Shown here one piece after another: positions 1 through 64,000 of a stretch of DNA of 64,000 nucleotides (position 1 is the first letter of the stretch; every line of letters begins with the position of its first letter). Under the pieces are notes generated by a model that saw nothing but the letters and a program-made list of their open reading frames with translations, made no database searches and was not told the origin of the DNA. Location of the stretch: the NCBI GenBank assembly GCA_001770955.1, contig MESL01000007.1:191114-255113 (forward strand). Direction: 5' to 3'. The position numbers and the translations under genes were made by a program. This stretch comes from Burkholderiales bacterium RIFCSPLOWO2_12_FULL_65_40. Lineage in GTDB: Bacteria > Pseudomonadota > Gammaproteobacteria > Burkholderiales > Burkholderiaceae_C.

Positions 1-684
1 CCCGTGAGCGAGCATGGCGAGTTCACCTATGGAACCCTGAACGACACCGAGAACGGCTGGCGTCTCACGACCTACGGGCGAATTTTGGCCCTGACCCGCC
101 AGGCCATGGTGAACGATGACCTGCAGGGCTTTGCGACGTTGCTGCGCAAGTTTGCGCAGGCCGCAGCGCGACGGGAAGCCGACGAACTGGCTGCAATCCT
201 GCTCGCGCCAAACCTGGTGGATGGCTCTGCGCTGTTTCATGCGGATCGCAGCTCCTTGGTCGACAAAAAACTCACGCTTGCGGGCCTGGGTGTTGCTGTC
301 GAGGCCCTTCGGCTGCAAAAGGAAGAGGATGGGGGCTTGATCCTGCAGGAGCCTGCCAATTTGGTGGTGCCTGTGGCGCTGGAAATGACGGCGCGGCAGC
401 TGGTGGCCTCTTTTGTCGCCAACACGGCCGATACGGTGCAACCGTACAGCCTTGGCGTGGTGGTTGAACCTCGCCTGGATGTCGCTAGCAAGTCCGCTTG
501 GTATCTGGTGGCTGGAAACCAATCGGCGCTCGAATATGGCTACCTGGACGGCACGCAGGGCGTGCAAATCACCCAGCGGGAAGGCTTCGAGATCGATGGA
601 CTTGAAGTCAAGGCCCGGCTGGACTTCGGATGCGGCTGGGTTGCCCCGGTGGGCTGGGTAAAGAGCTCTGGCACGGTCGATTGA
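1..684 (+). CDS. phage major capsid protein, C-terminal part
   Basis: The reading frame is open at the left edge of the window, so the visible 227 residues are the 3' part of a longer gene; the GTG at position 4 is probably not the true start. The segment GEFTYGTLNDTENGWRL followed by TYGRILALTRQAMVNDDL resembles the major capsid protein of Mu-like and related tailed phages, where this region often follows a fused prohead protease. The product would form the phage head shell. No tail or packaging genes follow: the next 550 bases are non-coding and then host genes begin, so this looks like the edge of a decayed or cut prophage. The family call rests on recalled sequence similarity; whether a protease domain precedes it cannot be seen. 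Confidence 0.7.
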   Translation, partial: PVSEHGEFTYGTLNDTENGWRLTTYGRILALTRQAMVNDDLQGFATLLRKFAQAAARREADELAAILLAPNLVDGSALFHADRSSLVDKKLTLAGLGVAVEALRLQKEEDGGLILQEPANLVVPVALEMTARQLVASFVANTADTVQPYSLGVVVEPRLDVASKSAWYLVAGNQSALEYGYLDGTQGVQITQREGFEIDGLEVKARLDFGCGWVAPVGWVKSSGTVD

Positions 685-1232
685 GCATTTGAAATGCGAA
701 TCCGGGCGAGGTGATCGCCATAGTCTGGATTCGCGGCTTGGGGCAATGGTGATCGCCCCGCATCGCTTCGGCTTGCGATGTGGCCAGCTTGGGGACGTAC
801 TCTATGCGTTGCGTGCGGTGAGGCTGGCACCTAATTTGAGACAGAAATGAACTGGGGGGCACATTTGGGGGCATATTTGAAAATGCAAAACCAGATGACA
901 AGCATTCATGCGGGTTTCAAACCGTTTTATGAATGACACCCTCGCCAGCTACCAGTTGGCAAATGCACTAAGCCCTTGAATTTCAAGGGCTTTTTGCTTT
1001 CTGGAAACGGCTTCTGTTACCCCATCGCAGGCATGGGGTGGTAGCAACTTTGGTAACAAGCTTGCTCCAAGTCCCTGTCGATCAGAAGGGCTGTCACAGG
1101 TCGTTGCAGGGCTTCGTTCCTCACGATGTCGGTGGGACTTACCCCAGGGCCGGGCGCCTCGGGGCGCGGCAGGCCTCATGCCGGGTTACGATCGTCTTCC
1201 ATTCCAGTTTCCCGGGATAGATTGCGCCCACC
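685..1232. other. non-coding stretch at the prophage edge
   Basis: No convincing gene lies here on either strand. It holds a rho-independent terminator (971-1000). Around 851-877 there is a G-rich motif in which GGGGGCA is repeated (gcacatttgggggcatatttg). Similar G-rich motifs are familiar beside tyrosine-integrase attachment sites in related genomes, so a phage attachment scar is possible but unproven. No tRNA is recognisable. Positions 1016-1060 contain a short inverted repeat (ccccat/atgggg) of unknown role upstream of the GGDEF gene. Confidence 0.35.
971..1000 (+). terminator. rho-independent terminator
   Basis: A perfect 9-base stem (agcccttga at 971-979 paired with tcaagggct at 983-991) has a 3-base loop and is followed by a T-rich run. 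It reads on the + strand, downstream of the phage remnant. Confidence 0.7.
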
Positions 1233-2504
1233 ATGGATAACCTGACAAATCATGTCGAGCCCCACGTGATCGCTCTGGCGCTCGACCAGTCGTTCAACGC
1301 TGTCTTGCTGACAGATGCCAGCACGGGGCAGGATGGGCATCGCATCGTTTATGTCAACGAAGCCTTCCGCCGCATGACGGGCTACAGCGAGCAGGAACTG
1401 CTGGGGCGCAACCCCCGGATGCTGCAGGGGGCTGGCACCAACCCGGACGTGATTGACCGGCTGCGGGAGAGTCTGCGCGAGGGAGCCTACTTCCACGGAT
1501 CGACCGTCAACTATCGCAAGGATGGACGGCCCTACACGGTGGAGTGGAACATTTCCCCTGTGCGCAATCGTGCAGGCGAGATCACGCACTTCATTTCGGT
1601 GCAGCAAGACATCAGCAATTTGATGGCCGCGCAAAAGACCACCCAGCTTTTTGCGCACGTGCTCAACGCGACCGATGACGGTGTGGTCATCACCGACAGC
1701 CATGGCGCCATCGAATTTGCGAACCAAGGGTTCGAAAAAATCACTGGATATGGACTGACCGAAGTGCTGGGGCGCAACCCGAGCATGCTCAAGTCGGGGA
1801 AGCATGACGAGGCGTTCTACCAAAGCATGTGGAAGACCCTGAAAACGGGCCGCACCTTCAGAAGCACCTTCATCAATCGCGCCAAGAACAATGAACTGAT
1901 CCACTGTGACGAGACGATCACGCCTTTGACCAACGAGGCGGGGGAAGTCACCCACTACGTGAGTATTTTTCGCGATCTGACCACCCGTGTGCTGGAGGAG
2001 CAGAAGTTTCGCGAGATGGTGCGCTTCGACGGACTTACGGGCGCTTTGAACCGTGCCTCCGGCGAACTAGCGCTGGAAAAAGCCTACATGCAGTGCCTTG
2101 GCAGCAAGGTGCCCATGTCGATCGCCATGGTTGATATCGATCACTTCAAGCAGGTCAATGACAGCTGGGGGCACAGTTGTGGGGATGCCGTTCTCAAGGC
2201 CCTGTCGCGCAGCCTGATCGCCACCCTGCGTGCCAACGACAGCGTCATCCGCTGGGGCGGGGAAGAGTTCTTGCTGATCTTCAGCGGCTGCGATCTGGAT
2301 CAGGCACTACCTCTGGCGGAGCGCTGCCGCGCGGGTGTGCAACGGCTGACCCACGAAAGGGTGGGGCAGGTCACGCTGTCCATGGGGGTGGGTGAGTTGC
2401 GTGCCGGAGAAACCTTGGCCCACCTGATCGAGCGCGTCGATCAGGCGCTTTACAGCGCCAAACACGCTGGCCGCAACCGGGTACAGATATCCACAGCCCC
2501 GTAG
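1233..2504 (+). CDS. PAS-PAS-GGDEF diguanylate cyclase
   Basis: Predicted cytoplasmic diguanylate cyclase (423 residues) that would make cyclic di-GMP from two GTP. Two PAS domains (about residues 10-125 and 130-250) precede a GGDEF domain (about 265-420). The active-site loop reads RWGGEEF, and RAND five residues upstream is an intact RxxD product-inhibition site, so feedback inhibition is expected. The first PAS has a LOV-like layout (GRNPRMLQG), but the cysteine that binds flavin in true LOV domains is a proline, so blue-light photochemistry by that route is not expected. No membrane segments are visible. The ATG at 1233 is the first in-frame start. It stands alone, with a convergent neighbour downstream. 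Confidence 0.9.
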   Translation: MDNLTNHVEPHVIALALDQSFNAVLLTDASTGQDGHRIVYVNEAFRRMTGYSEQELLGRNPRMLQGAGTNPDVIDRLRESLREGAYFHGSTVNYRKDGRPYTVEWNISPVRNRAGEITHFISVQQDISNLMAAQKTTQLFAHVLNATDDGVVITDSHGAIEFANQGFEKITGYGLTEVLGRNPSMLKSGKHDEAFYQSMWKTLKTGRTFRSTFINRAKNNELIHCDETITPLTNEAGEVTHYVSIFRDLTTRVLEEQKFREMVRFDGLTGALNRASGELALEKAYMQCLGSKVPMSIAMVDIDHFKQVNDSWGHSCGDAVLKALSRSLIATLRANDSVIRWGGEEFLLIFSGCDLDQALPLAERCRAGVQRLTHERVGQVTLSMGVGELRAGETLAHLIERVDQALYSAKHAGRNRVQISTAP

Positions 2505-2688
2505 GGCGCCTGATCAACCCGGCCCATCATTCCTGTCTGCAGTCGCATTGCATGTCACTCCGGGTGGCAACTGGGGCGCATGTGCCGTTTCTCTGGAGCT
2601 TGCGGCCACACGCCGTGAACGCCTGGTGTGTCGCCAGATTGTTCTGCATGCCCATTGCGTTGCCATCTCCGGTTCGGCAGAGCAGGCT

Positions 2689-3123
2689 TCAGGTGCGAAC
2701 CATGGCCGCCAGATAGATCTGGCAGAACTCTGGCGGCATGCGCCTGGGTTTGCCGCTGGCCAGTTCGATGCAGACCAGATGCCAGCAGCCGCGCAGGATG
2801 GTGGCGCCGTCGCGGTTGCGGATCAGCTGAAAACGCCGCTCCATGGTCAGCTTCCCGTCGCTGGCCACAATCCATGTGCCCAGGGTGAGCGCATCGCCGA
2901 GCACCGATGGCAGGAGGTAGTCGTACTCGCCATGGCGGATGACCATGGCACGGTCCAGGCGCTGGTAATCGGTCATGCCCAGGCCGAGCGCCTGCGAGTG
3001 TGCCCAGCCGATCTTTTCGCACCACTGCACATACACGGCATTGTTGGTGTGGTTGTAACTGTCAATGTCGCTCGCCTGGGGCACGGCAGGCAGCGTAAAA
3101 GGGTGTGGATAGTCCCATTCCAT
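2689..3123 (-). CDS. 4HBT-fold acyl-CoA thioesterase
   Basis: A 144-residue single hot-dog domain of the YbgC/FadM type, predicted to hydrolyse acyl-CoA thioesters in the cytoplasm. The typical N-terminal active-site region is present as SDIDSYNHTNNAVYVQW, with the Asp and HTNN expected of the family. Length is normal for a stand-alone thioesterase. It is the last gene of a leftward group, 36 bases after a small membrane protein and downstream of a SUMF1-like gene, with spacing that suggests one transcript. The natural substrate cannot be read from sequence. Confidence 0.8.
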   Translation of the reverse strand: MEWDYPHPFTLPAVPQASDIDSYNHTNNAVYVQWCEKIGWAHSQALGLGMTDYQRLDRAMVIRHGEYDYLLPSVLGDALTLGTWIVASDGKLTMERRFQLIRNRDGATILRGCWHLVCIELASGKPRRMPPEFCQIYLAAMVRT

Positions 3124-3159
3124 GGCGACGATTGTCGCTCCTGGCCCGCGCCCACGGTG

Positions 3160-3588
3160 TCAATGGGTTGACAGCATGAGACCGAGTGCCTGTGCCTGGA
3201 TCAGCAGCAGAAGCAGCAATGCGAACTGCGCCATGGCGATCCAGCGCAGCAGGCCCTCCCGCGTGAGGAACAGGTATCCGAACATCGCCAGGCCCAGGCT
3301 GAACCAGGACAGCACGCCCGTGGTGATGACCCAGGATGGCGGTTTGCGGTGGGTGCGTGCATCGTCCGTCAGCCACGACAGCAGAATGATGACCATGCCC
3401 ACGACAGTGGGCAAAATCGAAAACAGCACCTGCTCCATCCAGATCAGCACGTCGGAGTGCGCGTCGGTGCCCTGCAGATACCGGGATGCCAGGTAGGTTC
3501 CAACGAGTGTGCACACCACTGCCGCAAGGCTGTGCCAGAGCGAGCGTTGCGAGGGCGTGGCCAACTGAATCAGCGTGGTTTCACTCAT
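3160..3588 (-). CDS. small four-helix membrane protein, unknown function
   Basis: A 142-residue protein not recognised as a known family. Four hydrophobic stretches are visible (roughly residues 16-36, 52-75, 90-110 and 115-138), so it is probably an inner-membrane protein. The chosen start is the methionine of MSETTLIQL at 3588; the frame stays open to 3624 with an earlier ATG, which would add 12 residues. It lies between the SUMF1-like gene and the thioesterase gene with about 40-base gaps on each side, so the three are likely cotranscribed. No catalytic motif is visible. Confidence 0.6.
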   Translation of the reverse strand: MSETTLIQLATPSQRSLWHSLAAVVCTLVGTYLASRYLQGTDAHSDVLIWMEQVLFSILPTVVGMVIILLSWLTDDARTHRKPPSWVITTGVLSWFSLGLAMFGYLFLTREGLLRWIAMAQFALLLLLLIQAQALGLMLSTH

Positions 3589-3630
3589 GGCAGGGGCGGC
3601 GATGGGCCGGAGAATTTGTGACATTGTGCT

Positions 3631-4650
3631 TCAGCGAGGGGGTTGCTGTCCCTCCTCGCGTACAAGCCGTATGCCCACCAGGGTGTAGCGGGTGTCCGGG
3701 CTGTTCCAGTTGCGGTAGCTGCAGCGGGCATAAAAGGCCCAGGTATGCCAGGAGCCACCCCGGCGCACCCGCACGGTGCCTGTCGCGGGGCCCTGCGGGT
3801 CGTTGCGGGGTGAGCGGCCGTAGTAGGTGTCGCCATGCCAGTCCGCAGTCCACTCCCAGACGTTGCCCAGCATGTCGTGCAGCCCGAAAGCGTTGGGCAC
3901 ATGGCTGCCCACGGGTGAGGTGAAGGCATGGCCGTCGCTGCCCGGCAGCGCATGCGCGCGCCAGCGCTCCCAGTAGGGGGCTGCTGCCTGATCGAACGTG
4001 TTGGCCGTGCGCGTGAGGCCGGCGGGGTCGTCGCCATGCGGATAGCGCGTGCGCGTGCCGGCGCGACAGGCGTATTCCCATTCGGCTTCTGTGGGCAGGC
4101 GGTACCGCTGGCCTTCGGTGCGACTGAGCCAGGTGGCCAGGGCCTGTGCGTCGTTCCAGGTCACGTTCACCACCGGGTGGTCGTCATTTTGCGCAAAGCC
4201 GGGGTTGCGCCATGAATAGCGCGGGTCGCGCCCCTCGAAGGCGTCTCCGCGCACGGTGGTGGCGGGGTCGTAGGCCGGGTTGTAGCCATAGCCGCCGGTG
4301 CCGTCGGCCTCGGATTCAGGCTGGTAGCCCGAGGATTCGACGAAGCGGCGGAACTGCCCTACCGTCACCTCGTGCTGGCCCAGGTAGAAGGCGCGGCGGA
4401 TGCGCACCTTGTGAACGGGCGCCTCGTCGGCCAGCAGATCGAAACGGCGCCGCTCGAGCGAAGGGTAGTCGCGTGCCAGTGTGGCGGCCGGCTCGGCACT
4501 ACCCATCAGAAAGCTGCCGGCCGGAATGCGCACGAAGACCATGCCCAACGAGTTGGTCCTGCGTTCGGGTTCGGCGGTCGGTTCAATGGCGGTGGTGACG
4601 GCTGGCGCAAGCGCCGCCAGAAAAATAAGGGCGAGCAGTGTGGGGCGCAT
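3631..4650 (-). CDS. exported SUMF1/FGE-like domain protein
   Basis: A 339-residue protein with a signal peptide (MRPTLLALIFLAALAPAV) followed by a formylglycine-generating-enzyme (SUMF1) fold: SLGMVFVRIPAGSFLMGS, then ITVGQF-like EVTVGQFRRFV, LPTEAEWEYACRAG, GNVWEWTADW and RRGGSW. These are the hallmark blocks of the family. In true formylglycine-generating enzymes two cysteines follow the GGS[YW] block; here that stretch reads GGSWHTWAFYARC, so the pair is not conserved and sulfatase activation is unlikely. No sulfatase gene is nearby. The start at 4650 is chosen because it begins the signal peptide; an upstream ATG at 4704 would add 18 residues ahead of it. First gene of a three-gene leftward group. 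Confidence 0.8.
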   Translation of the reverse strand: MRPTLLALIFLAALAPAVTTAIEPTAEPERRTNSLGMVFVRIPAGSFLMGSAEPAATLARDYPSLERRRFDLLADEAPVHKVRIRRAFYLGQHEVTVGQFRRFVESSGYQPESEADGTGGYGYNPAYDPATTVRGDAFEGRDPRYSWRNPGFAQNDDHPVVNVTWNDAQALATWLSRTEGQRYRLPTEAEWEYACRAGTRTRYPHGDDPAGLTRTANTFDQAAAPYWERWRAHALPGSDGHAFTSPVGSHVPNAFGLHDMLGNVWEWTADWHGDTYYGRSPRNDPQGPATGTVRVRRGGSWHTWAFYARCSYRNWNSPDTRYTLVGIRLVREEGQQPPR

Positions 4651-4812
4651 CGTCGGAGATTCCAGCAGCGGTGCCCGACAGTGTAGGCAACGCGCCTGGC
4701 GCACCGACCCGTGACATACCCGAAGGCCGGTGGGCGTGAAGTCGATTACAGTGGGTTACAGATTGATTCGGGTTTGGGCCTCCCGCCGGCACCATCTGAT
4801 TGGCGCAGGGAC

Positions 4813-6750
4813 ATGACGCACACGAAGTTCTTGGTCGATGCATGGCGCCCCTGGGCGCTGCGCTTGCTGGGCAGCTTGCTGCTGCTGGCGGGACTGTGGG
4901 CTTCGCCCTTGTGGCTGCCGTTGCAGCGGCTGGAGCAGGATCTGCTGGCCAGCCTGACGGCGCCGCGTCACCCCGGCGCCGGAGTGGTTGTGGTGGGCAT
5001 CGATGAGCCCAGCCTGGCCGCGCTGGGCCTGTCGCCGCCGTTGCCTCGGCGGCTGCATGCGCAACTGATAGAGGTGCTGGCGCAGTCGGGCGCGGCTGCG
5101 CTGGGTATCGACCTGCTGTTTGGCGCAGCCCAGTCGCCGGACGACGATGAATCCCTGGCGCGTGCACTGCAGGGTGGCCTGCCCGTGGTTCTGGCCAGCG
5201 CCGACGTGGAGGTGCACAGCTCGCAGGTGGCGCAGTACCGGCAGCGTGTAGAGCCGGTGTTTGCCGGTGTACGCCACGGTAGCGTGGCGATGCCGGTGGA
5301 CGACGATGGAGTGGTCCGCGCTGCTCCGGCCCTGGACGACGCCCTGTGGCGCGTGCTGGCCCAGGCGGCGGGCCGCACTGTCACGCCCCCACCCCCCGGG
5401 GCATTGCTGCGCCACTACGCGCCCGAAGTCGCGCTGCCCTATGCGCACTACACCCAGGCCCTTGATGCGGTGCGCTCCCTGCCTGCAGACGCCTTGCGTG
5501 GCCAGATTGTGCTGCTGGGCCAGAACACCCCGGTCGGGGGGGTGGACCAGTTCGCGACGCCGCTGCGCCTGCTGGGAGAGGGTGCGCAGTCCGGGGTGCT
5601 GCTGCACGCCACGGCCCTCATCAACGGCCTGGCCAACGACTGGATCGTTCCGGCGAACCCACTGGGGCCGGCGCTGCAGGCCCTGCTGGCCGTGGGTCTG
5701 GCGGCGCTGATCACGCGGCGCTGGCATGGTTGGCGCGCCAGCGGCGTGAGCCTGCTGCTGGCCGGTGCGGCCTTGCTGGCCAGCCTGGTGACCTATATGG
5801 CAGGCGTGTGGTGGACGGCGCTGCCCACGCTGGCAGGCCTGGCCCTGCACCTCAACGTGGGAGCGGCCGACAGCTACTGGCGCGAGCGACGCCGACGGGA
5901 GCGTTTGCGCCAGGACTTTGCGCGCTACGTGCCCGAAACCGTGGTGGACCAACTCGCCAATGCCAACGCCGGGCCGCCGCTGCAGGGCGAGCGTCGTGTG
6001 CTCACGCTCCTGTTCGCCGACCTGGCGGGCTTCACCGCCGCCAGCGAGCGCCTGCCGCCCGAGGCGGTGGCACAGGCGCTCAATGCCTTCTTCACGCGCA
6101 TGACCGATTGCGTGCACCGCCATGGCGGCACGCTCGACAAGTTCATCGGCGACGCCGTCATGGCCTTCTGGAACGCGCCGCTGCCCGTGCCCGACCATGC
6201 CCACCGCGCGCTCGCCTGCGCGCTGGACATGCAGGTCGCCATGGAGGCGCTGCGCGCCGACTGGCAAGGCACGCCCTTCGCGCAGGTGCAGTTGCGTATC
6301 GGCCTGCACACGGGCGAGGCCGCCGTGGGGCACCTGGGCTCGCAGGCGCGTTTCACCTACACGGCGGTGGGCGACGCGGTGAACACCGCTGCACGGCTGG
6401 AGGGCGCCAACAAGGCGCTGGGCTCGCAGATCCTGCTGTCGGGAACCACGCGCGACGCTCTCGGGGCCGAGGGACCGCTGCTTTTGTGGCTCGACAGCGT
6501 GCGCCTGGCCGGGCGCAGCACCGGCATCGATGTCTATACCCCGTGCGATGACGCGGAGCTGGCCGCTGTCGCCGAGGCGCTGCGCGGCCATGCCCTCGCG
6601 GGCCGCCGTGCCGAAGCATTGCCGTGTTGTGCCGCCTGGCAGGTGCGCGCGGCCCAGGTGGCGCCGCAATGGCTGGCGCAAGTGGCGCAGCTGCAGGAAC
6701 GTTTGCGTGATGGCATGCCGCTGCTCCCGCGCGCGCTCGACAAAAGCTGA
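4813..6750 (+). CDS. CHASE2-domain class III adenylate cyclase
   Basis: A 645-residue membrane cyclase. An N-terminal helix (about 16-36) leads to a periplasmic CHASE2 sensor domain, with VVVVGIDEPSLAALG and GIDLLFG as typical blocks. Further hydrophobic segments (about 300-355) come before a cytoplasmic class III cyclase domain (about 400-580). Metal-binding aspartates occur in LFADLAGFT and IGDAVMAFW. The purine-selecting pair is Lys in LDKFIGD and Thr in YTAVGDAVN, the pattern of class IIIb adenylate cyclases, and NTAARLEG carries the transition-state Asn/Arg. The ATG at 4813 has a purine-rich ribosome site (caggga); the frame is open further upstream, but that part looks non-coding. The FecR-TPR-barrel gene follows after 18 bases and is probably cotranscribed. 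Confidence 0.88.
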   Translation: MTHTKFLVDAWRPWALRLLGSLLLLAGLWASPLWLPLQRLEQDLLASLTAPRHPGAGVVVVGIDEPSLAALGLSPPLPRRLHAQLIEVLAQSGAAALGIDLLFGAAQSPDDDESLARALQGGLPVVLASADVEVHSSQVAQYRQRVEPVFAGVRHGSVAMPVDDDGVVRAAPALDDALWRVLAQAAGRTVTPPPPGALLRHYAPEVALPYAHYTQALDAVRSLPADALRGQIVLLGQNTPVGGVDQFATPLRLLGEGAQSGVLLHATALINGLANDWIVPANPLGPALQALLAVGLAALITRRWHGWRASGVSLLLAGAALLASLVTYMAGVWWTALPTLAGLALHLNVGAADSYWRERRRRERLRQDFARYVPETVVDQLANANAGPPLQGERRVLTLLFADLAGFTAASERLPPEAVAQALNAFFTRMTDCVHRHGGTLDKFIGDAVMAFWNAPLPVPDHAHRALACALDMQVAMEALRADWQGTPFAQVQLRIGLHTGEAAVGHLGSQARFTYTAVGDAVNTAARLEGANKALGSQILLSGTTRDALGAEGPLLLWLDSVRLAGRSTGIDVYTPCDDAELAAVAEALRGHALAGRRAEALPCCAAWQVRAAQVAPQWLAQVAQLQERLRDGMPLLPRALDKS

Positions 6751-6768
6751 TTCGGAAGGAGAGAGACC

Positions 6769-9700
6769 ATGCCGCACCCTCCCAGCCTCTGGAAGAACGC
6801 CCTGGCCCTGGCTGCCGGGCTGCTGTGCACCGCGCAGGCCGCCGCGCAATGCGCTGGCGTGGTGCTGGAGCCGGGCCAGCCGGCGGCGCAGGTCGTGGCC
6901 CTGTCGGGCCGGGGCGAGACGCGCCCGGCCGGTGCCGCGCCCTGGCAGCCCGCCGCGCTGTCGCAAACCTTGGGCGCGGGGGCCGACATGCGCACGCTGG
7001 CGCTGTCCTCGGCAGCGCTGCTGCTGGCCGACCGCACGCAGATCCGCATGGCGGCCCAGGCGCACCTGCGCCTGTGCGAGTCCCGCCCCGCGCGCACGCT
7101 GCTGGAGCTGGTCGGCGGGCGCCTGTGGGCGCGCACCAAGAAGACACCGGCGGCGCTGGAACTGCAGACCCCCGCCGCCCTGGCCGTGGTGCGAGGCACC
7201 GACTGGGACGTGGAAGTGGAGGAGGGCGGGCGCACCACGCTCACGGTGCTGTCGGGCCGCATCGCGGTGTCCAATGCCCTGGGTGCGGTGGAGGTCGGCC
7301 CGTCCGAGCAGGCCACGGTGGAGCCGGGCCAGGCCCCCGTCAAACGCCTGCTGGTGCGGCCGCGCGAGCGCGTGCAGTGGGTGATGGATGCCGCGCTCGA
7401 TGTCGCGCACTGGGCCGCAGCCTTGCGCGGCGCTGGCGCCGCGCCGCTGGCTGCTGCGGCCGACGCCCTGGAGACCGGCCGCTGGCCCGAGGCACGCGCG
7501 CAACTGCGGGCACTGGCTGCGCGTGGCGAGGGGGACGCCCTGGCCGAGCGGCTGCTGGCCGAGCTGGAACTGGCCGACGGCCAGCCCGACGCCGCGCAGG
7601 CCCGGCTGGAGCGCGCCTGGCAACGCACGCAGGACTCGCGCGCCGCCGCACGCCGCGCCGGGCTGCTGATGGCGCTGGACCGCAGCCAAGAGGCGCGTGC
7701 CTGGCTCGATGCCACCCGCGCCCCGGCGCCCGACGACGCGGCGCTGCTGCTCGCCGACGCCGACTGGCACCGGCTGGAGGGGCAGGGCGATGCCGCGCTG
7801 CGCCTGTACCGCCAGGCCGTAGCCCAGGCGCCGGATGCCGCCACGCAGGCCGCCGCCCAGGCGGGTCTGGGCCGTGCGCTGCAGGAGCGTGGCGACCTGC
7901 CTGCCGCGCGCGCTGCGCTGCAGCGTGCGGTGGAGCTGGCGCCCGGCCAGCCCGCCTACCGCGCCGAGCGCGCCACCGCCGCCACCGAGGCCCTGCGCCT
8001 GCACGCGGCGCGGGCGGATTTCGACGCCGCACTGGCCCAGGCCGGCGATGACTACGTGGCGCTGGCTGGCGCGGGCCTGCTGGCACTGCGCCAGGGCGAT
8101 GCCGAGGCCGCGCGCACGCAACTCCTCAAGGCGCTGGTGATCGAGCCGCGCCATGCGCGCGCCCAGGTCTGGCTGGCCGTGGCCGAATACCAGCTGGGCG
8201 AGCCGGCGGCCGCGTTCGACGCGCTGCAGCGCGCGCGCCAGGCCGACCCGAACGACCCGCTGCCCTGGCAGATCGAGGCGCAGATGCGCAACGACAGCGG
8301 CGAGCCCCAGGCCGCCATGGCCGCCGCGCGCGAGGCGCTGGTGCGTCTGCCCTACCTCAAGTCGCTCAACCCGCTGGCCACCGACAGCCAGGGCTCGGCC
8401 AATCTGGGCAAGGCGCTGGGCGATTTCGGCCTGGAGCACTGGGCGCGCGCCTACGCGCAGCAGTCGTACTACCCGCTGTGGGCAGGCAGCCATTTCTTCC
8501 TGGCCGACCGCTACGAGAGCGACTTCAGCCGCCGCTCCGAGCTGTTCCAGGGTTACCTGAGCGACCCCACCGTGTTTGGCGCGAGCGATCGGCGTGCGCC
8601 GCTGATGCTCACCGAGGGCCGCGAGTGGACGGCCGGCGTGAGCGCCGAGCGCAACCCGCTGCGCCGCAACGGCACCGTGGACCTGGGCCACCGGGGCTTC
8701 GTGGCGGGGGAGCTTCCCGTGGCCTGGCTGCTGCGCGCCACGGACGTGCAGATGTGGCCGCGCAAAGGCCCGGCCAGCTCGCGCTACCGGCTCTCGTCAC
8801 CGGGCGTGGACCTGGCCGTGGGCCTGCGGCCCAGCGAGCGGCTGGCGCTGTTCCTGCTGCACGGCGACACCACGTTGCGCTACCGCTACCCCGAGGGGCT
8901 GGATTTTGGCAACGGCATCACTTTCGACAACAGCGCGCGCACGCGCACGCGCCGCACCGACGCCGGGGCCTCGTGGCGCTGGTCGGCCGACAGCCAGACC
9001 TGGCTCAAGGCGCACACCGGCCGCCAGACCTCGGACCTGGTGCTCGACGACGCCACCTGGGGGCCGCAGGACTACCGCTACGCCAGCGACGAGCAGGGCC
9101 TGTTCCTGCGCCACACCGTGCAGTGGGGCGCGCAGCGCCTGAGCCTGGGCTGGGAGCGCGTGGAGCGCGACACCGGAAGCGCCATTTCCGACGCCCAGAT
9201 CGCCACGCCGCGCAGCAACACCGAGCGCTACGACATGCCCTGGGTGGCGGGCGAATGGCGTTCCGGCCCCTGGAGCGTGATGGCCGAGGCCTACTGGCCC
9301 CGCTTCGATGCGCGCCAGCTCGACCGCTTCACCGACGCGGCCGGCAACGACCAGTTGCCGCCCATCGAGGATGGTGCCGCGCACCGCCGCCAGCTGCTGC
9401 CGCGCCTGGGCGCGAGCCTGCGCCTGGGCCCTGGCCGCGCGCTGCACTGGGCCTGGCAGGAGAGCCTGCGCGCGCCGGGCACGCACACGCTTTCGCCCGT
9501 GGCCACCGGGGCCATCGCCGTGGACCACCAGTACCTGCTGGCCGGCAGCCTGGCGCGCAAGCACGCGCTGCAGATCGACTGGGAGGCGGATGCGCGCACT
9601 TTCCTCGGCGCCAGCCTGTCGGGCCAGCGCATCGACAACCTGGCGGCGCACGGCGGACGGCTGTTCGCGCAGAACACCGGCGCGCTGTTCGACAACCTCG

Positions 9701-10161
9701 CCACCATCGCGCCCGTGGTGCTCAACGCGCAGACCTCGCTCGCCACCTACGAGGAGACGCCGGTCTTCGGCCAAGGCTACCTGGCGCAGGCCAGCGTGTC
9801 GGCCAACCACCTGCTGGGGCCGCGCTGGAGCGTGCTGGGCAGCTATGTGCACACCCGCTCGCGCAACACCGGTGCGGCGTTCGCGGGCCGGCCGCTGCCG
9901 GGTTTCGCGCGCCATGTGCTGCTGGGCCAGACCACCTGGCGCCATGCCGGCCGCAGCTTCTCGCTGCTGCGCCTGACCTGGCGCGGCGAGCGCTTCAGCG
10001 ATGAAGCGAATGCGCTGCGCCGCGCGCCGGGCTGGAGCCTGGCGCTGGCCCACGGCTGGGAGTCGCCCGACCGGCGCTGGAGCTTTACCGGCACGGTGCA
10101 GACCGGGCTGCGCGCGGGCGAGCGGCCCACGCTGTGGGCGCTTCTGCGCTACCGGGACTAG
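6769..10161 (+). CDS. FecR-TPR-outer-membrane beta-barrel fusion protein
   Basis: A very large (1130 residues) exported protein. A signal peptide (about 1-27, ending AAAQ) is followed by a FecR-like domain (about 60-190; LQTPAALAVVRGTDWDVEV is typical), then alanine-rich tetratricopeptide repeats (about 230-570). The last 540 residues alternate polar and hydrophobic residues with many aromatics, like an outer-membrane beta-barrel, and end in LLRYRD. TPR-plus-barrel layouts are known for export proteins such as BcsC and NfrA; the added FecR domain is unusual. FecR domains and CHASE2 cyclases are frequent neighbours, and here the cyclase lies 18 bases upstream. A role as an envelope sensor or secretion channel tied to cAMP signalling is inference. 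A good ribosome site (aaggagag) precedes the ATG. Confidence 0.75.
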   Translation: MPHPPSLWKNALALAAGLLCTAQAAAQCAGVVLEPGQPAAQVVALSGRGETRPAGAAPWQPAALSQTLGAGADMRTLALSSAALLLADRTQIRMAAQAHLRLCESRPARTLLELVGGRLWARTKKTPAALELQTPAALAVVRGTDWDVEVEEGGRTTLTVLSGRIAVSNALGAVEVGPSEQATVEPGQAPVKRLLVRPRERVQWVMDAALDVAHWAAALRGAGAAPLAAAADALETGRWPEARAQLRALAARGEGDALAERLLAELELADGQPDAAQARLERAWQRTQDSRAAARRAGLLMALDRSQEARAWLDATRAPAPDDAALLLADADWHRLEGQGDAALRLYRQAVAQAPDAATQAAAQAGLGRALQERGDLPAARAALQRAVELAPGQPAYRAERATAATEALRLHAARADFDAALAQAGDDYVALAGAGLLALRQGDAEAARTQLLKALVIEPRHARAQVWLAVAEYQLGEPAAAFDALQRARQADPNDPLPWQIEAQMRNDSGEPQAAMAAAREALVRLPYLKSLNPLATDSQGSANLGKALGDFGLEHWARAYAQQSYYPLWAGSHFFLADRYESDFSRRSELFQGYLSDPTVFGASDRRAPLMLTEGREWTAGVSAERNPLRRNGTVDLGHRGFVAGELPVAWLLRATDVQMWPRKGPASSRYRLSSPGVDLAVGLRPSERLALFLLHGDTTLRYRYPEGLDFGNGITFDNSARTRTRRTDAGASWRWSADSQTWLKAHTGRQTSDLVLDDATWGPQDYRYASDEQGLFLRHTVQWGAQRLSLGWERVERDTGSAISDAQIATPRSNTERYDMPWVAGEWRSGPWSVMAEAYWPRFDARQLDRFTDAAGNDQLPPIEDGAAHRRQLLPRLGASLRLGPGRALHWAWQESLRAPGTHTLSPVATGAIAVDHQYLLAGSLARKHALQIDWEADARTFLGASLSGQRIDNLAAHGGRLFAQNTGALFDNLATIAPVVLNAQTSLATYEETPVFGQGYLAQASVSANHLLGPRWSVLGSYVHTRSRNTGAAFAGRPLPGFARHVLLGQTTWRHAGRSFSLLRLTWRGERFSDEANALRRAPGWSLALAHGWESPDRRWSFTGTVQTGLRAGERPTLWALLRYRD

Positions 10162-10163
10162 GT

Positions 10164-10226
10164 TTGAAGCTTTTTTGGCTTGTAGCGCTTATGTATCAAG
10201 CGCTATAAGCTATCAAAAAAGGAGCG
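10164..10226 (+). repeat. family A dispersed repeat, full copy
   Basis: The best full-length copy: a T-run and ggctt, then tgtagcgctt, a spacer, aagcgct and agctatcaaaaaaggagc. The inner halves agcgctt/aagcgct form an inverted repeat. It fills the gap between two convergent genes (the barrel gene and trpS) and might act as a two-way terminator. Confidence 0.75.
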
Positions 10227-10232
10227 ATTTCG

Positions 10233-11540
10233 TCAGGCGGCAGCGGCTGCGGCATCGGCCAGCGCCTGCAGCGCGGCCTGCACGTCGGCGGCGGCCACGC
10301 CGTCCACCGGGGCCAGGTGCGCGGCCAGGGTTTGCAAGGCCTGCGGGTCCTTCTGCAGCTCGGCGATGGCCTGGCCGGCTTCCTTGGGCGCGTCGAAGCC
10401 CGTGCTCTGCAGCAGCAGGCGGCCGTCGGCGTCGACGAACTTGAAGTAGAACTTGCCGTCCTTCTCGCGGTACTGCTTGAAGCTTGGCAGCGCGGCCTTG
10501 GCCACCTTGGCGGCCTTCTGCGGGGCAGCGGCCTGCACCAGGCTGCGCAGGCCCACGGCCGAGCGCAGCTCGCGCATGAAGGGCGTGGCGATCTGGCGCG
10601 CGCGTTCGGCGCCCGCGAGCAGCGTGGCCTCGATGCGCGCGGGGTTGTTGATCAGGGCTTCGTACTGTTCGCGCATCGGCGCGACGACCTGGTCCACGCG
10701 CTCGAACAGCACCTGCTTGGCGTCGCCCCAGGCGATGCCTTCCGCGTAGGCCTTGCGCAGGGCGGCGGTCTCGGCCTCGGTGGCGAAAGCCTGGTAGATC
10801 TGGAACAGGGCCGAGCCTTCGGTGTCCTTGGGTTCGCCCGGCGCGCGCGAGTCGGTCAGGATGCCGCCGATGAGCTTCTTGAGTTGCTCCCGGCTGGAGA
10901 ACAGCGGAATGGTGTTGTCGTAGCTCTTGCTCATCTTGCGGCCGTCCAGGCCGGGCAGGGTGGCCACGTTGTCGTCGATCACCGCCTCGGGCAGCACGAA
11001 GTGCTCGCCGTAGAGGTGGTTGAAGCTCGCGCCCATGTCGCGCGCCATCTCGATGTGCTGCACCTGGTCGCGCCCCACGGGCACCTTGTGCGCCTTGAAC
11101 ATCAGGATGTCGGCACCCATGAGCACGGGGTACATGAACAGGCCTGCGGTCACGCCGTCGTCCTGTTCGCGGGCTGCGGCGGCGTTCTTGTCCTGCGCGG
11201 CCTTGTAGGCGTGGGCGCGGTTGAGCAGGCCCTTGCCGGTCACGCAGGTCAGCAGCCAGGTCAGTTCGGGAATCTCGGGAATGTCCGATTGGCGGTAGAA
11301 GGTCACCTTCTCCGGGTCGAGCCCGGCGGCCAGCCAGCTCGCGGCGATCTCCAGCGTGGAGCGCTGGATGCGCACCGGGTCTTCGCACTTGATGAGTGCG
11401 TGGTAGTCGGCCAGAAAGTAAAAGCTCTGCACGCCGGGGCGCAGGCTGGCCTGCACCGAGGGGCGGATGGAGCCGACGAAGTTGCCGAGGTGGGGCGTGC
11501 CCGTGGTGGTGATGCCGGTGAGAAAGCGCGTGGTGCTCAT
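10233..11540 (-). CDS. trpS: tryptophanyl-tRNA synthetase with C-terminal extra domain
   Basis: Charges tRNA-Trp with tryptophan. The class I signature is visible as TGTPHLGNF near the N-terminus and GRKMSKSYDN near residue 200. At 435 residues it is about 95 longer than typical bacterial TrpS. The extra part contains FKQYREKDGKFYFKFVDADG, which resembles the small YegP/DUF1508 domain, followed by an alanine-rich tail (ADAAAAAA). It is the last gene of a leftward group after an M50-type protease, with a 123-base gap carrying part of a family B repeat. The ATG at 11540 starts directly at the conserved TTRFLTGITTTG region, so the start is secure. Confidence 0.95.
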   Translation of the reverse strand: MSTTRFLTGITTTGTPHLGNFVGSIRPSVQASLRPGVQSFYFLADYHALIKCEDPVRIQRSTLEIAASWLAAGLDPEKVTFYRQSDIPEIPELTWLLTCVTGKGLLNRAHAYKAAQDKNAAAAREQDDGVTAGLFMYPVLMGADILMFKAHKVPVGRDQVQHIEMARDMGASFNHLYGEHFVLPEAVIDDNVATLPGLDGRKMSKSYDNTIPLFSSREQLKKLIGGILTDSRAPGEPKDTEGSALFQIYQAFATEAETAALRKAYAEGIAWGDAKQVLFERVDQVVAPMREQYEALINNPARIEATLLAGAERARQIATPFMRELRSAVGLRSLVQAAAPQKAAKVAKAALPSFKQYREKDGKFYFKFVDADGRLLLQSTGFDAPKEAGQAIAELQKDPQALQTLAAHLAPVDGVAAADVQAALQALADAAAAAA

Positions 11541-11616
11541 GGGAACGAAATCAGCAAGAAAAGAAGAGAAAAGGCAAACGGGCCTTGCACGGGGTCGTGT
11601 ACTGGACGGGGTCCAG

Positions 11617-11661
11617 GAAACCGGCGCGGCCCAGGCCAGAGCCGAAGGCGACTCAGGGGGG
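11617..11661 (+). repeat. family B GC-rich repeat, partial copy
   Basis: Shares ccggcgcggcccaggccag with the copy at 27595 and ends in the same caggggggct block close to the stop codon of the leftward gene that ends at 11664. Confidence 0.5.
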
Positions 11662-11663
11662 CT

Positions 11664-12332
11664 TCATCTCAGAAGCGCTGTGAGCGGTGTGAGCAGCAGG
11701 TTGATGGCGCTGTAGCCCAGGCCCATCAGCGGGCGCAGCCACAGCGCGCCCACCACGCCGCCAATCACCAGGGCCATGACGATGAAGAAGCCCCAGGGTT
11801 CGATGCGCGAGACCATGTGCGCCTGCTTCCAGGGCAGCAGGCCGACCAGGATGCGCCCGCCATCAAGCGGTGGCAGCGGAAAAAGGTTGAACGCCCACAT
11901 CACCAGGTTGACCAGCACCCCGGCACGCCCCATTTCGATGAAAAAGCGCTCGTCGATGCCCATGCTCACCAGTGCCACAAGCACCACGGCCCAGACCACG
12001 GCTTGTACGAAGTTGGAGGCAGGCCCCGCCAGCGCCACCCACACCATGTGCTGCTTGGGGTTGCGCAGGTTGCCAAAATTCACCGGCACCGGCTTGGCGT
12101 AACCAAACAGGAAGGCGCCGGAGGTCGCAAAGTACAACAGCAGTGGCATCAGGATGGTGCCTACCGGGTCGATGTGCTTGAGGGGGTTGAGCGTGATGCG
12201 CCCCAGCATGTAGGCGGTGTTGTCGCCGAAATGGCGCGCTGCGTAGCCATGAGCCGCCTCATGCACGGTGATGGCAAAGAGCACCGGCAGGGCGTAGATC
12301 AGAACGGTTTGGATGATATTGGAGAGGTCCAC
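11664..12332 (-). CDS. site-2-protease-like (M50) membrane metalloprotease
   Basis: A 222-residue integral membrane protein of the bacterial M50 rhomboid-independent zinc protease family. The zinc-binding HEAAH motif lies at about residues 23-27 within the first helix, and the third ligand is expected in NLFPLPPLDGG (about 165). Several more transmembrane segments follow. No PDZ domain is present, so this is the short type rather than RseP. The start codon is GTG (12330-12332), chosen because it leads straight into the first helix. It sits between yciO and trpS, all leftward, an arrangement I associate with this bacterial family. The substrate is unknown. Confidence 0.85.
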   Translation of the reverse strand: MDLSNIIQTVLIYALPVLFAITVHEAAHGYAARHFGDNTAYMLGRITLNPLKHIDPVGTILMPLLLYFATSGAFLFGYAKPVPVNFGNLRNPKQHMVWVALAGPASNFVQAVVWAVVLVALVSMGIDERFFIEMGRAGVLVNLVMWAFNLFPLPPLDGGRILVGLLPWKQAHMVSRIEPWGFFIVMALVIGGVVGALWLRPLMGLGYSAINLLLTPLTALLR

Positions 12333-12379
12333 CGGGGGATTGTCTCAGACGCGCCGCCGTCAGCGCCGCGGCGGGGTGA

Positions 12380-13015
12380 TCACAGGCCCAGTGCCTGCAG
12401 GCTGCCGCGCCCCTGGCGCACCACATCGGGGTCGCCCCCTGCGCCCATGGGCGTGAGGTCTATCACCGTCGTGGGTTGGGACGGGCAGGCGCCCGCATCC
12501 ACCACGGCAGCCAGGGCGTGCTCGAACTGCGCGCGAATCTCCTGGGCGTCGTTCAGCGGCTCGGTCTCGCCGGGGGCAATCAAGGTGGTGGCCAGCAACG
12601 GCGCGCCATGCAGGGCCAGCAGTTCCTGCAGCGCCTTGTGCTCGGGCACGCGCAGGCCGATGGTCTTGCGCGAGGGGTGGCTCACGCGGCGTGGCACTTC
12701 CTTGGTGGCTTCGAGGATGAAGGTGTAGGCGCCCGGCGTGGCCAGCTTGAGCAGGCGGTACTGGCGGTTGTCCACGCGGGCATAGTTGGCCAGCTCCGAC
12801 AGGTCGCGGCACAGCAGCGTGAGGTGGTGCTTGTCGTCCACCTGGCGAATGCGGCGCAGCTGGTCGGCGGCATTCTTGTCGTCGAGGTGGCAGACCAGCG
12901 CGTAACTGGAATCGGTGGGCACGGCCACCACGCCGCCTTTTTGCAGCAGGGCAGCGGCCTGTTTCAGCAGGCGGGGCTGGGGGTTCTCGGGGTGGACTTC
13001 GAAATACTGGGCCAT
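12380..13015 (-). CDS. yciO: YciO/YrdC/Sua5-family threonylcarbamoyl-AMP synthase-like protein
   Basis: A 211-residue protein of the YrdC/Sua5 fold. The nucleotide-binding N-terminal region GGVVAVPTDSSYALVC and the SHPSRKTIGLRVPEH block are typical. Family members make threonylcarbamoyl-AMP for the t6A modification of tRNA; YciO-type paralogs are less active or of uncertain role. The ATG at 13015 (MAQYFEVHPENPQPR) is chosen over longer frames upstream, which overlap the rnm gene. It lies 10 bases downstream of rnm, the same pair seen in Escherichia coli (rnm/trpH-yciO). tsaD, which uses this product, is also in the window at 49222. Confidence 0.88.
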   Translation of the reverse strand: MAQYFEVHPENPQPRLLKQAAALLQKGGVVAVPTDSSYALVCHLDDKNAADQLRRIRQVDDKHHLTLLCRDLSELANYARVDNRQYRLLKLATPGAYTFILEATKEVPRRVSHPSRKTIGLRVPEHKALQELLALHGAPLLATTLIAPGETEPLNDAQEIRAQFEHALAAVVDAGACPSQPTTVIDLTPMGAGGDPDVVRQGRGSLQALGL

Positions 13016-13025
13016 GGCGCGTGCG

Positions 13026-13889
13026 TCAGTGTGCGGGCTGGATGCGGTGGGCCACAAGGTTCCAGACGGGGGTGAGGTGGCTTGGCAGCAGCGGCAGCAT
13101 GCCCAGATCGGTATGGGATTCGTCGGGGCTGTGGAAGTCGCTGCCGCGCGAGGCAGCAAAGCCGAACTCCTGCGCCATGGCGGCGTAGCTGACGGCCTCG
13201 GCCGCCGAATGGCTGCCGGTGACCACTTCCACGCCCTGGCCGCCGTGCTGCTTGAACTCGGAAAATAGTGCGAACTCTTCGTTGGCGCTGAGCCGGTAGC
13301 GCGCAGGGTGGGCAATCACGGCCACGCCGCCCGCGTCCTGGATCCAGCACACGGCGTCACCCAGGCTGGCCCAGCGGTGCGGCACGAAACCGGGCTTGCC
13401 TTCGATCAGGAATCTGCGGAACACCTCGGAGGTGTCCTTGCACACGCCTGCTTCCACCAGATAGCGGGCGAAATGGGTGCGCGAGATCAGTTCGGGGTTG
13501 CCTACATAGTGCAGTGCTCCCTCGTACGCACCCGGAATGCCCACCTTCGCCAGTTGCTCGGCCATTTCCTGGGCACGCTCTCCGCGCCCGCCGCGCGTGC
13601 GCGCCAGCCCTTGCAACAGGCGCTCGTCCTGGGCGTCGAATCCCAGACCGACGATGTGCACCGTGGTGCCCGCGAACGTGACGGAGATTTCAGCGCCGGT
13701 GAGATACGCCATGCCCTGGGCGCGGGCGGCAGCGGCGGCGCGTTGCTGGCCGCCGACCTCGTCGTGATCGGTCAGGGCCCAGAGTTCGACCCCGTTGGCC
13801 TTGGCCCGTGCGGCCAGCGCCTCGGGTTCCAGGGTTCCGTCGGAGACGACGGAGTGGCAGTGCAGGTCGGCGTTGGTGTAGGTGGTCAC
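13026..13889 (-). CDS. rnm: PHP-domain nucleotide phosphatase / 5'-3' exonuclease
   Basis: A 287-residue PHP-family metallophosphoesterase. Metal ligands are visible in DLHCHSVVSDG (near residue 8), LTDHDEVGG (about 40), the GAEIS glutamate (about 66), HPARYRLS (about 193) and SDFHSPDE (about 250). Relatives (RNase AM, YciV/TrpH) remove nucleotides from 5' ends of RNA and hydrolyse 3',5'-nucleoside bisphosphates. It is the first gene of the leftward group rnm-yciO-M50-trpS. The start ATG at 13889 fits the family. The choice between phosphatase and exonuclease as main role is from family knowledge only. Confidence 0.87.
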   Translation of the reverse strand: MTTYTNADLHCHSVVSDGTLEPEALAARAKANGVELWALTDHDEVGGQQRAAAAARAQGMAYLTGAEISVTFAGTTVHIVGLGFDAQDERLLQGLARTRGGRGERAQEMAEQLAKVGIPGAYEGALHYVGNPELISRTHFARYLVEAGVCKDTSEVFRRFLIEGKPGFVPHRWASLGDAVCWIQDAGGVAVIAHPARYRLSANEEFALFSEFKQHGGQGVEVVTGSHSAAEAVSYAAMAQEFGFAASRGSDFHSPDESHTDLGMLPLLPSHLTPVWNLVAHRIQPAH

Positions 13890-14017
13890 CGGCCCATTCT
13901 ACGGGTTTGTACTTGTGCCTGCAGGCTCCTCGGCGGTGTGCCGCAGGCGTAGGCTATCGGGTCTGCGGATGCGGGCATCGGGGCCTGTCCGCGCAATTTC
14001 AATAGAGGGAAAAGGCC

Positions 14018-15811
14018 ATGCAATTCGACAATATCCGGGTATCACGCAAACTGTGGGGAACCCTGCTGGGCGTGGTGGTGATCATGACGCTGATGGCGGG
14101 GGTGCTGCTGAACCGTTTTGCGACATCCATGGAGCAGACCATGGCCGATGTGCTGGTGATCGAGGAACGCATCACGTCGGCGGTGCGCTGGCGCGGCGCC
14201 ACCGAGACCGCCGTGACCATGGTGATGGGGGGCGCGGTGACCACCGACTCGGTGCTCGCGCAGCAATACGACGCTCGGGTGAAAGAAATCATCGGTGGCA
14301 TCAACAAAATCCAGGCCGAGATTGCCAAGGACACCACCAACCCCGAAGAAAAACGTGCCCTGGAGCACATTGCCGCCGAGCGCAAGAAAGTGCTGGAGGC
14401 CACGGCCAAGACTTGGGAACTTAAGGGCGCAGGCGATGCGGTGGAAACACAGCGCTTTGCCGACGAGACGCTCACGCCCCTGGTGGCTGCCTATCTCAAG
14501 GCGCAGGACGATTTCGTCAAGACCCTGGAGCAGCGCCGCGAGCAGGTGCGCAACGAGGCCGACGCGCGGCGCACCCGTCTGGCGGCCATTGCATGGGGCG
14601 TGGCTGCGCTGGTGCTGGTGGCTGTGCTGCTGATGGCCCGGCTGCTGGTGCGCTCCATCACCCGTCCGCTTGACGAGGCTGTGGCGACCATCGACGCCAT
14701 TGCGGCGGGTGACCTGACGCGCGAGATTCACACCACGCGCAAGGATGAGTTCGGCCACATGCTGGGCTCGCTGTCGGGGATGGCAGCGCGGTTGCGCGGC
14801 CTGGTGGGGGAGGTGCGCACGGGGGTCGAGGCGGTGTCGCTGGCGTCCTCCGAAATCGCCATGGGCAACCAGGACCTGTCGGCGCGCACCGAGCAGACGG
14901 CCTCCAATCTGCAGCAGACGGCTGCCAGCATGGAGCAGCTCACGGCCACCGTCACGCAGTCGGCCGACACGGCGCGCCAGGCCAACCAGCTCGCCGCCAA
15001 TGCGGCCCAGGCGGCCACGCGCGGCGGCCAGGTGGTGGGCCAGGTGGTGGCCAGCATGCAGGAGATCACGCACAGCTCGCGCAAGATCGCCGACATCATC
15101 GGCGTGATCGACGGCATTGCCTTCCAGACCAACATCCTGGCGCTCAACGCGGCCGTGGAAGCGGCCCGCGCGGGCGAGCAGGGCCGGGGCTTTGCCGTGG
15201 TGGCGAGCGAGGTGCGCAGCCTGGCCGGCCGCTCGGCCGAGGCGGCCAAGGAGATCAAGCAGCTCATCGGCGCCTCGGTCGAGAACGTCGAGACCGGATC
15301 GCAGCAGGTGGCCGAGGCCGGCCAGAGCATGAACGAGATCGTTGCCAGCGTGCAGCGTGTGAGCGATCTGATCGGCGAGATCACCGCTTCGTCCGCCGAG
15401 CAGCGCGACGGCATTGCCCAGGTCAACCAGGCGGTCACGCAGCTGGACCAGATGACGCAGCAGAACGCCGCGCTGGTTGAAGAATCGACCGCTGCCGCGA
15501 CCTCGCTGCGCGACCAGGTGCACCACCTGACCGACGTGATGGCGGTGTTCAACGTGGGCGCCGTGGCTTCGGCCGCGCCACGCGTGCAGGCGCCGCGCCC
15601 GGCTCCGGCTGCTGCCCGTGCCGCCCCGGTCCCGCCGAAAAAGGTGGCAGCAACGGTGAAACGGCCGGCGGTGGCGGCACCCGCTGCGGCCCCCCAGACA
15701 GACCCCCACCCCCCCCGCGCGACGCCGGCTCCGCGCATCGCGGCGGCGCCCGCAGCACCGGCCGCGCCGCGCAAGGCTCAGGGAGGCGAGGACGACTGGG
15801 AAAGCTTCTGA
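14018..15811 (+). CDS. methyl-accepting chemotaxis protein with WESF tail
   Basis: A 597-residue chemoreceptor. Helix one (about 13-33) and helix two (about 188-208) bracket a four-helix-bundle-type periplasmic sensor. A HAMP domain ([20 protein letters not shown]) and a long coiled-coil signalling domain follow. The highly conserved tip is present ([38 protein letters not shown]), which binds CheA/CheW. After the coiled coil there is an Ala/Pro-rich linker of about 80 residues ending in DDWESF, close to the NWETF pentapeptide that tethers CheR/CheB in other receptors. The ribosome site agaggg lies ahead of the ATG at 14018. The ligand is unknown. Confidence 0.93.
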
Positions 15812-15832
15812 TCCGTTTGGAAAACTTGTATT

Positions 15833-15849
15833 GCTATTGAAAACATAGC
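15833..15849. repeat. family A repeat, distal half only
   Basis: The near-palindrome gctattgaaaacatagc matches the distal half of the family A repeat. It lies just downstream of the chemoreceptor gene. Confidence 0.45.
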
Positions 15850-16000
15850 TTGATGCCGCCGACGGAAGGGCTTCATCGGCATTTTTGATGGCGAACTATT
15901 GAATGCCCCCCATGGGCCGACGGGGGTGGCATGCGGAGCCTGCAAGCAGGCCGGGCGGGGCTCTTCTACAATCTGCGCCCCGTCCACCTTCCGACCCACC

Positions 16001-16609
16001 ATGTTCTCACCCACCCCCCAAAACGCTGCCCTGCGCCCCCTTCCTGCCCTGATCTTTGCCAGCCGCTGGCTGCAGCTGCCGCTGTATCTGGGGCTGATCG
16101 CGGCACAGGCGGTGTATGTGTTCCATTTCTGGGTGGAGCTGGTGCACCTGCTGGAGGCCGTTTTTGGCAGCGAGAAAGCCCTCCAGGCCCTGATCACCAG
16201 CATCGGTTACAAAACCGACGTGCAGATCACCAGCCTGAACGAGACCATCATCATGCTGGTGGTGCTGGCGCTGATCGACGTGGTGATGATCTCCAACCTG
16301 CTCATCATGGTGATCGTGGGGGGCTACGAAACCTTCGTGAGCCGCATGAACCTCGAAAGCCACCCCGACCAGCCCGAGTGGCTGAGCCACGTGAACGCCT
16401 CCGTGCTCAAGGTCAAGCTGGCCACGGCCATCATCGGCATCAGCTCGATCCATCTGCTCAAGACCTTCATCAACGCCGCCAACTACGACCTCAAGGTGCT
16501 GATGTGGCAGACCATCATCCACGTGGTCTTTTTGCTCAGCGCGCTGGCTATCGCGCTGACCGACCGCCTGCTGACGGCCTCGCACGCCGCCGCCAACGCT
16601 AACCACTGA
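16001..16609 (+). CDS. UPF0114 (YqhA-like) membrane protein
   Basis: A 202-residue membrane protein of the UPF0114/YqhA family, whose function is unknown. The hallmark segments [32 protein letters not shown] and [19 protein letters not shown] are present, with three or four hydrophobic helices. The ATG at 16001 ([13 protein letters not shown]) is chosen: the frame is open for 34 more codons upstream, but those residues are low-complexity and not family-like. It appears monocistronic, between the chemoreceptor gene and the convergent recJ. Confidence 0.85.
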
Positions 16610-16668
16610 GCAGTTGCCGGTGCGGATGCATCGGTCCCCCCGGGGCCGGGCTGCACCCGCGGCGCCTG

Positions 16669-16766
16669 AAACTGCCGCGGCCCGCGCCAGCGGCCGCCGC
16701 GCAAGGGCAGCCCCGCCGCGCTGGCGGCGTCCCCCTCGGGGGAAGGCACGCAGCGCCACAGGGGGG
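16669..16766 (+). repeat. family B GC-rich repeat
   Basis: Shares long blocks with 27595-27720, including ccgcgcaaggg, ccccgccgcgctgg and a final cacagggggg. An internal ccccctcggggg forms a hairpin. The repeat ends exactly at the recJ stop codon and may serve as a terminator for convergent genes. Confidence 0.65.
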
Positions 16767-18479
16767 CTACTTCAACTGCGCGCCCTCCACCAGAAACTGC
16801 ACCTTGCGCTCGCCCTTCCACTCGTTCACATCGAGGCGGAAGGCCAGCAGCACGCGCCCAGGCAACGGGTCGGTGTGGCCGAACCAGATGCCGTCCACCG
16901 GCTCGCCCTGGTGGCGCAGTTTGAGCGAGAGGTGGCGCTCGCCCACCAGGCGCTGGCTCAAAACTTCCACCTCCTCGCTGAAGGTGGGCGGCGCAAAACC
17001 CTGTCCCCAGACCTCGCGGTGCAGCGTGTCCACCAGGTCGGTTCGGCGGTATTCGGGGGCCAGTGGCCCGTCGGTCTCCAACCGGCGCGTGAGCGTGGCG
17101 GCGTCCAGCCACTCGCGCGCCACCTGGGCCAGCGCCTGCTCGAACACCTCGAACTGGTCTTCGGGCACGGTGCAGCCCGCCGCCATGGCATGGCCGCCAA
17201 AGCGCAGCAGCACACCGGGGTGGCGCTTGGCCACCAGGTCGAGCGCGTCGCGCAGGTGAAAACCGGGGATGGAGCGACCCGAGCCCTTCAATTCATGCTC
17301 CTTGCCCGGCGCGCCGCTGGCGGCGAAGACGAAGGTGGGGCGGTGCAGCCGGTCCTTGATGCGTGATGCCACGATGCCCACCACGCCTTCGTGGAAGTCG
17401 GGGTCGAACACGCTGATAGCGGGTGGCGGCTCGGTGCCTTCCTCAAACAGGTTCTCGGCCAGCAGCTGCGCCTGCTCGCGCATGCCGCCCTCGATCTCGC
17501 GGCGCTCGCGGTTGATGGCGTCGAGCTGCTGCGCCAGGTGATCGGCGCGGGCTGCGTCGTCGGTCAGCAGGCATTCGATGCCCAGCGTCATGTCGGCCAG
17601 GCGCCCGGCGGCGTTGATGCGCGGGCCCAGCGCGAAGCCGAAGTCGAAGGTGGTGGCCATGGGCGGCTGGCGCCCGGCCACGCGCAGCAGCGCCGCGATG
17701 CCGGGCTGCATCTGGCCCGCGCGGATGCGCTTGAGGCCCTGCGCCACCAGGCGGCGGTTGTTGGTGTCCAGCCTCACCACGTCGGCCACGGTGCCCAGGG
17801 CCACGAGGGGCAGCAGCGGGTCGAGCTTGGGTTGGCTGGCCACGTCGAACACCCCGCGCGCGCGCAACTCCGAGCGCAGCGCCAGGAGCACATAGAACAT
17901 CACGCCCACGCCGGCGATGGACTTGCTCTCGAACGTGCAGCCCGGCTGGTTGGGGTTGACGATGGCGTCGGCCTGCGGCAGCTCGCTGCCCGGCAGGTGG
18001 TGGTCGGTGACCAGCACCGCCAGGCCCAGCGCCTTGGCCTGGGCCACGCCCTCGCAGCTGGCGATGCCGTTGTCCACGGTGATGAGCAGGTCGGCGCCGC
18101 GCTCCTTCACGCGCCGGGCGATCGGCGGGGTCAGGCCGTAGCCGTCGACCACGCGGTCGGGCACGAGGTAGTCGACCTGCTGCGCGCCCAGCAGGCGCAG
18201 GCCGCGCACGGCCACGGCGCAGGCGGTGGCGCCGTCGCAGTCGTAGTCGGCCACGATGCACAGGCGCAGGTTCTGGGCCATGGCGTCGGCCAGCAGGCGC
18301 GCGGCCTCCTGGATGCCCTTGAGCCCACTGGGCGGCAGCAGTCGCGCCAGGCCGTCGTCCAGCTCGTCCTTGGCCTGCACGCCGCGGGCCGCGTACAGGC
18401 GCGCCAGCAGCGGGTGGATGCCGGCCTGTTCCAGCGCCCAGGCGGCCCGGGGTGGGATGTCTCTAGCTATTATTTTCAT
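16767..18479 (-). CDS. recJ: single-stranded-DNA exonuclease RecJ
   Basis: A 570-residue 5'-3' single-strand DNA exonuclease for recombination and mismatch repair. DHH-phosphoesterase motifs are visible: CIVADYDCDGATA (about residue 76), LLITVDNGIAS and LVTDHHLPG (about 155), and GSGRSIPGFHL plus RFGGHAMAAGCT in the DHHA1 part. Length matches bacterial RecJ. The ATG at 18477-18479 lies inside a family A repeat half (gctattattttcatagc). It overlaps the stop codon of the rpfE-like gene by ATGA, so the two are translationally coupled. Longer frames upstream would run into the rpfE-like gene and are rejected. Confidence 0.95.
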   Translation of the reverse strand: MKIIARDIPPRAAWALEQAGIHPLLARLYAARGVQAKDELDDGLARLLPPSGLKGIQEAARLLADAMAQNLRLCIVADYDCDGATACAVAVRGLRLLGAQQVDYLVPDRVVDGYGLTPPIARRVKERGADLLITVDNGIASCEGVAQAKALGLAVLVTDHHLPGSELPQADAIVNPNQPGCTFESKSIAGVGVMFYVLLALRSELRARGVFDVASQPKLDPLLPLVALGTVADVVRLDTNNRRLVAQGLKRIRAGQMQPGIAALLRVAGRQPPMATTFDFGFALGPRINAAGRLADMTLGIECLLTDDAARADHLAQQLDAINRERREIEGGMREQAQLLAENLFEEGTEPPPAISVFDPDFHEGVVGIVASRIKDRLHRPTFVFAASGAPGKEHELKGSGRSIPGFHLRDALDLVAKRHPGVLLRFGGHAMAAGCTVPEDQFEVFEQALAQVAREWLDAATLTRRLETDGPLAPEYRRTDLVDTLHREVWGQGFAPPTFSEEVEVLSQRLVGERHLSLKLRHQGEPVDGIWFGHTDPLPGRVLLAFRLDVNEWKGERKVQFLVEGAQLK

Positions 18480-18482
18480 AGC
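18466..18482. repeat. family A repeat half carrying the recJ start codon
   Basis: The near-palindrome gctattattttcatagc contains, on the minus strand, the recJ ATG and the overlapping TGA of the gene before it. Confidence 0.5.
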
Positions 18483-19432
18483 TGTTCGCGCACGTCCGCA
18501 AAGCGCTGAGGTCGGAAAATGCTTGAAATTCTCTGGCCGAGCGAACGCGGTGCCGTGTGCCAGGTGAGCGCGCCGCGCTCGCCGCACAGCGTGAGCCGCG
18601 CTGTGGCGCCGCGCGCTACATGCGCATCGAGCCGCGCCAGCGCACCGGCGTCGATCGCCTGCCAGGCGGCGCTCCAGGCGGCCCAGTCTTCGCGCAGCGC
18701 GGCGCCCTGCAGGCCGTCTTCGACCACCGGCGGCGGGGCCGGGGGCTGCGGCGCCTGGGGCAGTCGGCCCGCGCCATGCACCCAGAAGGCGTTGACAGGC
18801 GGCAGGCGCCGGGCCTCGCGTGCGTCGTTGAAGGGGTGGGTGTAGAGCAGCATCTGCATCTCGCTGTGCAGGCGGCGCAGCGGGTGTGACTTTTGCTCGC
18901 CCGGCAGCCAGTGCGAGACGTCGCGGTGCAGCACGCGTTCGGGCGAGGCGGTGACCAGGTCGGCCAGCAACTCGCCGTGCGCCAGCCAGCGCGTCGGCTG
19001 GTCGTACTGCAGCGTGATGCCGTCACCCTCGAACCACGGTGCCATGAGGGCGAGCAGGGCGCGCGAGTCGTCTTCGGTCAGCTGGAGCTGGGCCGGGTCG
19101 GCCAAGGTGACATGGTCGGTGCGCACCTCCCAGTGGCAGGGCGTGACGAAGGCCCAGGCGTCCTGGGCAGCCTCGTCGTGGCGGCCCTGCTGGTGCAGGT
19201 GGTGCGCGGCCCACGGAATGCAGCCGGGGGCGCTGGGCAGGCCCAGCGCGCGCGCCAGCGCGCGCTCGTGCGGGGCGCTGAAGGCGTCGTCGTCCCCCAG
19301 GTCGCTCTCGTGCAGTGTCAGGCGTGCGAGCAGCCGGTCCAGGTGGGGCAGGGCCAGGCCCGTCAGGGCCTGCTGGCTGGCCTCGGAGGCGCCGGCGGCG
19401 TAGGGGATGAGCAAATGGAGGGTGTCCGACAT
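18476..19432 (-). CDS. RpfE-like conserved protein encoded with recJ
   Basis: A 318-residue soluble protein without recognisable catalytic motifs. Its N-terminus (TLHLLIPYAAGASE) and its position directly before recJ match proteins annotated as 'regulatory protein, RpfE type' in beta- and gammaproteobacteria; rpfE also neighbours recJ in Xanthomonas. The function is not established. Conserved-looking blocks include PCHWEVRTDHVTLADP and LHSEMQMLLYTHPFN. The ATG at 19432 (MSDTLHLLIPYA) is preferred over 19456. It overlaps recJ by 4 bases. Divergent from the OLD-family gene, with only 66 bases between them. Confidence 0.65.
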   Translation of the reverse strand: MSDTLHLLIPYAAGASEASQQALTGLALPHLDRLLARLTLHESDLGDDDAFSAPHERALARALGLPSAPGCIPWAAHHLHQQGRHDEAAQDAWAFVTPCHWEVRTDHVTLADPAQLQLTEDDSRALLALMAPWFEGDGITLQYDQPTRWLAHGELLADLVTASPERVLHRDVSHWLPGEQKSHPLRRLHSEMQMLLYTHPFNDAREARRLPPVNAFWVHGAGRLPQAPQPPAPPPVVEDGLQGAALREDWAAWSAAWQAIDAGALARLDAHVARGATARLTLCGERGALTWHTAPRSLGQRISSIFRPQRFADVREQL

Positions 19433-19498
19433 GCCGGGTATTTTGCGGGATGCCACAATCGACAGCTAATCGCTTACTTCCCCCGGGGACAACCCTCC

Positions 19499-21307
19499 AT
19501 GCGTCTGCTGCACTACCTTGAGATTGAGAACTTCAAGCGCTTTGGCGACAAGCAGCGCATCGAGTTAGACCATCCGGCGGTGTTGATTGGCCCCAACAAT
19601 TGCGGCAAGACTAGCGCTATCCAGGCGTTGGCGTTGTGGTCACAAGCCGTCAGAACCTGGTACGAGGTACGCAAAGATTCGTCTGCCAAGGAGCGAACAG
19701 CGACTGGCATGAACCGGCTCAATATTGTGGCTGTGCCGGTGCAACGTACCCGTTTCTTCTGGCACAACACAAGGGTGCAAAAGGTGCCACTGATCATCAC
19801 GGTGGGCGTTGAATTTTTCGGGAAGGTGGTTCCATTAACTATGAAATTCACCCACCGTGGTGACGAATTGGTTTATTGCGAGCCCGATAAAAGCAGTGCG
19901 CCAAATATGGACTTGATCCGGCACGCCGCTAGAGTCGCTGTGGCGCTCCTGTATCCCATGTCTGGATTGGAGACAGAAGAAAAAATACTCAAATCCGGTG
20001 CTGTGGATGTGCTCCTCGGACAGGGACAAACGGCTCAGGTGCTACGCAACCTGTGTTTGATGGTTTTCAATCAATCGCCTGAAGATTGGCTACGGATATC
20101 AGGGTTGATGCGCCGATTGTTTGGTGTGGAGTTGACGCAACCTTTGGAAACGAGCCGGGGGAGTATTGAATTGCAATATCGTCAGCCTGGCGTGAAAGAG
20201 GCGTTGGATGTGTCTTCATCTGGCCGTGGTTTTCAGCAGATGTTGTTGATTTTCGCCTATCTCTATTCCCATAAAGGCAGTGTTCTGCTTGTGGATGAGC
20301 CAGATGCGCACTTGGAGATATTGCGCCAGAAGCAGGTATATGTTTTGCTGCGTGACATTGCTGGCGAGAATGGCTCACAAGTGGTGATGGTGACGCACTC
20401 TGAGGTCATCTTGGATGAGGCGCTAGAAAACAACCTGACGCTCTTGCTGGACGGACGTGCAGAAAATCTCGCAAAGACCCAGCGTATCAAAGATAGCCTT
20501 AAGCATTTTGGCGCTGAGCACTACGTCAAGGCACGCGAGCGCGGATATGTGCTGTACGTGGAGGGCGGTACTGACGTGGACATGCTGCGCGTCCTGGCTG
20601 AGCGGTTGGGGCACCCGGCCGCCCTGTGCTGGGATGAGCGCATCAACTCGTTCTATGTACAGAACAACTACCCGGACCAGAGTCTGGACGCCGAGTTGGA
20701 GCGGGTTGAGGGCGGTTTTGGTGTCACACCTCAGCAGCATTTCAATGGCTTGCGGAACCTGTTACCCGATTTGCGAGGCCTAGCCATTTTGGATAATGAC
20801 GGCCGGAACCGGCAAAGCAAGCTTGATGGACCGCTGAAGATCGCTTATTGGAGGCGTTACGAGGCGGAAAATTATTTCATCACGCCGGACTTGCTGCGTC
20901 GATATGCAGCCAGCCAGTATCCCGTGGATGATCTTTTTGCACAGCAGACGCGGACTGCCATAGACGAAGTGATTGATGCTCTGGTGCTGGAGCAGGTCTT
21001 CGAAGGTGCGCAGGCTGATTTTGAGGCCTGGCAGCAGGCCAGTCCGGAATTGTCGCGTGTGCTGTGGGAAGCCAAAACCGAGCGCCGCAAGCTCAGCACG
21101 TTTGCCGAAGAATTCTTCCGCAGGTTGGCCGAGCGTATGGGGGGCGGTCTGCTGTTGCGCAAGGGTGAACTGCATCGCTTGGTGACACTGGTACCGCCTG
21201 AGGTGATTCCGACTGAAGTCAAGGAAAAACTCGATCTGTTGGCGGACGTGTTCCCTACGGCGCTCAATGCTGAAGGCGTCGACGATGGAAAAACGACGCC
21301 CGCATGA
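19499..21307 (+). CDS. OLD-family ATPase-TOPRIM nuclease
   Basis: A 602-residue protein with an ABC/AAA ATPase and a C-terminal TOPRIM nuclease domain. Walker A is GPNNCGKT (about 31-38), a signature-like SSSGRGFQQ lies near 239, Walker B is VLLVDEPDAH (about 262) and the H-loop is MVTHSE (about 297). TOPRIM blocks are VLYVEGGTDVDML (about 350) and AILDNDGRN (about 431). OLD proteins cut DNA and many act in phage defence. No UvrD/GajB-type helicase or other partner gene adjoins, which fits the stand-alone class 1 type. Third codon positions are visibly richer in A/T than in neighbours, suggesting acquisition by transfer. The ATG at 19499 starts at the conserved MRLLHYLEIENFKRF; the open frame further upstream is antisense to the rpfE-like gene. 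Confidence 0.85.
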   Translation: MRLLHYLEIENFKRFGDKQRIELDHPAVLIGPNNCGKTSAIQALALWSQAVRTWYEVRKDSSAKERTATGMNRLNIVAVPVQRTRFFWHNTRVQKVPLIITVGVEFFGKVVPLTMKFTHRGDELVYCEPDKSSAPNMDLIRHAARVAVALLYPMSGLETEEKILKSGAVDVLLGQGQTAQVLRNLCLMVFNQSPEDWLRISGLMRRLFGVELTQPLETSRGSIELQYRQPGVKEALDVSSSGRGFQQMLLIFAYLYSHKGSVLLVDEPDAHLEILRQKQVYVLLRDIAGENGSQVVMVTHSEVILDEALENNLTLLLDGRAENLAKTQRIKDSLKHFGAEHYVKARERGYVLYVEGGTDVDMLRVLAERLGHPAALCWDERINSFYVQNNYPDQSLDAELERVEGGFGVTPQQHFNGLRNLLPDLRGLAILDNDGRNRQSKLDGPLKIAYWRRYEAENYFITPDLLRRYAASQYPVDDLFAQQTRTAIDEVIDALVLEQVFEGAQADFEAWQQASPELSRVLWEAKTERRKLSTFAEEFFRRLAERMGGGLLLRKGELHRLVTLVPPEVIPTEVKEKLDLLADVFPTALNAEGVDDGKTTPA

Positions 21308-21395
21308 CGCTACTACAAAAAAACAGCCCTCGGACCCGGCGTTAAAAGCAGCGGCCTTTGACACGATTCGTCGTTCTCCTAAACCGCAACAACAC

Positions 21396-22652
21396 ATGCA
21401 AATCCCTTACGAACTGGCCCTGGGCTGGCGCTACACCCGCGCGGGCCGCGCCACGCGGCGCAACGGTTTCATCTCGTTCATCTCGGGCGTGTCCATGCTG
21501 GGCATCGCGCTCGGGGTGGCGGCGCTCATCATCGTGCTCAGCGTGATGAACGGCTTTCAGAAAGAGGTGCGCGACCGCATGCTCAGCGTGGTCTCGCACA
21601 TCGAGATTTTTGCCCCGGCCGGCGCGGCCATGCCCGACGTGGCGCGCACGCTGCAGGAGGCACGCCAGCACCCGCAGGTGGTGGGCGCGGCGCCGTTCGT
21701 CGCGGCGCAGGCGCTGCTGGCGCGCGGCGAGGACATGAAGGGCGCGCTGGTGCGCGGCATCGACCCGGCGCGCGAGCCCGAGGTCACCGATCTGGTGGCC
21801 GGCAGCCAGGGCGAGGCGCTGGCGCAGCTCGTGCCGGGCGAGTTCCGCGTGGTGCTGGGCGGAGAGCTGGCGCGCATGCTGGGCGTGCGCGCGGGCGACG
21901 TGGTCACGCTGATCGCGCCCAGCGGCCAGGTCACGCCGGCCGGTGTGGTGCCGCGCATCAAGCAGATGCAGGTGGCTGGCACCTTTGATTCGGGCCACTA
22001 CGAATACGACTCCACCCTGGTGCTGCTGCACCATGAGGACGCGCAGCGCATCTTCCGCCTTGAAGGGCCCACCGGCATCCGCCTCAAGCTGCGCGACCTG
22101 CACCAGGCGCGCACCGTGGCGCAGGATCTGGCCCAGTCCCTGAGTGGCGACCTGCTGATCCGCGACTGGACGCAGCAGAACCGCACCTGGTTTGCCGCCG
22201 TGCAGCTCGAAAAACGCATGATGTTCATCATCCTCACGCTGATCGTGGCCGTGGCGGCGTTCAACCTGGTGTCCACGTTGGTGATGACGGTGCAGGACAA
22301 GCGCGCCGACATCGCCATCCTGCGCACCCTGGGCGCGAGCCCGCGCAGCATCATGGGTATCTTCGTGGTGCAGGGCGCGATGGTCGGCGTCATCGGCACG
22401 CTGGCCGGGCTGCTGTTGGGCCTGGGCATTGCGTTCAACATCGACGTGATCGTGCCCGCCATCGAGCGGCTGTTGAGCGCGAGCTTTCTGCCCAAAGACA
22501 TCTACCTCATCAGCCGCATGCCCAGCGACCCGCAGCCTGCCGACATCGTGCCCGTGGGCGTGATCTCGCTGGTGCTGTCCTTCGTGGCCACGCTCTACCC
22601 GAGCTGGCGCGCCAGCCGCGTCAACCCTGCCGAGGCCTTGCGCTATGAATAA
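21396..22652 (+). CDS. lolC: lipoprotein-releasing ABC permease LolC/E
   Basis: A 418-residue inner-membrane permease that, with LolD, extracts lipoproteins from the inner membrane for transfer to LolA. An N-terminal helix (about 24-46), a large periplasmic domain and three C-terminal helices (about 265-395) fit the LolC/LolE family, as do [18 protein letters not shown] and [19 protein letters not shown]-type blocks. The start at 21396 ([13 protein letters not shown]) is the family start; a longer frame reaches 21267 but would overlap the OLD gene. It overlaps lolD by 8 bases. Only one permease gene is seen, so a LolC-type homodimer (LolF-like) or a second gene elsewhere is possible. Confidence 0.92.
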
Positions 22653-23385
22653 TATAGCTAGTGACGCTTATCCAGCAAGCGCTGGAGGCCAAAATGGCTT
22701 CAAGAACCAAGTCGTGCTGCAGGCCCGGGGCCTGACCAAGCGCTTCACCGAGGGGCGCCTGGACGTGACGGTGCTGCAGGGTGTCGACCTGGATGTGCAC
22801 GCGGGCGAGACGCTGGCCATCGTCGGCGCCTCGGGTTCGGGCAAGAGCACGCTCTTGCACCTGCTGGGCGCGCTCGATGCACCCACGTCGGGCAGCGTGC
22901 ACCTGCATGGGCGGAATCTGGCGCAGATGTCTGCAGCGCAGCAGGGCGACTTGCGCAACCAGTACCTGGGCTTTGTCTACCAGTTTCACCACCTGCTGCC
23001 CGAGTTCAGCGCGCTCGACAACGTGGCCATGCCGCTGCGCATCCGCCGCCTGCCTTACGAAGAATGCACGCGCCAGGCCGCGCAAATGCTGGCCCACGTG
23101 GGCCTGGCGGGCCGCGTGCAGCACCGCCCGGCCGAGCTGTCGGGCGGCGAGCGCCAGCGCGTGGCCATTGCGCGTGCCCTGGTCACCCGGCCGGCCTGCG
23201 TGCTGGCCGACGAGCCCACCGGCAACCTTGACCGCACCACGGCCGAGGGTGTGTTCCAGCACATGCTGCAACTGGCACGCGAGCAGGGGACGGCGTTTGT
23301 GATGGTGACGCATGACGAGACCTTGGCGGCGCGGTGCGACCGGGTGCTCAGGCTGGTGGCGGGGCGGCTGGATTCGGCTGCGTAG
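22645..23385 (+). CDS. lolD: lipoprotein-releasing ABC ATPase LolD
   Basis: A 246-residue ABC ATPase powering lipoprotein release. Walker A is GASGSGKST (about 66-74), the Q-loop is [12 protein letters not shown], the signature is [15 protein letters not shown] and Walker B is [12 protein letters not shown]. Met-1 overlaps the end of lolC, so the two are coupled. The first 20 or so residues ([19 protein letters not shown]) are encoded by a family A repeat in inverted orientation and are not part of the usual LolD core, which begins near [12 protein letters not shown]. An internal start without the repeat is possible, but no better ribosome site was seen. Confidence 0.93.
22653..22704 (-). repeat. 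family A repeat inside the lolD 5' end
   Basis: On the minus strand it reads ttttggcctccagcgcttg, then a spacer, ataagcg and ctagctat: the family order. It encodes the extra N-terminal residues of LolD. Confidence 0.7.
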
Positions 23386-23495
23386 TTTTTGTGTCTGTGC
23401 TTCTTGCGAAGTGCTGAGGCCGGGGTGTGCGCCCGGCTCCCGCCCTCAGCACAAGCACACCGCCATTCAGCACTGCCCTGTGGGATCATCCCGTC

Positions 23496-24323
23496 ATGCC
23501 CCACTCTTGGATCGACACCCACTGCCACCTGGACGCCCCCGAGTTCGCTCCCGACGTGGACGCAGTGCGCGCCCATGCCCGCGCAGCCGGCGTGCAGCAC
23601 CTCGTCATTCCAGCAGTGCAAGTGGCCCATGCCGACGCCGTGCGTGAACTGGCCCACCGCCACGGCGACAGCTACGCCCTGGGCATCCATCCCCTCTACA
23701 CCCCGCAGGCGGCGGACGACGACGTGGAGCGCCTGGCGCAACTACTGGAGCAGCACAGCAACGACCCGCACCTCGTCGCCATCGGCGAGATCGGCCTGGA
23801 TTTCTTCGTGCCCGGGCTGGACGCCGAGCGCCAGACGCGCTTTTACCGTGCGCAGTTGCAGCTGGCCCGGCGCTTCAACCTGCCCGTCATCCTGCATGTG
23901 CGCCGCTCGGCCGACGCGCTGCTCAAGGGCCTGCGCGAGGTACCGGTGCGGGGCGGCATCGCACATGCGTTCAATGGCAGCCTGCAGCAGGCGCGCGCCT
24001 TCATCGCGCTGGGCTTCAAGCTCGGCTTTGGCGGCGCGCTGACTTATGAGCGCGCGCTGCAGCTGCGTCGCCTGGCCACCGAGCTGCCCCTCGAGGCCCT
24101 GGTGCTGGAGACCGATGCGCCCGACATGCCGCCACACTGGATCTACCGCACCGCTGCCGAGCGTGCCGCCGGCCAGCCGCAAGGACGCAACGCGCCGGCC
24201 GAGCTGCCGCGCATCGCACAGGTTCTGGCCGGCCTGCTCGGCACGCCGCTGGAGGCGCTGGCGCAGCACACCCGCGCCAATGCATTGCACGCGCTGCCGC
24301 GTCTGCAAGGCCGTGCAGGATAA
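23496..24323 (+). CDS. tatD: TatD-family metal-dependent hydrolase
   Basis: A 275-residue TIM-barrel metallohydrolase; relatives are DNA exonucleases or D-aminoacyl-tRNA deacylase-like proteins. Metal ligands are visible: WIDTHCHLD (HxH), AIGEIGLDF (Glu), LPVILHVRR, GIAHAFNGS and LETDAPDMPP (Asp). The ATG at 23496 (MPHSWIDTHCH) places the metal motif directly at the N-terminus, as in the family; an earlier in-frame start at 23427 lacks support. It is followed by a family A repeat and then the glycosylase gene. Confidence 0.9.
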   Translation: MPHSWIDTHCHLDAPEFAPDVDAVRAHARAAGVQHLVIPAVQVAHADAVRELAHRHGDSYALGIHPLYTPQAADDDVERLAQLLEQHSNDPHLVAIGEIGLDFFVPGLDAERQTRFYRAQLQLARRFNLPVILHVRRSADALLKGLREVPVRGGIAHAFNGSLQQARAFIALGFKLGFGGALTYERALQLRRLATELPLEALVLETDAPDMPPHWIYRTAAERAAGQPQGRNAPAELPRIAQVLAGLLGTPLEALAQHTRANALHALPRLQGRAG

Positions 24324-24329
24324 TGGGCG

Positions 24330-24383
24330 AAAATGGCCTCTGGCGCAGTACCCTATTGCGCTAAAAGCTATTGATTTGATAGT
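24330..24383 (+). repeat. family A repeat, full copy
   Basis: Reads aaaatggcctctggcgcagt, a spacer, ttgcgctaaa and agctattgatttgatag. It fills the gap between tatD and the glycosylase gene, just upstream of the latter's start codon. Confidence 0.7.
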
Positions 24384-24401
24384 AAATTTTCTTCCCATTC
24401 C

Positions 24402-24935
24402 ATGACCCGTGCAGTGACCCTCCCGCCCGCGCCACCGGCCGCCGTACGGTTGGTAGGCCTGCCGCCGGTGGTGGGTGCGGGCACGGTGGTGCTGGTGCTC
24501 GGCAGCTTTCCCGGCGTGGCCTCGCTGCGCGCGCAGCAGTACTACGCGCACCCGCAAAACCACTTCTGGCGCATCCTGCAGGCGCTCTGGCCGCAGCACC
24601 CCTTGCCTGAGCCGTACGCCGAGCGCTGTGACTGGCTGCTCGGGCGCGGCCTGGGCCTGTGGGACGTGTACGGCGCCTGCGAGCGCGAGGGCAGCCTGGA
24701 TGCCCGCATCCGCCACCCCGAGGTGAACGATTTCGCCAGTCTGCGCGCGCGCTGTCCGCGCCTGGCCGCCATCGCCCACAATGGCGGGGAGAGCTTTCGC
24801 CATGCGCGCGCCACGGCGCAACTGGGCGTGCCGGTGCTCCGGCTGCCGTCCACCAGCCCGGCGAACGCCTCGTGGAGCTTCGAGCGCAAGCGGCAGGCCT
24901 GGGCGCAGGCCCTGGCCGAGCATGGATTACTGTGA
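24402..24935 (+). CDS. uracil-DNA-glycosylase-fold DNA-deoxyinosine glycosylase
   Basis: A 177-residue enzyme of the uracil-DNA glycosylase superfamily, best matching the hypoxanthine (deoxyinosine) glycosylase group. Motif 1 is LGSFPGVASLRAQQYYAHPQ followed by NHFW, and the C-terminal motif is LPSTSPANAS; both are typical. It would remove deaminated bases from DNA in base excision repair. Length is normal. It is 13 bases upstream of a spermidine-synthase-like gene, so cotranscription is likely. The exact base preference (hypoxanthine, uracil or G/U mismatch) is inferred from family. Confidence 0.82.
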   Translation: MTRAVTLPPAPPAAVRLVGLPPVVGAGTVVLVLGSFPGVASLRAQQYYAHPQNHFWRILQALWPQHPLPEPYAERCDWLLGRGLGLWDVYGACEREGSLDARIRHPEVNDFASLRARCPRLAAIAHNGGESFRHARATAQLGVPVLRLPSTSPANASWSFERKRQAWAQALAEHGLL

Positions 24936-24948
24936 GAACCCCGAACCA

Positions 24949-25713
24949 ATGGCCCGCAAGAAAAACAACACCGCCGAACTGCCCGAAGTCAGCGTCTCCG
25001 ACGATGGCGAGGTGCGCCACCTGCACCTGGGCACGCCCTGGATCCAGGGCTCCATGCGCATCGATGCGCCCTTCGATCTGGAGCTGGAATACATCCAGCG
25101 CATGATGGTCTGGCTGCTGTTCATGGAGCCCGATGCCGTACGCAAGGGCCACGCCATGCAGCTGGGCCTGGGCGCGGGCGCCATCACCAAGTTCTGCCAC
25201 AAGAAGCTGCGCATGTGCGCCACCGCCATCGAGCTGAACCCGCAGGTGCTGGCCGTGTGCCGCGCGTGGTTCAAGCTGCCGCCCGACGGCCCCAAGCTGC
25301 GGGTGGTGCTGGCCGATGCGGCGCAGGAGATCCGCAACCCGATGTGGCTGGGCACGGTGGATGGGCTCTGTGTCGATCTGTACGACGACAACGCAGCGGC
25401 CCCCGTGCTCGACAGCGCCGAGTTCTACGCCGACTGCCGCGCACTGCTGAGCGAGGGCGGCTGCATGACGGTGAACCTGTTCGGCCGGGGCTCCAGCTTT
25501 GCGGAGAGCGTGGAGAAGCTCGCGGGCGTTTTTGGCGAGAATGCGCTCTGGGCCTTCAAGCCCACGCGCGAGGGCAACACCGTGGTGCTGGCGCAGCGCA
25601 CGCCCAGCCGGTTCAAGCGCGGCGAGCTGGCTGCGCGCTGCGCCGACATCCAGGAGCGCTGGGGAATCCCCACCGCCAAATGGGTGCGCGGATTCAAGCC
25701 GCTCACGACCTGA
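24949..25713 (+). CDS. spermidine-synthase-like methyltransferase-fold protein
   Basis: A 254-residue protein of the polyamine synthase (SpeE-like) superfamily. The Rossmann start is AMQLGLGAGAITKFC, followed by ATAIELNPQVLAVCR and LRVVLADAAQEI, the normal order of nucleotide-binding loops. It is shorter than classical SpeE, and the putrescine-binding aspartate region reads GLCVDLYDDNAAAP rather than the canonical form, so its substrate is uncertain. The ATG at 24949 (MARKKNNTAELPE) is chosen; longer frames overlap the glycosylase gene. Followed after 31 bases by the GspE-type ATPase gene. Confidence 0.78.
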   Translation: MARKKNNTAELPEVSVSDDGEVRHLHLGTPWIQGSMRIDAPFDLELEYIQRMMVWLLFMEPDAVRKGHAMQLGLGAGAITKFCHKKLRMCATAIELNPQVLAVCRAWFKLPPDGPKLRVVLADAAQEIRNPMWLGTVDGLCVDLYDDNAAAPVLDSAEFYADCRALLSEGGCMTVNLFGRGSSFAESVEKLAGVFGENALWAFKPTREGNTVVLAQRTPSRFKRGELAARCADIQERWGIPTAKWVRGFKPLTT

Positions 25714-25744
25714 CGGCTCTGTCACATTCTTCTGCACCTCTGTC

Positions 25745-27544
25745 ATGACACACCACCACGCCGCCACGTCCGCGAAACTGGCTCCGGCCTCTGTCCACAC
25801 CGGGCCGCTCGACTGGCGCCGCATTGTGGAATGGCTGCGCACCGATGGCGTCATTGCCGACGAAGAGGCGCAGCGCACCATCGCGCGCTGCTCGCAGGCC
25901 GAGAGTTCGCAGCACCCGCTGGTGCGGCTGGCCAACGTGGCCATGGCACGCGCCAGCGATGGCAAGCCGCTCGATGCCGAGATGCTGACCGAGTACCTGG
26001 CCCAGCGCTGCGGCCTGCCGTATCTGCGCATCGACCCGCTGAAGGTCGATGTGGGCAAGGTGGCAGACACCATGAGCGCCAGCTATGCCGAGCGCCACAA
26101 GGTGCTTCCGGTGCAGGTGACGACCAAGGAAGTCGTGGTGGCAACGGCCGAGCCCTTCATCACCGACTGGGTCGCCGAGGTAGAGCGCCAGGCCAAGCGG
26201 CCGGTGCGCCGCGTGCTGGTCAACCCGCAGGAAATCCACCGCTACACGGCCGAGTTTTTCGCACTGGCCAAGTCGGTGCGTGCGGCGCAGAAGGCGGGGG
26301 GCAGCGCGGCGTCGAGCAATTTCGAGCAACTGGTCGAACTGGGCCGGACGAACAAGCAGCTCGATGCCAATGACCAGGGCGTGGTCAAGGTGGTGGACTG
26401 GCTCTGGCAGTACGCCTTTGACCAGCGCGCCAGCGACATCCACCTCGAACCCCGGCGCGAGCAGGGCGTGATCCGCTTTCGCATCGACGGTGTGCTGCAC
26501 CCGGTCTACCAGATGCCGCTGGGTGTGATGAGCGCCATGGTGGCGCGCGTCAAGCTGCTCGGGCGCATGGACGTGGTGGAAAAGCGCCGCCCGCAGGATG
26601 GCCGCATCAAGACCCGCAACCAGCGCGGCGACGAGGTCGAGATGCGTCTGGCCACACTACCCACGGCCTTCGGCGAGAAGATGGTGATGCGCATCTTCGA
26701 CCCCGACACGGCGGTCAAGGACCTGGACGCACTGGGTTTCGCGCAGCACGATGCGCAGCGCTGGGAAGACCTCATCAAGCGCCCCTACGGCATCATCCTC
26801 GTGACCGGGCCCACCGGTTCGGGCAAGACCACCACGCTGTATTCCACGCTCAAGCGCGTGGCCACCGAAGAGGTCAATGTCAGCACGGTCGAAGACCCGA
26901 TCGAAATGATCGAGCCCAGCTTCAACCAGACGCAGGTGCAGCCGCAGCTGGACTTCAGCTTTGCCGAGGGCGTGCGCGCCCTCATGCGCCAGGATCCGGA
27001 CATCATCATGGTGGGTGAAATCCGCGACCTGGAAACGGCCGAAATGGCCGTGCAGGCAGCGCTGACGGGCCACCTGGTGTTCAGCACCCTGCACACCAAC
27101 GATGCGCCCTCGGCTGTCACGCGCCTGATGGAGCTGGGCGTGCCGTCCTACCTCATCAATGCCACGCTGCTGGGCGTGCTGGCCCAGCGCCTGGTGCGCA
27201 CCCTTTGCAAGCTGTGCAAGCAGCCCGACGAAAGCGCTTCGCAGGAGGCGCTGGCCGAGGCCGTCAAGCCCTGGAAGCTCAGCGGCGGCTACCACCCCTA
27301 CAAACCCGTGGGCTGCGTGGACTGCCGCATGACGGGTTTCCGTGGGCGCATGGGGCTGTACGAACTCCTCACGGTGACCGAGACGCTCAAGGAAGGCATC
27401 ACCAAGGAGCCTTCCATTGACGCGCTGCGCCGCCAGGCGGTCAAGGACGGCATGCGCCCGCTGCGCATGGCGGGAGCCCTGCGCGTGGCACAGGGTGTGA
27501 CCACCCTTGAAGAGGTGGTGGCGGCGACACCGCCGCCGCGCTAG
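25745..27544 (+). CDS. GspE/PilB-family type II secretion/pilus ATPase
   Basis: A 599-residue hexameric secretion ATPase. An N-terminal T2SSE_N-type domain (about 15-160) precedes the catalytic part: Walker A GPTGSGKTTTLYS (about 355), Asp box STVEDPIEM, Walker B QDPDIIMVGEIRDLETAEMA and His box LTGHLVFSTLHTNDA. A zinc-type CxxC pair is present (CKLCK and later GCVDC). It would drive pseudopilus or pilus assembly at the inner membrane. No other secretion or pilin genes lie nearby, so it is an orphan here. The ATG at 25745 follows a purine-poor leader; the frame extends upstream but overlaps the previous gene. Confidence 0.9.
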   Translation: MTHHHAATSAKLAPASVHTGPLDWRRIVEWLRTDGVIADEEAQRTIARCSQAESSQHPLVRLANVAMARASDGKPLDAEMLTEYLAQRCGLPYLRIDPLKVDVGKVADTMSASYAERHKVLPVQVTTKEVVVATAEPFITDWVAEVERQAKRPVRRVLVNPQEIHRYTAEFFALAKSVRAAQKAGGSAASSNFEQLVELGRTNKQLDANDQGVVKVVDWLWQYAFDQRASDIHLEPRREQGVIRFRIDGVLHPVYQMPLGVMSAMVARVKLLGRMDVVEKRRPQDGRIKTRNQRGDEVEMRLATLPTAFGEKMVMRIFDPDTAVKDLDALGFAQHDAQRWEDLIKRPYGIILVTGPTGSGKTTTLYSTLKRVATEEVNVSTVEDPIEMIEPSFNQTQVQPQLDFSFAEGVRALMRQDPDIIMVGEIRDLETAEMAVQAALTGHLVFSTLHTNDAPSAVTRLMELGVPSYLINATLLGVLAQRLVRTLCKLCKQPDESASQEALAEAVKPWKLSGGYHPYKPVGCVDCRMTGFRGRMGLYELLTVTETLKEGITKEPSIDALRRQAVKDGMRPLRMAGALRVAQGVTTLEEVVAATPPPR

Positions 27545-27834
27545 CCGGCAGCCATTTCCGTTGCCCATGGCGCTGTGCGCCACCCGCAGCCCATGAAACC
27601 GGCGCGGCCCAGGCCAGCGGCCACCGCGCAAGGGCCGCCCCGCCGCGCTGGTGGCGTCCCCCTGCCCGCATCGCGCAGCGATGCGAGAGCGGGGGGCAGG
27701 CGCGCAGCGACACAGGGGGGTGTTTCATTTCACGGGGGACAACCCTCGGTTCCTGCGTAGGTGGAATCCACATCGGAAAGTGGGCATGGCGGCGACACAA
27801 TTCCGGGTGTTGGATCAACGTCAGGAGACTTTCC
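27545..27834. other. gap between the secretion ATPase gene and tctB
   Basis: 290 bases with no convincing gene. Most of it is a family B repeat (27595-27720); the remainder is presumably the leader of tctB. Confidence 0.5.
27595..27720 (+). repeat. family B GC-rich repeat, longest copy
   Basis: Contains gaaaccggcgcggcccagg, ccaccgcgcaaggg, ccccgccgcgctgg and a final cacagggggg, shared with 16669-16766. Unlike that copy it carries an inserted hairpin (gcatcgc/gcgatgc at about 27668-27687). It lies between two genes of the same strand. Confidence 0.65.
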
Positions 27835-28323
27835 GTGAAAATCAAAAGTCAAAAGGACTTTTTTTCCGGCCTCATGTTCATGGGGGTCGGTGCTGCCTTT
27901 GCCTGGGGGGCCACCACGTACAGCGTTGGTACCGGTGCCCGCATGGGGCCGGGCTACTTCCCGCTGATGCTGGGCATCTTGCTGGCGCTGATCGGGGGCG
28001 TCATCACCTTCAAGGCCACGGTCGTAGAGACCGTGGACGGCGACAAGATCGGCCACTGGGCCTGGAAGCCGCTGTTCTTCATCCTGCTGGCCAATGTGGT
28101 CTTCGGCATCCTGCTGGCCGGCCTGCCCAGCCTGGGCATTCCGGCCATGGGGTTGATCGTCGCCATCTACGCGCTGACCTTCATCGCCAGCCTGGCCGGC
28201 AAAGAATTCAACGCCAAGGCGGTGTTCGTGCTGGCCACCGTCCTCGCGGCCGGTAGCTACGGCGCCTTCGTGCTGGCTCTGAAGCTGCAGTTTCCCGTGT
28301 GGCCCAGTTTCATTGTCGGTTAA
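27835..28323 (+). CDS. tctB: tripartite tricarboxylate transporter small membrane subunit
   Basis: A 162-residue protein with four hydrophobic helices, matching the TctB family (YSVGTGARMGPGYFPLMLG is the hallmark). It pairs with TctA to import di- and tricarboxylates using a periplasmic binding protein. The start is GTG at 27835, supported by a strong ribosome site (caggaga) 7 bases upstream. tctA follows after 17 bases. No TctC/Bug binding protein gene adjoins, although large pools of such proteins encoded elsewhere are usual in these bacteria. Confidence 0.9.
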   Translation: MKIKSQKDFFSGLMFMGVGAAFAWGATTYSVGTGARMGPGYFPLMLGILLALIGGVITFKATVVETVDGDKIGHWAWKPLFFILLANVVFGILLAGLPSLGIPAMGLIVAIYALTFIASLAGKEFNAKAVFVLATVLAAGSYGAFVLALKLQFPVWPSFIVG

Positions 28324-28340
28324 GCCAGGAGCAATAGACC

Positions 28341-29852
28341 ATGGAATTGTTTGACAACCTGGCCCTGGGTTTTGGCGTCGCCTTCACCTTCCAGAACCTC
28401 ATTTACTGCTTTGTCGGCTGCCTGCTGGGCACGCTGATCGGCGTGCTGCCCGGCATCGGCCCGGTGGCCACCATCGCCATGCTGCTGCCGGCCACCTATG
28501 CGCTGCCGCCCGTGGCCGCGCTCATCATGCTCGCCGGCATCTACTACGGCGCGCAGTACGGCGGCTCCACCACCGCCATTCTGGTGAACCTGCCGGGCGA
28601 ATCGTCCTCGGTGGTGACCGTGATCGACGGCTACCAGATGGCGCGCAACGGCCGGGCGGGGCCCGCACTGGCCGCTGCCGGCCTGGGCTCGTTCTTCGCT
28701 GGCTGCGTGGGCACACTGATTCTGGCCGCCTTCGCAGCGCCGCTGACCGAGGTGGCCTTCAAGTTCGGTCCGGCCGAATACTTCTCGCTGATGGTGCTGG
28801 GCCTGATCGGCGCCGTGGTGCTGGCCTCGGGCTCGCTGCTCAAGGCCGTGGCCATGATCGTGCTGGGCCTGCTGCTGGGCCTGGTGGGCACCGACGTGAA
28901 TTCCGGCGTGGCGCGTTTCTCCTTCGACGTGCCCGAGCTGACCGACGGCATCGGTTTCGTGGCCATCGCCATGGGCGTGTTCGGTTACGGTGAAATCATT
29001 GCCAACCTGGCCCGCCCGGACGATCAGCGCGAGGTGTTCACCGCCAAGGTGCAGGGCCTGTTCCCCACGGCGCAGGACTTCAAGCGCATGATTCCGGCCG
29101 TGCTGCGCGGCACGGCGCTGGGCTCGACCCTGGGCATCCTGCCCGGTGGCGGTGCGCTGCTGTCGGCCTTTGCGGCCTACACCATCGAGAAGAAGACCAA
29201 GCTGCACCCTGGCGAAGTGCCGTTCGGCAAGGGCAACATCCGTGGTGTGGCGGCCCCCGAGTCGGCCAACAACGCCGGTTCGCAGACCTCCTTCATCCCG
29301 CTGCTGACGCTGGGCATTCCGCCCAACGCCGTGATGGCCCTGATGGTCGGTGCCATGACCATCCACAACATCCAGCCCGGCCCGCAGGTGATGACCAGCA
29401 ACCCCGAGCTGTTCTGGGGCCTGATCGCCTCGATGTGGATCGGCAACGCCATGCTGGTGATCCTGAATCTGCCGCTGATCGGCCTGTGGATCAAGCTGCT
29501 GACGGTGCCCTACCGCTGGCTGTACCCGTCCATCGTGCTGTTCTGTGCCGTGGGTGTGTATTCCACCAACAACAACACCTGGGACATCTGGATGGTGGGC
29601 GGCTTCGGGCTGGTGGGTTACATCTTCCACAAGCTGGGCACCGAGCCGGCGCCCCTGCTGCTGGGCTTCATCCTGGGTCCGATGATGGAAGAAAACCTGC
29701 GCCGCGCGCTGCTGCTCTCGCGGGGTGACTGGAGTGTGTTCGTCACCCGTCCGCTGTCGGCCGGCCTGCTGGCGGCTGCTGCCCTGCTGCTCGTCATCGT
29801 GCTGCTGCCCGCCGTGAAGAACAAGCGCGAGGAAGCGTTCGTCGAAGACTGA
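28341..29852 (+). CDS. tctA: tripartite tricarboxylate transporter large membrane subunit
   Basis: A 503-residue polytopic membrane protein, the main permease of the TTT family. Family blocks are clear: GTLIGVLPGIGPVATIAMLL, YYGAQYGGSTTAILVNLPGE, and PESANNAGSQTSFIPLLTLG. About twelve hydrophobic segments are seen. Length is normal. It follows tctB closely with ribosome site aggag and is ended by a good terminator at 29880-29907. The substrate (citrate or another carboxylate) cannot be read from the sequence. Confidence 0.95.
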   Translation: MELFDNLALGFGVAFTFQNLIYCFVGCLLGTLIGVLPGIGPVATIAMLLPATYALPPVAALIMLAGIYYGAQYGGSTTAILVNLPGESSSVVTVIDGYQMARNGRAGPALAAAGLGSFFAGCVGTLILAAFAAPLTEVAFKFGPAEYFSLMVLGLIGAVVLASGSLLKAVAMIVLGLLLGLVGTDVNSGVARFSFDVPELTDGIGFVAIAMGVFGYGEIIANLARPDDQREVFTAKVQGLFPTAQDFKRMIPAVLRGTALGSTLGILPGGGALLSAFAAYTIEKKTKLHPGEVPFGKGNIRGVAAPESANNAGSQTSFIPLLTLGIPPNAVMALMVGAMTIHNIQPGPQVMTSNPELFWGLIASMWIGNAMLVILNLPLIGLWIKLLTVPYRWLYPSIVLFCAVGVYSTNNNTWDIWMVGGFGLVGYIFHKLGTEPAPLLLGFILGPMMEENLRRALLLSRGDWSVFVTRPLSAGLLAAAALLLVIVLLPAVKNKREEAFVED

Positions 29853-29879
29853 ACGGGCACTTCCCTGTGTTTCCGGCAG

Positions 29880-29907
29880 CGGCACCTTCGGGTGCCGTTG
29901 CTTTTTG
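29880..29907 (+). terminator. rho-independent terminator after tctBA
   Basis: A 7-base stem (cggcacc/ggtgccg) closes a ttcg tetraloop and is followed by ttgctttttgg. It ends the tctBA unit. Confidence 0.8.
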
Positions 29908-29973
29908 GAGAGCCGTCCCGGTGGAGGTAGGTCCGACAGACCGCACAATAGCGCGCTGTTTAAAGACCCATCC

Positions 29974-31266
29974 ATGCACATCGCGCTCCAACCCGCGCAG
30001 CACCCGCAACGGGCGCTGCTGCACAACGAAGTCCACGCCCGACCGCCCGAGGCCATCGAAGGCCCCGTGGCCAGCACGCACATTGTCATGTGGGCCGACG
30101 CCGCCGGGCGTGAGGCGAGCCGCGCGCACATCGCCGCGCTGCTGCGCAACCACCACCTGGCGCCGCCCGACCAACATACCACGCACCTGCGCGTGGACCT
30201 GGGGACGTTTCGCCTGCGCTGGGAGCTGCACACCGAGTTTGTCACCTGGACTTTCACGGTGCCGATCGAGACCGCCGCCTTTGGCGAGCGCGAGCCCGTG
30301 GGCGCCACCGGTGCCGTGCCGCGCGAATGGCTGGCGCAACTGCCGGGCCAGTGTCTGTGCAGCCTGAACCTGTGGGTGCTGCCGACCAAGGAGTTTGGCT
30401 CGGGCTCGCTGGTGCGCCATGTGCTGAGCGAGGACACGCTGGTGGCCTCCACCGTGGCTGACGGGCATGGCGAGGTCTATACCGACTTTGCCATCCACCC
30501 CGACGGACATTCGCGCATGGTGCTGCTGGCGGGCGGCATGACACCCCGGCGCCTGGGCCGGCTGGTGCAGCGCCTGCAGGAGATCGAAACCTACCGCATG
30601 GCTGCGCTGCTGGGCTTGCCCGCAGCGCGCGAGGCCACCAGCGTGCTGGCCAGCGCCGAGCGCGAGCTGGCCGAGCTGGCCGACGCCATCCGCACGGCCA
30701 ACCGCCATGCCGAGCCAGCGCTGCTCGACCGCCTGACCCGCCTGGCCGGGCAGGTGGAGAGCGAATATGCCGCCACGCATTCGCGTTTTTCGGCCAGCAG
30801 CGCGTATTTCGAGCTGGTGGACCGGCGCATCCAGGACATTGCCGAATCGCGCCTGGCGGGCATGCAGACCATTGGCGAATTCATGCACCGGCGCCTCACG
30901 CCCGCGCGCAGCACCTGCGAGTGGGCTGCGCGGCGGCAAGAGGCGCTTTCGCGCCGCGTCTCGCGCATCAGCCACCTGCTGCGCACGCGCGTGGAGATTG
31001 AGCAGCAGCAGAGCAGCCAGGCGCTGCTGGCGAGCATGAACCAGCGCGCAGACCTGCAACTCAAGCTCCAGTCCACGGTGGAGGGCCTGTCGGTCGCGGC
31101 CATCACCTACTACATCGTCGGCCTGGTCAGCTACCTGGCCAAGGGTGCGCAGCAGGTCGGCTGGCCGCTTTCGCCCGAGACCACGGCCGCCATCGCCATT
31201 CCGGCGGTGGGCTTCACCGTCTGGTGGTCGCTGCGGCGGCTGCACCAGCGCGTGTTTTCCCGTTGA
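29974..31266 (+). CDS. DUF3422 family protein
   Basis: A 430-residue protein of the DUF3422 family, of unknown function. Its N-terminal block HPQRALLHNEVHARPPE is the family signature. A long central helical, coiled-coil-like region (about 200-370) is followed by two hydrophobic segments near the C-terminus (about 372-418), so it is probably membrane-anchored with most of its mass cytoplasmic. The ATG at 29974 is chosen because the signature begins there. A thioesterase gene follows after 27 bases and may be cotranscribed. Confidence 0.85.
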   Translation: MHIALQPAQHPQRALLHNEVHARPPEAIEGPVASTHIVMWADAAGREASRAHIAALLRNHHLAPPDQHTTHLRVDLGTFRLRWELHTEFVTWTFTVPIETAAFGEREPVGATGAVPREWLAQLPGQCLCSLNLWVLPTKEFGSGSLVRHVLSEDTLVASTVADGHGEVYTDFAIHPDGHSRMVLLAGGMTPRRLGRLVQRLQEIETYRMAALLGLPAAREATSVLASAERELAELADAIRTANRHAEPALLDRLTRLAGQVESEYAATHSRFSASSAYFELVDRRIQDIAESRLAGMQTIGEFMHRRLTPARSTCEWAARRQEALSRRVSRISHLLRTRVEIEQQQSSQALLASMNQRADLQLKLQSTVEGLSVAAITYYIVGLVSYLAKGAQQVGWPLSPETTAAIAIPAVGFTVWWSLRRLHQRVFSR

Positions 31267-31293
31267 CCCTTGGGTCTTTTCGAGAGTTTTTCC

Positions 31294-31722
31294 ATGCCCA
31301 GAATCCAGTTCGAGCTGCCCGAGCAGTTCACGTTCTCGACCGAGATCCAGATCTACATCAGCCACGTCAACCAGGGTGGGCACCTCGACAACGCACAGCT
31401 GCTCACGCTGGTGTCCGAGGCGCGCGTGCGCTTCTTCCAGGCCCTGGGCTACCGCGAGGCGGGCGTCGAAGGCCTGTCCATCGTGGTGGGTGACATCGTG
31501 GCGCAGTACAAGTCCGAGGGCTTCCACGGCGAGACCATGCGTGTGGAGATGGTGCCGGCGGATTTCAACAAGTACGGCTTCGACATCGTTTTTCGCATGA
31601 CCGAGAAGGATTCGGGTCGTGAGGTGGCGCGCGGCAAGCTCGGCGTGGTGTTCACGGACCGCGAGACGCGCAAGGTGGCCCTGGTGCCCGACCGCTTCAA
31701 GGAGCGCATCGCGGCGCTGTAG
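31294..31722 (+). CDS. thioesterase-superfamily (hot-dog fold) protein
   Basis: A 142-residue single-domain hot-dog protein. The block ISHVNQGGHLDNAQLLTLVSE corresponds to the active-site helix of the 4HBT family, with the His/Asn and Asp positions visible. Probably an acyl-CoA or acyl-ACP thioesterase in the cytoplasm. The ATG at 31294 (MPRIQFELPEQF) is chosen; a second in-frame ATG 24 bases upstream would add eight residues. Lies between DUF3422 and the gamma-glutamyltransferase, all rightward. The substrate is unknown. Confidence 0.78.
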   Translation: MPRIQFELPEQFTFSTEIQIYISHVNQGGHLDNAQLLTLVSEARVRFFQALGYREAGVEGLSIVVGDIVAQYKSEGFHGETMRVEMVPADFNKYGFDIVFRMTEKDSGREVARGKLGVVFTDRETRKVALVPDRFKERIAAL

Positions 31723-31773
31723 GCCAGCGCCCGGAGGGCATGCACGGCGGCGCGTTGCCTCCGATAATCGGCC

Positions 31774-33396
31774 ATGCCCTTCCAGTACCAGCAGCCCTAT
31801 GCCAGCGCCCGCTTGCCGCTGTTCGCGCGCAACGTGGTCGCCACCTCCCACCCCCTGGCCGTGCAGGCCGGCCTGCGCATGCTCTGGCAGGGCGGAAATG
31901 CCGTCGATGCTGCCGTGGCCGCAGCGGCGGCCATGACCGTTTGTGAGCCTACAGGCAATGGCCTGGGGAGCGACGCCTTCTGCATCCTCTGGGACGGGCA
32001 GTCGCTGCACGGTCTCAATGCTTCGGGCCGTGCGCCGCAGGCCTGGACGCCGGACTACTTTCACCGCAAATACGGCGAGGGCGCGCCCACGCCGCCCCGG
32101 CGCGGCATCGATGCGGTCACCGTCCCCGGCGCGGTGAGTGCCTGGGTGGCGCTGAGCGAGCGCTTCGGCAAGCTGCCCTTCGCCGACCTCATGGCGCCGG
32201 CCGCCGAGATTGCCGAGCGCGGCTACGCCGTGCCCGTGGTAGTGCAGGGCAAGTGGGCCGCCGCCGTGCCCGAGCTGCAAGCGCAACCCGGCTTTGCCCA
32301 GAGCTTTCTGCCCCGGGGGCGGGCGCCGCACGTGGGGGAACTGTTCACCTTCCCGGCGGCAGCGCGCGCGCTGCGTGCCATCGGCGCCACGCGCGGCGAG
32401 GCGTTCTACACCGGCGAGATCGCCCAGGCGCTGGCCCGGTTTTCGGCGCAGCACGGCGGCGCCCTCACGCTGGCCGACCTGGCGGCGCACCGGGTGGAGT
32501 GGGTGACGCCGATCGCGCGCAACTACCGGGGCTTCGCAGTGCACGAGATTCCGCCCAGCGGCCAGGGCATCGCCGCGCTCATGGCGCTGGGCATCCTGGA
32601 GCAGTTCGATCTCGCCAGCCTGCCCGTGGATGGAACGCAGGCCCAGCACCTGCAGATCGAGGCCATGAAGCTGGCCTTCGCCGACGTCTACCGCTACGTG
32701 GCCGACCCCTCGTCGATGGAGGTGACTCCCGCGCAAATGCTCGATGGCGCCTACCTCGCCGCGCGTGCGAAACTCATCGACATGCACAGGGCACAGGACT
32801 TCGGTGCGGGCCGGCCGGCCGGCGGCGGCACCATCTACCTCACCGCCGCCGACGAGGACGGCATGATGGTCAGCTTCATCCAGAGCAACTACCAGGGCTT
32901 CGGCTCGGGCTGCGTGGAGCCGGATTTCGGCATCAGCCTGCAGAACCGGGGCTTTGGCTTCAGCACCGACCTGCGTGGCGCCAACCCGGCCAACCTGGTG
33001 GCGCCGGGCAAGCGGCCCTTCCACACCATCATCCCGGCCTTCGTCACGCAGGACGGCCAGCCCGTGATGAGCTTTGGCGTCATGGGTGCCAACATGCAGC
33101 CCCAGGGCCATGTGCAGACGCTGGTGCGCATGCTCGACCACGGCCAGAATCCGCAGGCCGCGTGCGATGCGCCGCGCTGGCGTTTCAACCAGGGCCTCTC
33201 GGTGAACGCCGAGGCCAGCATGCCGCTGGCCACGCAGCAGGGCCTGGCGGCGCTGGGCCACGACCTGACCGTGATCGACGACCCCTATGGTGAGTTCGGT
33301 GCGGGTCAGTTCATCTGGCGCCTGGGTGATGCCAGAACCCAGGGCTACGTGGCCGCCAGCGACCCCCGGCGCGATGGCCAGGCGGCCGGTTTCTAG
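31774..33396 (+). CDS. gamma-glutamyltransferase-family protein, no signal peptide
   Basis: A 540-residue N-terminal-nucleophile hydrolase of the gamma-glutamyltranspeptidase family, which cleaves gamma-glutamyl bonds such as that in glutathione after self-processing. The N-terminal block SHPLAVQAGLRML and GGNAVDAAVAAAAAM are typical. The predicted cleavage site and nucleophile is Thr-353 in GGGTIYLTAADEDG. Unlike periplasmic Ggt of enterics it starts without a signal peptide (MPFQYQQPYASARLP), so it is probably cytoplasmic or of the YwrD type. The EamA gene follows after 14 bases. Confidence 0.88.
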   Translation: MPFQYQQPYASARLPLFARNVVATSHPLAVQAGLRMLWQGGNAVDAAVAAAAAMTVCEPTGNGLGSDAFCILWDGQSLHGLNASGRAPQAWTPDYFHRKYGEGAPTPPRRGIDAVTVPGAVSAWVALSERFGKLPFADLMAPAAEIAERGYAVPVVVQGKWAAAVPELQAQPGFAQSFLPRGRAPHVGELFTFPAAARALRAIGATRGEAFYTGEIAQALARFSAQHGGALTLADLAAHRVEWVTPIARNYRGFAVHEIPPSGQGIAALMALGILEQFDLASLPVDGTQAQHLQIEAMKLAFADVYRYVADPSSMEVTPAQMLDGAYLAARAKLIDMHRAQDFGAGRPAGGGTIYLTAADEDGMMVSFIQSNYQGFGSGCVEPDFGISLQNRGFGFSTDLRGANPANLVAPGKRPFHTIIPAFVTQDGQPVMSFGVMGANMQPQGHVQTLVRMLDHGQNPQAACDAPRWRFNQGLSVNAEASMPLATQQGLAALGHDLTVIDDPYGEFGAGQFIWRLGDARTQGYVAASDPRRDGQAAGF

Positions 33397-33410
33397 ATTT
33401 TGTACGAAAA

Positions 33411-34331
33411 GTGCCTTCAGCCCAATCACAGCAAGCGCTAGCAGCTAGCAAATCAAGAGCAACCGGAGTCGCCCTTGCGCTGCTGGGCTCCATCGCCTTC
33501 AGCGCCAAGGCCATCATCGTCAAGCTGGCCTACCGCCATGGCGTGGACGCGGTCACGCTCATCATGTACCGCATGCTGTTCGCGCTGCCTTTCTTTGCCG
33601 CCATGGCCTGGTGGGCGAGCCGGGGGCAGGCCCCGCTCACGCGCAAGGACGGGTGGGGTGTGCTGGGCCTGGGTGTCTCGGGCTACTACCTGGCGAGCTT
33701 TCTCGATTTCGCCGGGCTGGCCTACATCAGCGCCAGCCTGGAGCGGCTCATCCTCTACCTCAACCCCACGCTGGTGCTGATGCTGGGCTGGGCGGTGTAT
33801 GGCCGTGGCATCCGTTGGGGCCAGGCACTGGGCATGGCCGTGAGCTACTGCGGCGTGGTGCTGGTGTTCGGCCACGAGGTGCATCTGCAAGGCACGAACG
33901 TGGCCTGGGGCACGGCGCTGGTGTTCGGCAGTGCGGTGAGCTATGCCATCTACCTTGTCTACAGCGGCGAGCTGGTGCAGCGCCTGGGCTCGCTGCGCCT
34001 GGTGGGCCTGGCCACCAGCGTGGCCTGCCTGCTGTGCCTGCTGCAGTTTGCGCTGTTGCGCCCGCTGTCGGCGGCCCTGGTCGCCCCCGAGGTGGTGTGG
34101 CTGTCGGTGCTCAATGCCCTGCTGTGCACCGCCGCGCCGGTGCTCATGGTGATGATGGCCATCGAGCGCATCGGCGCCGGTGCGGCCGCGCAGATCGGCA
34201 TGGTGGGGCCGATGTCCACCATCCTCATGGGCGTGGTGATCCTGGGCGAGCCGTTCACGCCCTGGGTGGCGGCCGGCACGGCGCTGGTGATCGCCGGGAT
34301 CTTTGTCTTTACCCGTCCGGTGCGGCGCTAG
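33411..34331 (+). CDS. EamA/DMT-family transporter
   Basis: A 306-residue membrane protein with about ten hydrophobic helices and two EamA repeats, as in drug/metabolite transporters. Blocks such as LDFAGLAYISASLERLILYL and AAQIGMVGPMSTILMGV are characteristic. The start is GTG at 33411. The first 17 or so residues (PSAQSQQALAASKSRATG) are partly encoded by a family A repeat (33429-33460) and are not hydrophobic; a later start cannot be excluded. It lies 14 bases after the gamma-glutamyltransferase gene. The substrate is unknown. Confidence 0.85.
   Translation: MPSAQSQQALAASKSRATGVALALLGSIAFSAKAIIVKLAYRHGVDAVTLIMYRMLFALPFFAAMAWWASRGQAPLTRKDGWGVLGLGVSGYYLASFLDFAGLAYISASLERLILYLNPTLVLMLGWAVYGRGIRWGQALGMAVSYCGVVLVFGHEVHLQGTNVAWGTALVFGSAVSYAIYLVYSGELVQRLGSLRLVGLATSVACLLCLLQFALLRPLSAALVAPEVVWLSVLNALLCTAAPVLMVMMAIERIGAGAAAQIGMVGPMSTILMGVVILGEPFTPWVAAGTALVIAGIFVFTRPVRR
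33429..33460 (+). repeat. family A repeat, distal part, in the EamA gene
   Basis: Reads cagcaagcgctagcagctag then caaatcaagagc, matching the distal half of the full copies. It codes for the hydrophilic N-terminus of the transporter. Confidence 0.6.
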
Positions 34332-34342
34332 TCCAGTCTGGC

Positions 34343-35290
34343 CTATTTCTTGCGCGAACCGCCACCCAGGCGCTGCGCCACCGTCACCGGGGCGGCGCCC
34401 GCATAGCCATCAAGCCGCTTGCCCATGGCCTGTTCCAGTTGGTCCAGCCGCGCCTGTGCGGGCGGGTGGGTGGCCAAGGCCAGGGTGAACATCGGGTTGT
34501 CGGGCGTGGCGGTGCGCAGCTGCTGCAGCACGGCCACCAGGCCATAGGGGTCGAACCCGGCGCGCGCGGCCAGGGCCACGCCGTTGCGGTCGGAGTGGAA
34601 TTCGTCGGTCTGGTCCAGGCCGCGCGCGTAGAGGTTGCGGCCCAGCGCGAGGAATTGCGAGGCCACCAGGTTGCCCAGGGCGTTGGTCTTGATCTGCGAG
34701 GCCACGAGTTGGGTGAACACCCCCGACTGCGCCGTCTTGCGCATGGCGTGCAGGTGGTGCTTGGCCGTCACATGGGTGATTTCGTGCGCCAGGATGCCGG
34801 CCAGCTCGGCCTCGTCGGCGCAGCGGTCGACCAGGCCCTTGGTGACGAACACATAGCCGCCCGGGGCCGCGAAGGCGTTGTAGCCGGTGTCGTCGAGCAC
34901 GATGAAGGTCCAGGGCAGGCCGGGGCGCTCGGACTGCAGGCTGATCCAGCGGCCCAGCTGGTTCACGTAGCGCTGCAGCGCCATGTCGGGGTGCAGCGGC
35001 TTGCTGCCCAGCAGCACGGCGGCAAGCTGGCGGCCGATCTCGATTTCCTTGGGCTCGTCGATGTTTTCGACCGAGCGCGAGAGCAGGCTGAAGAGGTCGT
35101 CGCCCTGGTTGGTCTGGGCGCCGCCGCCCACCACGGCGCCCAGCAGGCCACCTCCAGAGCCCGATCCGCCGAGCGAGTTGAGCAGGTTCATCACGCCGCC
35201 CTGGGCGTGGCTGTGCAGGGGGGCGAAGGCCAGGGCCGCGCAGGTGGCGGCCGCCAGTGCGGTGCGTGAGAGCAGGGGGGGCATGCGCAT
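34343..35290 (-). CDS. exported M48-family metalloprotease
   Basis: A 315-residue zinc metalloprotease with a signal peptide (about 1-30, ending HSHAQ). A glycine-rich stretch is followed by the M48 domain with HEITH (about residue 170) and the downstream EFHSDRNG containing the third ligand. It resembles the periplasmic BepA/YfgC group but lacks an obvious long TPR tail. It is likely to act on envelope proteins. An SH3-domain protein gene lies 11 bases upstream in the same direction, so the two form an operon. Confidence 0.87.
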   Translation of the reverse strand: MRMPPLLSRTALAAATCAALAFAPLHSHAQGGVMNLLNSLGGSGSGGGLLGAVVGGGAQTNQGDDLFSLLSRSVENIDEPKEIEIGRQLAAVLLGSKPLHPDMALQRYVNQLGRWISLQSERPGLPWTFIVLDDTGYNAFAAPGGYVFVTKGLVDRCADEAELAGILAHEITHVTAKHHLHAMRKTAQSGVFTQLVASQIKTNALGNLVASQFLALGRNLYARGLDQTDEFHSDRNGVALAARAGFDPYGLVAVLQQLRTATPDNPMFTLALATHPPAQARLDQLEQAMGKRLDGYAGAAPVTVAQRLGGGSRKK

Positions 35291-35301
35291 GGCGGAGCTC
35301 C

Positions 35302-35892
35302 TCAGTTGAAGCTTTGGTTGTCGGGGGTGAATTCGCCGCTGCCTGCCGGTGCGGTGGGACGCGGTGGCTCGGGCAGGGGCTCGACGTTCTGTTTGCGCAG
35401 TGCGGCGGCGCTGGCAAAGCGCTGGGCCTGGTCGGCGCTCACGCGCAGTTTTTCAGCCTGCTGCACGGCGGCCGGATTGGGCTGCGCATTGGCAATGTCT
35501 TCTGCACTCAGGCCGCGGATACCCACCGTGGCCGTGGCCGTGGTGGAGCTGCCGCCGCCAAACAGCCCGCCCAGACTGCGAAGCCCGCTGGTGGCGGTGT
35601 TCGACCCGGCAGCAGCAGTCCCTGCCTGCGCGCCCACGTCGAACATGTGCACCCAACCGGTGGCGCCTTGTGCCGTGCGTACCTTGACCCATGAGCCTTT
35701 GCGTTCACTGGTGCGGGTCACGGCGGTGTCGGCCGCCAGTGCGCCCAGACTGGCCGAGGATTCGGCCGGCCCCTGGCGCAGTTCGGTGGCGCGCTTGATG
35801 ACAGCCGCGTCCTGCTGTGCCTGGGCCGGGGCGGCCAGCAGGCAGCACGCCAGAGCGGCGGTGAGGGCACCTTGGTGCAACCATGTGGGCAT
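35302..35892 (-). CDS. exported SH3-like domain protein
   Basis: A 196-residue protein with a signal peptide (MPTWLHQGALTAALACCLLA) and one bacterial SH3-like domain (about 32-90: ATELRQGPAESSASLGAL, GSWVKVRTAQGATGWVHMFD). A low-complexity Gly/Ser/Thr region and a C-terminal helix follow. The ATG at 35892 has ribosome site gtggag just upstream; an alternative GTG at 35904 coincides with that site. It is the first gene of an operon with the M48 protease and may recruit it to peptidoglycan or partner proteins, which is inference. Confidence 0.8.
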   Translation of the reverse strand: MPTWLHQGALTAALACCLLAAPAQAQQDAAVIKRATELRQGPAESSASLGALAADTAVTRTSERKGSWVKVRTAQGATGWVHMFDVGAQAGTAAAGSNTATSGLRSLGGLFGGGSSTTATATVGIRGLSAEDIANAQPNPAAVQQAEKLRVSADQAQRFASAAALRKQNVEPLPEPPRPTAPAGSGEFTPDNQSFN

Positions 35893-35952
35893 GGAGTTCT
35901 CCACTTATGATAGTTTGGTGCTGACTGTAGCAGCGTGTTACCGGAGATTGTT

Positions 35953-36783
35953 ATGGATTTGGGTTTGGCGGGCAAATGGGCGCTGGTGTGCGGTGCTAGC
36001 AAGGGGCTGGGGCTGGGCTGCGCCCAGGCGCTGGTGCGCGAAGGCGTGAATGTGGTCGTCAACGCCCGCCAGGCCGGCCCGCTGCATTCTTCTGCTATAG
36101 ATTTAATAGCTATTGGCGCAGGCTGGCAGGGTGCAGAGGGCCCAAAAAGCCTCAAACCCCAGGTGCTGGAGGTGGCGGCCGACATCACCACCGCCGAAGG
36201 GCGCGCTGCCGTCTTCAGTGTGCCCGGCGGGCCAGGGCGTGATTTCGACATCGTCGTCACCAATGCGGGCGGACCGCCGCCGGGTGATTTCCGGGATTGG
36301 GAGCGCGAGGACTGGATCAAGGCCGTCGATGCCAACATGCTCACGCCGATCGAGTTGATCCGCGCCACGGTGGACGGCATGGCCGCGCGCGGGTTCGGGC
36401 GCATCGTCAACATCACGTCGAGCGCGGTGAAGGCGCCCATCGACATCCTGGGCTTGTCCAACGGCGCGCGCAGCGGCCTGAGCGGCTTCGTCGCCGGTGT
36501 CTCGCGCAGCAGCATCGCCGCCCGGGGCGTGACCATCAACAACCTGCTTCCCGGCAAGTTCGACACCGACCGCCTGGCCACCACCATGGGCACCGCCGCC
36601 GCGCGCAGCGGGCGCACGGTGCAGGAAGTGCGCGCGGCGCAGCAGGCCAGCATACCGGCCGGGCGTTTTGGCACGCCGCAGGAGTTCGGTGCCATCTGCG
36701 CTTTTCTGTGCAGCGCGCATGCAGGCTACATCACGGGCCAGAACGTGCTGGCCGACGGTGGTGCCTACCCTGGGGCGTTTTGA
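35953..36783 (+). CDS. short-chain dehydrogenase with atypical active site
   Basis: A 276-residue SDR-fold protein. The NAD(P)-binding motif is GASKGLGLGCA (about 13-23) and the NAG motif is VTNAGGPPP. The catalytic serine is present (NITSSAVK), but the YxxxK pair is replaced by SNGAR in LGLSNGARSGLSGF. A known SDR subgroup with this change exists, and its activity is unclear. Residues about 47-66 (LHSSAIDLIAIGAGWQG...) are encoded by a family A repeat and look like an insertion. The ATG at 35953 is chosen over an upstream CTG/ATG frame. Divergent from the SH3 gene. Confidence 0.82.
   Translation: MDLGLAGKWALVCGASKGLGLGCAQALVREGVNVVVNARQAGPLHSSAIDLIAIGAGWQGAEGPKSLKPQVLEVAADITTAEGRAAVFSVPGGPGRDFDIVVTNAGGPPPGDFRDWEREDWIKAVDANMLTPIELIRATVDGMAARGFGRIVNITSSAVKAPIDILGLSNGARSGLSGFVAGVSRSSIAARGVTINNLLPGKFDTDRLATTMGTAAARSGRTVQEVRAAQQASIPAGRFGTPQEFGAICAFLCSAHAGYITGQNVLADGGAYPGAF
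36093..36152 (-). repeat. family A repeat inside the SDR gene
   Basis: On the minus strand it reads gctttttgggccctctgcac, a spacer, gcgccaatag and ctattaaatctatagc. It is read through in frame by the SDR gene on the plus strand. Confidence 0.65.
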
Positions 36784-36869
36784 ACTCCGCAGCCCTGACC
36801 AGCCTCGCATCCCCTGCCGTCCGGCAGGCGGGCGGCGGCTGTGGCAACCGGGTCTGGAGGGCGTAGTCC

Positions 36870-37979
36870 ATGGCAAACCCTGATCTGTCTTTTTGCGCTC
36901 GCCGCCGGGGCGAATGGCTCCGTCCACGTTCCGTGGCCAGGTGGGTGGCCGGGGCGCTCATTGCCGGGAGTTTGCAGGCGTGGGCCCAGCCGTCGACCGC
37001 CGTGCACCAGTTCCGTGTGGTGGGCGGCCTGGCCGGCATCAGCCAGTACACCCGCTGGGAAGAGCCGTTCTGGACGCGCGAGCTGCCCCGCATCAGCGGC
37101 GGGCGCTTTCGCGCGGATATCGTGCCCTTCGACCGCGCGGGGGTTCCGGGCGAGGAAATGCTGCGCCTGGTGCAACTGGGGGTGGTGCCGTTCGGCACGG
37201 CGCTGCTGAGTTCACTGACGGCCACTTTTCCCCAGTACACCGCCCCTGACCTGGCGGGGCTGAACCCCGATATCGCCAGCCTGCGGGCCAGCGTGGCGGC
37301 CTTCCGCCCCTATCTGGAGCAAACCCTGCGCAAGGAGCAGGGCGTGGAGGTTCTGGCGCTGTATGTCTATCCGGCGCAGGTGCTTTTTTGCCGCAAGCCG
37401 CTGGCCGGGCTGTCCGACCTGTCGGGGCGGCGCGTGCGCGTGTCTTCGGCCGGGCAGGCCGACTTCGTCGGTGCGCTGGGTGCGGTGCCGGTGCATACGG
37501 CTTTTGCCCAGATCGTGCGCAGCATGGAGGCGGGCAGCATGGATTGCGCCATCACCGGCACCATGTCGGGCAACACCCTGGGCCTGCATGCCATCACCAC
37601 GTACCTGCACGCGATGCCGATCACCTGGGGACTGGCCATCTTCGGGGCCAATCGTGCGGCCTGGGACGCCCTGCCGCCGGACCTGCGGGCCCTTTTGCGG
37701 CAGGAGTTGCCCCGGCTGGAGGCTTCCATCTGGGAGGAGTCCGAGCGCGACACGGCCCAGGGCATTGCCTGCAACAGTGGCGCTCCCAGCTGCACTGCCG
37801 GGCGCAAGGGGCAGATGGTTGTCGTGCCCCTGTCCGAGCAGGATGAACGCAGGCGCCAGGAAATATTCCGGCAGACCGTGCTGCCCCGCTGGCTGCAGCG
37901 CTGCGGCCCACGGTGCACTGACATCTGGAACCAGACCATCGGGGCCGCGCGCGGCCTGGGCACCCAGAAGACTCCATGA
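36870..37979 (+). CDS. TRAP-type (DctP-like) periplasmic binding protein
   Basis: A 369-residue exported protein of the TRAP-transporter binding-protein (DctP) fold. A signal sequence (about residues 20-39, ending AWA) is followed by QFRVVGGLAGISQYTRWEEP and the conserved VRVSSAGQADFVGALGAVPV and GSMDCAITGTMSG ligand-site region. No TRAP membrane subunits (DctQ/DctM) are nearby. Its stop overlaps the start of the GGDEF-EAL gene (ATGA), so the protein is probably made together with that sensor and presents a ligand to it. The ligand is unknown. A strong ribosome site (ggaggg) precedes the ATG at 36870. Confidence 0.82.
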   Translation: MANPDLSFCARRRGEWLRPRSVARWVAGALIAGSLQAWAQPSTAVHQFRVVGGLAGISQYTRWEEPFWTRELPRISGGRFRADIVPFDRAGVPGEEMLRLVQLGVVPFGTALLSSLTATFPQYTAPDLAGLNPDIASLRASVAAFRPYLEQTLRKEQGVEVLALYVYPAQVLFCRKPLAGLSDLSGRRVRVSSAGQADFVGALGAVPVHTAFAQIVRSMEAGSMDCAITGTMSGNTLGLHAITTYLHAMPITWGLAIFGANRAAWDALPPDLRALLRQELPRLEASIWEESERDTAQGIACNSGAPSCTAGRKGQMVVVPLSEQDERRRQEIFRQTVLPRWLQRCGPRCTDIWNQTIGAARGLGTQKTP

Positions 37980-40630
37980 AGCCCTTGTCCCCCTTGCGCA
38001 TCAATGCCCTGGTCTGGGCCATCGTGGCTGCGTTTCTGCTGGTGCTGGTGCTGGCTGCGGGTGTGCTGGCCTGGTCCAACCGCCAGGAGGCGCTGGAGGG
38101 CCGTGAAGAACAGGTGGCGCGCTTTGTGTCGGGGGCCGAGGTGGCGCTCAACCGCAGTTTCCTGTCGGTCGATCTGCTGCTGTCGGGCACGGACAGCATG
38201 CTGGGGCTCTCCACGTCGATGGCCGACTGGATCGATGCCAGCACCGGCAGCCAGCTACTGGGATTCGTGACGCGCGGCAACCTGCTGGTCAGCATGACCG
38301 CACTGATCGATGCCGATGGCCGCGTGCTGGCATCGTCCGAATCGGCCGAAACCCGCAATGCCTTGCAGCTGCCTTCGGGGTTTCTGCAACAGGCGCTCTC
38401 GCCTGCGGCCTCCAGCCTTCTGGTCAGCGAGCCGGCCATCAGTTTCAACAGCACGCAGAGCGTGCTGTATTTCGCACGCCCCCTGAAGCTGGCCAACGGC
38501 GCGCGCCTGGTGGTGGTGGCCGAGGTGCCGCGTTCCAAGCTGGCGGCGGTGCTGATGCAGGGGGCCGACGTGTCGGGCCTGGAGGTGGTGCTGGAGCGCA
38601 GCGACGGCCGTGCGCTGCTCACCATCCCCGACCTCGGGGAGCAGGCGCGCCTGCAGTCCGTGCTTCCGCTCAAGGACCTGCCCGACAGTGCCTGGGGCGT
38701 GCCGGGCCGCCTCAGCGGCGAGCTGGCCCTGGTGGTGTCGCGCCCCCTGATCTACCAGAACCTGCGGATCTCGGCGAGTCTGCCGGAGTCCACCGCCCTG
38801 GCGGACTGGCACCGGGAGCGCAACACCCTGGTGGCCATCACCCTGGCGTTTTGTCTGATGGTGCTGGTGGCCGGTGCGATGGTGGTGTCTTTCTTCAACC
38901 ACATCACGGCGGCGCGGCATGCCATGGCCCAGTCCAAGGTCATGCTGGACCAGGCCCTGGAGTCGATGGTGAGCGGGTTCGTTTTGCTGGACCAGCAGCA
39001 ACGGGTGCTGCACTGGAACCGGCGCTTTGAAGAAATTTTCCCCTGGGTCGCCGGCATCATGGCGCCGCAGTTGCCGTTCCGCAGAATCCTCGAGATAACC
39101 GTCCGCCACTACCTTCCGCAGGCCAGCGAGGCAGAGATGCTGCAGTGGGTGGAACTGCGCCTGGCCCGGCAGCGCGTCATTGATGGAGTCCATGAGCAGG
39201 AACAGCCTGACGGGCGCTGCATCCAGATCGTCGAGCGGCCCACGCCCGAGGGGGGGCTGGTCATCACCTACCACGACGTCACCGCCCTGCGCCGTGCCAA
39301 TGCCGAAATCGAGAGCCTGGCGTTCTATGACCCCCTGACCGGGCTGCCCAACCGGCGCCTGCTGCTCGACCGCCTGGGACAGGCATCGGTGCTGGCCCAG
39401 CGCTCGGGCCAGCTGGGGGCCCTGCTGTTTCTCGACCTCGACCATTTCAAGGCGCTCAACGACACCCTGGGCCATGAGGTGGGCGACGAGCTGCTGCAGC
39501 AGGTGGCCCAGCGACTGCGGGCCTGCGTGCGCGTGGCCGACACCGTGGCCCGTCTGGGCGGGGACGAGTTCGTCGTCATGCTCAACGAGCTGTCCTCCAG
39601 CACCGAGGAGGCCGCCAAGCTGGCCCAGCGCATCGGCGAGAAAATTCTGCACGGCCTGAGCCAGCCCTATGTGCTCAAGGGCCATGCGCACCAGAGCGGA
39701 TGCAGCATCGGGGCCACCTTGTTCGGTGGCAGCCTGCAGACGGCGACAGAGCTGCTGAAGCAGGCCGACATCGCCATGTACCAGGTCAAGGCGCGGCGCG
39801 GCAACGGCTTGTGCTTTTTCGACCCCCGCATGCAGGTGGCCATCAACGACCGCGCGCAACTGGAGGCCGACCTGCGCGAAGCCCTGGCGCAAGGCCAGTT
39901 CGCGCTGCACTACCAGCCGCAGTTCACGCCGGAAGGCTGCATCGTTGGCGCCGAGGTGCTGCTGCGCTGGCAGCATCCCGAGCGCGGCATGGTCTCGCCC
40001 GCGCAGTTCATTGCGGTGGCCGAGGAAAGCGACCTGATCCTGCACATCGGCCAGTGGGTGCTGCGCACCGCGTGCCAGCAACTGGCGCTGTGGCAACAGG
40101 ACCCGCGCAGCAGCCACCTGCAGCTATCGGTGAACGTGAGCGCGCGCCAGTTCCGGCAGCCCGAATTCGTGCGCCAGGTCACCGAGATCATTCAGGAAAC
40201 CGGGGTCCGGTCGCACCTGCTGACGCTGGAGCTGACCGAGTCGCTGGTGCTCGACAACGTGGACGATGCGATCGAAAAGATGCACCAGTTGCGCACCAAG
40301 GGCGTGCGCTTCTCGGTGGACGATTTCGGCACGGGCTACTCCTCGCTGGCCTACCTCACGCGGCTGCCGCTGCACCAGCTCAAGATCGACCAGTCCTTTG
40401 TGCGCAACCTGGGCGCCCGCGCCACCGACGATGTGATCGTGCAGACCATCATCGGCATGGCGCGCAACCTGGAGCTGGAAGTGATTGCCGAGGGTGTGGA
40501 GACACAGGAGCAGAAAGACTTTCTGGTGCGCCACGGTTGTGACCTGTACCAGGGCTACCTGCTGGGTCGGCCCATGCCGGTGGATGCGCTGGACGCAGTG
40601 CTGGCAGGTGAGGCCGCGTCAGCGGCGTGA
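37976..40630 (+). CDS. membrane GGDEF-EAL protein with periplasmic sensor and PAS
   Basis: An 884-residue membrane protein for cyclic di-GMP turnover. Helix one (about 12-33) and helix two (about 285-307) bracket a Cache-like periplasmic domain. A PAS domain (about 325-440), a GGDEF domain (about 455-615; RLGGDEF, with an intact RxxD site RVAD five residues upstream) and an EAL domain (about 630-875) follow. In the EAL domain the name motif reads EVL, a conservative change, while DDFGTGYSSL, LTESL and the final VIAEGVET are intact, so phosphodiesterase activity is plausible. It is translationally coupled to the TRAP-type binding protein. Whether synthesis or breakdown dominates cannot be told. 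It ends overlapping a convergent gene by 12 bases. Confidence 0.9.
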   Translation: MKPLSPLRINALVWAIVAAFLLVLVLAAGVLAWSNRQEALEGREEQVARFVSGAEVALNRSFLSVDLLLSGTDSMLGLSTSMADWIDASTGSQLLGFVTRGNLLVSMTALIDADGRVLASSESAETRNALQLPSGFLQQALSPAASSLLVSEPAISFNSTQSVLYFARPLKLANGARLVVVAEVPRSKLAAVLMQGADVSGLEVVLERSDGRALLTIPDLGEQARLQSVLPLKDLPDSAWGVPGRLSGELALVVSRPLIYQNLRISASLPESTALADWHRERNTLVAITLAFCLMVLVAGAMVVSFFNHITAARHAMAQSKVMLDQALESMVSGFVLLDQQQRVLHWNRRFEEIFPWVAGIMAPQLPFRRILEITVRHYLPQASEAEMLQWVELRLARQRVIDGVHEQEQPDGRCIQIVERPTPEGGLVITYHDVTALRRANAEIESLAFYDPLTGLPNRRLLLDRLGQASVLAQRSGQLGALLFLDLDHFKALNDTLGHEVGDELLQQVAQRLRACVRVADTVARLGGDEFVVMLNELSSSTEEAAKLAQRIGEKILHGLSQPYVLKGHAHQSGCSIGATLFGGSLQTATELLKQADIAMYQVKARRGNGLCFFDPRMQVAINDRAQLEADLREALAQGQFALHYQPQFTPEGCIVGAEVLLRWQHPERGMVSPAQFIAVAEESDLILHIGQWVLRTACQQLALWQQDPRSSHLQLSVNVSARQFRQPEFVRQVTEIIQETGVRSHLLTLELTESLVLDNVDDAIEKMHQLRTKGVRFSVDDFGTGYSSLAYLTRLPLHQLKIDQSFVRNLGARATDDVIVQTIIGMARNLELEVIAEGVETQEQKDFLVRHGCDLYQGYLLGRPMPVDALDAVLAGEAASAA

Positions 40631-41518
40631 AGACACCACGATCCCGCCCACGATGAGCGCAAACGCCGCCGCGTGGAACAGGCGGGGCGCCTCGCCCAGG
40701 AAGGCAGCCGACATCAGCGCGGCAAACAGCGGCGTGAGGTTGGAGAAGAAACCCGCTACCGCCGGCCCGGCGCGCTGCACGCCCACGCCCCAGCAGCGGT
40801 AGGCCACCACGGCAGGCCCGATGGCAATGAAGGCCAGGGCGGCGGCCAGCGGCCAGCCCCACGTGATGTGCGTGCGCCCGCTGGCCCACTCGACCCCGGC
40901 AAAGGCCCCGGACCAGCCCAGACCGAACACCAGTTGCGCCATCAGGAAGGCCGCCCAGTCGGCGCGCACGCTGGCCGGTTCGCTGGTGCGCACCAGCAGC
41001 CAGCTGTAGAACGACCACGAAATGGTGGCCAGCAGCATGAACACATCGCCCGGCACCAGGCGCAGTGCCAGCAGCTGGCTCCACTCGCCCCGGCTGAGCA
41101 CCAGCAGAACGCCTGCCATGGACAGCGCCGCACCGGCGAACTGGCGCCGTGTGACGGAGACACCGAAGAACACCGTGCCCACGGCCAGCATCCAGACGGG
41201 CATGCTCGATCCGACCAGCGTCACGTTGATCGGGGTGGAGGTCTGCAGCGCCATGTATTGCAGCGCGTTGTACAGGCCGATGCCCAGCAGCCCCAGCAGC
41301 GCATAGCGGCGCCAGTGCGCCCACAGAGGGCTGTCCGGGCGCAGCACGCGGTGCGCCAGCGGCAGCAAAATGGCAAAAGCCAGCACCCAGCGCAGAAAGT
41401 TGAGCGTGATCGGCGGCACCAGGTCGTGCACCAGTCGGCCCACCACGGCATTGCCGGCCCACAGCAGCGGCGCGAGCACCAGCAATGCCGCCGTGCCGGG
41501 CGTCAGTTTGTGTGTCAT
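40619..41518 (-). CDS. EamA/DMT-family transporter
   Basis: A 299-residue membrane protein with about ten helices in two EamA halves (LLWAGNAVVGRLVHDLVPP; YMALQTSTPINVTLVGSSMP; FFSNLTPLFAALMSAAFLGE). Such proteins export small metabolites or take up solutes. The ATG at 41518 is a normal family start. The 3' end overlaps that of the convergent GGDEF-EAL gene by 12 bases. Divergent from the quinone oxidoreductase gene. The substrate is unknown. Confidence 0.87.
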   Translation of the reverse strand: MTHKLTPGTAALLVLAPLLWAGNAVVGRLVHDLVPPITLNFLRWVLAFAILLPLAHRVLRPDSPLWAHWRRYALLGLLGIGLYNALQYMALQTSTPINVTLVGSSMPVWMLAVGTVFFGVSVTRRQFAGAALSMAGVLLVLSRGEWSQLLALRLVPGDVFMLLATISWSFYSWLLVRTSEPASVRADWAAFLMAQLVFGLGWSGAFAGVEWASGRTHITWGWPLAAALAFIAIGPAVVAYRCWGVGVQRAGPAVAGFFSNLTPLFAALMSAAFLGEAPRLFHAAAFALIVGGIVVSSRR

Positions 41519-41611
41519 CCCGCGACTTTAACGGGGGGCGCTGCGCAAGGCTTGCAGAATCATGGCAGGATGGTGCACGCTTTTTCCATTGCACCGCAGG
41601 AGACCGTTTCC

Positions 41612-42595
41612 ATGAGCCTCGCCGTCCAGATCCGCCAGCATGGCGGCCCCGAAGAACTTCAGATCGTCGACGTGACCGTAGGCGATCCCGGTCCGGGCCA
41701 GATCCGCATCCGCCACCATGCCATCGGCCTGAATTTCATCGACGTGTACCACCGCACGGGCCTGTACCCGCTCACGATGCCCGCCACCATCGGCATGGAG
41801 GCCGCAGGGGTGGTCGAGGCCGTGGGCGAGGGCGTCACGCACCTCAAGGTGGGCGACCGTGCCGCCTACGCCAGCCAGCCGCCCGGCAGCTACTGCGAAG
41901 TGCGCGTGATGCCCGCCCAGTGCGTGTGCAAGCTGCCCGATGCGATCAGTTTCGAGACCGGTGCGGCCATGATGCTCAAGGGTCTCACTGCCCAGTACCT
42001 GCTCAAGAAGACGCTGCCGGTCGAAGGCCTGCAGAGCGGCGACCCTGTGCTGTTCCATGCCGCTGCCGGCGGCGTGGGCCTGATCGCCTGCCAGTGGGCC
42101 AGGGCGCTGGGCCTGCAGCTCATCGCCACGGCGGGCACCGACGCCAAGTGCCAGCTCGTGCTGGCCAACGGCGCGGCGCATGCCATCAACTATCAAAATG
42201 AAGATTTCGCTGCCCGGGTCAAAGAGATCACCGGCGGCAAGGGCGTGAAGGTGGTATACGACTCGGTGGGCAAGGACACCTGGGACAAGTCGCTCGAGTG
42301 CCTGCGGCCCTTCGGCCTGATGGCTAGCTTTGGCAATGCCTCGGGCCCCGTGCCACCGTTCGCACCGGGCTCGCTCGGTGCCAAGGGCTCGCTCTACGTC
42401 ACGCGCCAGACGCTGTTCACCCACATCGCCACGCGTGAAAGCACGCAGGCCATGGCCGACGAGCTGTTCGCCGTGGTGGCCAGCGGCCAGGTGAAGATCC
42501 ATATCGACCAGCGTTATCCCCTCGCCGAAGTGCAGCAGGCGCACCGTGATCTGGAGGCGCGCAAGACCACGGGTTCGACCATTCTCACGCTGTGA
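41612..42595 (+). CDS. NADPH:quinone oxidoreductase (zeta-crystallin type)
   Basis: A 327-residue zinc-free medium-chain dehydrogenase/reductase of the quinone oxidoreductase family, predicted to reduce quinones with NADPH. The block LNFIDVYHRTGLYP and the nucleotide-binding HAAAGGVGLIACQWA are diagnostic. Length is normal. The ATG at 41612 is supported by ribosome site gcaggaga. The open frame continues far upstream, but that part is antisense to the transporter. Its stop overlaps the GTG start of the Nudix gene (GTGA), indicating coupling. Confidence 0.92.
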   Translation: MSLAVQIRQHGGPEELQIVDVTVGDPGPGQIRIRHHAIGLNFIDVYHRTGLYPLTMPATIGMEAAGVVEAVGEGVTHLKVGDRAAYASQPPGSYCEVRVMPAQCVCKLPDAISFETGAAMMLKGLTAQYLLKKTLPVEGLQSGDPVLFHAAAGGVGLIACQWARALGLQLIATAGTDAKCQLVLANGAAHAINYQNEDFAARVKEITGGKGVKVVYDSVGKDTWDKSLECLRPFGLMASFGNASGPVPPFAPGSLGAKGSLYVTRQTLFTHIATRESTQAMADELFAVVASGQVKIHIDQRYPLAEVQQAHRDLEARKTTGSTILTL

Positions 42596-43413
42596 GCGCG
42601 CTCCCGCCCGATTGGCTCCTGCGTGCCCGCGCCGATGCGCGCCAGCCGCCGCGCCGGGCGCGGTTGCCGTTTTTCGCCGATGGTTACCCCGTCGGCTCGG
42701 TCGAGCCCGGTGTTTTGGATGAAATAGTGCTCCAGAGCTTACTGGATGTGCGCTATAAGCTATCAATACAGGAGCGTTTTGCGGCGCCCGTGTGGTGCCT
42801 GGAGGCCCAGCACGGCGAGCTGACAGCAGCGTTCGATGCGCTTGCGCGGGCCTTGCGCGCGCTCGGCCACTGCGGCCCGTGGCGCAACGAGCAGTTGGCC
42901 GTGTGCACCGCCCAGGGGAAGTGCCTGGGCACCATCGAGCGCGGTCTGGTGCGTGTGCTGGGCATCGCCACGCAGGCCGTGCACCTGGTGGGCCTGGCGC
43001 CCGATGGCCGCATGTGGGTGCAGCAGCGGGCCTTTGACAAGCCCAACAACCCGGGCCAGTGGGACACGCTGATGGGCGGCATGGTGTCCGCCGCCGACAC
43101 CCTGCATGAGGCGCTGGAGCGTGAAACCTGGGAAGAGGCCGGCCTGCGGCTGTCGGCCCTGCAGAACGTGGTGCATGGAGGCCATATCGATTTCGAGCGA
43201 CCCAGCCGCGAAGGCGGTGGAACGGGGTACATGCGCGAACGCATCGACTGGTTCCGTGCCGTGGTGCCTCCCGGCAGGGTGCCGTGCAACCAGGATGGCG
43301 AGGTGGCGCGCTTCGAGCTTCTGCCCCCGGAAACATTGCGCCAGTGGGTGGAGCAGGGGCTGTTCACGCAGGAAGCCACGCTGGTGCTGGCCGCCAGCTG
43401 GGGACTCTGCTAA
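42592..43413 (+). CDS. Nudix hydrolase with DUF4743-like N-terminus
   Basis: A 273-residue protein whose C-terminal half carries a complete Nudix box (GGMVSAADTLHEALERETWE followed by EAG), for hydrolysis of a nucleoside diphosphate derivative. The N-terminal half resembles DUF4743, the module next to Nudix domains in thiamine-pyrophosphokinase-like fusions. The start is GTG at 42592, overlapping the oxidoreductase stop by 4 bases. Residues about 46-61 (EIVLQSLLDVRYKLSIQ) come from an in-frame family A repeat. The 3' end overlaps hpnE tail to tail by 4 bases. The substrate is unknown. Confidence 0.85.
   Translation: MSALPPDWLLRARADARQPPRRARLPFFADGYPVGSVEPGVLDEIVLQSLLDVRYKLSIQERFAAPVWCLEAQHGELTAAFDALARALRALGHCGPWRNEQLAVCTAQGKCLGTIERGLVRVLGIATQAVHLVGLAPDGRMWVQQRAFDKPNNPGQWDTLMGGMVSAADTLHEALERETWEEAGLRLSALQNVVHGGHIDFERPSREGGGTGYMRERIDWFRAVVPPGRVPCNQDGEVARFELLPPETLRQWVEQGLFTQEATLVLAASWGLC
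42728..42775 (+). repeat. family A repeat inside the Nudix gene
   Basis: Reads tgctccagagcttactggat then gtgcgctataagc and tatcaatacaggagcg, in the family order. It is read through in frame without a stop. Confidence 0.7.
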
Positions 43414-44711
43414 AGCGCCTGCACTGCCGCCGTGCCGCTGCGCACAGCGCCCTCCAGCGTGGCTGGGTAGGGGCCTTCGATGTAGTCGCCGCAGGCCTGC
43501 AGACCGGGTGCAATGGCCGCAGCAGGGCGCTGCAGGCCCGGGGTGCAGGCAAAGGTGGCGCGCTTTTCCACCACCGTCTGCACCGCCTGCAGGCCGGCCA
43601 GGCCCAGTTGCTGGCGGGCCTGCTCCAGCACCTGGCGTTCGGTCTGCGCGCGCTCGCCCCGGCTGGCGCTTGCGACGAAAGCCAGCAGCCCGGGCGGACC
43701 GCCGAGCTGGCCACGGTCGAAAACGAATTGCGCCGGATGCCCGGCATCGCCGTGCAGGGCCAGCATGGGTTCGGGCAGCAGCCGTCCGTCGGCGTGCGGT
43801 GTGCCCTGCGCGTAGACGGTGGTGATCGCTTCGAAGCGCAGCGCCTGCGCGCTGGCGGACCAGTCGCACATCGGGACCGTGAGGGCGTAGGGCGCCGTCT
43901 GCGCGCATTGCGACACCAGGCGAGCCGCCTCGGTGCTGGACGTGGCGAGCACGACGGCGTCGAACGCGGTGCCATCCACCTGCCAGTCGTTGCGGCGCCC
44001 GGCTGCCAGGCTTAGGGCGCGCTGGCCGGTGCAGACTATGGCACCCCGGCCTCGCAGCCAGCGCGCTGCGGTCTCGGGAAAGAGCGTGCCCAGGTCCACG
44101 CGCGGCAGCAACAGGTTCGATCCGCCGCGCCCGCTGAACAGGCTGTCCTGCAACACACGCAGAAAAACCGGGCCGCTGGCCTCCTGGGCGGGGGTGTTGA
44201 GCGCGGCCACGCACAGCGGGTCGATGAAACCTTCGAGCAGCCGCGCGGGCAGGTTTGCGCACAGTTGGGCCACCGTGTCCCCGGGGTGGCAGGCAAAGCC
44301 GGCGCGCTGCCAGGCGTGGGCCATGCGCAGCAACGCCAGCCGTTCGCCCCAGGACCAGCCGCGCGCGCGGGCGATGCCGAGCAACGCATCCCAGGGCGGG
44401 GGCAGGTCGGGCAGGCGCAGGCCGCTGCCATCGGGAAAGCGCAGCACCAGGGGCAGGCGCAGCAGGGCCGCATCGACATCCACGCCCACCAGGCGCATCA
44501 GGCGCAGCGATTCGGTATAGGCACCGATCAGGATGTGCTGGCCGTTGTCCAGTGCGAGTGCGGTACCGTCGGGCGCCGCAGCATCCAGCGCGCGCGCCCG
44601 CCCGCCGACGGTGCGTGCCGCCTCGAAAACGGTGACGTGATGGCCCGCCTGTACGGCCGCCACGGCGGCCGCCATGCCGGCCCAGCCGGCGCCGATGATG
44701 GCGATGTTCAT
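43410..44711 (-). CDS. hpnE: hydroxysqualene dehydroxylase HpnE
   Basis: A 433-residue FAD-dependent enzyme that reduces hydroxysqualene to squalene for hopanoid synthesis. The FAD-binding IIGAGWAGMAAAVAAVQAG starts at residue 5, and LDNGQHILIGAYTESLRLM is characteristic of HpnE. Length is normal. It follows hpnD in the same direction, separated by 104 bases that hold a GC-rich repeat. The ATG at 44711 begins directly at the FAD fold. HpnC, the third enzyme of this route, is not in the window. Confidence 0.9.
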   Translation of the reverse strand: MNIAIIGAGWAGMAAAVAAVQAGHHVTVFEAARTVGGRARALDAAAPDGTALALDNGQHILIGAYTESLRLMRLVGVDVDAALLRLPLVLRFPDGSGLRLPDLPPPWDALLGIARARGWSWGERLALLRMAHAWQRAGFACHPGDTVAQLCANLPARLLEGFIDPLCVAALNTPAQEASGPVFLRVLQDSLFSGRGGSNLLLPRVDLGTLFPETAARWLRGRGAIVCTGQRALSLAAGRRNDWQVDGTAFDAVVLATSSTEAARLVSQCAQTAPYALTVPMCDWSASAQALRFEAITTVYAQGTPHADGRLLPEPMLALHGDAGHPAQFVFDRGQLGGPPGLLAFVASASRGERAQTERQVLEQARQQLGLAGLQAVQTVVEKRATFACTPGLQRPAAAIAPGLQACGDYIEGPYPATLEGAVRSGTAAVQAL

Positions 44712-44730
44712 GGTTCAGCCAGGGTTGAGA

Positions 44731-44815
44731 AGATGTTTCGCCGCCGGGCCGCCCCAAGGCGAAACGCGGCCCCCTTGGGGGGCAGGGCGCCACACGCAGT
44801 GGGCAACCGTGGGGG
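44731..44815 (+). repeat. GC-rich intergenic repeat, possible family B relative
   Basis: Contains ggccgccccaaggcgaaacg and gcggcccccttggggggcag, the latter a perfect-arm hairpin (cccccttgggggg). It ends at the hpnD stop codon, as other family B copies end at stop codons. The similarity to family B is partial. Confidence 0.4.
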
Positions 44816-45655
44816 TCATAGCCTGCCGAGAGCTTGCATCTTCCAGGCCAGCCAGAATTTGCGCAGCGGCGTGAGGCTGATGCGCTGGTGCAGCACCTGG
44901 AAGTTTTCGTGCTCGATCTCGCGCAAGAGCGTGCGGTAAATGCTGGCCATCATCAGCCCGGGCTTCTGTGCGCGCCGATCCTGGGCGGGCAGCAGCGCCA
45001 GGGCCTCGTCGTACAGCCGGTGGGCGCGCTCGGCCTGGAAGCGCATGAGTGCCGTGAAACGCTCGGAATACTGGCGCTTGAGGATCTCGTGCGCCTTCAC
45101 GTCGAACTGCTGCAACTCGTTCACCGGCAGGTAGATGCGCCCGCGCAGGGCGTCCTCGCCCACGTCGCGGATGATGTTGGTCATCTGCAAGGCCTGCCCG
45201 AGGCGGTGTGCGTAGTCGGTGGTCGCCGGTTCCTGCTGGCCGAAGATGCGCGCTGCCACTTCACCCACCACGCCCGCCACGAGGTGGCAGTAGCGCTGCA
45301 GGCCGGGGTAGTCGAGGTAGCGGGTCTGTTCCAGGTCCATCTGGCAGCCTTCAATGACCGCCAGCAGGTGGCGTGGCTCGATGCCGTAGTCTGCGGCGTG
45401 CGGCATCAGCGCCTGCATCACCGGGTGCGTGGGCTGGCCCTTGAAGGACTGCGCCACCTCGCCGCGCCACCAGGCAAGCTTGTTGTGCGCGACGCCCGGG
45501 TCGGACACTTCATCGACCACGTCGTCCACCTCGCGGCAGAAACCATAAAAGGCGGTGATGGCCGCGCGCCGGGGGCGGGGAAGGAACAGAAAGGCGTAAT
45601 AGAAGCTGCTGCCCGAGGCGGCAGCCTTTTGCTGGACGTACTGTTCCGGATTCAT
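44816..45655 (-). CDS. hpnD: presqualene diphosphate synthase HpnD
   Basis: A 279-residue trans-isoprenyl diphosphate synthase that joins two farnesyl diphosphates into presqualene diphosphate. Both aspartate-rich motifs are present (REVDDVVDEV near residue 45; NIIRDVGEDALRGRIYLP near 160). Length and the tail fit HpnD. The ATG at 45655 (MNPEQYVQQKAA) is chosen over one at 45673. First gene of the hpnD-hpnE unit for squalene and hopanoid supply. Divergent from a chemoreceptor gene. Confidence 0.92.
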   Translation of the reverse strand: MNPEQYVQQKAAASGSSFYYAFLFLPRPRRAAITAFYGFCREVDDVVDEVSDPGVAHNKLAWWRGEVAQSFKGQPTHPVMQALMPHAADYGIEPRHLLAVIEGCQMDLEQTRYLDYPGLQRYCHLVAGVVGEVAARIFGQQEPATTDYAHRLGQALQMTNIIRDVGEDALRGRIYLPVNELQQFDVKAHEILKRQYSERFTALMRFQAERAHRLYDEALALLPAQDRRAQKPGLMMASIYRTLLREIEHENFQVLHQRISLTPLRKFWLAWKMQALGRL

Positions 45656-45793
45656 GGGGGGCGATTGTCCCATGGCGTGTGCATGCTCTTTTTTCCGGCG
45701 CAGACCGGAGAGTCCGAGTGCCCTACTCTGGTGTCCGTATTCGGGTAAACGCGGACGCTATGATGGTTTATTTGTAACCCATTGAAAGCGTTC

Positions 45794-47464
45794 ATGCTGA
45801 ACAACCTGCGGATTACCCTGCGTTTTGTCATTGTTCTCTGTCTGTTCTGGTTGTCGGGTGCGGTGGTGATCGGGGTCAGTTTCTGGGGGTTGTCGTCGGC
45901 GCGCGACAGTCTCAAGACCCTGCATGACGAGGCCATGCACCGGGCCTTGCTGGCGGACCAGTCGATCGACCTCACCGTGCAAAACCGTCTGCAAGTGCTG
46001 CTGGCCTTCCAGCATGCCCCTGAAAGCGTGCTGGCGAGCATCCACAGCCACCCCACCAACATGCATCTGGAGGCCATTGCCACCAATAGGGCGAAGGCCA
46101 ACGAGTTGCAAAAGGCGATGGAGCAGGGCATCACCGACCCCGAGGAAAAGAAGCTGCTGGACGCCACCCAGGCGCACCGGCAGGCTTGGCGCGCGAAGCT
46201 CGATGGGGTGACGGCCGCCATCGCGAAAGGGGACTTCAATCCCGAGATCATGGCCGGTTTCCTGGCGGCGGGGCGTGCGGAGGGCGAGGCCGTGGTCAAG
46301 TCCATGGCGGCTTTCCGGGACCACCAGGTCAAGCGTGCCAACGCGGCCTACCAGGACGCGCAGCAGCGCTACGAGATCGGTTTGTGGGTTTTTGCGCTGG
46401 CTACTTTCGTGCTCGGCCTGCCTGCCTCGCTGATGGCCTTGTTGCTGCTGACGCGCATGGTCAAGGGCTTTCGGACCGCCAACGCGGCAGTCTCTGCCAT
46501 TGGCGCCAGCGATCTCACGCACCGCATCGAATCCGAGGGCAAGGATGAAATCGGCGTCATGCTGGCCCAGATGGAAACCATGCGTGGCAACCTGCACCAT
46601 GTGATCGGGCAGGTGCACCATGGAGCCGACACGATCGCCGGGGCCTCCACGCAGGTGGCCGCCGGTACGCAGGACCTGGCCTCGCGCACCGAGCAGCAGG
46701 CCAGCGCGCTGGAGCAGACGGCGTCGGCCACCGAGCAGCTCTCGGGCACCGTGCAGCAGAACGCCGACAGTGCGGCGCAGGCCAGCAAGCTGGCGGCGTC
46801 GGCCACGGGTGTGGCACAGCGCGGCGGCACCGTGGTGGCGCAGGTGGTGGACACCATGGAGGCGATCAACACCTCGTCGCGCAAGATTGTGGACATCATC
46901 GGTGTGATCGACGGCATCGCCTTCCAGACCAACATCCTGGCGCTCAATGCCGCTGTGGAAGCGGCCCGCGCGGGTGAGCAGGGCCGGGGCTTTGCCGTGG
47001 TGGCGAGCGAGGTGCGCAGTCTGGCCGGGCGCAGCGCCGAGGCGGCCAAGGAAGTGAAGACGCTGATCTCCGACTCGGTCGCCAAGGTCGAGGTGGGCAG
47101 CGAGCAGGTGGCCCAGGCGGGTGCCACCATGCAGGAAATCGTGGCCGGCATCCAGCGCGTGGCCGACATCGTGGACGAAATCGCCTCGGCCAGCCGCGAG
47201 CAGTCGATGGGCCTGGGACAGATCAACCAGGCCGTGGCCCACCTCGATGGGGTGACCCAGCAGAACGCGGCACTGGTCGAAGAGACTTCGGCGGCGTCCA
47301 GCGCGCTGCAGGAGCAGGCGCGCCAGCTGGCCAGCCTGGCAGCGTCGTTCAAGCTGCAGCAAGGCGGTGGCTCGTGGGCTGCTCCGGCAGGCCGTGCTCC
47401 GGCGAACGTGCAGGCACAGGGGGCGCTGCAAGGCGCCGCACCCAAGGCGCTGGCGCAGCACTGA
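45794..47464 (+). CDS. methyl-accepting chemotaxis protein
   Basis: A 556-residue chemoreceptor. Helix one (about 8-28), a periplasmic sensor (about 30-185) and helix two (about 190-215) lead to HAMP and a cytoplasmic coiled coil with the invariant tip ([20 protein letters not shown]). Unlike the receptor at 14018 it has no long linker and no WESF-type tail; it ends [10 protein letters not shown]. The ATG at 45794 ([11 protein letters not shown]) is preferred; a TTG at 45782 is an alternative. The two receptors share long identical stretches in the signalling domain. The ligand is unknown. Confidence 0.93.
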
Positions 47465-47512
47465 CACCTCCGTGGCGGCAGGGTGCGCGTGTCCTGCCAG
47501 CTTGCGCCCTTA

Positions 47513-47542
47513 GAACGTGTTTACGATCTCGCAGGGGCCGCG
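47513..47542 (+). repeat. left 30-base inverted arm of the MITE-like element
   Basis: Begins gaacgtgtttacgatctcgc; its exact complement is split between 47750-47773 and 49171-49176. Confidence 0.8.
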
Positions 47543-47780
47543 CAGCGGTCTTTGCGGGATGGGATGCAAGGCGCGGGGCGCAGTGGATAGCTCGGCTATC
47601 CACAAGCGCCGCAACGCCGCAGATCGCCCGCAAAGACCACTGCCCAAAGGGTTGGAGCGAAATCGGGCGATTGGACGCCCCGGCTGCTTGCATGGGCACG
47701 AGCCCATGCGGCACATCCGACGCATCCACTCATCCCGATTGCGCTCCAACGCGGCCCCTGCGAGATCGTAAACCAATGGG

Positions 47781-47791
47781 ATGGACGCCCC
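47781..47791 (+). repeat. IS left subterminal inverted repeat
   Basis: The sequence atggacgcccc matches the complement of 49158-49168 perfectly. The core tggacgcccc also occurs by itself inside the host element at 47672-47681. Confidence 0.7.
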
Positions 47792-47865
47792 CGCCCTAAA
47801 CGGCATCGAAAGTGCCACAGTGGAGACGTTAGTTCTTCCACTTCAACCGAGCAGGAGCGTCCACC

Positions 47866-48903
47866 ATGAAGATTACAACCATTGGCATCGATTTGGCCAA
47901 GAATGTGTTTCAGGTCCACGGCGTGGATGAGCATGGCCGAGCCGCGTTCAACAAACCGCTCAAGCGCGAGCAGATGGTAGCCTTCTTCGTCAACCTGCCC
48001 CCGTGCCTTGTCGGTATGGAGGCCTGCGGCAGTGCGCATCATTGGGCGCGCAAGCTGCAGGCCATGGGCCACACCGTGCGCCTGATGGCCCCGCAATTCG
48101 TCAAACCCTACGTCAAGACCAACAAGAGCGATGCGGCCGATGCCCAGGCCATCTGCGAAGCCGTCACGCGCCCGAGCATGCGCTTCGTACCCATCAAGAA
48201 CGTGGAGCAGCAAGGCGTGCTGGCCTTGCACCGGGTGCGCCAGGGCTTTGTCAAGGCCCGCACCGCGCAGGCCAACCAGATCCGGGGCCTGCTGGCCGAG
48301 TTCGGGCTGATCGTCCCCCAGGGTATAGGGCACATCAGCGAGCGGGTGCCTGAGCTTATCGAGGATGCCTGCAACGAGCTGCCCGGCGCGTTTCGGCGCT
48401 TGGTGCAGCGTCTGCTCGAACACCTCAAAGAACTCGATCGCCAGGTGCAGGAACTGGAGGCACAAATTGTGGCTTGGCACCGCCAAAGCGACTTGAGCCG
48501 CAAGCTTGAACTAATCCCCGGTATTGGTCCCATCACGGCCTGCGCGCTGGTGGCCTCGCTGGGTGATGCCAAGAGCTTCAAGGATGGCAGGCAGGTGGCC
48601 GCCTGGCTGGGGCTGGTACCGCGCCAGCATTCCAGCGGGGGCAAGCAACATCTGCTGGGCATCAGCAAGCGCGGCGACACCTATCTGCGCACCCTGCTGA
48701 TCCACGGTGCGCGCTCGGTGATCTACCACGCCCAGAACAAAGCTGCGGACAATCCGCAGTGCTGCTGGATCAATAGTGTCGTGCAGCGGCGCAACAAGAA
48801 CGTGGCGGCGGCGGCACTGGCAAACAAGAATGCCCGCATCGTGTGGGCCTTGCTGGCGCACGAGCGCAGCTATGAGCCAGGCTACGTACGAGAACCGGCC
48901 TGA
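47866..48903 (+). CDS. IS110-family transposase
   Basis: A 345-residue DEDD-type transposase with a C-terminal serine domain. The N-terminal RuvC-like part shows TIGIDLAKNVFQVHG (Asp), VGMEACGSAHHWARKL (Glu) and SDAADAQAICEAV (Asp pair). The C-terminal part has LIPGIGPITACALVASLGD and RQHSSGGKQHLLGISKRGD, which contains the conserved catalytic serine region. Family enzymes are guided by an RNA made from the IS end. Length and motifs look intact, so the element may be active. A ribosome site (aggagcg) lies ahead of the ATG at 47866. Confidence 0.93.
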   Translation: MKITTIGIDLAKNVFQVHGVDEHGRAAFNKPLKREQMVAFFVNLPPCLVGMEACGSAHHWARKLQAMGHTVRLMAPQFVKPYVKTNKSDAADAQAICEAVTRPSMRFVPIKNVEQQGVLALHRVRQGFVKARTAQANQIRGLLAEFGLIVPQGIGHISERVPELIEDACNELPGAFRRLVQRLLEHLKELDRQVQELEAQIVAWHRQSDLSRKLELIPGIGPITACALVASLGDAKSFKDGRQVAAWLGLVPRQHSSGGKQHLLGISKRGDTYLRTLLIHGARSVIYHAQNKAADNPQCCWINSVVQRRNKNVAAAALANKNARIVWALLAHERSYEPGYVREPA

Positions 48904-49170
48904 GCCATAAAAACCGAGGCAGGAGCGAGGAGCAGGAGAAAACCACCGATTGCTCAAGCAATCATGAAGTGATGGCAAGACAGGTCAGACCGTGGTGGAT
49001 GCAATCCGATAAGAGCGTGGCACTTCGAGTGCGCTAAACCGATAGGACCTCCACCAGCGAATCCCATCAGGGACCGTGGCCCCGGCTACAGCAAGTCCGG
49101 ATATACGGGTGCAATCTTTACCTTCTTGGCAGCAGTGAGTGAGGGCTTGGCTTATTCGGGGCGTCCATAT
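48904..49170 (+). ncRNA. putative guide (seek/bridge) RNA region of the IS
   Basis: The 267 bases between the transposase stop and the IS right end hold no gene. In the IS1111 group the target-choosing RNA is encoded here. Short potential stems are visible (gtggcacttcgagtgc at about 49017-49032). The exact ends and target-binding loops are not determined. Confidence 0.45.
49158..49168 (+). repeat. IS right subterminal inverted repeat
   Basis: The sequence ggggcgtccat is the perfect complement of 47781-47791, near the right end of the IS. Confidence 0.7.
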
Positions 49171-49221
49171 ACGTTCTTACTTCCGATCGGGCCTGGCGCA
49201 GGCCCTACACTTGCGTCCTCC

Positions 49222-50277
49222 ATGGAAGAGCAGAAAACCCTGTTGGTGCTAGGCATCGAATCCTCGTGCGACGAAACCGGCGTGGCGCTGGTGCAGTCGC
49301 AAGGCACAGGCGTGCCCACGCTGCTGGCGCACGCCCTGCACAGCCAGATCGACATGCACCAGGCCTATGGCGGGGTGGTGCCCGAGCTGGCCAGCCGCGA
49401 CCATATCCGCCGCGTGCTGCCGTTGACCACGGCCGTGCTGGCCGAATCGGGCCGGTCACTCGCCGAGGTGGACGTGGTCGCCTACACGCGCGGTCCGGGT
49501 CTGGCCGGGGCGCTTTTGGTGGGCGCGGGCGTGGCCTGCGCACTCGGCGCGGCATTGGCCAAGCCGGTGCTGGGCGTGCACCACCTGGAAGGGCATCTGC
49601 TCTCGCCTTTCCTGAGTGCCGATCCACCGGAATTTCCCTTTGTCGCCCTGCTCGTATCGGGCGGTCACACCCAGCTCATGCGGGTGGATGGCGTGGGCCG
49701 CTACGAGCTGCTGGGCGAAACCATCGACGATGCGGCCGGCGAAGCCTTCGACAAGTCGGCCAAGCTCATGGGCTTGGGCTACCCCGGTGGCCCGGCTCTT
49801 TCGCGCCTAGCCACGCAAGGTGATCCGGCGGCCTTCAAGCTGCCGCGCCCGCTGATGCACAGCGGCAACCTCGATTTTTCATTTGCCGGGCTGAAAACGG
49901 CGGTGCTGACCCAGGCGCGCAAGCTGGGCGGCGACTTGGAGGCGCGCAAGGCCGACCTGGCCGCGAGCACGCAGGCGGCCATCGTCGAGGTGCTGGTGAA
50001 GAAGTCGCTGACCGCGCTGAAGGAGACGGGGCTCCAGCGCATCGTCGTGGCCGGTGGCGTGGGCGCCAACCGCCAGCTGCGCGAGCAGCTCGATGCCGCC
50101 TGCGCCAAGCTGCGCGTACGCGTGCACTACCCCGAGCTGCACCTGTGCACCGACAACGGCGCCATGATTGCCATGGCCGCAGCCATGCGCCTGCAGTCGG
50201 GCCAGCAGCAGGCCCGATTCGACTACGCCTTCGACGTCAAGCCGCGCTGGCCGCTGAACGCAATCCAGGGCACGTAA
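49222..50277 (+). CDS. tsaD: tRNA N6-threonylcarbamoyladenosine transferase TsaD
   Basis: A 351-residue essential enzyme that transfers the threonylcarbamoyl group to A37 of ANN-reading tRNAs. Diagnostic blocks: [14 protein letters not shown] at the N-terminus, the metal-binding [10 protein letters not shown] (about 115), [10 protein letters not shown] and [15 protein letters not shown]. Length is normal. The ATG at 49222 ([14 protein letters not shown]) is chosen; the frame stays open to 49126 inside the IS end, but those residues are not family-like. The IS right end lies only 51 bases upstream, so the native promoter may have been displaced. Converges with lspA, with 20 bases between. Confidence 0.95.
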
Positions 50278-50297
50278 GCAGGCGCGGCCCAGGGGTG

Positions 50298-50813
50298 TTA
50301 CGTCTTCCTTACCCTGAGCAGCTCGTCGAGGATCAGACAGGCCGCACCCACGCTGATCCCCGCATCAGCAATGTTGAACGCCGGAAAATGCCCTCCGTGG
50401 AACATGCCGTTCAGGAAGGCCCAGTGGAAGTCAAGAAAATCGACCACGTAGCCGTGCAACAGCCGGTCCACCACGTTGCCCACGGCGCCGCCCAGGATGC
50501 TGGCGAGCGAGAACGCGAACAGTTTTTGCTCCGGGTGCTGGCGCAGTTGCCAGACGATGAACAGCGTAGCCGCCACGCCAATGCCGGTGAAGAACCAGCG
50601 CTGCCAGCCCCCGGCGTTGGCCAGGAAGGAAAAGGCCGCGCCGGTGTTGTGCGCGCGCACGATGTTGAAGAAGCTGGTGACGTAGGTGGCGTCACCGAGC
50701 TGGTAGTAGCCCAGGATCAGCGTCTTGGTGAACTGGTCGGCGATCAGGATCAACAGCGCCCACGCCAGCCAGGGCCAGATGCTGGCGCGGTGGCCCATCG
50801 TGGTGCGGGCCAT
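50298..50813 (-). CDS. lspA: lipoprotein signal peptidase
   Basis: A 171-residue inner-membrane aspartyl protease that removes signal peptides from prolipoproteins. Four hydrophobic helices are visible. The catalytic aspartates are in [16 protein letters not shown] and [11 protein letters not shown], and the [10 protein letters not shown] block is conserved. The ATG at 50813 follows the ileS stop codon without spacing, so it is the last gene of ribF-ileS-lspA. Its products feed the Lol system encoded at 21396-23385. Confidence 0.95.
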
Positions 50814-53648
50814 TCAGGCGCTCACCCGGTTTTCACCGGCGCCGTACAGGTTGCTCGTGCAGCGGCTGCACAGCGTGGGGTGCTGTGTGTCGTGGCCCAC
50901 ATCTGCCCGGTAGTGCCAGCAGCGCTCGCATTTGGCATCAGAACTGGCTTTGACGCTTATCTGAAGTGCGTCACCAGCTATTAATTCAATAGCGGAAGTG
51001 ATGAAAACGAACTTCAAATCGTCACCCAGACTTGCCAGCAGCGCATGGTCTTCGGGCGCTGCGGTCAGCCTCACACCGGCCTGCAGCGACGAGCCCACCT
51101 GGCCGGCGGCGCGCAGGGCCTCGATCTCCTTGTTCACCAGGTCGCGCAGGGCGCGCAGGCGCTCCCACTTGGTCTGCAGGCCCTCGTCGCCCGTGGGAAT
51201 GGTGCCGTAGGTTTCGAGGAAGATGGATTCGGAACTGCCGAACACCTTCCAGGCCTCCTCGGCCGTGAACGAGAGGAAGGGCGCCATCCAGCGCAGCATG
51301 GCGTGCGTGATCTGGTGCAGCGCGGTCTGCGCGCTGCGGCGTGCCAGGCTCTTGGGGGCCGTGGTGTAGAGGCGGTCCTTGAGCACGTCGAGGTAAAAGC
51401 CCCCCAGGTCTTCCGAGCAGTAGAGCTGCAGCTTGGCGACCACGGGGTGGAACTCGTACACCTTGTAGTGCGCCAGCACCTCCTGCTGGAACTGCGCCGC
51501 GCGCGTGAGCGCGTAGCGGTCGATCTCCAGCATCTGCTCGAACGGCACGGCGTCCTTCGCGGGGTCGAAGTCGCTCACGTTGGCCAGCAGGAAGCGCAGC
51601 GTGTTGCGGATGCGGCGGTAGGCGTCCACCACGCGCGCGAGGATCTTGTCGTCGATGGCCAGGTCGCCCGAGTAGTCGGTGGCGGCGCACCACAGGCGGA
51701 TGATCTCGGCGCCCATCTTGTTGCTCACCTCCTGCGGCGAGACGGTGTTGCCCACCGACTTGCTCATCTTCTTGCCCTGGCCGTCCACCGTGAAGCCGTG
51801 CGTGAGCAGGCCGCGGTAGGGCGCGCGGTCGAAGATGGCGCTGGCCAGCAGCAGCGAGCTGTGGAACCAGCCGCGGTGCTGGTCATGGCCTTCGAGGTAG
51901 AGGTCGGCCTCGGGGCCGCTGTCGTGGTGCATGCCGGCGTGCGTGCCGCGCATCACGTGCCAGAAAGTGGAGCCGGAGTCGAACCACACTTCCAGGATGT
52001 CGGTGCTCTTGGTGTAGTGCTCGGCGTCCTGCGCGCCCAGGATCTCTTCGGGCGTCACGCGGCTCCAGGCCTCGATGCCGCCTTGCTCGACGATGGAAGC
52101 CGCCTGGTCCATGATTTCCATGGTGCGCGGGTGCAGCTCGCCCGAATCCTTGTGCAGGAAGAAGGGCAAGGGCACGCCCCAGCTGCGCTGGCGCGAGATG
52201 CACCAGTCGGGCCGGCCGGCGATCATGTCGCGCAGGCGGGCCTTGCCGTTCTCGGGGTAGAAGTGCGTCTGCTCGATGGCAGCCAGGGCCGTCTGGCGCA
52301 GCGTGCCGGGGGCCTTGTCCTGGGTGAACACGCCCTCGCCCTCGTCCATGCGCACGAACCACTGGGCCGCGGCGCGGTAGATCACGGGCGTCTTGTGGCG
52401 CCAGCAGTGCGGGTAGCTGTGCGTGATGGTGGTGGTGCCCATCAGGCGGCCGGCGGCCTGCAGCGTCTCGATGATGACGGGGCAGGCTTTCCAGATGTTC
52501 ATGCCGCCGAACAGGGCCAGGGTGTCGTCGTAGCGGCCGTTGCCCAGCACGGGGTTGAGGATGTCGTCGTACTTCACGCCGTGCGCCACGCAGGAGTTGA
52601 AGTCTTCCACGCCGTAGGCGGGCGAGGAGTGCACGATACCCGTGCCGTCGCTGGCCGTGGCGTAGTCGGCCAGGTACACGGGCGAGAGGCGGCGGTAGCC
52701 CTCGTGCACATCGTGCAGCGGGTGCTCGAACTCGATGCCAGCGAGCTTTTCGCCCTGGGCCACGGCCAGCACCTGGCCCTGCAGGCCCCAGCGCGCCATG
52801 CAGTCATCGACCAGTGTGGCGGCCATGACGAACAGGCCGCGCTCGGTATCCACCAGCGCGTAGGGCAGCTCGGGGTTGAGGTTGAGCGCCTGGTTGGCGG
52901 GGATGGTCCAGGCGGTCGTGGTCCAGATGACGGCGAAGGCGTCCTTCTCCAGCGCGGCCAGGCCGAAGGCGGCGGCGAGCTTGGACGGGTCATGGGCCTT
53001 GAAGGCGACGTCTAGCGTCTGGCTCTTCTTGTCCTGGTACTCGATCTCGAACTCGGCCAGCGACGAGCCGCAGTCGAAGCACCAGTACACGGGCTTGAGG
53101 CCGCGGTACACGTAGCCGCGCTCCATCACGCGCTTCAAGGCGCGCAGCTCGCCCGCCTCGCTGGCGTAGTTCATGGTCTTGTAGGGGTTGTCCCATTCGC
53201 CGAGCACGCCCAGGCGCTTGAAGTCCTCCATCTGCTGGGCGATCTGCTCGGTGGCAAAGGCGCGGCCCCGGGCCTGCATCTCGTCGCGCGGCAGGTTGCG
53301 GCCGTGGAGCTTTTCGATGGCGTTCTCGATCGGCAGGCCGTGGCAGTCCCAGCCGGGCACGTAGAGTGCGTCGAAGCCTTCGAGCTGGCGTGCCTTGGTG
53401 ATCATGTCCTTGAGGATCTTGTTCACCGCGTGGCCGATGTGGATCTGGCCGTTGGCGTAGGGCGGGCCGTCGTGCAGGATGAACTTGGGCGCGCCGCAGC
53501 GCGCGTCGCGCAGCTTCTTGTAGATGCCTTTCTCGTCCCATTCCTTGACCCAGCCGGGCTCGCGCTTGGGCAGGTCTCCGCGCATGGGGAAGGGCGTGTC
53601 GGGCAGATTCAGGGTGCTGCGGTAGTCGGGGGTCTTGGTGTCGGACAT
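50814..53648 (-). CDS. ileS: isoleucyl-tRNA synthetase
   Basis: A 944-residue class I synthetase charging tRNA-Ile with editing of valine. The HIGH motif is in [15 protein letters not shown] (about 60-74), KMSKS in [12 protein letters not shown] (about 625) and the C-terminal zinc motif is CERCWHY with a second CSRC. Length is normal. A family A repeat (50945-50994) supplies about 17 residues ([20 protein letters not shown] region) just before the zinc motif, which is unusual for an essential enzyme. ribF is upstream and lspA directly downstream. Confidence 0.96.
50945..50994 (+). repeat. family A repeat inside ileS
   Basis: On the plus strand it reads ctttgacgcttatctgaagt then gcgtcaccagctattaattcaatagc. 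It is read in frame by ileS on the minus strand. Confidence 0.65.
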
Positions 53649-53663
53649 GGCGAAGGGGTTCGG

Positions 53664-53756
53664 GGGCTCGACAAGCTCGGCCCGGGCGCGTTGGCGGCCC
53701 GGGAGGGGCGGTGGGTGGGGTGTCGGCGGTCTGCCTGCCTGAGCCTGTCGAAGGCG
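53664..53756. repeat. REP-like inverted pair between ileS and ribF
   Basis: Two imperfect complementary blocks, gctcgacaagctcggcc (53666-53682) and gcctgagcctgtcgaagg (53737-53754), face each other across about 55 GC-rich bases. The core ttcgacaagctcag-like sequence is a common extragenic palindrome in proteobacteria. It lies in the 126-base leader of ileS. Confidence 0.55.
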
Positions 53757-53774
53757 GCGGGCGGTGCCAACGCG

Positions 53775-54809
53775 TCAAATTCGGTCGCGCGTGGTCTGGC
53801 GGCGCGTTTCGGCGTGGGCGGCAAACCAGGCGCGCGCGTCGGCACAGTCCTTCGCGATGCCTTGGGTGAGGGCATCCAGGCTGTCGTACCGGAGTTCGTC
53901 GTGCAGTTTGTGCAGCAGTTCCACGCGGATGATTTTACCGTAGGCCCCTTCCGCGCCCAGATGCTGCGGCCATTCGAGGCAATGGGTCTCGAGCAGCACG
54001 CGGCCACCATTCACATCGCGTGGGTCCAGCGACGGGCGTATGCCCAGGTTGGCCACACCGGGCAGCGGCACATCGTGCAGGCCATGGACCCAGACGGCAA
54101 AGATGCCGCTGGCCGCAGGCTTCCAGTGTTTGAAGCGCAGGTTCAGGGTGCGAAAACCATCGTCCGCGTCTTCGGCACTGGCGCCCAGCGCCCGCCCGAG
54201 CTTGCGTCCGTGCACCACATGGCCCGAGATGGCGTAAGGGCGCCCGAGCAGCTGCGCCGCGTCCTGCATGCGCCCGGCACCCAGGGCCGCACGCACCTCG
54301 GAGCTGGAAACGCGCAAGCCATGCACCTCATAGCTCATCATGCGCGCCACATCAAAACCCTGCTGTGCTCCCGCCGCGTCGAGCATGGCGTAATCGCCCG
54401 CGCGCTGGCGGCCGAAGCGGAAATCGTCGCCCACCAGCACGTAACGTGCGCCCAGGCCGCGTACCAGCACCTCGTCGATGAATTCCTGCGGTGACTGCGA
54501 GGCCAGCCGGGCGTCAAACGGCAGCACCACGGCCTGCTGCACTCCGTAGCGCGCCAGCTCCGAGAGCTTGTCGCGCAGCGTGCCGATGCGCGCGGGCGCC
54601 AGTTCGGGTTTGTTCAGGGCACCGGCGAAGTAGTCGCGCGGATGGGGCTCGAAGGTGAGCGCGCAGCTTTGCACGCCACGCTGCGCCGCTTCGCCGTTGA
54701 GTAGCGCCAGCATGGCCTGGTGGCCCCGGTGCACACCGTCGAAATTGCCGATCGTCAGCGCGCAGGCGGGGGCAATCCCGGGATGGCGAAAACCGCGAAA
54801 GATCTTCAT
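53775..54809 (-). CDS. ribF: bifunctional riboflavin kinase / FAD synthetase
   Basis: A 344-residue enzyme making FMN and FAD from riboflavin. The N-terminal FAD synthetase domain shows LTIGNFDGVHRGHQAML and FRFGRQRAGD. The kinase domain (about 185-315) shows PYAISGHVVHGRKLGR and GVANLGIRPS. Length is normal. The ATG at 54809 (MKIFRGFRHPGIAPACA) fits the family. First gene of ribF-ileS-lspA. A weak family A-like half (gttatctttttaatagc) lies immediately upstream, at 54815-54831. Confidence 0.95.
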   Translation of the reverse strand: MKIFRGFRHPGIAPACALTIGNFDGVHRGHQAMLALLNGEAAQRGVQSCALTFEPHPRDYFAGALNKPELAPARIGTLRDKLSELARYGVQQAVVLPFDARLASQSPQEFIDEVLVRGLGARYVLVGDDFRFGRQRAGDYAMLDAAGAQQGFDVARMMSYEVHGLRVSSSEVRAALGAGRMQDAAQLLGRPYAISGHVVHGRKLGRALGASAEDADDGFRTLNLRFKHWKPAASGIFAVWVHGLHDVPLPGVANLGIRPSLDPRDVNGGRVLLETHCLEWPQHLGAEGAYGKIIRVELLHKLHDELRYDSLDALTQGIAKDCADARAWFAAHAETRRQTTRDRI

Positions 54810-54983
54810 GGAGCGTTATCTTTTTAATAGCGCCTTGCGCAGGGCCACCAAGCGCAGGACATCGATTGGACTTGAAATGAGCGTATATTGTGACGCAGCC
54901 GCTCCTGGCCGCACTGCGCGCAGGTCTGGCACCCGACATCTGCATCCATTCCTTGCTGGCTTTGTTGTTCGAGGAGGCGCGTT

Positions 54984-55541
54984 GTGAAGGTCTTGAAGCT
55001 ATCGGCCCAGGGCTTGCCCCAGTCGTGGATCTCGCTGGAACAGGCGGTGATCCACTACGCTGCGGGCGAGGTGCGCTGGGAGTCCGGCGGGGAAATCGCC
55101 GTCTTCCACGGCGGCCACAACGCAGTGACGGGGCAGCAGTCGGTGATCGCCGTCAACAGCATCATCGGCACCAAGGGCGTGCCGGCCATCAACCCCTTCG
55201 ATCTCAAGCCGGGCCTGACCAACGCCAAGCTGTTCGCCCGTGACCGCAACATCTGCGCCTACTGCGGCGCCCATTTCCACGAGGAAAGCCTCACGCGCGA
55301 GCACATCGTGCCGTTTGCCAAGGGCGGGCAGGACCACTGGATGAACGTGGTCACCGCCTGCCGCCCCTGCAACCACCGCAAGGGCCCGCGCACGCCCGAG
55401 CAGGCCCACATGCCGCTGCTCTACACCCCCTATGTGCCCAGCCTGTGGGAAGACTTCATCCTGCGCAACCGCCGCATCCTGGCGGACCAGATGGAGTTCC
55501 TGATGGCGCATGTGCCGAGGTCGTCGCGGCTACTGGTGTGA
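54984..55541 (+). CDS. HNH endonuclease family protein
   Basis: A 185-residue protein with a clear HNH nuclease domain: ICAYCGAHFHEESLTREHIV followed by PFAKGG and VVTACRPCNHRKG, so two CxxC pairs bind a structural zinc and the His/Asn residues form the catalytic site. The N-terminal 80 residues are of unknown role. Such stand-alone proteins are widespread in betaproteobacteria, and their targets are unknown. The start is GTG at 54984 with a strong ribosome site (gaggagg). Divergent from ribF. A shared two-way terminator (55651-55682) separates it from the next gene. Confidence 0.85.
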   Translation: MKVLKLSAQGLPQSWISLEQAVIHYAAGEVRWESGGEIAVFHGGHNAVTGQQSVIAVNSIIGTKGVPAINPFDLKPGLTNAKLFARDRNICAYCGAHFHEESLTREHIVPFAKGGQDHWMNVVTACRPCNHRKGPRTPEQAHMPLLYTPYVPSLWEDFILRNRRILADQMEFLMAHVPRSSRLLV

Positions 55542-55650
55542 GGGCTTTGCGAATCTTCTGCCCTCGTTGCTGCCCGCGAACTACCGGCTGATCTGACGCG
55601 AAGCACAGGCGGGGCCACGCCGCGCGGCTACAACGATAGTTCTCGTGAAA

Positions 55651-55682
55651 AAAAGGCCTGCAGGCTGTTCTGCAGGCCTTTT
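55651..55682. terminator. bidirectional terminator
   Basis: A perfect 13-base stem (aaaaggcctgcag at 55651-55663 with ctgcaggcctttt at 55670-55682) has a 6-base loop; A and T runs on both sides allow it to work on both strands between convergent genes. Confidence 0.85.
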
Positions 55683-55700
55683 GCCAGGGTTTGCTGCGTG

Positions 55701-57041
55701 TCAGGCAGGCTTGTGGGCGACCACGACAAAACCGTGAACGGGAGTATTGTTTTCATGGCGCAGTACGGATTCTTCCACCTCGATGGCGTCGAACCCTGCG
55801 GCCTTGCACAGCGCTTCCACGTGACTGCGCTTGTGGGCATACCGTCCCATCGGCAGCAGCACGAGATCAGGGCCGGCTTCGCTGGTGGTCTCGCAGGAGA
55901 ACATCAGTTGCCCGCCCGGGGTGAGGATGCGGAAGGCGTCGGGGATGGCCCGGGTGATGTCGCCCGCGTAAATGAACACATCCAGTGCTGTGATGACCTG
56001 GTATAGCGCTTCAGGAGTGTTGGCCAGCGCATCGTGCAGATTGACGGTATGGAACCGGTCGTACACGTTGTGGCGGGCCGCCTGCTCGACCATCTTGTGT
56101 GACAGGTCCACGCCGATCAGGAATCCATCCAGGCGGCCCAGGCAGACACCCAGCAGTCCGGTGCCACAGCCCAGGTCGAGCACATTCAATTTTTTGTCGG
56201 GGTATCGGGCGAGGATCTTGTCGGCAACCAGCTTCGGCAACTGGTATTTCAGGCCCCGTACCATGTGCATGTCATAGAACTCCGCCATGCTGTCAAACAT
56301 GGGGCGGGTGAGCTCGGCAGGTTGCTGGGTGGGGGTCTCACCGCGGGCAAGCTGCGCGTAGTACTGGTAGACCGCATCGTCGGGCGCCAGGGCCAGCAGG
56401 GCCTGCGTGTTGGCAAGCGCTTCAGCCGGCTGTCCGCTGGCGATGCAGGCTTGCACGCGTCCGACGAGCGCCTGCGGGTCGGTGGGGCTTTCGGCCACCA
56501 GCTCCGTCCATAGCGCCAGGGATTCCTCATGCCTGCCCTGCTCGCTCAGGTCTCGTGCCAGCAGGCGGCGCAGCATGGTGTCGCCGGGCACGAGTTCAAG
56601 GCCGCGGCGCAGGTGCCGTACGGCCATCTCGGTGTGCCCTGCGCGGTGGGCGATGTCTATCACCCCCGCGAGCACCTGCAGGTTGTTGGGTTCGAGCTTT
56701 GCGACTTTCTCTGCGGTTTCCACAGCTTCCTGGAACTGGTTCTGCCGGGCCAGCAGCAAAGCCAGCTCCAGTAGGCCAGGCCCCCAGTCGGGCGCCAGCG
56801 AAACGCTGCGACGCAGGGCTTCAAACGCCCCCTTGGTGTTGCCGGACTTCTCGGCCATCAGGCCCGCGAGCATGAACACCCGTGCATCGTTGGGCATCTG
56901 CTTCTGGGCCTTGTTCAGGGTGAGGGCGGCCTGCTTGAGATCGCCTTTGGCAATCAGCGTGCGCGCGGCTTCGAGGTGCTTGCGGTTTGGGTCGGACACG
57001 GTGGCGGTAGCGCTTATGAAAAAAATGGAGGAAGAAGGCAT
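55701..57041 (-). CDS. TPR-repeat class I SAM methyltransferase
   Basis: A 446-residue protein with about six tetratricopeptide repeats (about 20-235) followed by a class I methyltransferase domain (about 245-440). The SAM-binding motif is VLDLGCGTGLLGVCL, followed by GVDLSHKMVEQA and ALDVFIYAGD. The substrate is unknown; TPRs suggest a protein partner. The start is uncertain: ATG at 57041 gives an odd N-terminus, while the GTG at 56997-56999 (VSDPNRKHLEAAR) starts directly at the first repeat. Neither has a strong ribosome site. Monocistronic, with a terminator at its end. Confidence 0.8.
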   Translation of the reverse strand: MPSSSIFFISATATVSDPNRKHLEAARTLIAKGDLKQAALTLNKAQKQMPNDARVFMLAGLMAEKSGNTKGAFEALRRSVSLAPDWGPGLLELALLLARQNQFQEAVETAEKVAKLEPNNLQVLAGVIDIAHRAGHTEMAVRHLRRGLELVPGDTMLRRLLARDLSEQGRHEESLALWTELVAESPTDPQALVGRVQACIASGQPAEALANTQALLALAPDDAVYQYYAQLARGETPTQQPAELTRPMFDSMAEFYDMHMVRGLKYQLPKLVADKILARYPDKKLNVLDLGCGTGLLGVCLGRLDGFLIGVDLSHKMVEQAARHNVYDRFHTVNLHDALANTPEALYQVITALDVFIYAGDITRAIPDAFRILTPGGQLMFSCETTSEAGPDLVLLPMGRYAHKRSHVEALCKAAGFDAIEVEESVLRHENNTPVHGFVVVAHKPA

Positions 57042-57306
57042 CGGAAGCGGTGGCCGTCACACAGTGGCAATACGGCATACCCCGCGCAACCAGTAATTAT
57101 CCCGGATTCGCAATGCAGCCCTGGTGTGGATGGGGAGGGCGCGCAAGCCACTGTTGTTACAGAGGTGTGGCCACGCCGCTTGGAGGCTTCGGGTACAGCT
57201 GCGTACCGGGACAGCGCAATGAAAAACCGCCGGGTGCCAGGCACGCGGCGGTTCATGACACGAAGTGAAAGGGGGCAGGTTGCCTGGCGTCCTGGTGGAA
57301 ATTGTC
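57042..57306. other. gap between the methyltransferase and acyl-CoA dehydrogenase genes
   Basis: 265 bases without a convincing gene. It contains the minus-strand terminator at 57222-57253; the rest is probably leader of the methyltransferase gene. Confidence 0.5.
57222..57253 (-). terminator. terminator of the acyl-CoA dehydrogenase unit
   Basis: On the minus strand, aaccgccg and cggcggtt form an 8-base stem with an inner gtgcc/ggcac stem, followed by tttttc. It lies downstream of the leftward dehydrogenase gene. Confidence 0.75.
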
Positions 57307-58422
57307 TCAGGCAAACACCCCCGCCGTCTCCTGCATGCGCTTGGACACCTCGCCCAGGTGGTGCAGCGTGTCGCCGAAGGTCATTTCGAGCTGCGTGAGC
57401 TTCTTGAAATAGTGGCTGCCGATGTATTCATCGGTCACGCCGATGCCGCCGTGCAGCTGCACCGATTGCTGGCCCACGAAGCGCATCGACTGGCCCAGCT
57501 GCACCTTGGCACGGGCCGTGGCGGCGCGGCGCTCGGGGGCGGGGGCGCCGAGCTTGAGGCTGGCGTAGTAGCTCATCGATCGGGCCAGTTCCAGCTGCAT
57601 CTTCATGTCGGCCACGCGGTGGCGCAGGGCCTGGAAGGTGGCGATGGCCACGCCGAACTGCTTGCGCTGGTTCATGTAGTCCACGGTCAGGGCCACGGTC
57701 TGGTCCATCACGCCCACGGCCTCGGCGCAGGTGGCGGCGATGCCGGTGTCCACGGCCAGTTCCAGCGCGCCCAATCCGTCCTGGGTGAGCAGTGTGGCGG
57801 GGGCGTTGGACAGCTGCAGCTCGGCGGCGCGGCTGCCGTCCTGCGTGACGTAGCCGCGCGTGGTGACGCCGCTGGCAGCGCGCTCGACCAGGAATAGGGC
57901 GAGCTTGCCGTCCAGCTGCGCAGGCATGAGGAAGGCGTCAGCCTGGTCGCCGGCGGGGACTATGCTTTTGGTAGCTGTCAGCGCATAACCAGTGGGTGCT
58001 GCAGTCGCTTTTGCTTCGCAAACGTCGAGGCGGTAGCGGGCCTTGCGTTCCTGGTGGGCCAGCACCACCAAGGCTTCACCGCTGGCGATGCGCGGCAGCC
58101 AGGCCGACTGCACGGCGGCCGGGGCATAGCTTGAGAGCACGCTGCTGGTGATGAAGGCGTGGGCCAGGGGTTCGAGCACCATGCCGCGGCCCAGTTCTTC
58201 CATCACCACCATGGCGTCGACGGCGCCCTGGCCCATGCCGTCGTGTTGTTCAGGCACTGTGAGGGCCGTGAGGCCCAGCTCGGCCAGTTCGCCGTAGGCG
58301 GCGCGGTCGAAACCGCCCGCGGCCACGATGGCGCGGCGACGCTCGAACGAATAGCCCTTGTCCACCCACTTGCGCACGGCGTCACGCAGTTGCTGCTGGT
58401 CGTCAGAAAAATCGAAATCCAT
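57307..58422 (-). CDS. acyl-CoA dehydrogenase, small-subunit type (PimD-like)
   Basis: A 371-residue FAD enzyme oxidising acyl-CoA to enoyl-CoA. Family blocks: TVPEQHDGMGQGAVD, MNQRKQFGVAIATFQALRHR and QLHGGIGVTDEYIGSHYFKK. With the upstream gene it forms a pair like pimeloyl-CoA dehydrogenase small and large subunits. Residues about 137-154 (VCEAKATAAPTGYALTATKS region) are encoded by a family A repeat, read in frame. It starts 12 bases after the first dehydrogenase gene, so they are cotranscribed. The substrate chain is not known. Confidence 0.88.
   Translation of the reverse strand: MDFDFSDDQQQLRDAVRKWVDKGYSFERRRAIVAAGGFDRAAYGELAELGLTALTVPEQHDGMGQGAVDAMVVMEELGRGMVLEPLAHAFITSSVLSSYAPAAVQSAWLPRIASGEALVVLAHQERKARYRLDVCEAKATAAPTGYALTATKSIVPAGDQADAFLMPAQLDGKLALFLVERAASGVTTRGYVTQDGSRAAELQLSNAPATLLTQDGLGALELAVDTGIAATCAEAVGVMDQTVALTVDYMNQRKQFGVAIATFQALRHRVADMKMQLELARSMSYYASLKLGAPAPERRAATARAKVQLGQSMRFVGQQSVQLHGGIGVTDEYIGSHYFKKLTQLEMTFGDTLHHLGEVSKRMQETAGVFA
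57961..58012 (-). repeat. family A repeat inside an acyl-CoA dehydrogenase gene
   Basis: On the minus strand it reads gcaaaagcgactgcagcacc then ggttatgcgctgacagctaccaaaagcata. The match to the full copies is weaker in the first half and good in the second. Confidence 0.5.
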
Positions 58423-58434
58423 GTTCTTGTCTCC

Positions 58435-59616
58435 TTAGCCGAGCACGGTCTGGGCAACGATGTTGCGTTGAACCTCGTTGCTGCCGCCGTAGATGGTGGT
58501 CTTGCGCATATTGAAGTAGGTCGAGGCCAGAGGCGCGTGGGATGCATCGCCACCGGGGAAGTCGCCCTGCCAGCCCGCTTCCATGGCTTCTTCGATGAAA
58601 GGCAGGGCAAAGGGGCCGGCCGCCAGCATCATCAGTTCGGCATAGCGTTGCTGGATCTCGCTGCCCTTGATCTTGAGCAGGCCAGCGATGTCTAGCGAGT
58701 TCTTGCCCGACTTTTCGGCCGAGAGTACACGCAGCACCAGCATTTCCAGGGCCACGACGTCCACTTCAAGCAGGGCGATCTGGTCGCGCAAGCGCTGGTC
58801 GTCCCACAGGCCCTCGGCCTTGGCGATGCGCTTGAGGCGTTCGAGTTCGCGCTTGGCGCGGTTCACGTCGGCGATGTTGGTGCGCTCATGGCTGAGCAGG
58901 TGCTTGGCGTAGGTCCAGCCCTTGTTCTCCTCGCCGATCAGGTTCTCGGCCGGCACTTCGACGTTATCGAAGAACACCTCGTTGACTTCGCACTCGCCGT
59001 CGAGCAGCTTGATCGGGCGCACGGTCACGCCGGGCGACTTCATGTCGATCAGCAGGAAGCTGATGCCCGTTTGGGGCTTTCCCTCGTTGCTGGTGCGCAC
59101 CAGGCAGAAGATCCACTCGCCGTACTGGCCCAGCGTGGTCCAGGTCTTCTGGCCGTTGACGATGTACTTGTTGCCCACTCGTTCGGCGCGCGTCTTGACC
59201 GAGGCCAGATCCGAACCCGAGCCCGGTTCGCTGTAGCCCTGGCTCCACCACACTTCGCCGCTGGCGATGCCGGGCAGGAAGCGTTTTTGCTGCTCGGCGT
59301 TGCCAAACGCCATGATCACCGGGGCCACCATCACGGGGCCGAACGGCACGATGCGCGGGGCGCCCGCCAAAGCGCACTCTTCCTCGAAGAGGTGCTTCTG
59401 CACGGCGGTCCAGCCCGGGCCACCGAACTGCTGGGGCCAGCCAAAGCCGAGCCAGCCCTTTTTGCCCAGGATCTTCGCCCAGCCCTGCAGGTCATCGCGC
59501 GTCAGGCGCAGTGCATTGTGGACTTTGTGCGAAATCTCCTTGGGCAGGTTGCTGTGAACCCAGGCGCGAATTTCTTCGCGAAAGGCCTGTTCTTCGGGGG
59601 TAAATGCGAGATCCAT
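58435..59616 (-). CDS. acyl-CoA dehydrogenase, large-subunit type (PimC-like)
   Basis: A 393-residue acyl-CoA dehydrogenase. Conserved blocks: WPQQFGGPGWTAVQKHLFEE, WWSQGYSEPGSGSDLASVKT, GQKTWTTLGQYGEWIFCLVR and TTIYGGSNEVQRNIVAQ. It most resembles the large subunit of pimeloyl-CoA dehydrogenase pairs. The ATG at 59616 (MDLAFTPEEQAFREE) has ribosome site aggagaca; a further ATG at 59676 would add 20 residues. First gene of a two-gene leftward unit. The heterodimer and dicarboxylyl-CoA substrate are inferred from pairing only. Confidence 0.9.
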   Translation of the reverse strand: MDLAFTPEEQAFREEIRAWVHSNLPKEISHKVHNALRLTRDDLQGWAKILGKKGWLGFGWPQQFGGPGWTAVQKHLFEEECALAGAPRIVPFGPVMVAPVIMAFGNAEQQKRFLPGIASGEVWWSQGYSEPGSGSDLASVKTRAERVGNKYIVNGQKTWTTLGQYGEWIFCLVRTSNEGKPQTGISFLLIDMKSPGVTVRPIKLLDGECEVNEVFFDNVEVPAENLIGEENKGWTYAKHLLSHERTNIADVNRAKRELERLKRIAKAEGLWDDQRLRDQIALLEVDVVALEMLVLRVLSAEKSGKNSLDIAGLLKIKGSEIQQRYAELMMLAAGPFALPFIEEAMEAGWQGDFPGGDASHAPLASTYFNMRKTTIYGGSNEVQRNIVAQTVLG

Positions 59617-59695
59617 ACGGTGTGTCTCCTGAGAAGATGTATTTGTAGCACGGCCGTTCGTTTTTCGCCTGTCCAAATGGAGACAATGGCCCCGT

Positions 59696-60373
59696 TCAGT
59701 CGCCGGCAGGCGCGTTCAGGGACAACCCGAGTTCTGCGCACAGGCGCTGCACCGTGGCGCGCAATGCCGCTACCTCGGCTTCGAGCGCCTCCACGCGTGC
59801 CTGCAGGGCGGGCGCGTGCCCGTCTGCGCTGGCGCCAGCCGGGGCGGATGGATCCACCGGGCCGCACAGCAGGTGCGCCCAGCGCGGCTCGCGGGCGCCC
59901 GGCGCGCGCGGCAGCAGCACCACCAGCGGGCCGCCTTTCTCCGCGCTGCGCTCCTGCAGCTCGTCGAGAAAGCCCTCGACCGAGGAAATGTCGGCGAAGC
60001 GGTACCAGCGCTCGGCGTTGATGCGCAGCTCGCCCGCTGTCTGCGGGCCACGCAGCATCAGCAGGCCCAGCAGCACGGCCGACTGCTCGGGCACGCCCAC
60101 GGCGCGCTGGAAGTTGTGCTCCCAGCGTGTGGTGCGGCCGCCACTGGTCTCGAACACCAGCGTCAGCAGTTTGAGGGCGTCAAGCGCTTCCTGGGCCTCG
60201 GCATCGCTGAGGTTCATCACCGGGTCGCGCGTGGTCTTCTGGTTGCAGCCTGTGACCACGGCATTGAGCGTGAGCGGGTAGCTGTCGGGCACGGTACGGG
60301 CCTTTTCCATCAGTGTGGCCAGCACGCGGGCTTCGTTGGCGGTCAGGGGGCGGGTGGTGGGGTCGAAGGGCAT
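59696..60373 (-). CDS. YceH-family (UPF0502) winged-helix protein
   Basis: A 225-residue protein of the YceH/DUF480 family, with two winged-helix domains and a C-terminal coiled coil (about 185-215). The hallmark N-terminus [20 protein letters not shown] and [20 protein letters not shown] are present. The function is unknown; a DNA-binding role is suggested by fold. The ATG at 60373 ([15 protein letters not shown]) is chosen over longer frames that overlap purN. Divergent from purN, with 20 bases between. Confidence 0.88.
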
Positions 60374-60393
60374 GGCGGGGATAATTGCAACAA

Positions 60394-60969
60394 ATGAAGA
60401 ACATCGTGATTTTGATCTCCGGCGGCGGCTCCAACATGGCGGCCATCGTGAAAGCCGCGCAGCAGGAGCATTGGGAGCGGCGCCTGGGCGCGCGCGTGGC
60501 TGCGGTGGTGAGCAACAAGATGGATGCTGGCGGGCTGCGGTTCGCACGCGAGCAGGGCATTGCCACCGAGGTGCTGGACCACAAGCAGTTCCCCAGCCGT
60601 GAAGCGTTCGACACCGAACTGGCCGCCGTGATCGACCGCCACAGTCCCGCGCTGGTGGTGCTGGCGGGTTTCATGCGCATCCTCACGCCCGGCTTCGTGG
60701 CGCACTATGCGGGGCGGCTGGTGAACATTCACCCGTCGTTGCTGCCCGCCTTTACGGGGTTGCACACGCACCAGCGTGCCATCGATGCCGGTTGCCGGTT
60801 CGCCGGCTGCACGGTGCACCAGGTCACGGCGGAGCTGGATGTCGGCCCCATCGTCGAGCAGGCCGTGGTGCCGGTGCTGGCGGGCGACACGGCCGAGATG
60901 CTGGCGGCACGCGTGCTGACGCAGGAGCATCTGATCTATCCGCGGGCGGTGGCTCGGTTGCTACAATAA
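60394..60969 (+). CDS. purN: phosphoribosylglycinamide formyltransferase
   Basis: A 191-residue enzyme of purine synthesis, transferring a formyl group from formyl-tetrahydrofolate to GAR. The phosphate-binding [15 protein letters not shown], the catalytic [13 protein letters not shown] and the [11 protein letters not shown] block are all present. Length is normal. The ATG at 60394 ([12 protein letters not shown]) is chosen. Its 3' end faces the DUF1653 gene, with a family A repeat filling the 47-base gap. Confidence 0.95.
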
Positions 60970-61014
60970 ATATAGCTATCAGCGCCCGTTGGTATTGCGC
61001 TAAAGGCTTTTTTC
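60966..61014 (-). repeat. family A repeat between purN and the DUF1653 gene
   Basis: On the minus strand it reads aaaaaagcctttagcgcaat then accaacgggcgctgatagctat. Like the copy at 10164 it lies between two convergent genes. Confidence 0.7.
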
Positions 61015-61016
61015 AT

Positions 61017-61256
61017 TCATTTTTCTGGCAATCGCTCGAAGCGGGGGCGTGGCACGCCATCGACCAGCACCATTTCCTCGAACATGGCGGTGGGCCGCAC
61101 CCACAGTCCACGTTCACCGTACAGGGCGCGGTAGACGGTCATGGATTCCCGTGTTTCGCTGTGGCGGGCGGTGTCCATCACCTCGTAGAGAAAGCCTTTG
61201 TAGTGCCGGTAAAGACCCGGCGGCGTAGGGATGATCGGGGGCAGATCGTCGTTCAT
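61017..61256 (-). CDS. small DUF1653 protein
   Basis: A 79-residue protein of the DUF1653 family, of unknown function. The blocks PGLYRHYKGFLYEVMDTARH and TVYRALYGERGLWVRPTAMF are the family signature. Length is normal for this family. The ATG at 61256 (MNDDLPPIIPTPPGLYRH) is chosen; the frame stays open much further upstream, but that part is antisense to the protease gene. Divergent from that protease gene, with about 40 bases between. Confidence 0.85.
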   Translation of the reverse strand: MNDDLPPIIPTPPGLYRHYKGFLYEVMDTARHSETRESMTVYRALYGERGLWVRPTAMFEEMVLVDGVPRPRFERLPEK

Positions 61257-61295
61257 AGGTAGGATGGCGGTCACAAGAACATCCGGGGGACATCC

Positions 61296-63149
61296 GTGGA
61301 GCAGGCAGATTTTGTGCACCTGGTGCGCCTGAGCGAGCATGCCAGTGCCGAGAACAGCCGTGCGTACCGGCGCAGCGTAGCCGCTTTCGCGGCCCTGGGC
61401 TACGCCTGGGTACTGGGCTGCCTGGTGCTGGGCGCGGCGCTGGTGGCCTGGGTGGTGCCGCAGCTGCTGCAAGGGCGCTGGCGCCTGGGGCTGGTTCTGC
61501 TGCTGCTGACGGCTCTGGCTCTGTTCTGGACCAGCCTGCGCGCCCTCTGGGTGCGGCTGGATGCGCCGGGCGGCGCCGAGATCACTGCGGTGGATGCGCC
61601 TGCCCTGTTCGATGCGCTCGAACGCATCCGGCGCAAGATCAAGGGGCCACCGATCCACCGCGTTTATCTGAACGACGAGTTCAACGCCAGCATCCAGCAG
61701 CTGCCCCGCTACGGTCTGCTGGGCGGCGCGGTCAACCACCTCACCATCGGTCTGCCGCTGCTCATGGCGCTGGACCGGCCGCGCTTCCTGGCGGTGCTGG
61801 CGCACGAATACGGCCACCTGCGCGGCGACCATGGCCGATTTGCCGCCTGGATCTACCGCACCCGCCTGGCCTGGATGCGCCTGCACCAAGGCCTGCGGGA
61901 CGACACCGGTCCTGTGGCATTGGCCACGCAGGCGTTCATGCGCTGGTATTTCCCGCGCTTTGCGGCCAAGACCTTTGCCCTGGCACGGCAGGACGAATAC
62001 GAGGCCGATCGCATCGCCGGGAAGCTCCTGGGCCGCGACGTGGCGGCAGCGGCGCTGACCGAGATCGAGGTGCGTGGCGCCTGGTTGCAGACCGAGTTCT
62101 GGGCGCGGCACTGGAGCAAGGCGGCCGACCGCCCCTTGCCTGTGGGGCCCTATGGCTCCATGCGGCGTCGCCTGGCGCGCATGCCCGACGCGGCGTTTGC
62201 CAACGACGCGCTGCGCCAGGCACTCAGGCGCATCAGCAGCGTGGACGACACCCACCCCGGTCTGCGGGACCGTATCGAGGCGCTGGACACGCCGCCCATC
62301 CTGCCCGACTGGTCGCGTGGTGGCGCGCTGGACCTGCTGGGCTCGGATGCCAAGGAATGGCTGGCCCGATTCGACAAACAGTGGTGCCGTGACCACGCCA
62401 GCGAATGGAAACTGCACCACGCCTGGCTGACCCGCGTGCGCGAGCGTGTGCAGGTGCTCAGCGCCGGTATGGCGCAGAACAATGCCAATGAACTGGTGGA
62501 GCTGGCCCGCCTGAAGCGCCACCTCGACCCGCGTGCAGTGGTGCGCCCGCTTTACGAACGGGCCCTGGAGCGCAGCGCCGAGCACCCGGGGGCCTTGCGT
62601 GGGCTGGTGCAGTGTCTGCCCGAGGATGATCGCGAGGCCCGGCTGCAATGCCTGCAGCGCCTGTGGGACGCCGACGACGCCGAGCGCTGGTGGACCGCAC
62701 GCGCCGCGCTGGCCGAACTCGAGACATCCCGGCCCGGCATGGAGCACGACGCCGCCGCCTTCAAACAGTGGCGCAAGCGCCTGGAGCGCGCCCAGGAGGC
62801 CGAGGATCGAGCCTGGGAAGAGTTGTCGGGCTCGCCGTTCTTCAGCCGTGTCACCCGGCACGACCTCAGCGCCTTCGAGCAGGCCGAACTGCAGGCCGAA
62901 CTGATCCGCTACCTGCCTGTGGCGCAGGCCTGGCTGGTGCGCAAGCACCTGCGCGAGTTTCCACGGCGCCGGGCCTATCTGCTGTTCGTCGAACTGCCCG
63001 GGCTGGACGATGAGGAACGCTTCGACCTGTGCCGCCGCCTGGAGCGCCAGCTGAGCCTGCCGGGCCCGGTGCTGGCGCTGTGGGCGGGCGAATCGCCGAC
63101 GCTGGAAGATATCCGCCGCCACGCTGCGGACCCTGTGTTCGTGCGCTGA
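61296..63149 (+). CDS. membrane M48-family zinc protease, long form
   Basis: A 617-residue protein with two N-terminal transmembrane helices (about 33-55 and 62-84), then an M48 metalloprotease domain with HEYGH (about residue 170) and DEYEADR (about 235) as zinc ligands. The C-terminal 300 residues are helical and charged, with TPR-like character. It is predicted to degrade membrane or envelope proteins. The start is GTG at 61296 after ribosome site gggga. The ends of several conserved helices suggest an intact gene. The substrate is unknown. Confidence 0.85.
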   Translation: MEQADFVHLVRLSEHASAENSRAYRRSVAAFAALGYAWVLGCLVLGAALVAWVVPQLLQGRWRLGLVLLLLTALALFWTSLRALWVRLDAPGGAEITAVDAPALFDALERIRRKIKGPPIHRVYLNDEFNASIQQLPRYGLLGGAVNHLTIGLPLLMALDRPRFLAVLAHEYGHLRGDHGRFAAWIYRTRLAWMRLHQGLRDDTGPVALATQAFMRWYFPRFAAKTFALARQDEYEADRIAGKLLGRDVAAAALTEIEVRGAWLQTEFWARHWSKAADRPLPVGPYGSMRRRLARMPDAAFANDALRQALRRISSVDDTHPGLRDRIEALDTPPILPDWSRGGALDLLGSDAKEWLARFDKQWCRDHASEWKLHHAWLTRVRERVQVLSAGMAQNNANELVELARLKRHLDPRAVVRPLYERALERSAEHPGALRGLVQCLPEDDREARLQCLQRLWDADDAERWWTARAALAELETSRPGMEHDAAAFKQWRKRLERAQEAEDRAWEELSGSPFFSRVTRHDLSAFEQAELQAELIRYLPVAQAWLVRKHLREFPRRRAYLLFVELPGLDDEERFDLCRRLERQLSLPGPVLALWAGESPTLEDIRRHAADPVFVR

Positions 63150-63198
63150 TTCCGCCCCGGCCGGTGCCGGGAGGAGGCAAGGGTGGGACAATCGCCCC

Positions 63199-64000
63199 AT
63201 GCATCCCAACGCCCTTCTGGAAGCCTGCTCCGAACTCGTCAGGCTCACCCTCACCTTTGAACACCCGGCCGACGCCGTGGTGTCCCGTTTTTTCCGCGAC
63301 CACCGGGGTCTGGGCCAGCGCGAGCGCGCGGCCCTGGCCGAGACCGTCTACACCGTGCTGCGCAAGAAGCTGCTGTTCGACCACATGACGCCCTCGGGCT
63401 CCGGGCCGAAGGAGCGGCGCCTGGCCATCCTCGGCTTTGCCCATTGGCAGGACGAAGAAGCCCGGCGCAGCAACCCCAAGGCCGTGCACGGCCCGCGCGA
63501 CTTCCTGCAGGCGGCCCTGAACGATCGCGAGAAACAATGGCTGGAGCAATGCGACGCCGTGCAGGAGGGCGACCTGCTCGAACGCCACCGCCACAACCTG
63601 CCCGAGTGGCTGGCACAGCCGCTCAAAGAGCAGCTCGGTAGCGACTTCTGGCCCCTGGTGCAGGCCCTTTCCAGCAGCGCACCGCTGGATCTGCGCGTCA
63701 ACGTTTTAAAGGAAAAAAGGCCTGAAGTGCAGAAGGAGCTTGCGCAAGCAGCTATCAAAACAGAAGTGACGCCGTATTCCCCCTGGGGCCTGCGTGCGGT
63801 GGGCAAGCCCGCGCTGGCCAAGCTGCCAGCCTTCGTGCGCGGCGCCATCGAGGTGCAGGATGAAGGCTCGCAGCTGCTGGCGCTGCTGCTCGACGCCAAG
63901 CGCGGCGAGATGGTGGTGGACTTCTGCGCCGGCGCGGGCGGCAAGACCCTGGCCATCGGTGCGGCCATGCGCAGCACCGGGCGGCTGTACGCCTTCGACG
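63199..64000 (+). CDS. rsmB: RsmB-type 16S rRNA m5C methyltransferase, 5' part
   Basis: The gene runs off the right edge; 267 codons are visible. The N-terminal NusB-like helical domain (about 1-150; LLEACSELVRLTLTFEHPAD) is followed by the SAM-binding start VVDFCAGAGGKTLAIGAAM, typical of RsmB/RsmF enzymes that methylate cytosine in ribosomal RNA. The start ATG at 63199 fits. Residues about 173-189 (EKRPEVQKELAQAAIKTEV) come from an in-frame family A repeat. RsmB is favoured over RsmF because of the N-terminal domain. The catalytic cysteines lie beyond the window. Confidence 0.85.
   Translation, partial: MHPNALLEACSELVRLTLTFEHPADAVVSRFFRDHRGLGQRERAALAETVYTVLRKKLLFDHMTPSGSGPKERRLAILGFAHWQDEEARRSNPKAVHGPRDFLQAALNDREKQWLEQCDAVQEGDLLERHRHNLPEWLAQPLKEQLGSDFWPLVQALSSSAPLDLRVNVLKEKRPEVQKELAQAAIKTEVTPYSPWGLRAVGKPALAKLPAFVRGAIEVQDEGSQLLALLLDAKRGEMVVDFCAGAGGKTLAIGAAMRSTGRLYAFD
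63714..63766 (+). repeat. family A repeat inside the rsmB gene
   Basis: Reads aaaaaaggcctgaagtgcag then a spacer, cttgcgcaagc and agctatcaaaacagaag. The match to the consensus order is good and the repeat is read in frame. Confidence 0.7.

Follow-up and report, generated by a model that had tools for sequence, protein, structure and literature searches.

A dispersed 68-bp motif in the window

The window, a stretch of 64,000 nucleotides from Burkholderiales bacterium RIFCSPLOWO2_12_FULL_65_40, holds 13 places at which a preliminary description had named copies, half copies or a weak copy of a 45-60 base repeat. All 13 were copies of one ungapped 68-bp motif; the repeat itself was thus borne out, but its length had been set too short. 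The copies are listed with scores from a first matrix and with genes as called by a codon model.

10162..10229, + strand: motif copy, 75 bits; takes up all of the sequence separating two convergent stop codons (gene 6769-10161 upstream; trpS 10233-11540)
15829..15896, - strand: motif copy, 33 bits (25 with the held-out matrix described below); previously taken for a half copy
18462..18529, - strand: motif copy, 60 bits; overlaps both the end of gene 18476-19432 and the recJ start
22638..22705, - strand: motif copy, 64 bits; where a gene for an FtsX-like permease meets one for an ABC-transporter ATPase
24320..24387, + strand: motif copy, 70 bits; directly 3' of a TatD DNase gene
33397..33464, + strand: motif copy, 64 bits; directly 3' of a gamma-glutamyltransferase gene
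36090..36157, - strand: motif copy, 51 bits; within a short-chain dehydrogenase gene (35935-36783, +)
42712..42779, + strand: motif copy, 69 bits; within a NUDIX-domain gene (42592-43413, +)
50930..50997, + strand: motif copy, 58 bits; antisense strand in ileS (50814-53648, -), in the part lying between anticodon-binding domain and zinc finger
54811..54878, - strand: motif-like copy, 38 bits; leader just upstream of gene 53775-54809, putatively ribF
57955..58022, - strand: motif copy, 44 bits; within an acyl-CoA dehydrogenase gene (57307-58422, -)
60956..61023, - strand: motif copy, 64 bits; in a gap where genes converge
63704..63771, + strand: motif copy, 54 bits; close to the end of the window

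At 36090 the codon model set the gene start too late, and the copy was counted outside genes (at least one such misfiling). The first matrix was trained on 65 copies, window copies included, and its window scores of 33-75 bits are in-sample. A held-out matrix was trained on 51 copies, none of them from contigs C7 or C31. It gave 25-74 bits at the 13 places, which include the half copies at 15833 and 18466 and the weak copy at 54815, and no more than 11 bits anywhere else in the window. When the window was simulated five times under a Markov-1 model, the top score of the first matrix was -7. A sequence-only covariance model gave 11 window matches at E<1e-6; under this model 54815 (E 0.16) and 15833 (E 0.7, with the opposite strand matched) did no better than chance, ranking with 16933 (E 0.35) and 19531 (E 0.7).

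Across 454 kb of this genome, 88 copies scored at least 20 bits with the first matrix and 87 with the held-out matrix, compared with none in Markov-3 or reversed sequence; at 0 bits or more, 16 sites appeared in the reversed control and none in the Markov control. The density was about one copy per 5 kb, which extrapolates from these 454 kb to approximately 730 copies per genome. These data confirm a dispersed, ordered and frequent repeat family with copies in both orientations, as originally described.

The consensus, roughly TTTGAnTGAAAATGGCCTCTAGCGCTTnnnnnnnAAGCGCTnnnAGCTATnnAwwnnATAGC, has its parts in the order first reported. By position counts, 37 positions are strong within a conserved length of about 68 bp, the ends of which fade into background. 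The core is two-fold pseudo-symmetric, the A/T tract flips as a block, and the matrix holds about 58 bits of information (in-sample). The spacer between GCGCT and AGCTAT was 3 nt in 66 of 66 matches in the source genome, under a pattern allowing 2-4 nt; among the matches listed from other genomes, one spacer of 2 nt and one of 4 nt were found. In 60 of 64 copies the distance between left and right halves was exactly kept, even though copies in the source genome averaged 50% identity to one another. The scores had a bimodal distribution, and discrete elements would explain this no less well than gradual accumulation.

Copies inside genes arise without a change of length

Same-genus relatives were compared at orthologous sites, and 78 of 105 comparisons, those in which the flank alignments reached within 40 nt, were kept as clean. 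In all 18 clean within-gene comparisons, covering 9 sites, the slot was exactly 68 bp and length was unchanged; the motif was present in 11 and weak or absent in 7, the latter from two sites only. At two sites, c31:67362 and c31:119879, the motif was partly built in one genome, and relatives carried little or none of it at equal length. One of the 7 comparisons with a weak or absent motif (c31:119879 against a stretch of G126 syntenic to another contig) may involve a paralogue.

Larger sets of orthologs gave the same picture. At ileS, 65 of 71 anchored orthologs had 22 residues between the anchors, and the motif scores of these equal-length loci ran from 60 to -51 bits (11-60 bits in 21 loci, 0 to -51 in 44). 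For the acyl-CoA dehydrogenase gene, 8 of 30 loci failed the anchor and were left uncounted; among the 22 anchored genomes, the best score fell at the identical place in 16, from 51 down to -39 bits, and the remaining 6 scored -34 or less. In this gene, the strength of the motif was thus graded across genera while its position in conserved coding DNA stayed fixed. For copies inside genes, GC3 was 0.43, compared with 0.88 for the remainder of these genes, and was lower in 19 of 19; ATA accounted for 10 of 418 codons in within-gene copies, compared with 5 of 13,397 elsewhere in the genes. The refuting condition set out in the preliminary description, a match of the copies to protein segments conserved in all orthologs, held in an altered form: some copies do lie on conserved protein segments, but genomes lacking the motif encode these segments with other DNA, and motif copies use rare codons ending in A or T. 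Collectively, these sequence comparisons indicate that within genes the motif is written by single-letter changes and is not inserted.

The preliminary description had implied a short mobile repeat, and the exact retention of length at all nine within-gene sites, and in ileS and acyl-CoA dehydrogenase orthologs with or without the motif, does not support this. Rickettsia palindromic elements are palindromic repeats that also lie within reading frames, as in-frame insertions; the proteins compared here, unlike theirs, keep their length, and an insertion of that type was rejected because ileS, the acyl-CoA dehydrogenase gene and the C31 sites were unchanged in length.

Copies outside genes

Copies were concentrated between genes, with a density of 0.049 per kb in called genes and 1.07 per kb outside them, and they often occupied the whole intergenic gap. 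In the window, the copy at 18462 was retained, with its length, in all five same-genus relatives compared, and that at 24320 scored 67-80 bits in five of five, despite diverged intergenic DNA nearby. At 22638, four of the five relatives compared scored 25-71 bits; in G131 the motif was absent and 255 bp stood there instead. Overall, the clean comparisons outside genes numbered 60 and covered 26 sites; the motif was missing in 5 of them, at 3 sites, and all five differed in length. An empty site shorter by about 68 bp occurred in none of the 78 clean comparisons; at c31:53124, the sole shorter case, one relative lacked the motif and about 85 bp. Intergenic copies may thus have been subject to insertion or deletion.

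These observations bear on the possibility that the motif began long ago as a mobile palindromic repeat (MITE, REP or Rickettsia-type), was spread by insertion and afterwards persisted because it had acquired a function. The filled gaps, the bimodal scores, the shorter relative at c31:53124 and the length differences at all clean absences outside genes are in its favor; the equal-length slots within genes, the graded motif in the acyl-CoA dehydrogenase gene, the partly built copies, the lack of covariation between the arms (below) and near absence from the plasmid stretches scanned make it improbable. REP/BIME elements are likewise short, abundant, mostly intergenic and imperfectly palindromic. 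The motif differs from them in that it also lies within genes, where its copies are not insertions, and in that its arms do not covary.

RNA structure and transcription

Folding of the copies, proposed earlier as a check, gave no support for a structured RNA. Arm covariation was absent over 22 pairs in 88 copies (paired fraction 0.52, compared with 0.50 when shuffled; highest z, 2.8), and RNAalifold on 30 copies yielded only a 3-pair stem of -1.0 kcal/mol. A hairpin RNA or cruciform was excluded on these grounds. No Rfam family matched the window at gathering score.

A role as a transcriptional element, either a bidirectional terminator or a promoter or leader element, would be in keeping with the enrichment of copies in convergent gaps (18 of 57, compared with 48 of 329 other gaps; P 0.004). 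A version of the motif also occurs in the leader of gene 53775-54809, where at least 10 bits were scored at 37 of 73 loci, including Variovorax loci with almost no other copy, and uptake sequences can double as terminators (PMC3630211, available text). However, called genes contain 19 of the 88 copies (10 in sense and 9 in antisense orientation), 7 lie between divergent genes, and neither hairpin covariation nor a match to Rfam in the window was found. We regard this explanation as very improbable.

Maintenance of the motif and its distribution over chromosome and plasmids

In 90 same-genus pairs of copies, a third of positions differed, yet mean scores were 55 and 60 bits, whereas an equal number of random changes would be expected to leave about 0 bits; the relatives were preselected at scores of at least 20, which biases their mean upward. 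When changes were polarised with at least three genomes, consensus letters were lost at 179 of 2247 positions and non-consensus letters changed at 56 of 277, 30 of these to the consensus. With at least four genomes, change at non-consensus positions (9 of 68) did not differ significantly from that at consensus positions (78 of 1111; P 0.088). At the level of sequence, these comparisons show that the motif is kept against random change.

The best 150 hits on one complete chromosome were divided between 78 plus and 72 minus and covered it evenly (chi-square 4.8 on 9 df). Strands in the source genome were skewed on C7 (14 plus, 33 minus) and stood at 23 plus and 18 minus on C31. A replichore-oriented motif was excluded by the balanced strands on the complete chromosome. 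Spacing between copies was random-like (CV 0.88 and 0.74, both inside random ranges), which excludes regularly spaced architecture sites. Plasmid stretches totaling 381 kb held 2 copies, compared with 60 expected from 13 chromosomal loci (40 copies in 254 kb). DNA specific to the source genome was marginally depleted, with 2 copies against 6.4 expected (P 0.048).

These properties could also mean that the copies are bound by a nucleoid-associated or chromosome-organising protein, of which a dimer would read the pseudo-palindrome and A/T tracts under selection at each site. Such a protein would suit an orientation-free, two-fold pseudo-symmetric motif whose A/T tract flips as a block, and also its even coverage of the chromosome, depletion from plasmids and maintenance. 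However, some 58 bits (in-sample) is far above what is needed to specify some 700 sites in 3.8 Mb, a surplus that site-by-site selection would hardly maintain. The irregular spacing, and strict-pattern counts that range from 0 to 129 within one genus, would also be odd for an architectural protein that the cell needs. We consider this explanation rather unlikely.

Taxonomic spread and dialects

Among the samples searched, the named carriers of the motif were Comamonadaceae, and it was confined to this one family. The strict pattern undercounts copies: G035 had no strict match but scored 51 bits at the acyl-CoA dehydrogenase site. Slight dialects, AGCGC as opposed to AGCCC, were distinguished among matches found with the source-genome matrix. 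The dialect groups were assembled by hand, that labeled Rhodoferax including betaproteobacterial loci L118 and L126 and that labeled Polaromonas including the Burkholderiales locus L095.

A probable uptake-sequence-like motif

Our preferred reading, by analogy with known systems and with a probability of roughly 0.58, is that the motif resembles uptake sequences, though of unusual length, and that biased transformation maintains it. It would be a chromosome-wide double-stranded DNA recognition motif acting like the uptake sequences of Neisseriaceae and Pasteurellaceae. A sequence-reading part of the type IV pilus or competence machinery, the putative reader, would bind free DNA that bears the motif better than other DNA; fragments nearer the optimum would more often be taken up and recombined, and point mutations toward the motif would accumulate over time wherever the gene or spacer tolerates them. 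Upkeep would thus come from biased uptake rather than from selection at each site.

Published accounts, as far as the available text goes, describe uptake sequences as evolving by point mutation, as distinct from inserted elements, and as under-represented in new and coding DNA (PMC7811141), with dialects within a family (PMC3630211). The Pasteurellaceae USS of Haemophilus influenzae, present in about two thousand copies, resembles the motif in having a core with A/T-rich flanks, an origin by point mutation and depletion in coding and newly acquired DNA (PMC7811141). The USS differs in having a 9-bp core with flanking A/T segments, as opposed to 68 bp at about one per 5 kb here. No sequence likeness between the two was noticed. 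The Neisseriaceae DUS are likewise confined to one family, divided into lineage dialects, abundant and especially tolerated in intergenic regions (PMC3630211). DUS are, however, 10-12 bp long and present in thousands of copies, often as inverted pairs at terminators, whereas the motif is a single pseudo-palindrome. Since it has no short core of 9-12 bp, we class it not as a member of the uptake sequences but only as working like one. Known uptake sequences occur at about one per kb; a length far beyond known cores and a sparser distribution than theirs count against an uptake reading.

Natural transformation occurs in Acidovorax temperans, A. facilis and Verminephrobacter eiseniae, and in V. 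eiseniae it is pilus-dependent; a sequence preference is reported for Acidovorax and Verminephrobacter, with no motif named in the available text (PMC4212676). If the preferred reading is true, the motif would provide a concrete candidate for this selectivity. A. temperans was transformed only by DNA of its own species (PMC4212676, available text). The lack of transformants from A. facilis DNA calls for more than a motif that several genera have in common, and this also counts against an uptake reading.

As of 2020, according to the available text, strong uptake sequence preferences had been described for two bacterial families (PMC7811141), and we found no published account of such a motif in Comamonadaceae in the open-licence literature. 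More tentatively, with chances we put somewhat short of even, the motif may represent a third uptake-sequence system, evolved independently in Comamonadaceae and based on a longer motif than any known. Its 68-bp site of two-fold pseudo-symmetry would have been gained and lost within single genera, and its putative reader would be a pilus receptor that is dimeric or has two heads (candidate: a FimT/GspH-type pair). A third family would show that strong uptake preference recurs, and motif-rich and motif-poor species of one genus, which span 0 to 129 strict matches, would offer a test of accumulation by drive alone. An uptake-sequence-like role would also explain a conspicuous repeat of many environmental genomes and warn annotators off the label "mobile".

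Competence genes and a candidate reader

ComEC, the only competence gene searched for, was found as a domain in 31 of 31 genomes examined, the source genome included. It lay in one long open frame in all 18 genomes without a strict-pattern match; thus, competence genes do not track the motif, a further point against an uptake reading. Its frame was broken or short in 2 of 13 motif-bearing genomes (split over three frames in G003; 573 aa in G088) and in none of the 18 strict-match-free genomes, and loss of ComEC was rejected as a general cause of motif loss.

Numbers of GspH matches did not separate motif-rich from motif-poor genomes (19 and 20 genomes). Two adjacent FimT/GspH-type minor-pilin genes were present in 10 of 19 motif-rich genomes, compared with 0 of 20 motif-poor genomes (P 0.00015, phylogeny not accounted for; genomes hand-picked and not all of genus g133). 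This adjacent pair is no more than a lead to a candidate reader. In one motif-rich genome, G072, a single minor-pilin gene stood at the place of the adjacent pair.

Results

Detection and anatomy of the motif

An ungapped weight matrix was built from 30 seeds and then from 65 own-genome copies of the 68-bp motif, window copies included. With this matrix, all 13 places listed in the preliminary description (ten good copies, two half copies and a single weak one) scored 33 to 75 bits. This observation was strengthened by a held-out matrix, trained on 51 copies from contigs other than C7 (which holds the window) and C31, with which the same places scored 25 to 74 bits and the next best site in the window scored 11. 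Scanning of 454 kb of own-genome DNA (C7:1-255113 and C31:1-199100) detected 88 copies of at least 20 bits (87 with the held-out matrix), and no site reached 20 bits in Markov-3 and reversed-sequence controls of these 454 kb. The score distribution was bimodal, with 10 sites at 0 to 20 bits. The density was one copy per 5.2 kb, which by extrapolation would correspond to about 730 copies per genome. A strict core pattern matched 66 times in the 3.77-Mb assembly, and the reversed pattern had no match.

The conserved block extended from about -38 to +30 relative to the second GCGCT, with ends that faded to background. The core of the consensus, read by eye, was pseudo-symmetric (RGCY, 3 nt, AGCGCTT, 7 nt, AAGCGCT, 3 nt, AGCT) and was flanked by outer A/T tracts, the left of which was AAAA or TTTT as a block. 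Despite a mean identity among own copies of only 50%, spacing was rigid: the gap from GCGCT to AGCTAT was 3 nt in 66/66 own-genome matches (2 to 4 nt allowed), and the exact half-to-half distance was kept in 60 of the 64 copies in which both halves scored well. Covariation between the arms was absent across 22 potential hairpin pairs in the 88 copies (mean paired, 0.52 versus 0.50 shuffled; largest z, 2.8). The two halves therefore resemble elements recognised on double-stranded DNA rather than a selected hairpin.

Genomic placement

By our own codon-model gene calls, 19 of the 88 copies lay within genes, 41 in tandem, 18 in convergent and 7 in divergent gaps, and 3 at edges. Copy density was 0.049/kb in called genes versus 1.07/kb outside, where many copies filled the whole gap between two genes. 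Spacing between copies was random-like. Within genes, 10 copies were sense and 9 antisense, with 8 of the 9 antisense copies in one reading frame (P = 0.001). On a complete chromosome from another genus (G072), the best 150 of 2446 candidates were evenly spread (chi-square 4.8, 9 df), with 78 on the plus and 72 on the minus strand. A single called gene of 1954 aa at another fetched locus (L146 11712-17573), presumably UvrA-like from the appearance of its peptide, carried three copies, all antisense.

In 381 kb of plasmid DNA (eight stretches, from Polaromonas, Rhodoferax and Verminephrobacter), 2 copies were present versus 60 expected from 13 chromosomal loci that carry the name Polaromonas or Rhodoferax (40 copies in 254 kb), a contrast that may be inflated, as these loci all surround ileS, a core region, and come from strains other than those of the plasmids. 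Both plasmid copies were on Polaromonas pPNAP01 (L336 36062 and 37417; 72 and 63 bits), flanking one ATPase gene within a BREX-2 defence cluster. The bracketing of this gene by the only two copies in these plasmid stretches suggests that it came from a chromosome.

Conservation of place and length

The ileS copy codes for the segment preceding KCERCWHY. Among 80 fetched ileS loci, 71 were anchorable and 65 of these had 22 residues in the segment; 21 of the 65 scored 11 to 60 bits and 44 scored 0 to -51. The other six anchored loci had 21 to 44 residues and were all below zero bits. For the acyl-CoA dehydrogenase gene, the best 30 orthologs among 100 genomes searched were taken, of which 22 were anchorable. 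The best score was at the identical place in 16 (51, 49, 44, 40, 39, 38, 32, 31, 21, 13, 6, -8, -22, -22, -38 and -39 bits) and elsewhere in the stretch, at -34 or less, in the remaining six. Two C31 copies were weaker or absent in relatives at identical length.

Of 105 same-genus comparisons, 78 were retained as clean. Inside genes, the copies were not insertions. All 18 comparisons there (9 sites) had a slot of exactly 68 bp, in which the motif was present in 11, weak in 2 and absent in 5, the last seven coming from two sites. Outside genes, the motif was kept in 55 of 60 comparisons (26 sites) and absent in 5 (3 sites). All five absences differed in length, with extra sequence in four and about 85 bp lacking in one, and some intergenic copies could have been placed by insertion. 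In genes, the motif was spelled with A/T-ending codons: its GC3 was 0.43, against 0.88 elsewhere in the genes concerned, with a lower value in 19/19, and ATA made up 10/418 codons versus 5/13,397.

Two further features of the window were noted. Matches to window 19461-21395 (query 2695-4629) broke in most same-genus relatives at an otherwise collinear place, with G122 matching most of it; the stretch varies among strains and has no relation to the motif. Two genes contained 300-nt stretches (15019-15318 and 46819-47118) that were 83% identical and apparently paralogous.

Maintenance near consensus

In 90 same-genus pairs, one third of motif positions differed, and mean scores were 55 bits for own copies and 60 for the relatives, a mean biased upward by the limit to relatives scoring at least 20. 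The same number of changes placed at random would give about 0 bits. Outside genes, identity was 76% at strong positions and 52% at weak ones. When changes were polarised with at least three genomes (26 sites), consensus was lost at 179/2247 opportunities and non-consensus bases changed at 56/277, with 30 of the changes yielding the consensus base (P = 2e-9). With at least four genomes (11 sites), the counts were 78/1111 versus 9/68, with 6 to consensus (P = 0.088), and in a smaller polarised set 32/618 versus 10/64, again with 6 to consensus. Own-specific DNA held 2 copies versus 6.4 expected (P = 0.048); in a smaller sample, such DNA (18.5 of 144 kb) held 1 of 28.

Taxonomic range

Named best matches to the window ileS were mostly from Comamonadaceae genera. 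Across 120 genomes of the own family, one per genus, the strict pattern, which undercounts relative to the matrix, occurred in 32, eleven of which (the own genome included) had 13 to 99 matches each; the control gave 3 matches altogether. In an order-wide strict-pattern scan of 200 genomes, the 195 outside the family had 0 to 3 matches, the same as the control. Within one genus (53 genomes), matches ranged from 0 to 129. Loci grouped as Polaromonas and Rhodoferax preferred AGCCC, and others AGCGC.

At ileS loci, copies of at least 20 bits numbered seven each in Simplicispira metamorpha and Diaphorobacter nitroreducens, six in Paenacidovorax caeni, and four, three, one and one in four Acidovorax loci. 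Matrix scans found no copy at 20 bits in the Diaphorobacter aerolatus locus and none even at 8 bits in those of Hydrogenophaga, Limnohabitans and Ideonella. Variovorax loci had little apart from one site upstream of the gene preceding ileS. This leader site (window 54811-54878), a motif-like sequence flanked by an AATATAC box and the ATG, reached 10 bits or more in 37 of the 73 loci extending far enough, Variovorax included. Either an old copy or a leader under independent constraint could account for it.

Discussion

The motif most likely has an uptake-sequence-like function, with a putative reader and uptake bias, since its behaviour matches that of uptake sequences and sequence-selective transformation is reported in the family. 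It is abundant, rigidly spaced and orientation-free, builds up in place within conserved genes, stays close to its consensus and is scarce in coding and plasmid DNA, with variants by lineage. Uptake sequences are reported to evolve through point mutation, not as inserted elements, and to be depleted from both newly acquired and coding DNA (PMC7811141); in Neisseriaceae they occur as dialects, find intergenic regions permissive and are associated with terminators (PMC3630211). Passages of PMC4212676 describe Acidovorax temperans as transformed solely by DNA of its own species, and A. facilis and Verminephrobacter eiseniae as competent, with type IV pili required in V. eiseniae; they discuss uptake sequences and name none for these bacteria. 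Unlike known uptake sequences, the motif is 68 bp long and sparser, and it was therefore not filed as a DUS or USS. The main rival reading is a nucleoid-protein site.

A ComEC domain was present in 31/31 genomes, 13 with strict matches and 18 without. In G003, which has 18 strict matches and lacks the motif at its place in the acyl-CoA dehydrogenase gene, the ComEC domain was split over three frames (C1:1836740-1837544).

Minor pilins are known or predicted readers in other systems (PMC12616744). Adjacent GspH/FimT-type gene pairs were found in 10/19 motif-rich versus 0/20 motif-poor genomes, chosen by hand and uncorrected for phylogeny. Such a pair is a lead as a candidate for motif reading, weakened by motif-rich genomes that have one gene. 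In the own genome, two adjacent GspH/FimT-type minor-pilin genes lie on contig C51 (L281 1501-1872 and 2082-2429), next to what we take to be a PilV-like gene.
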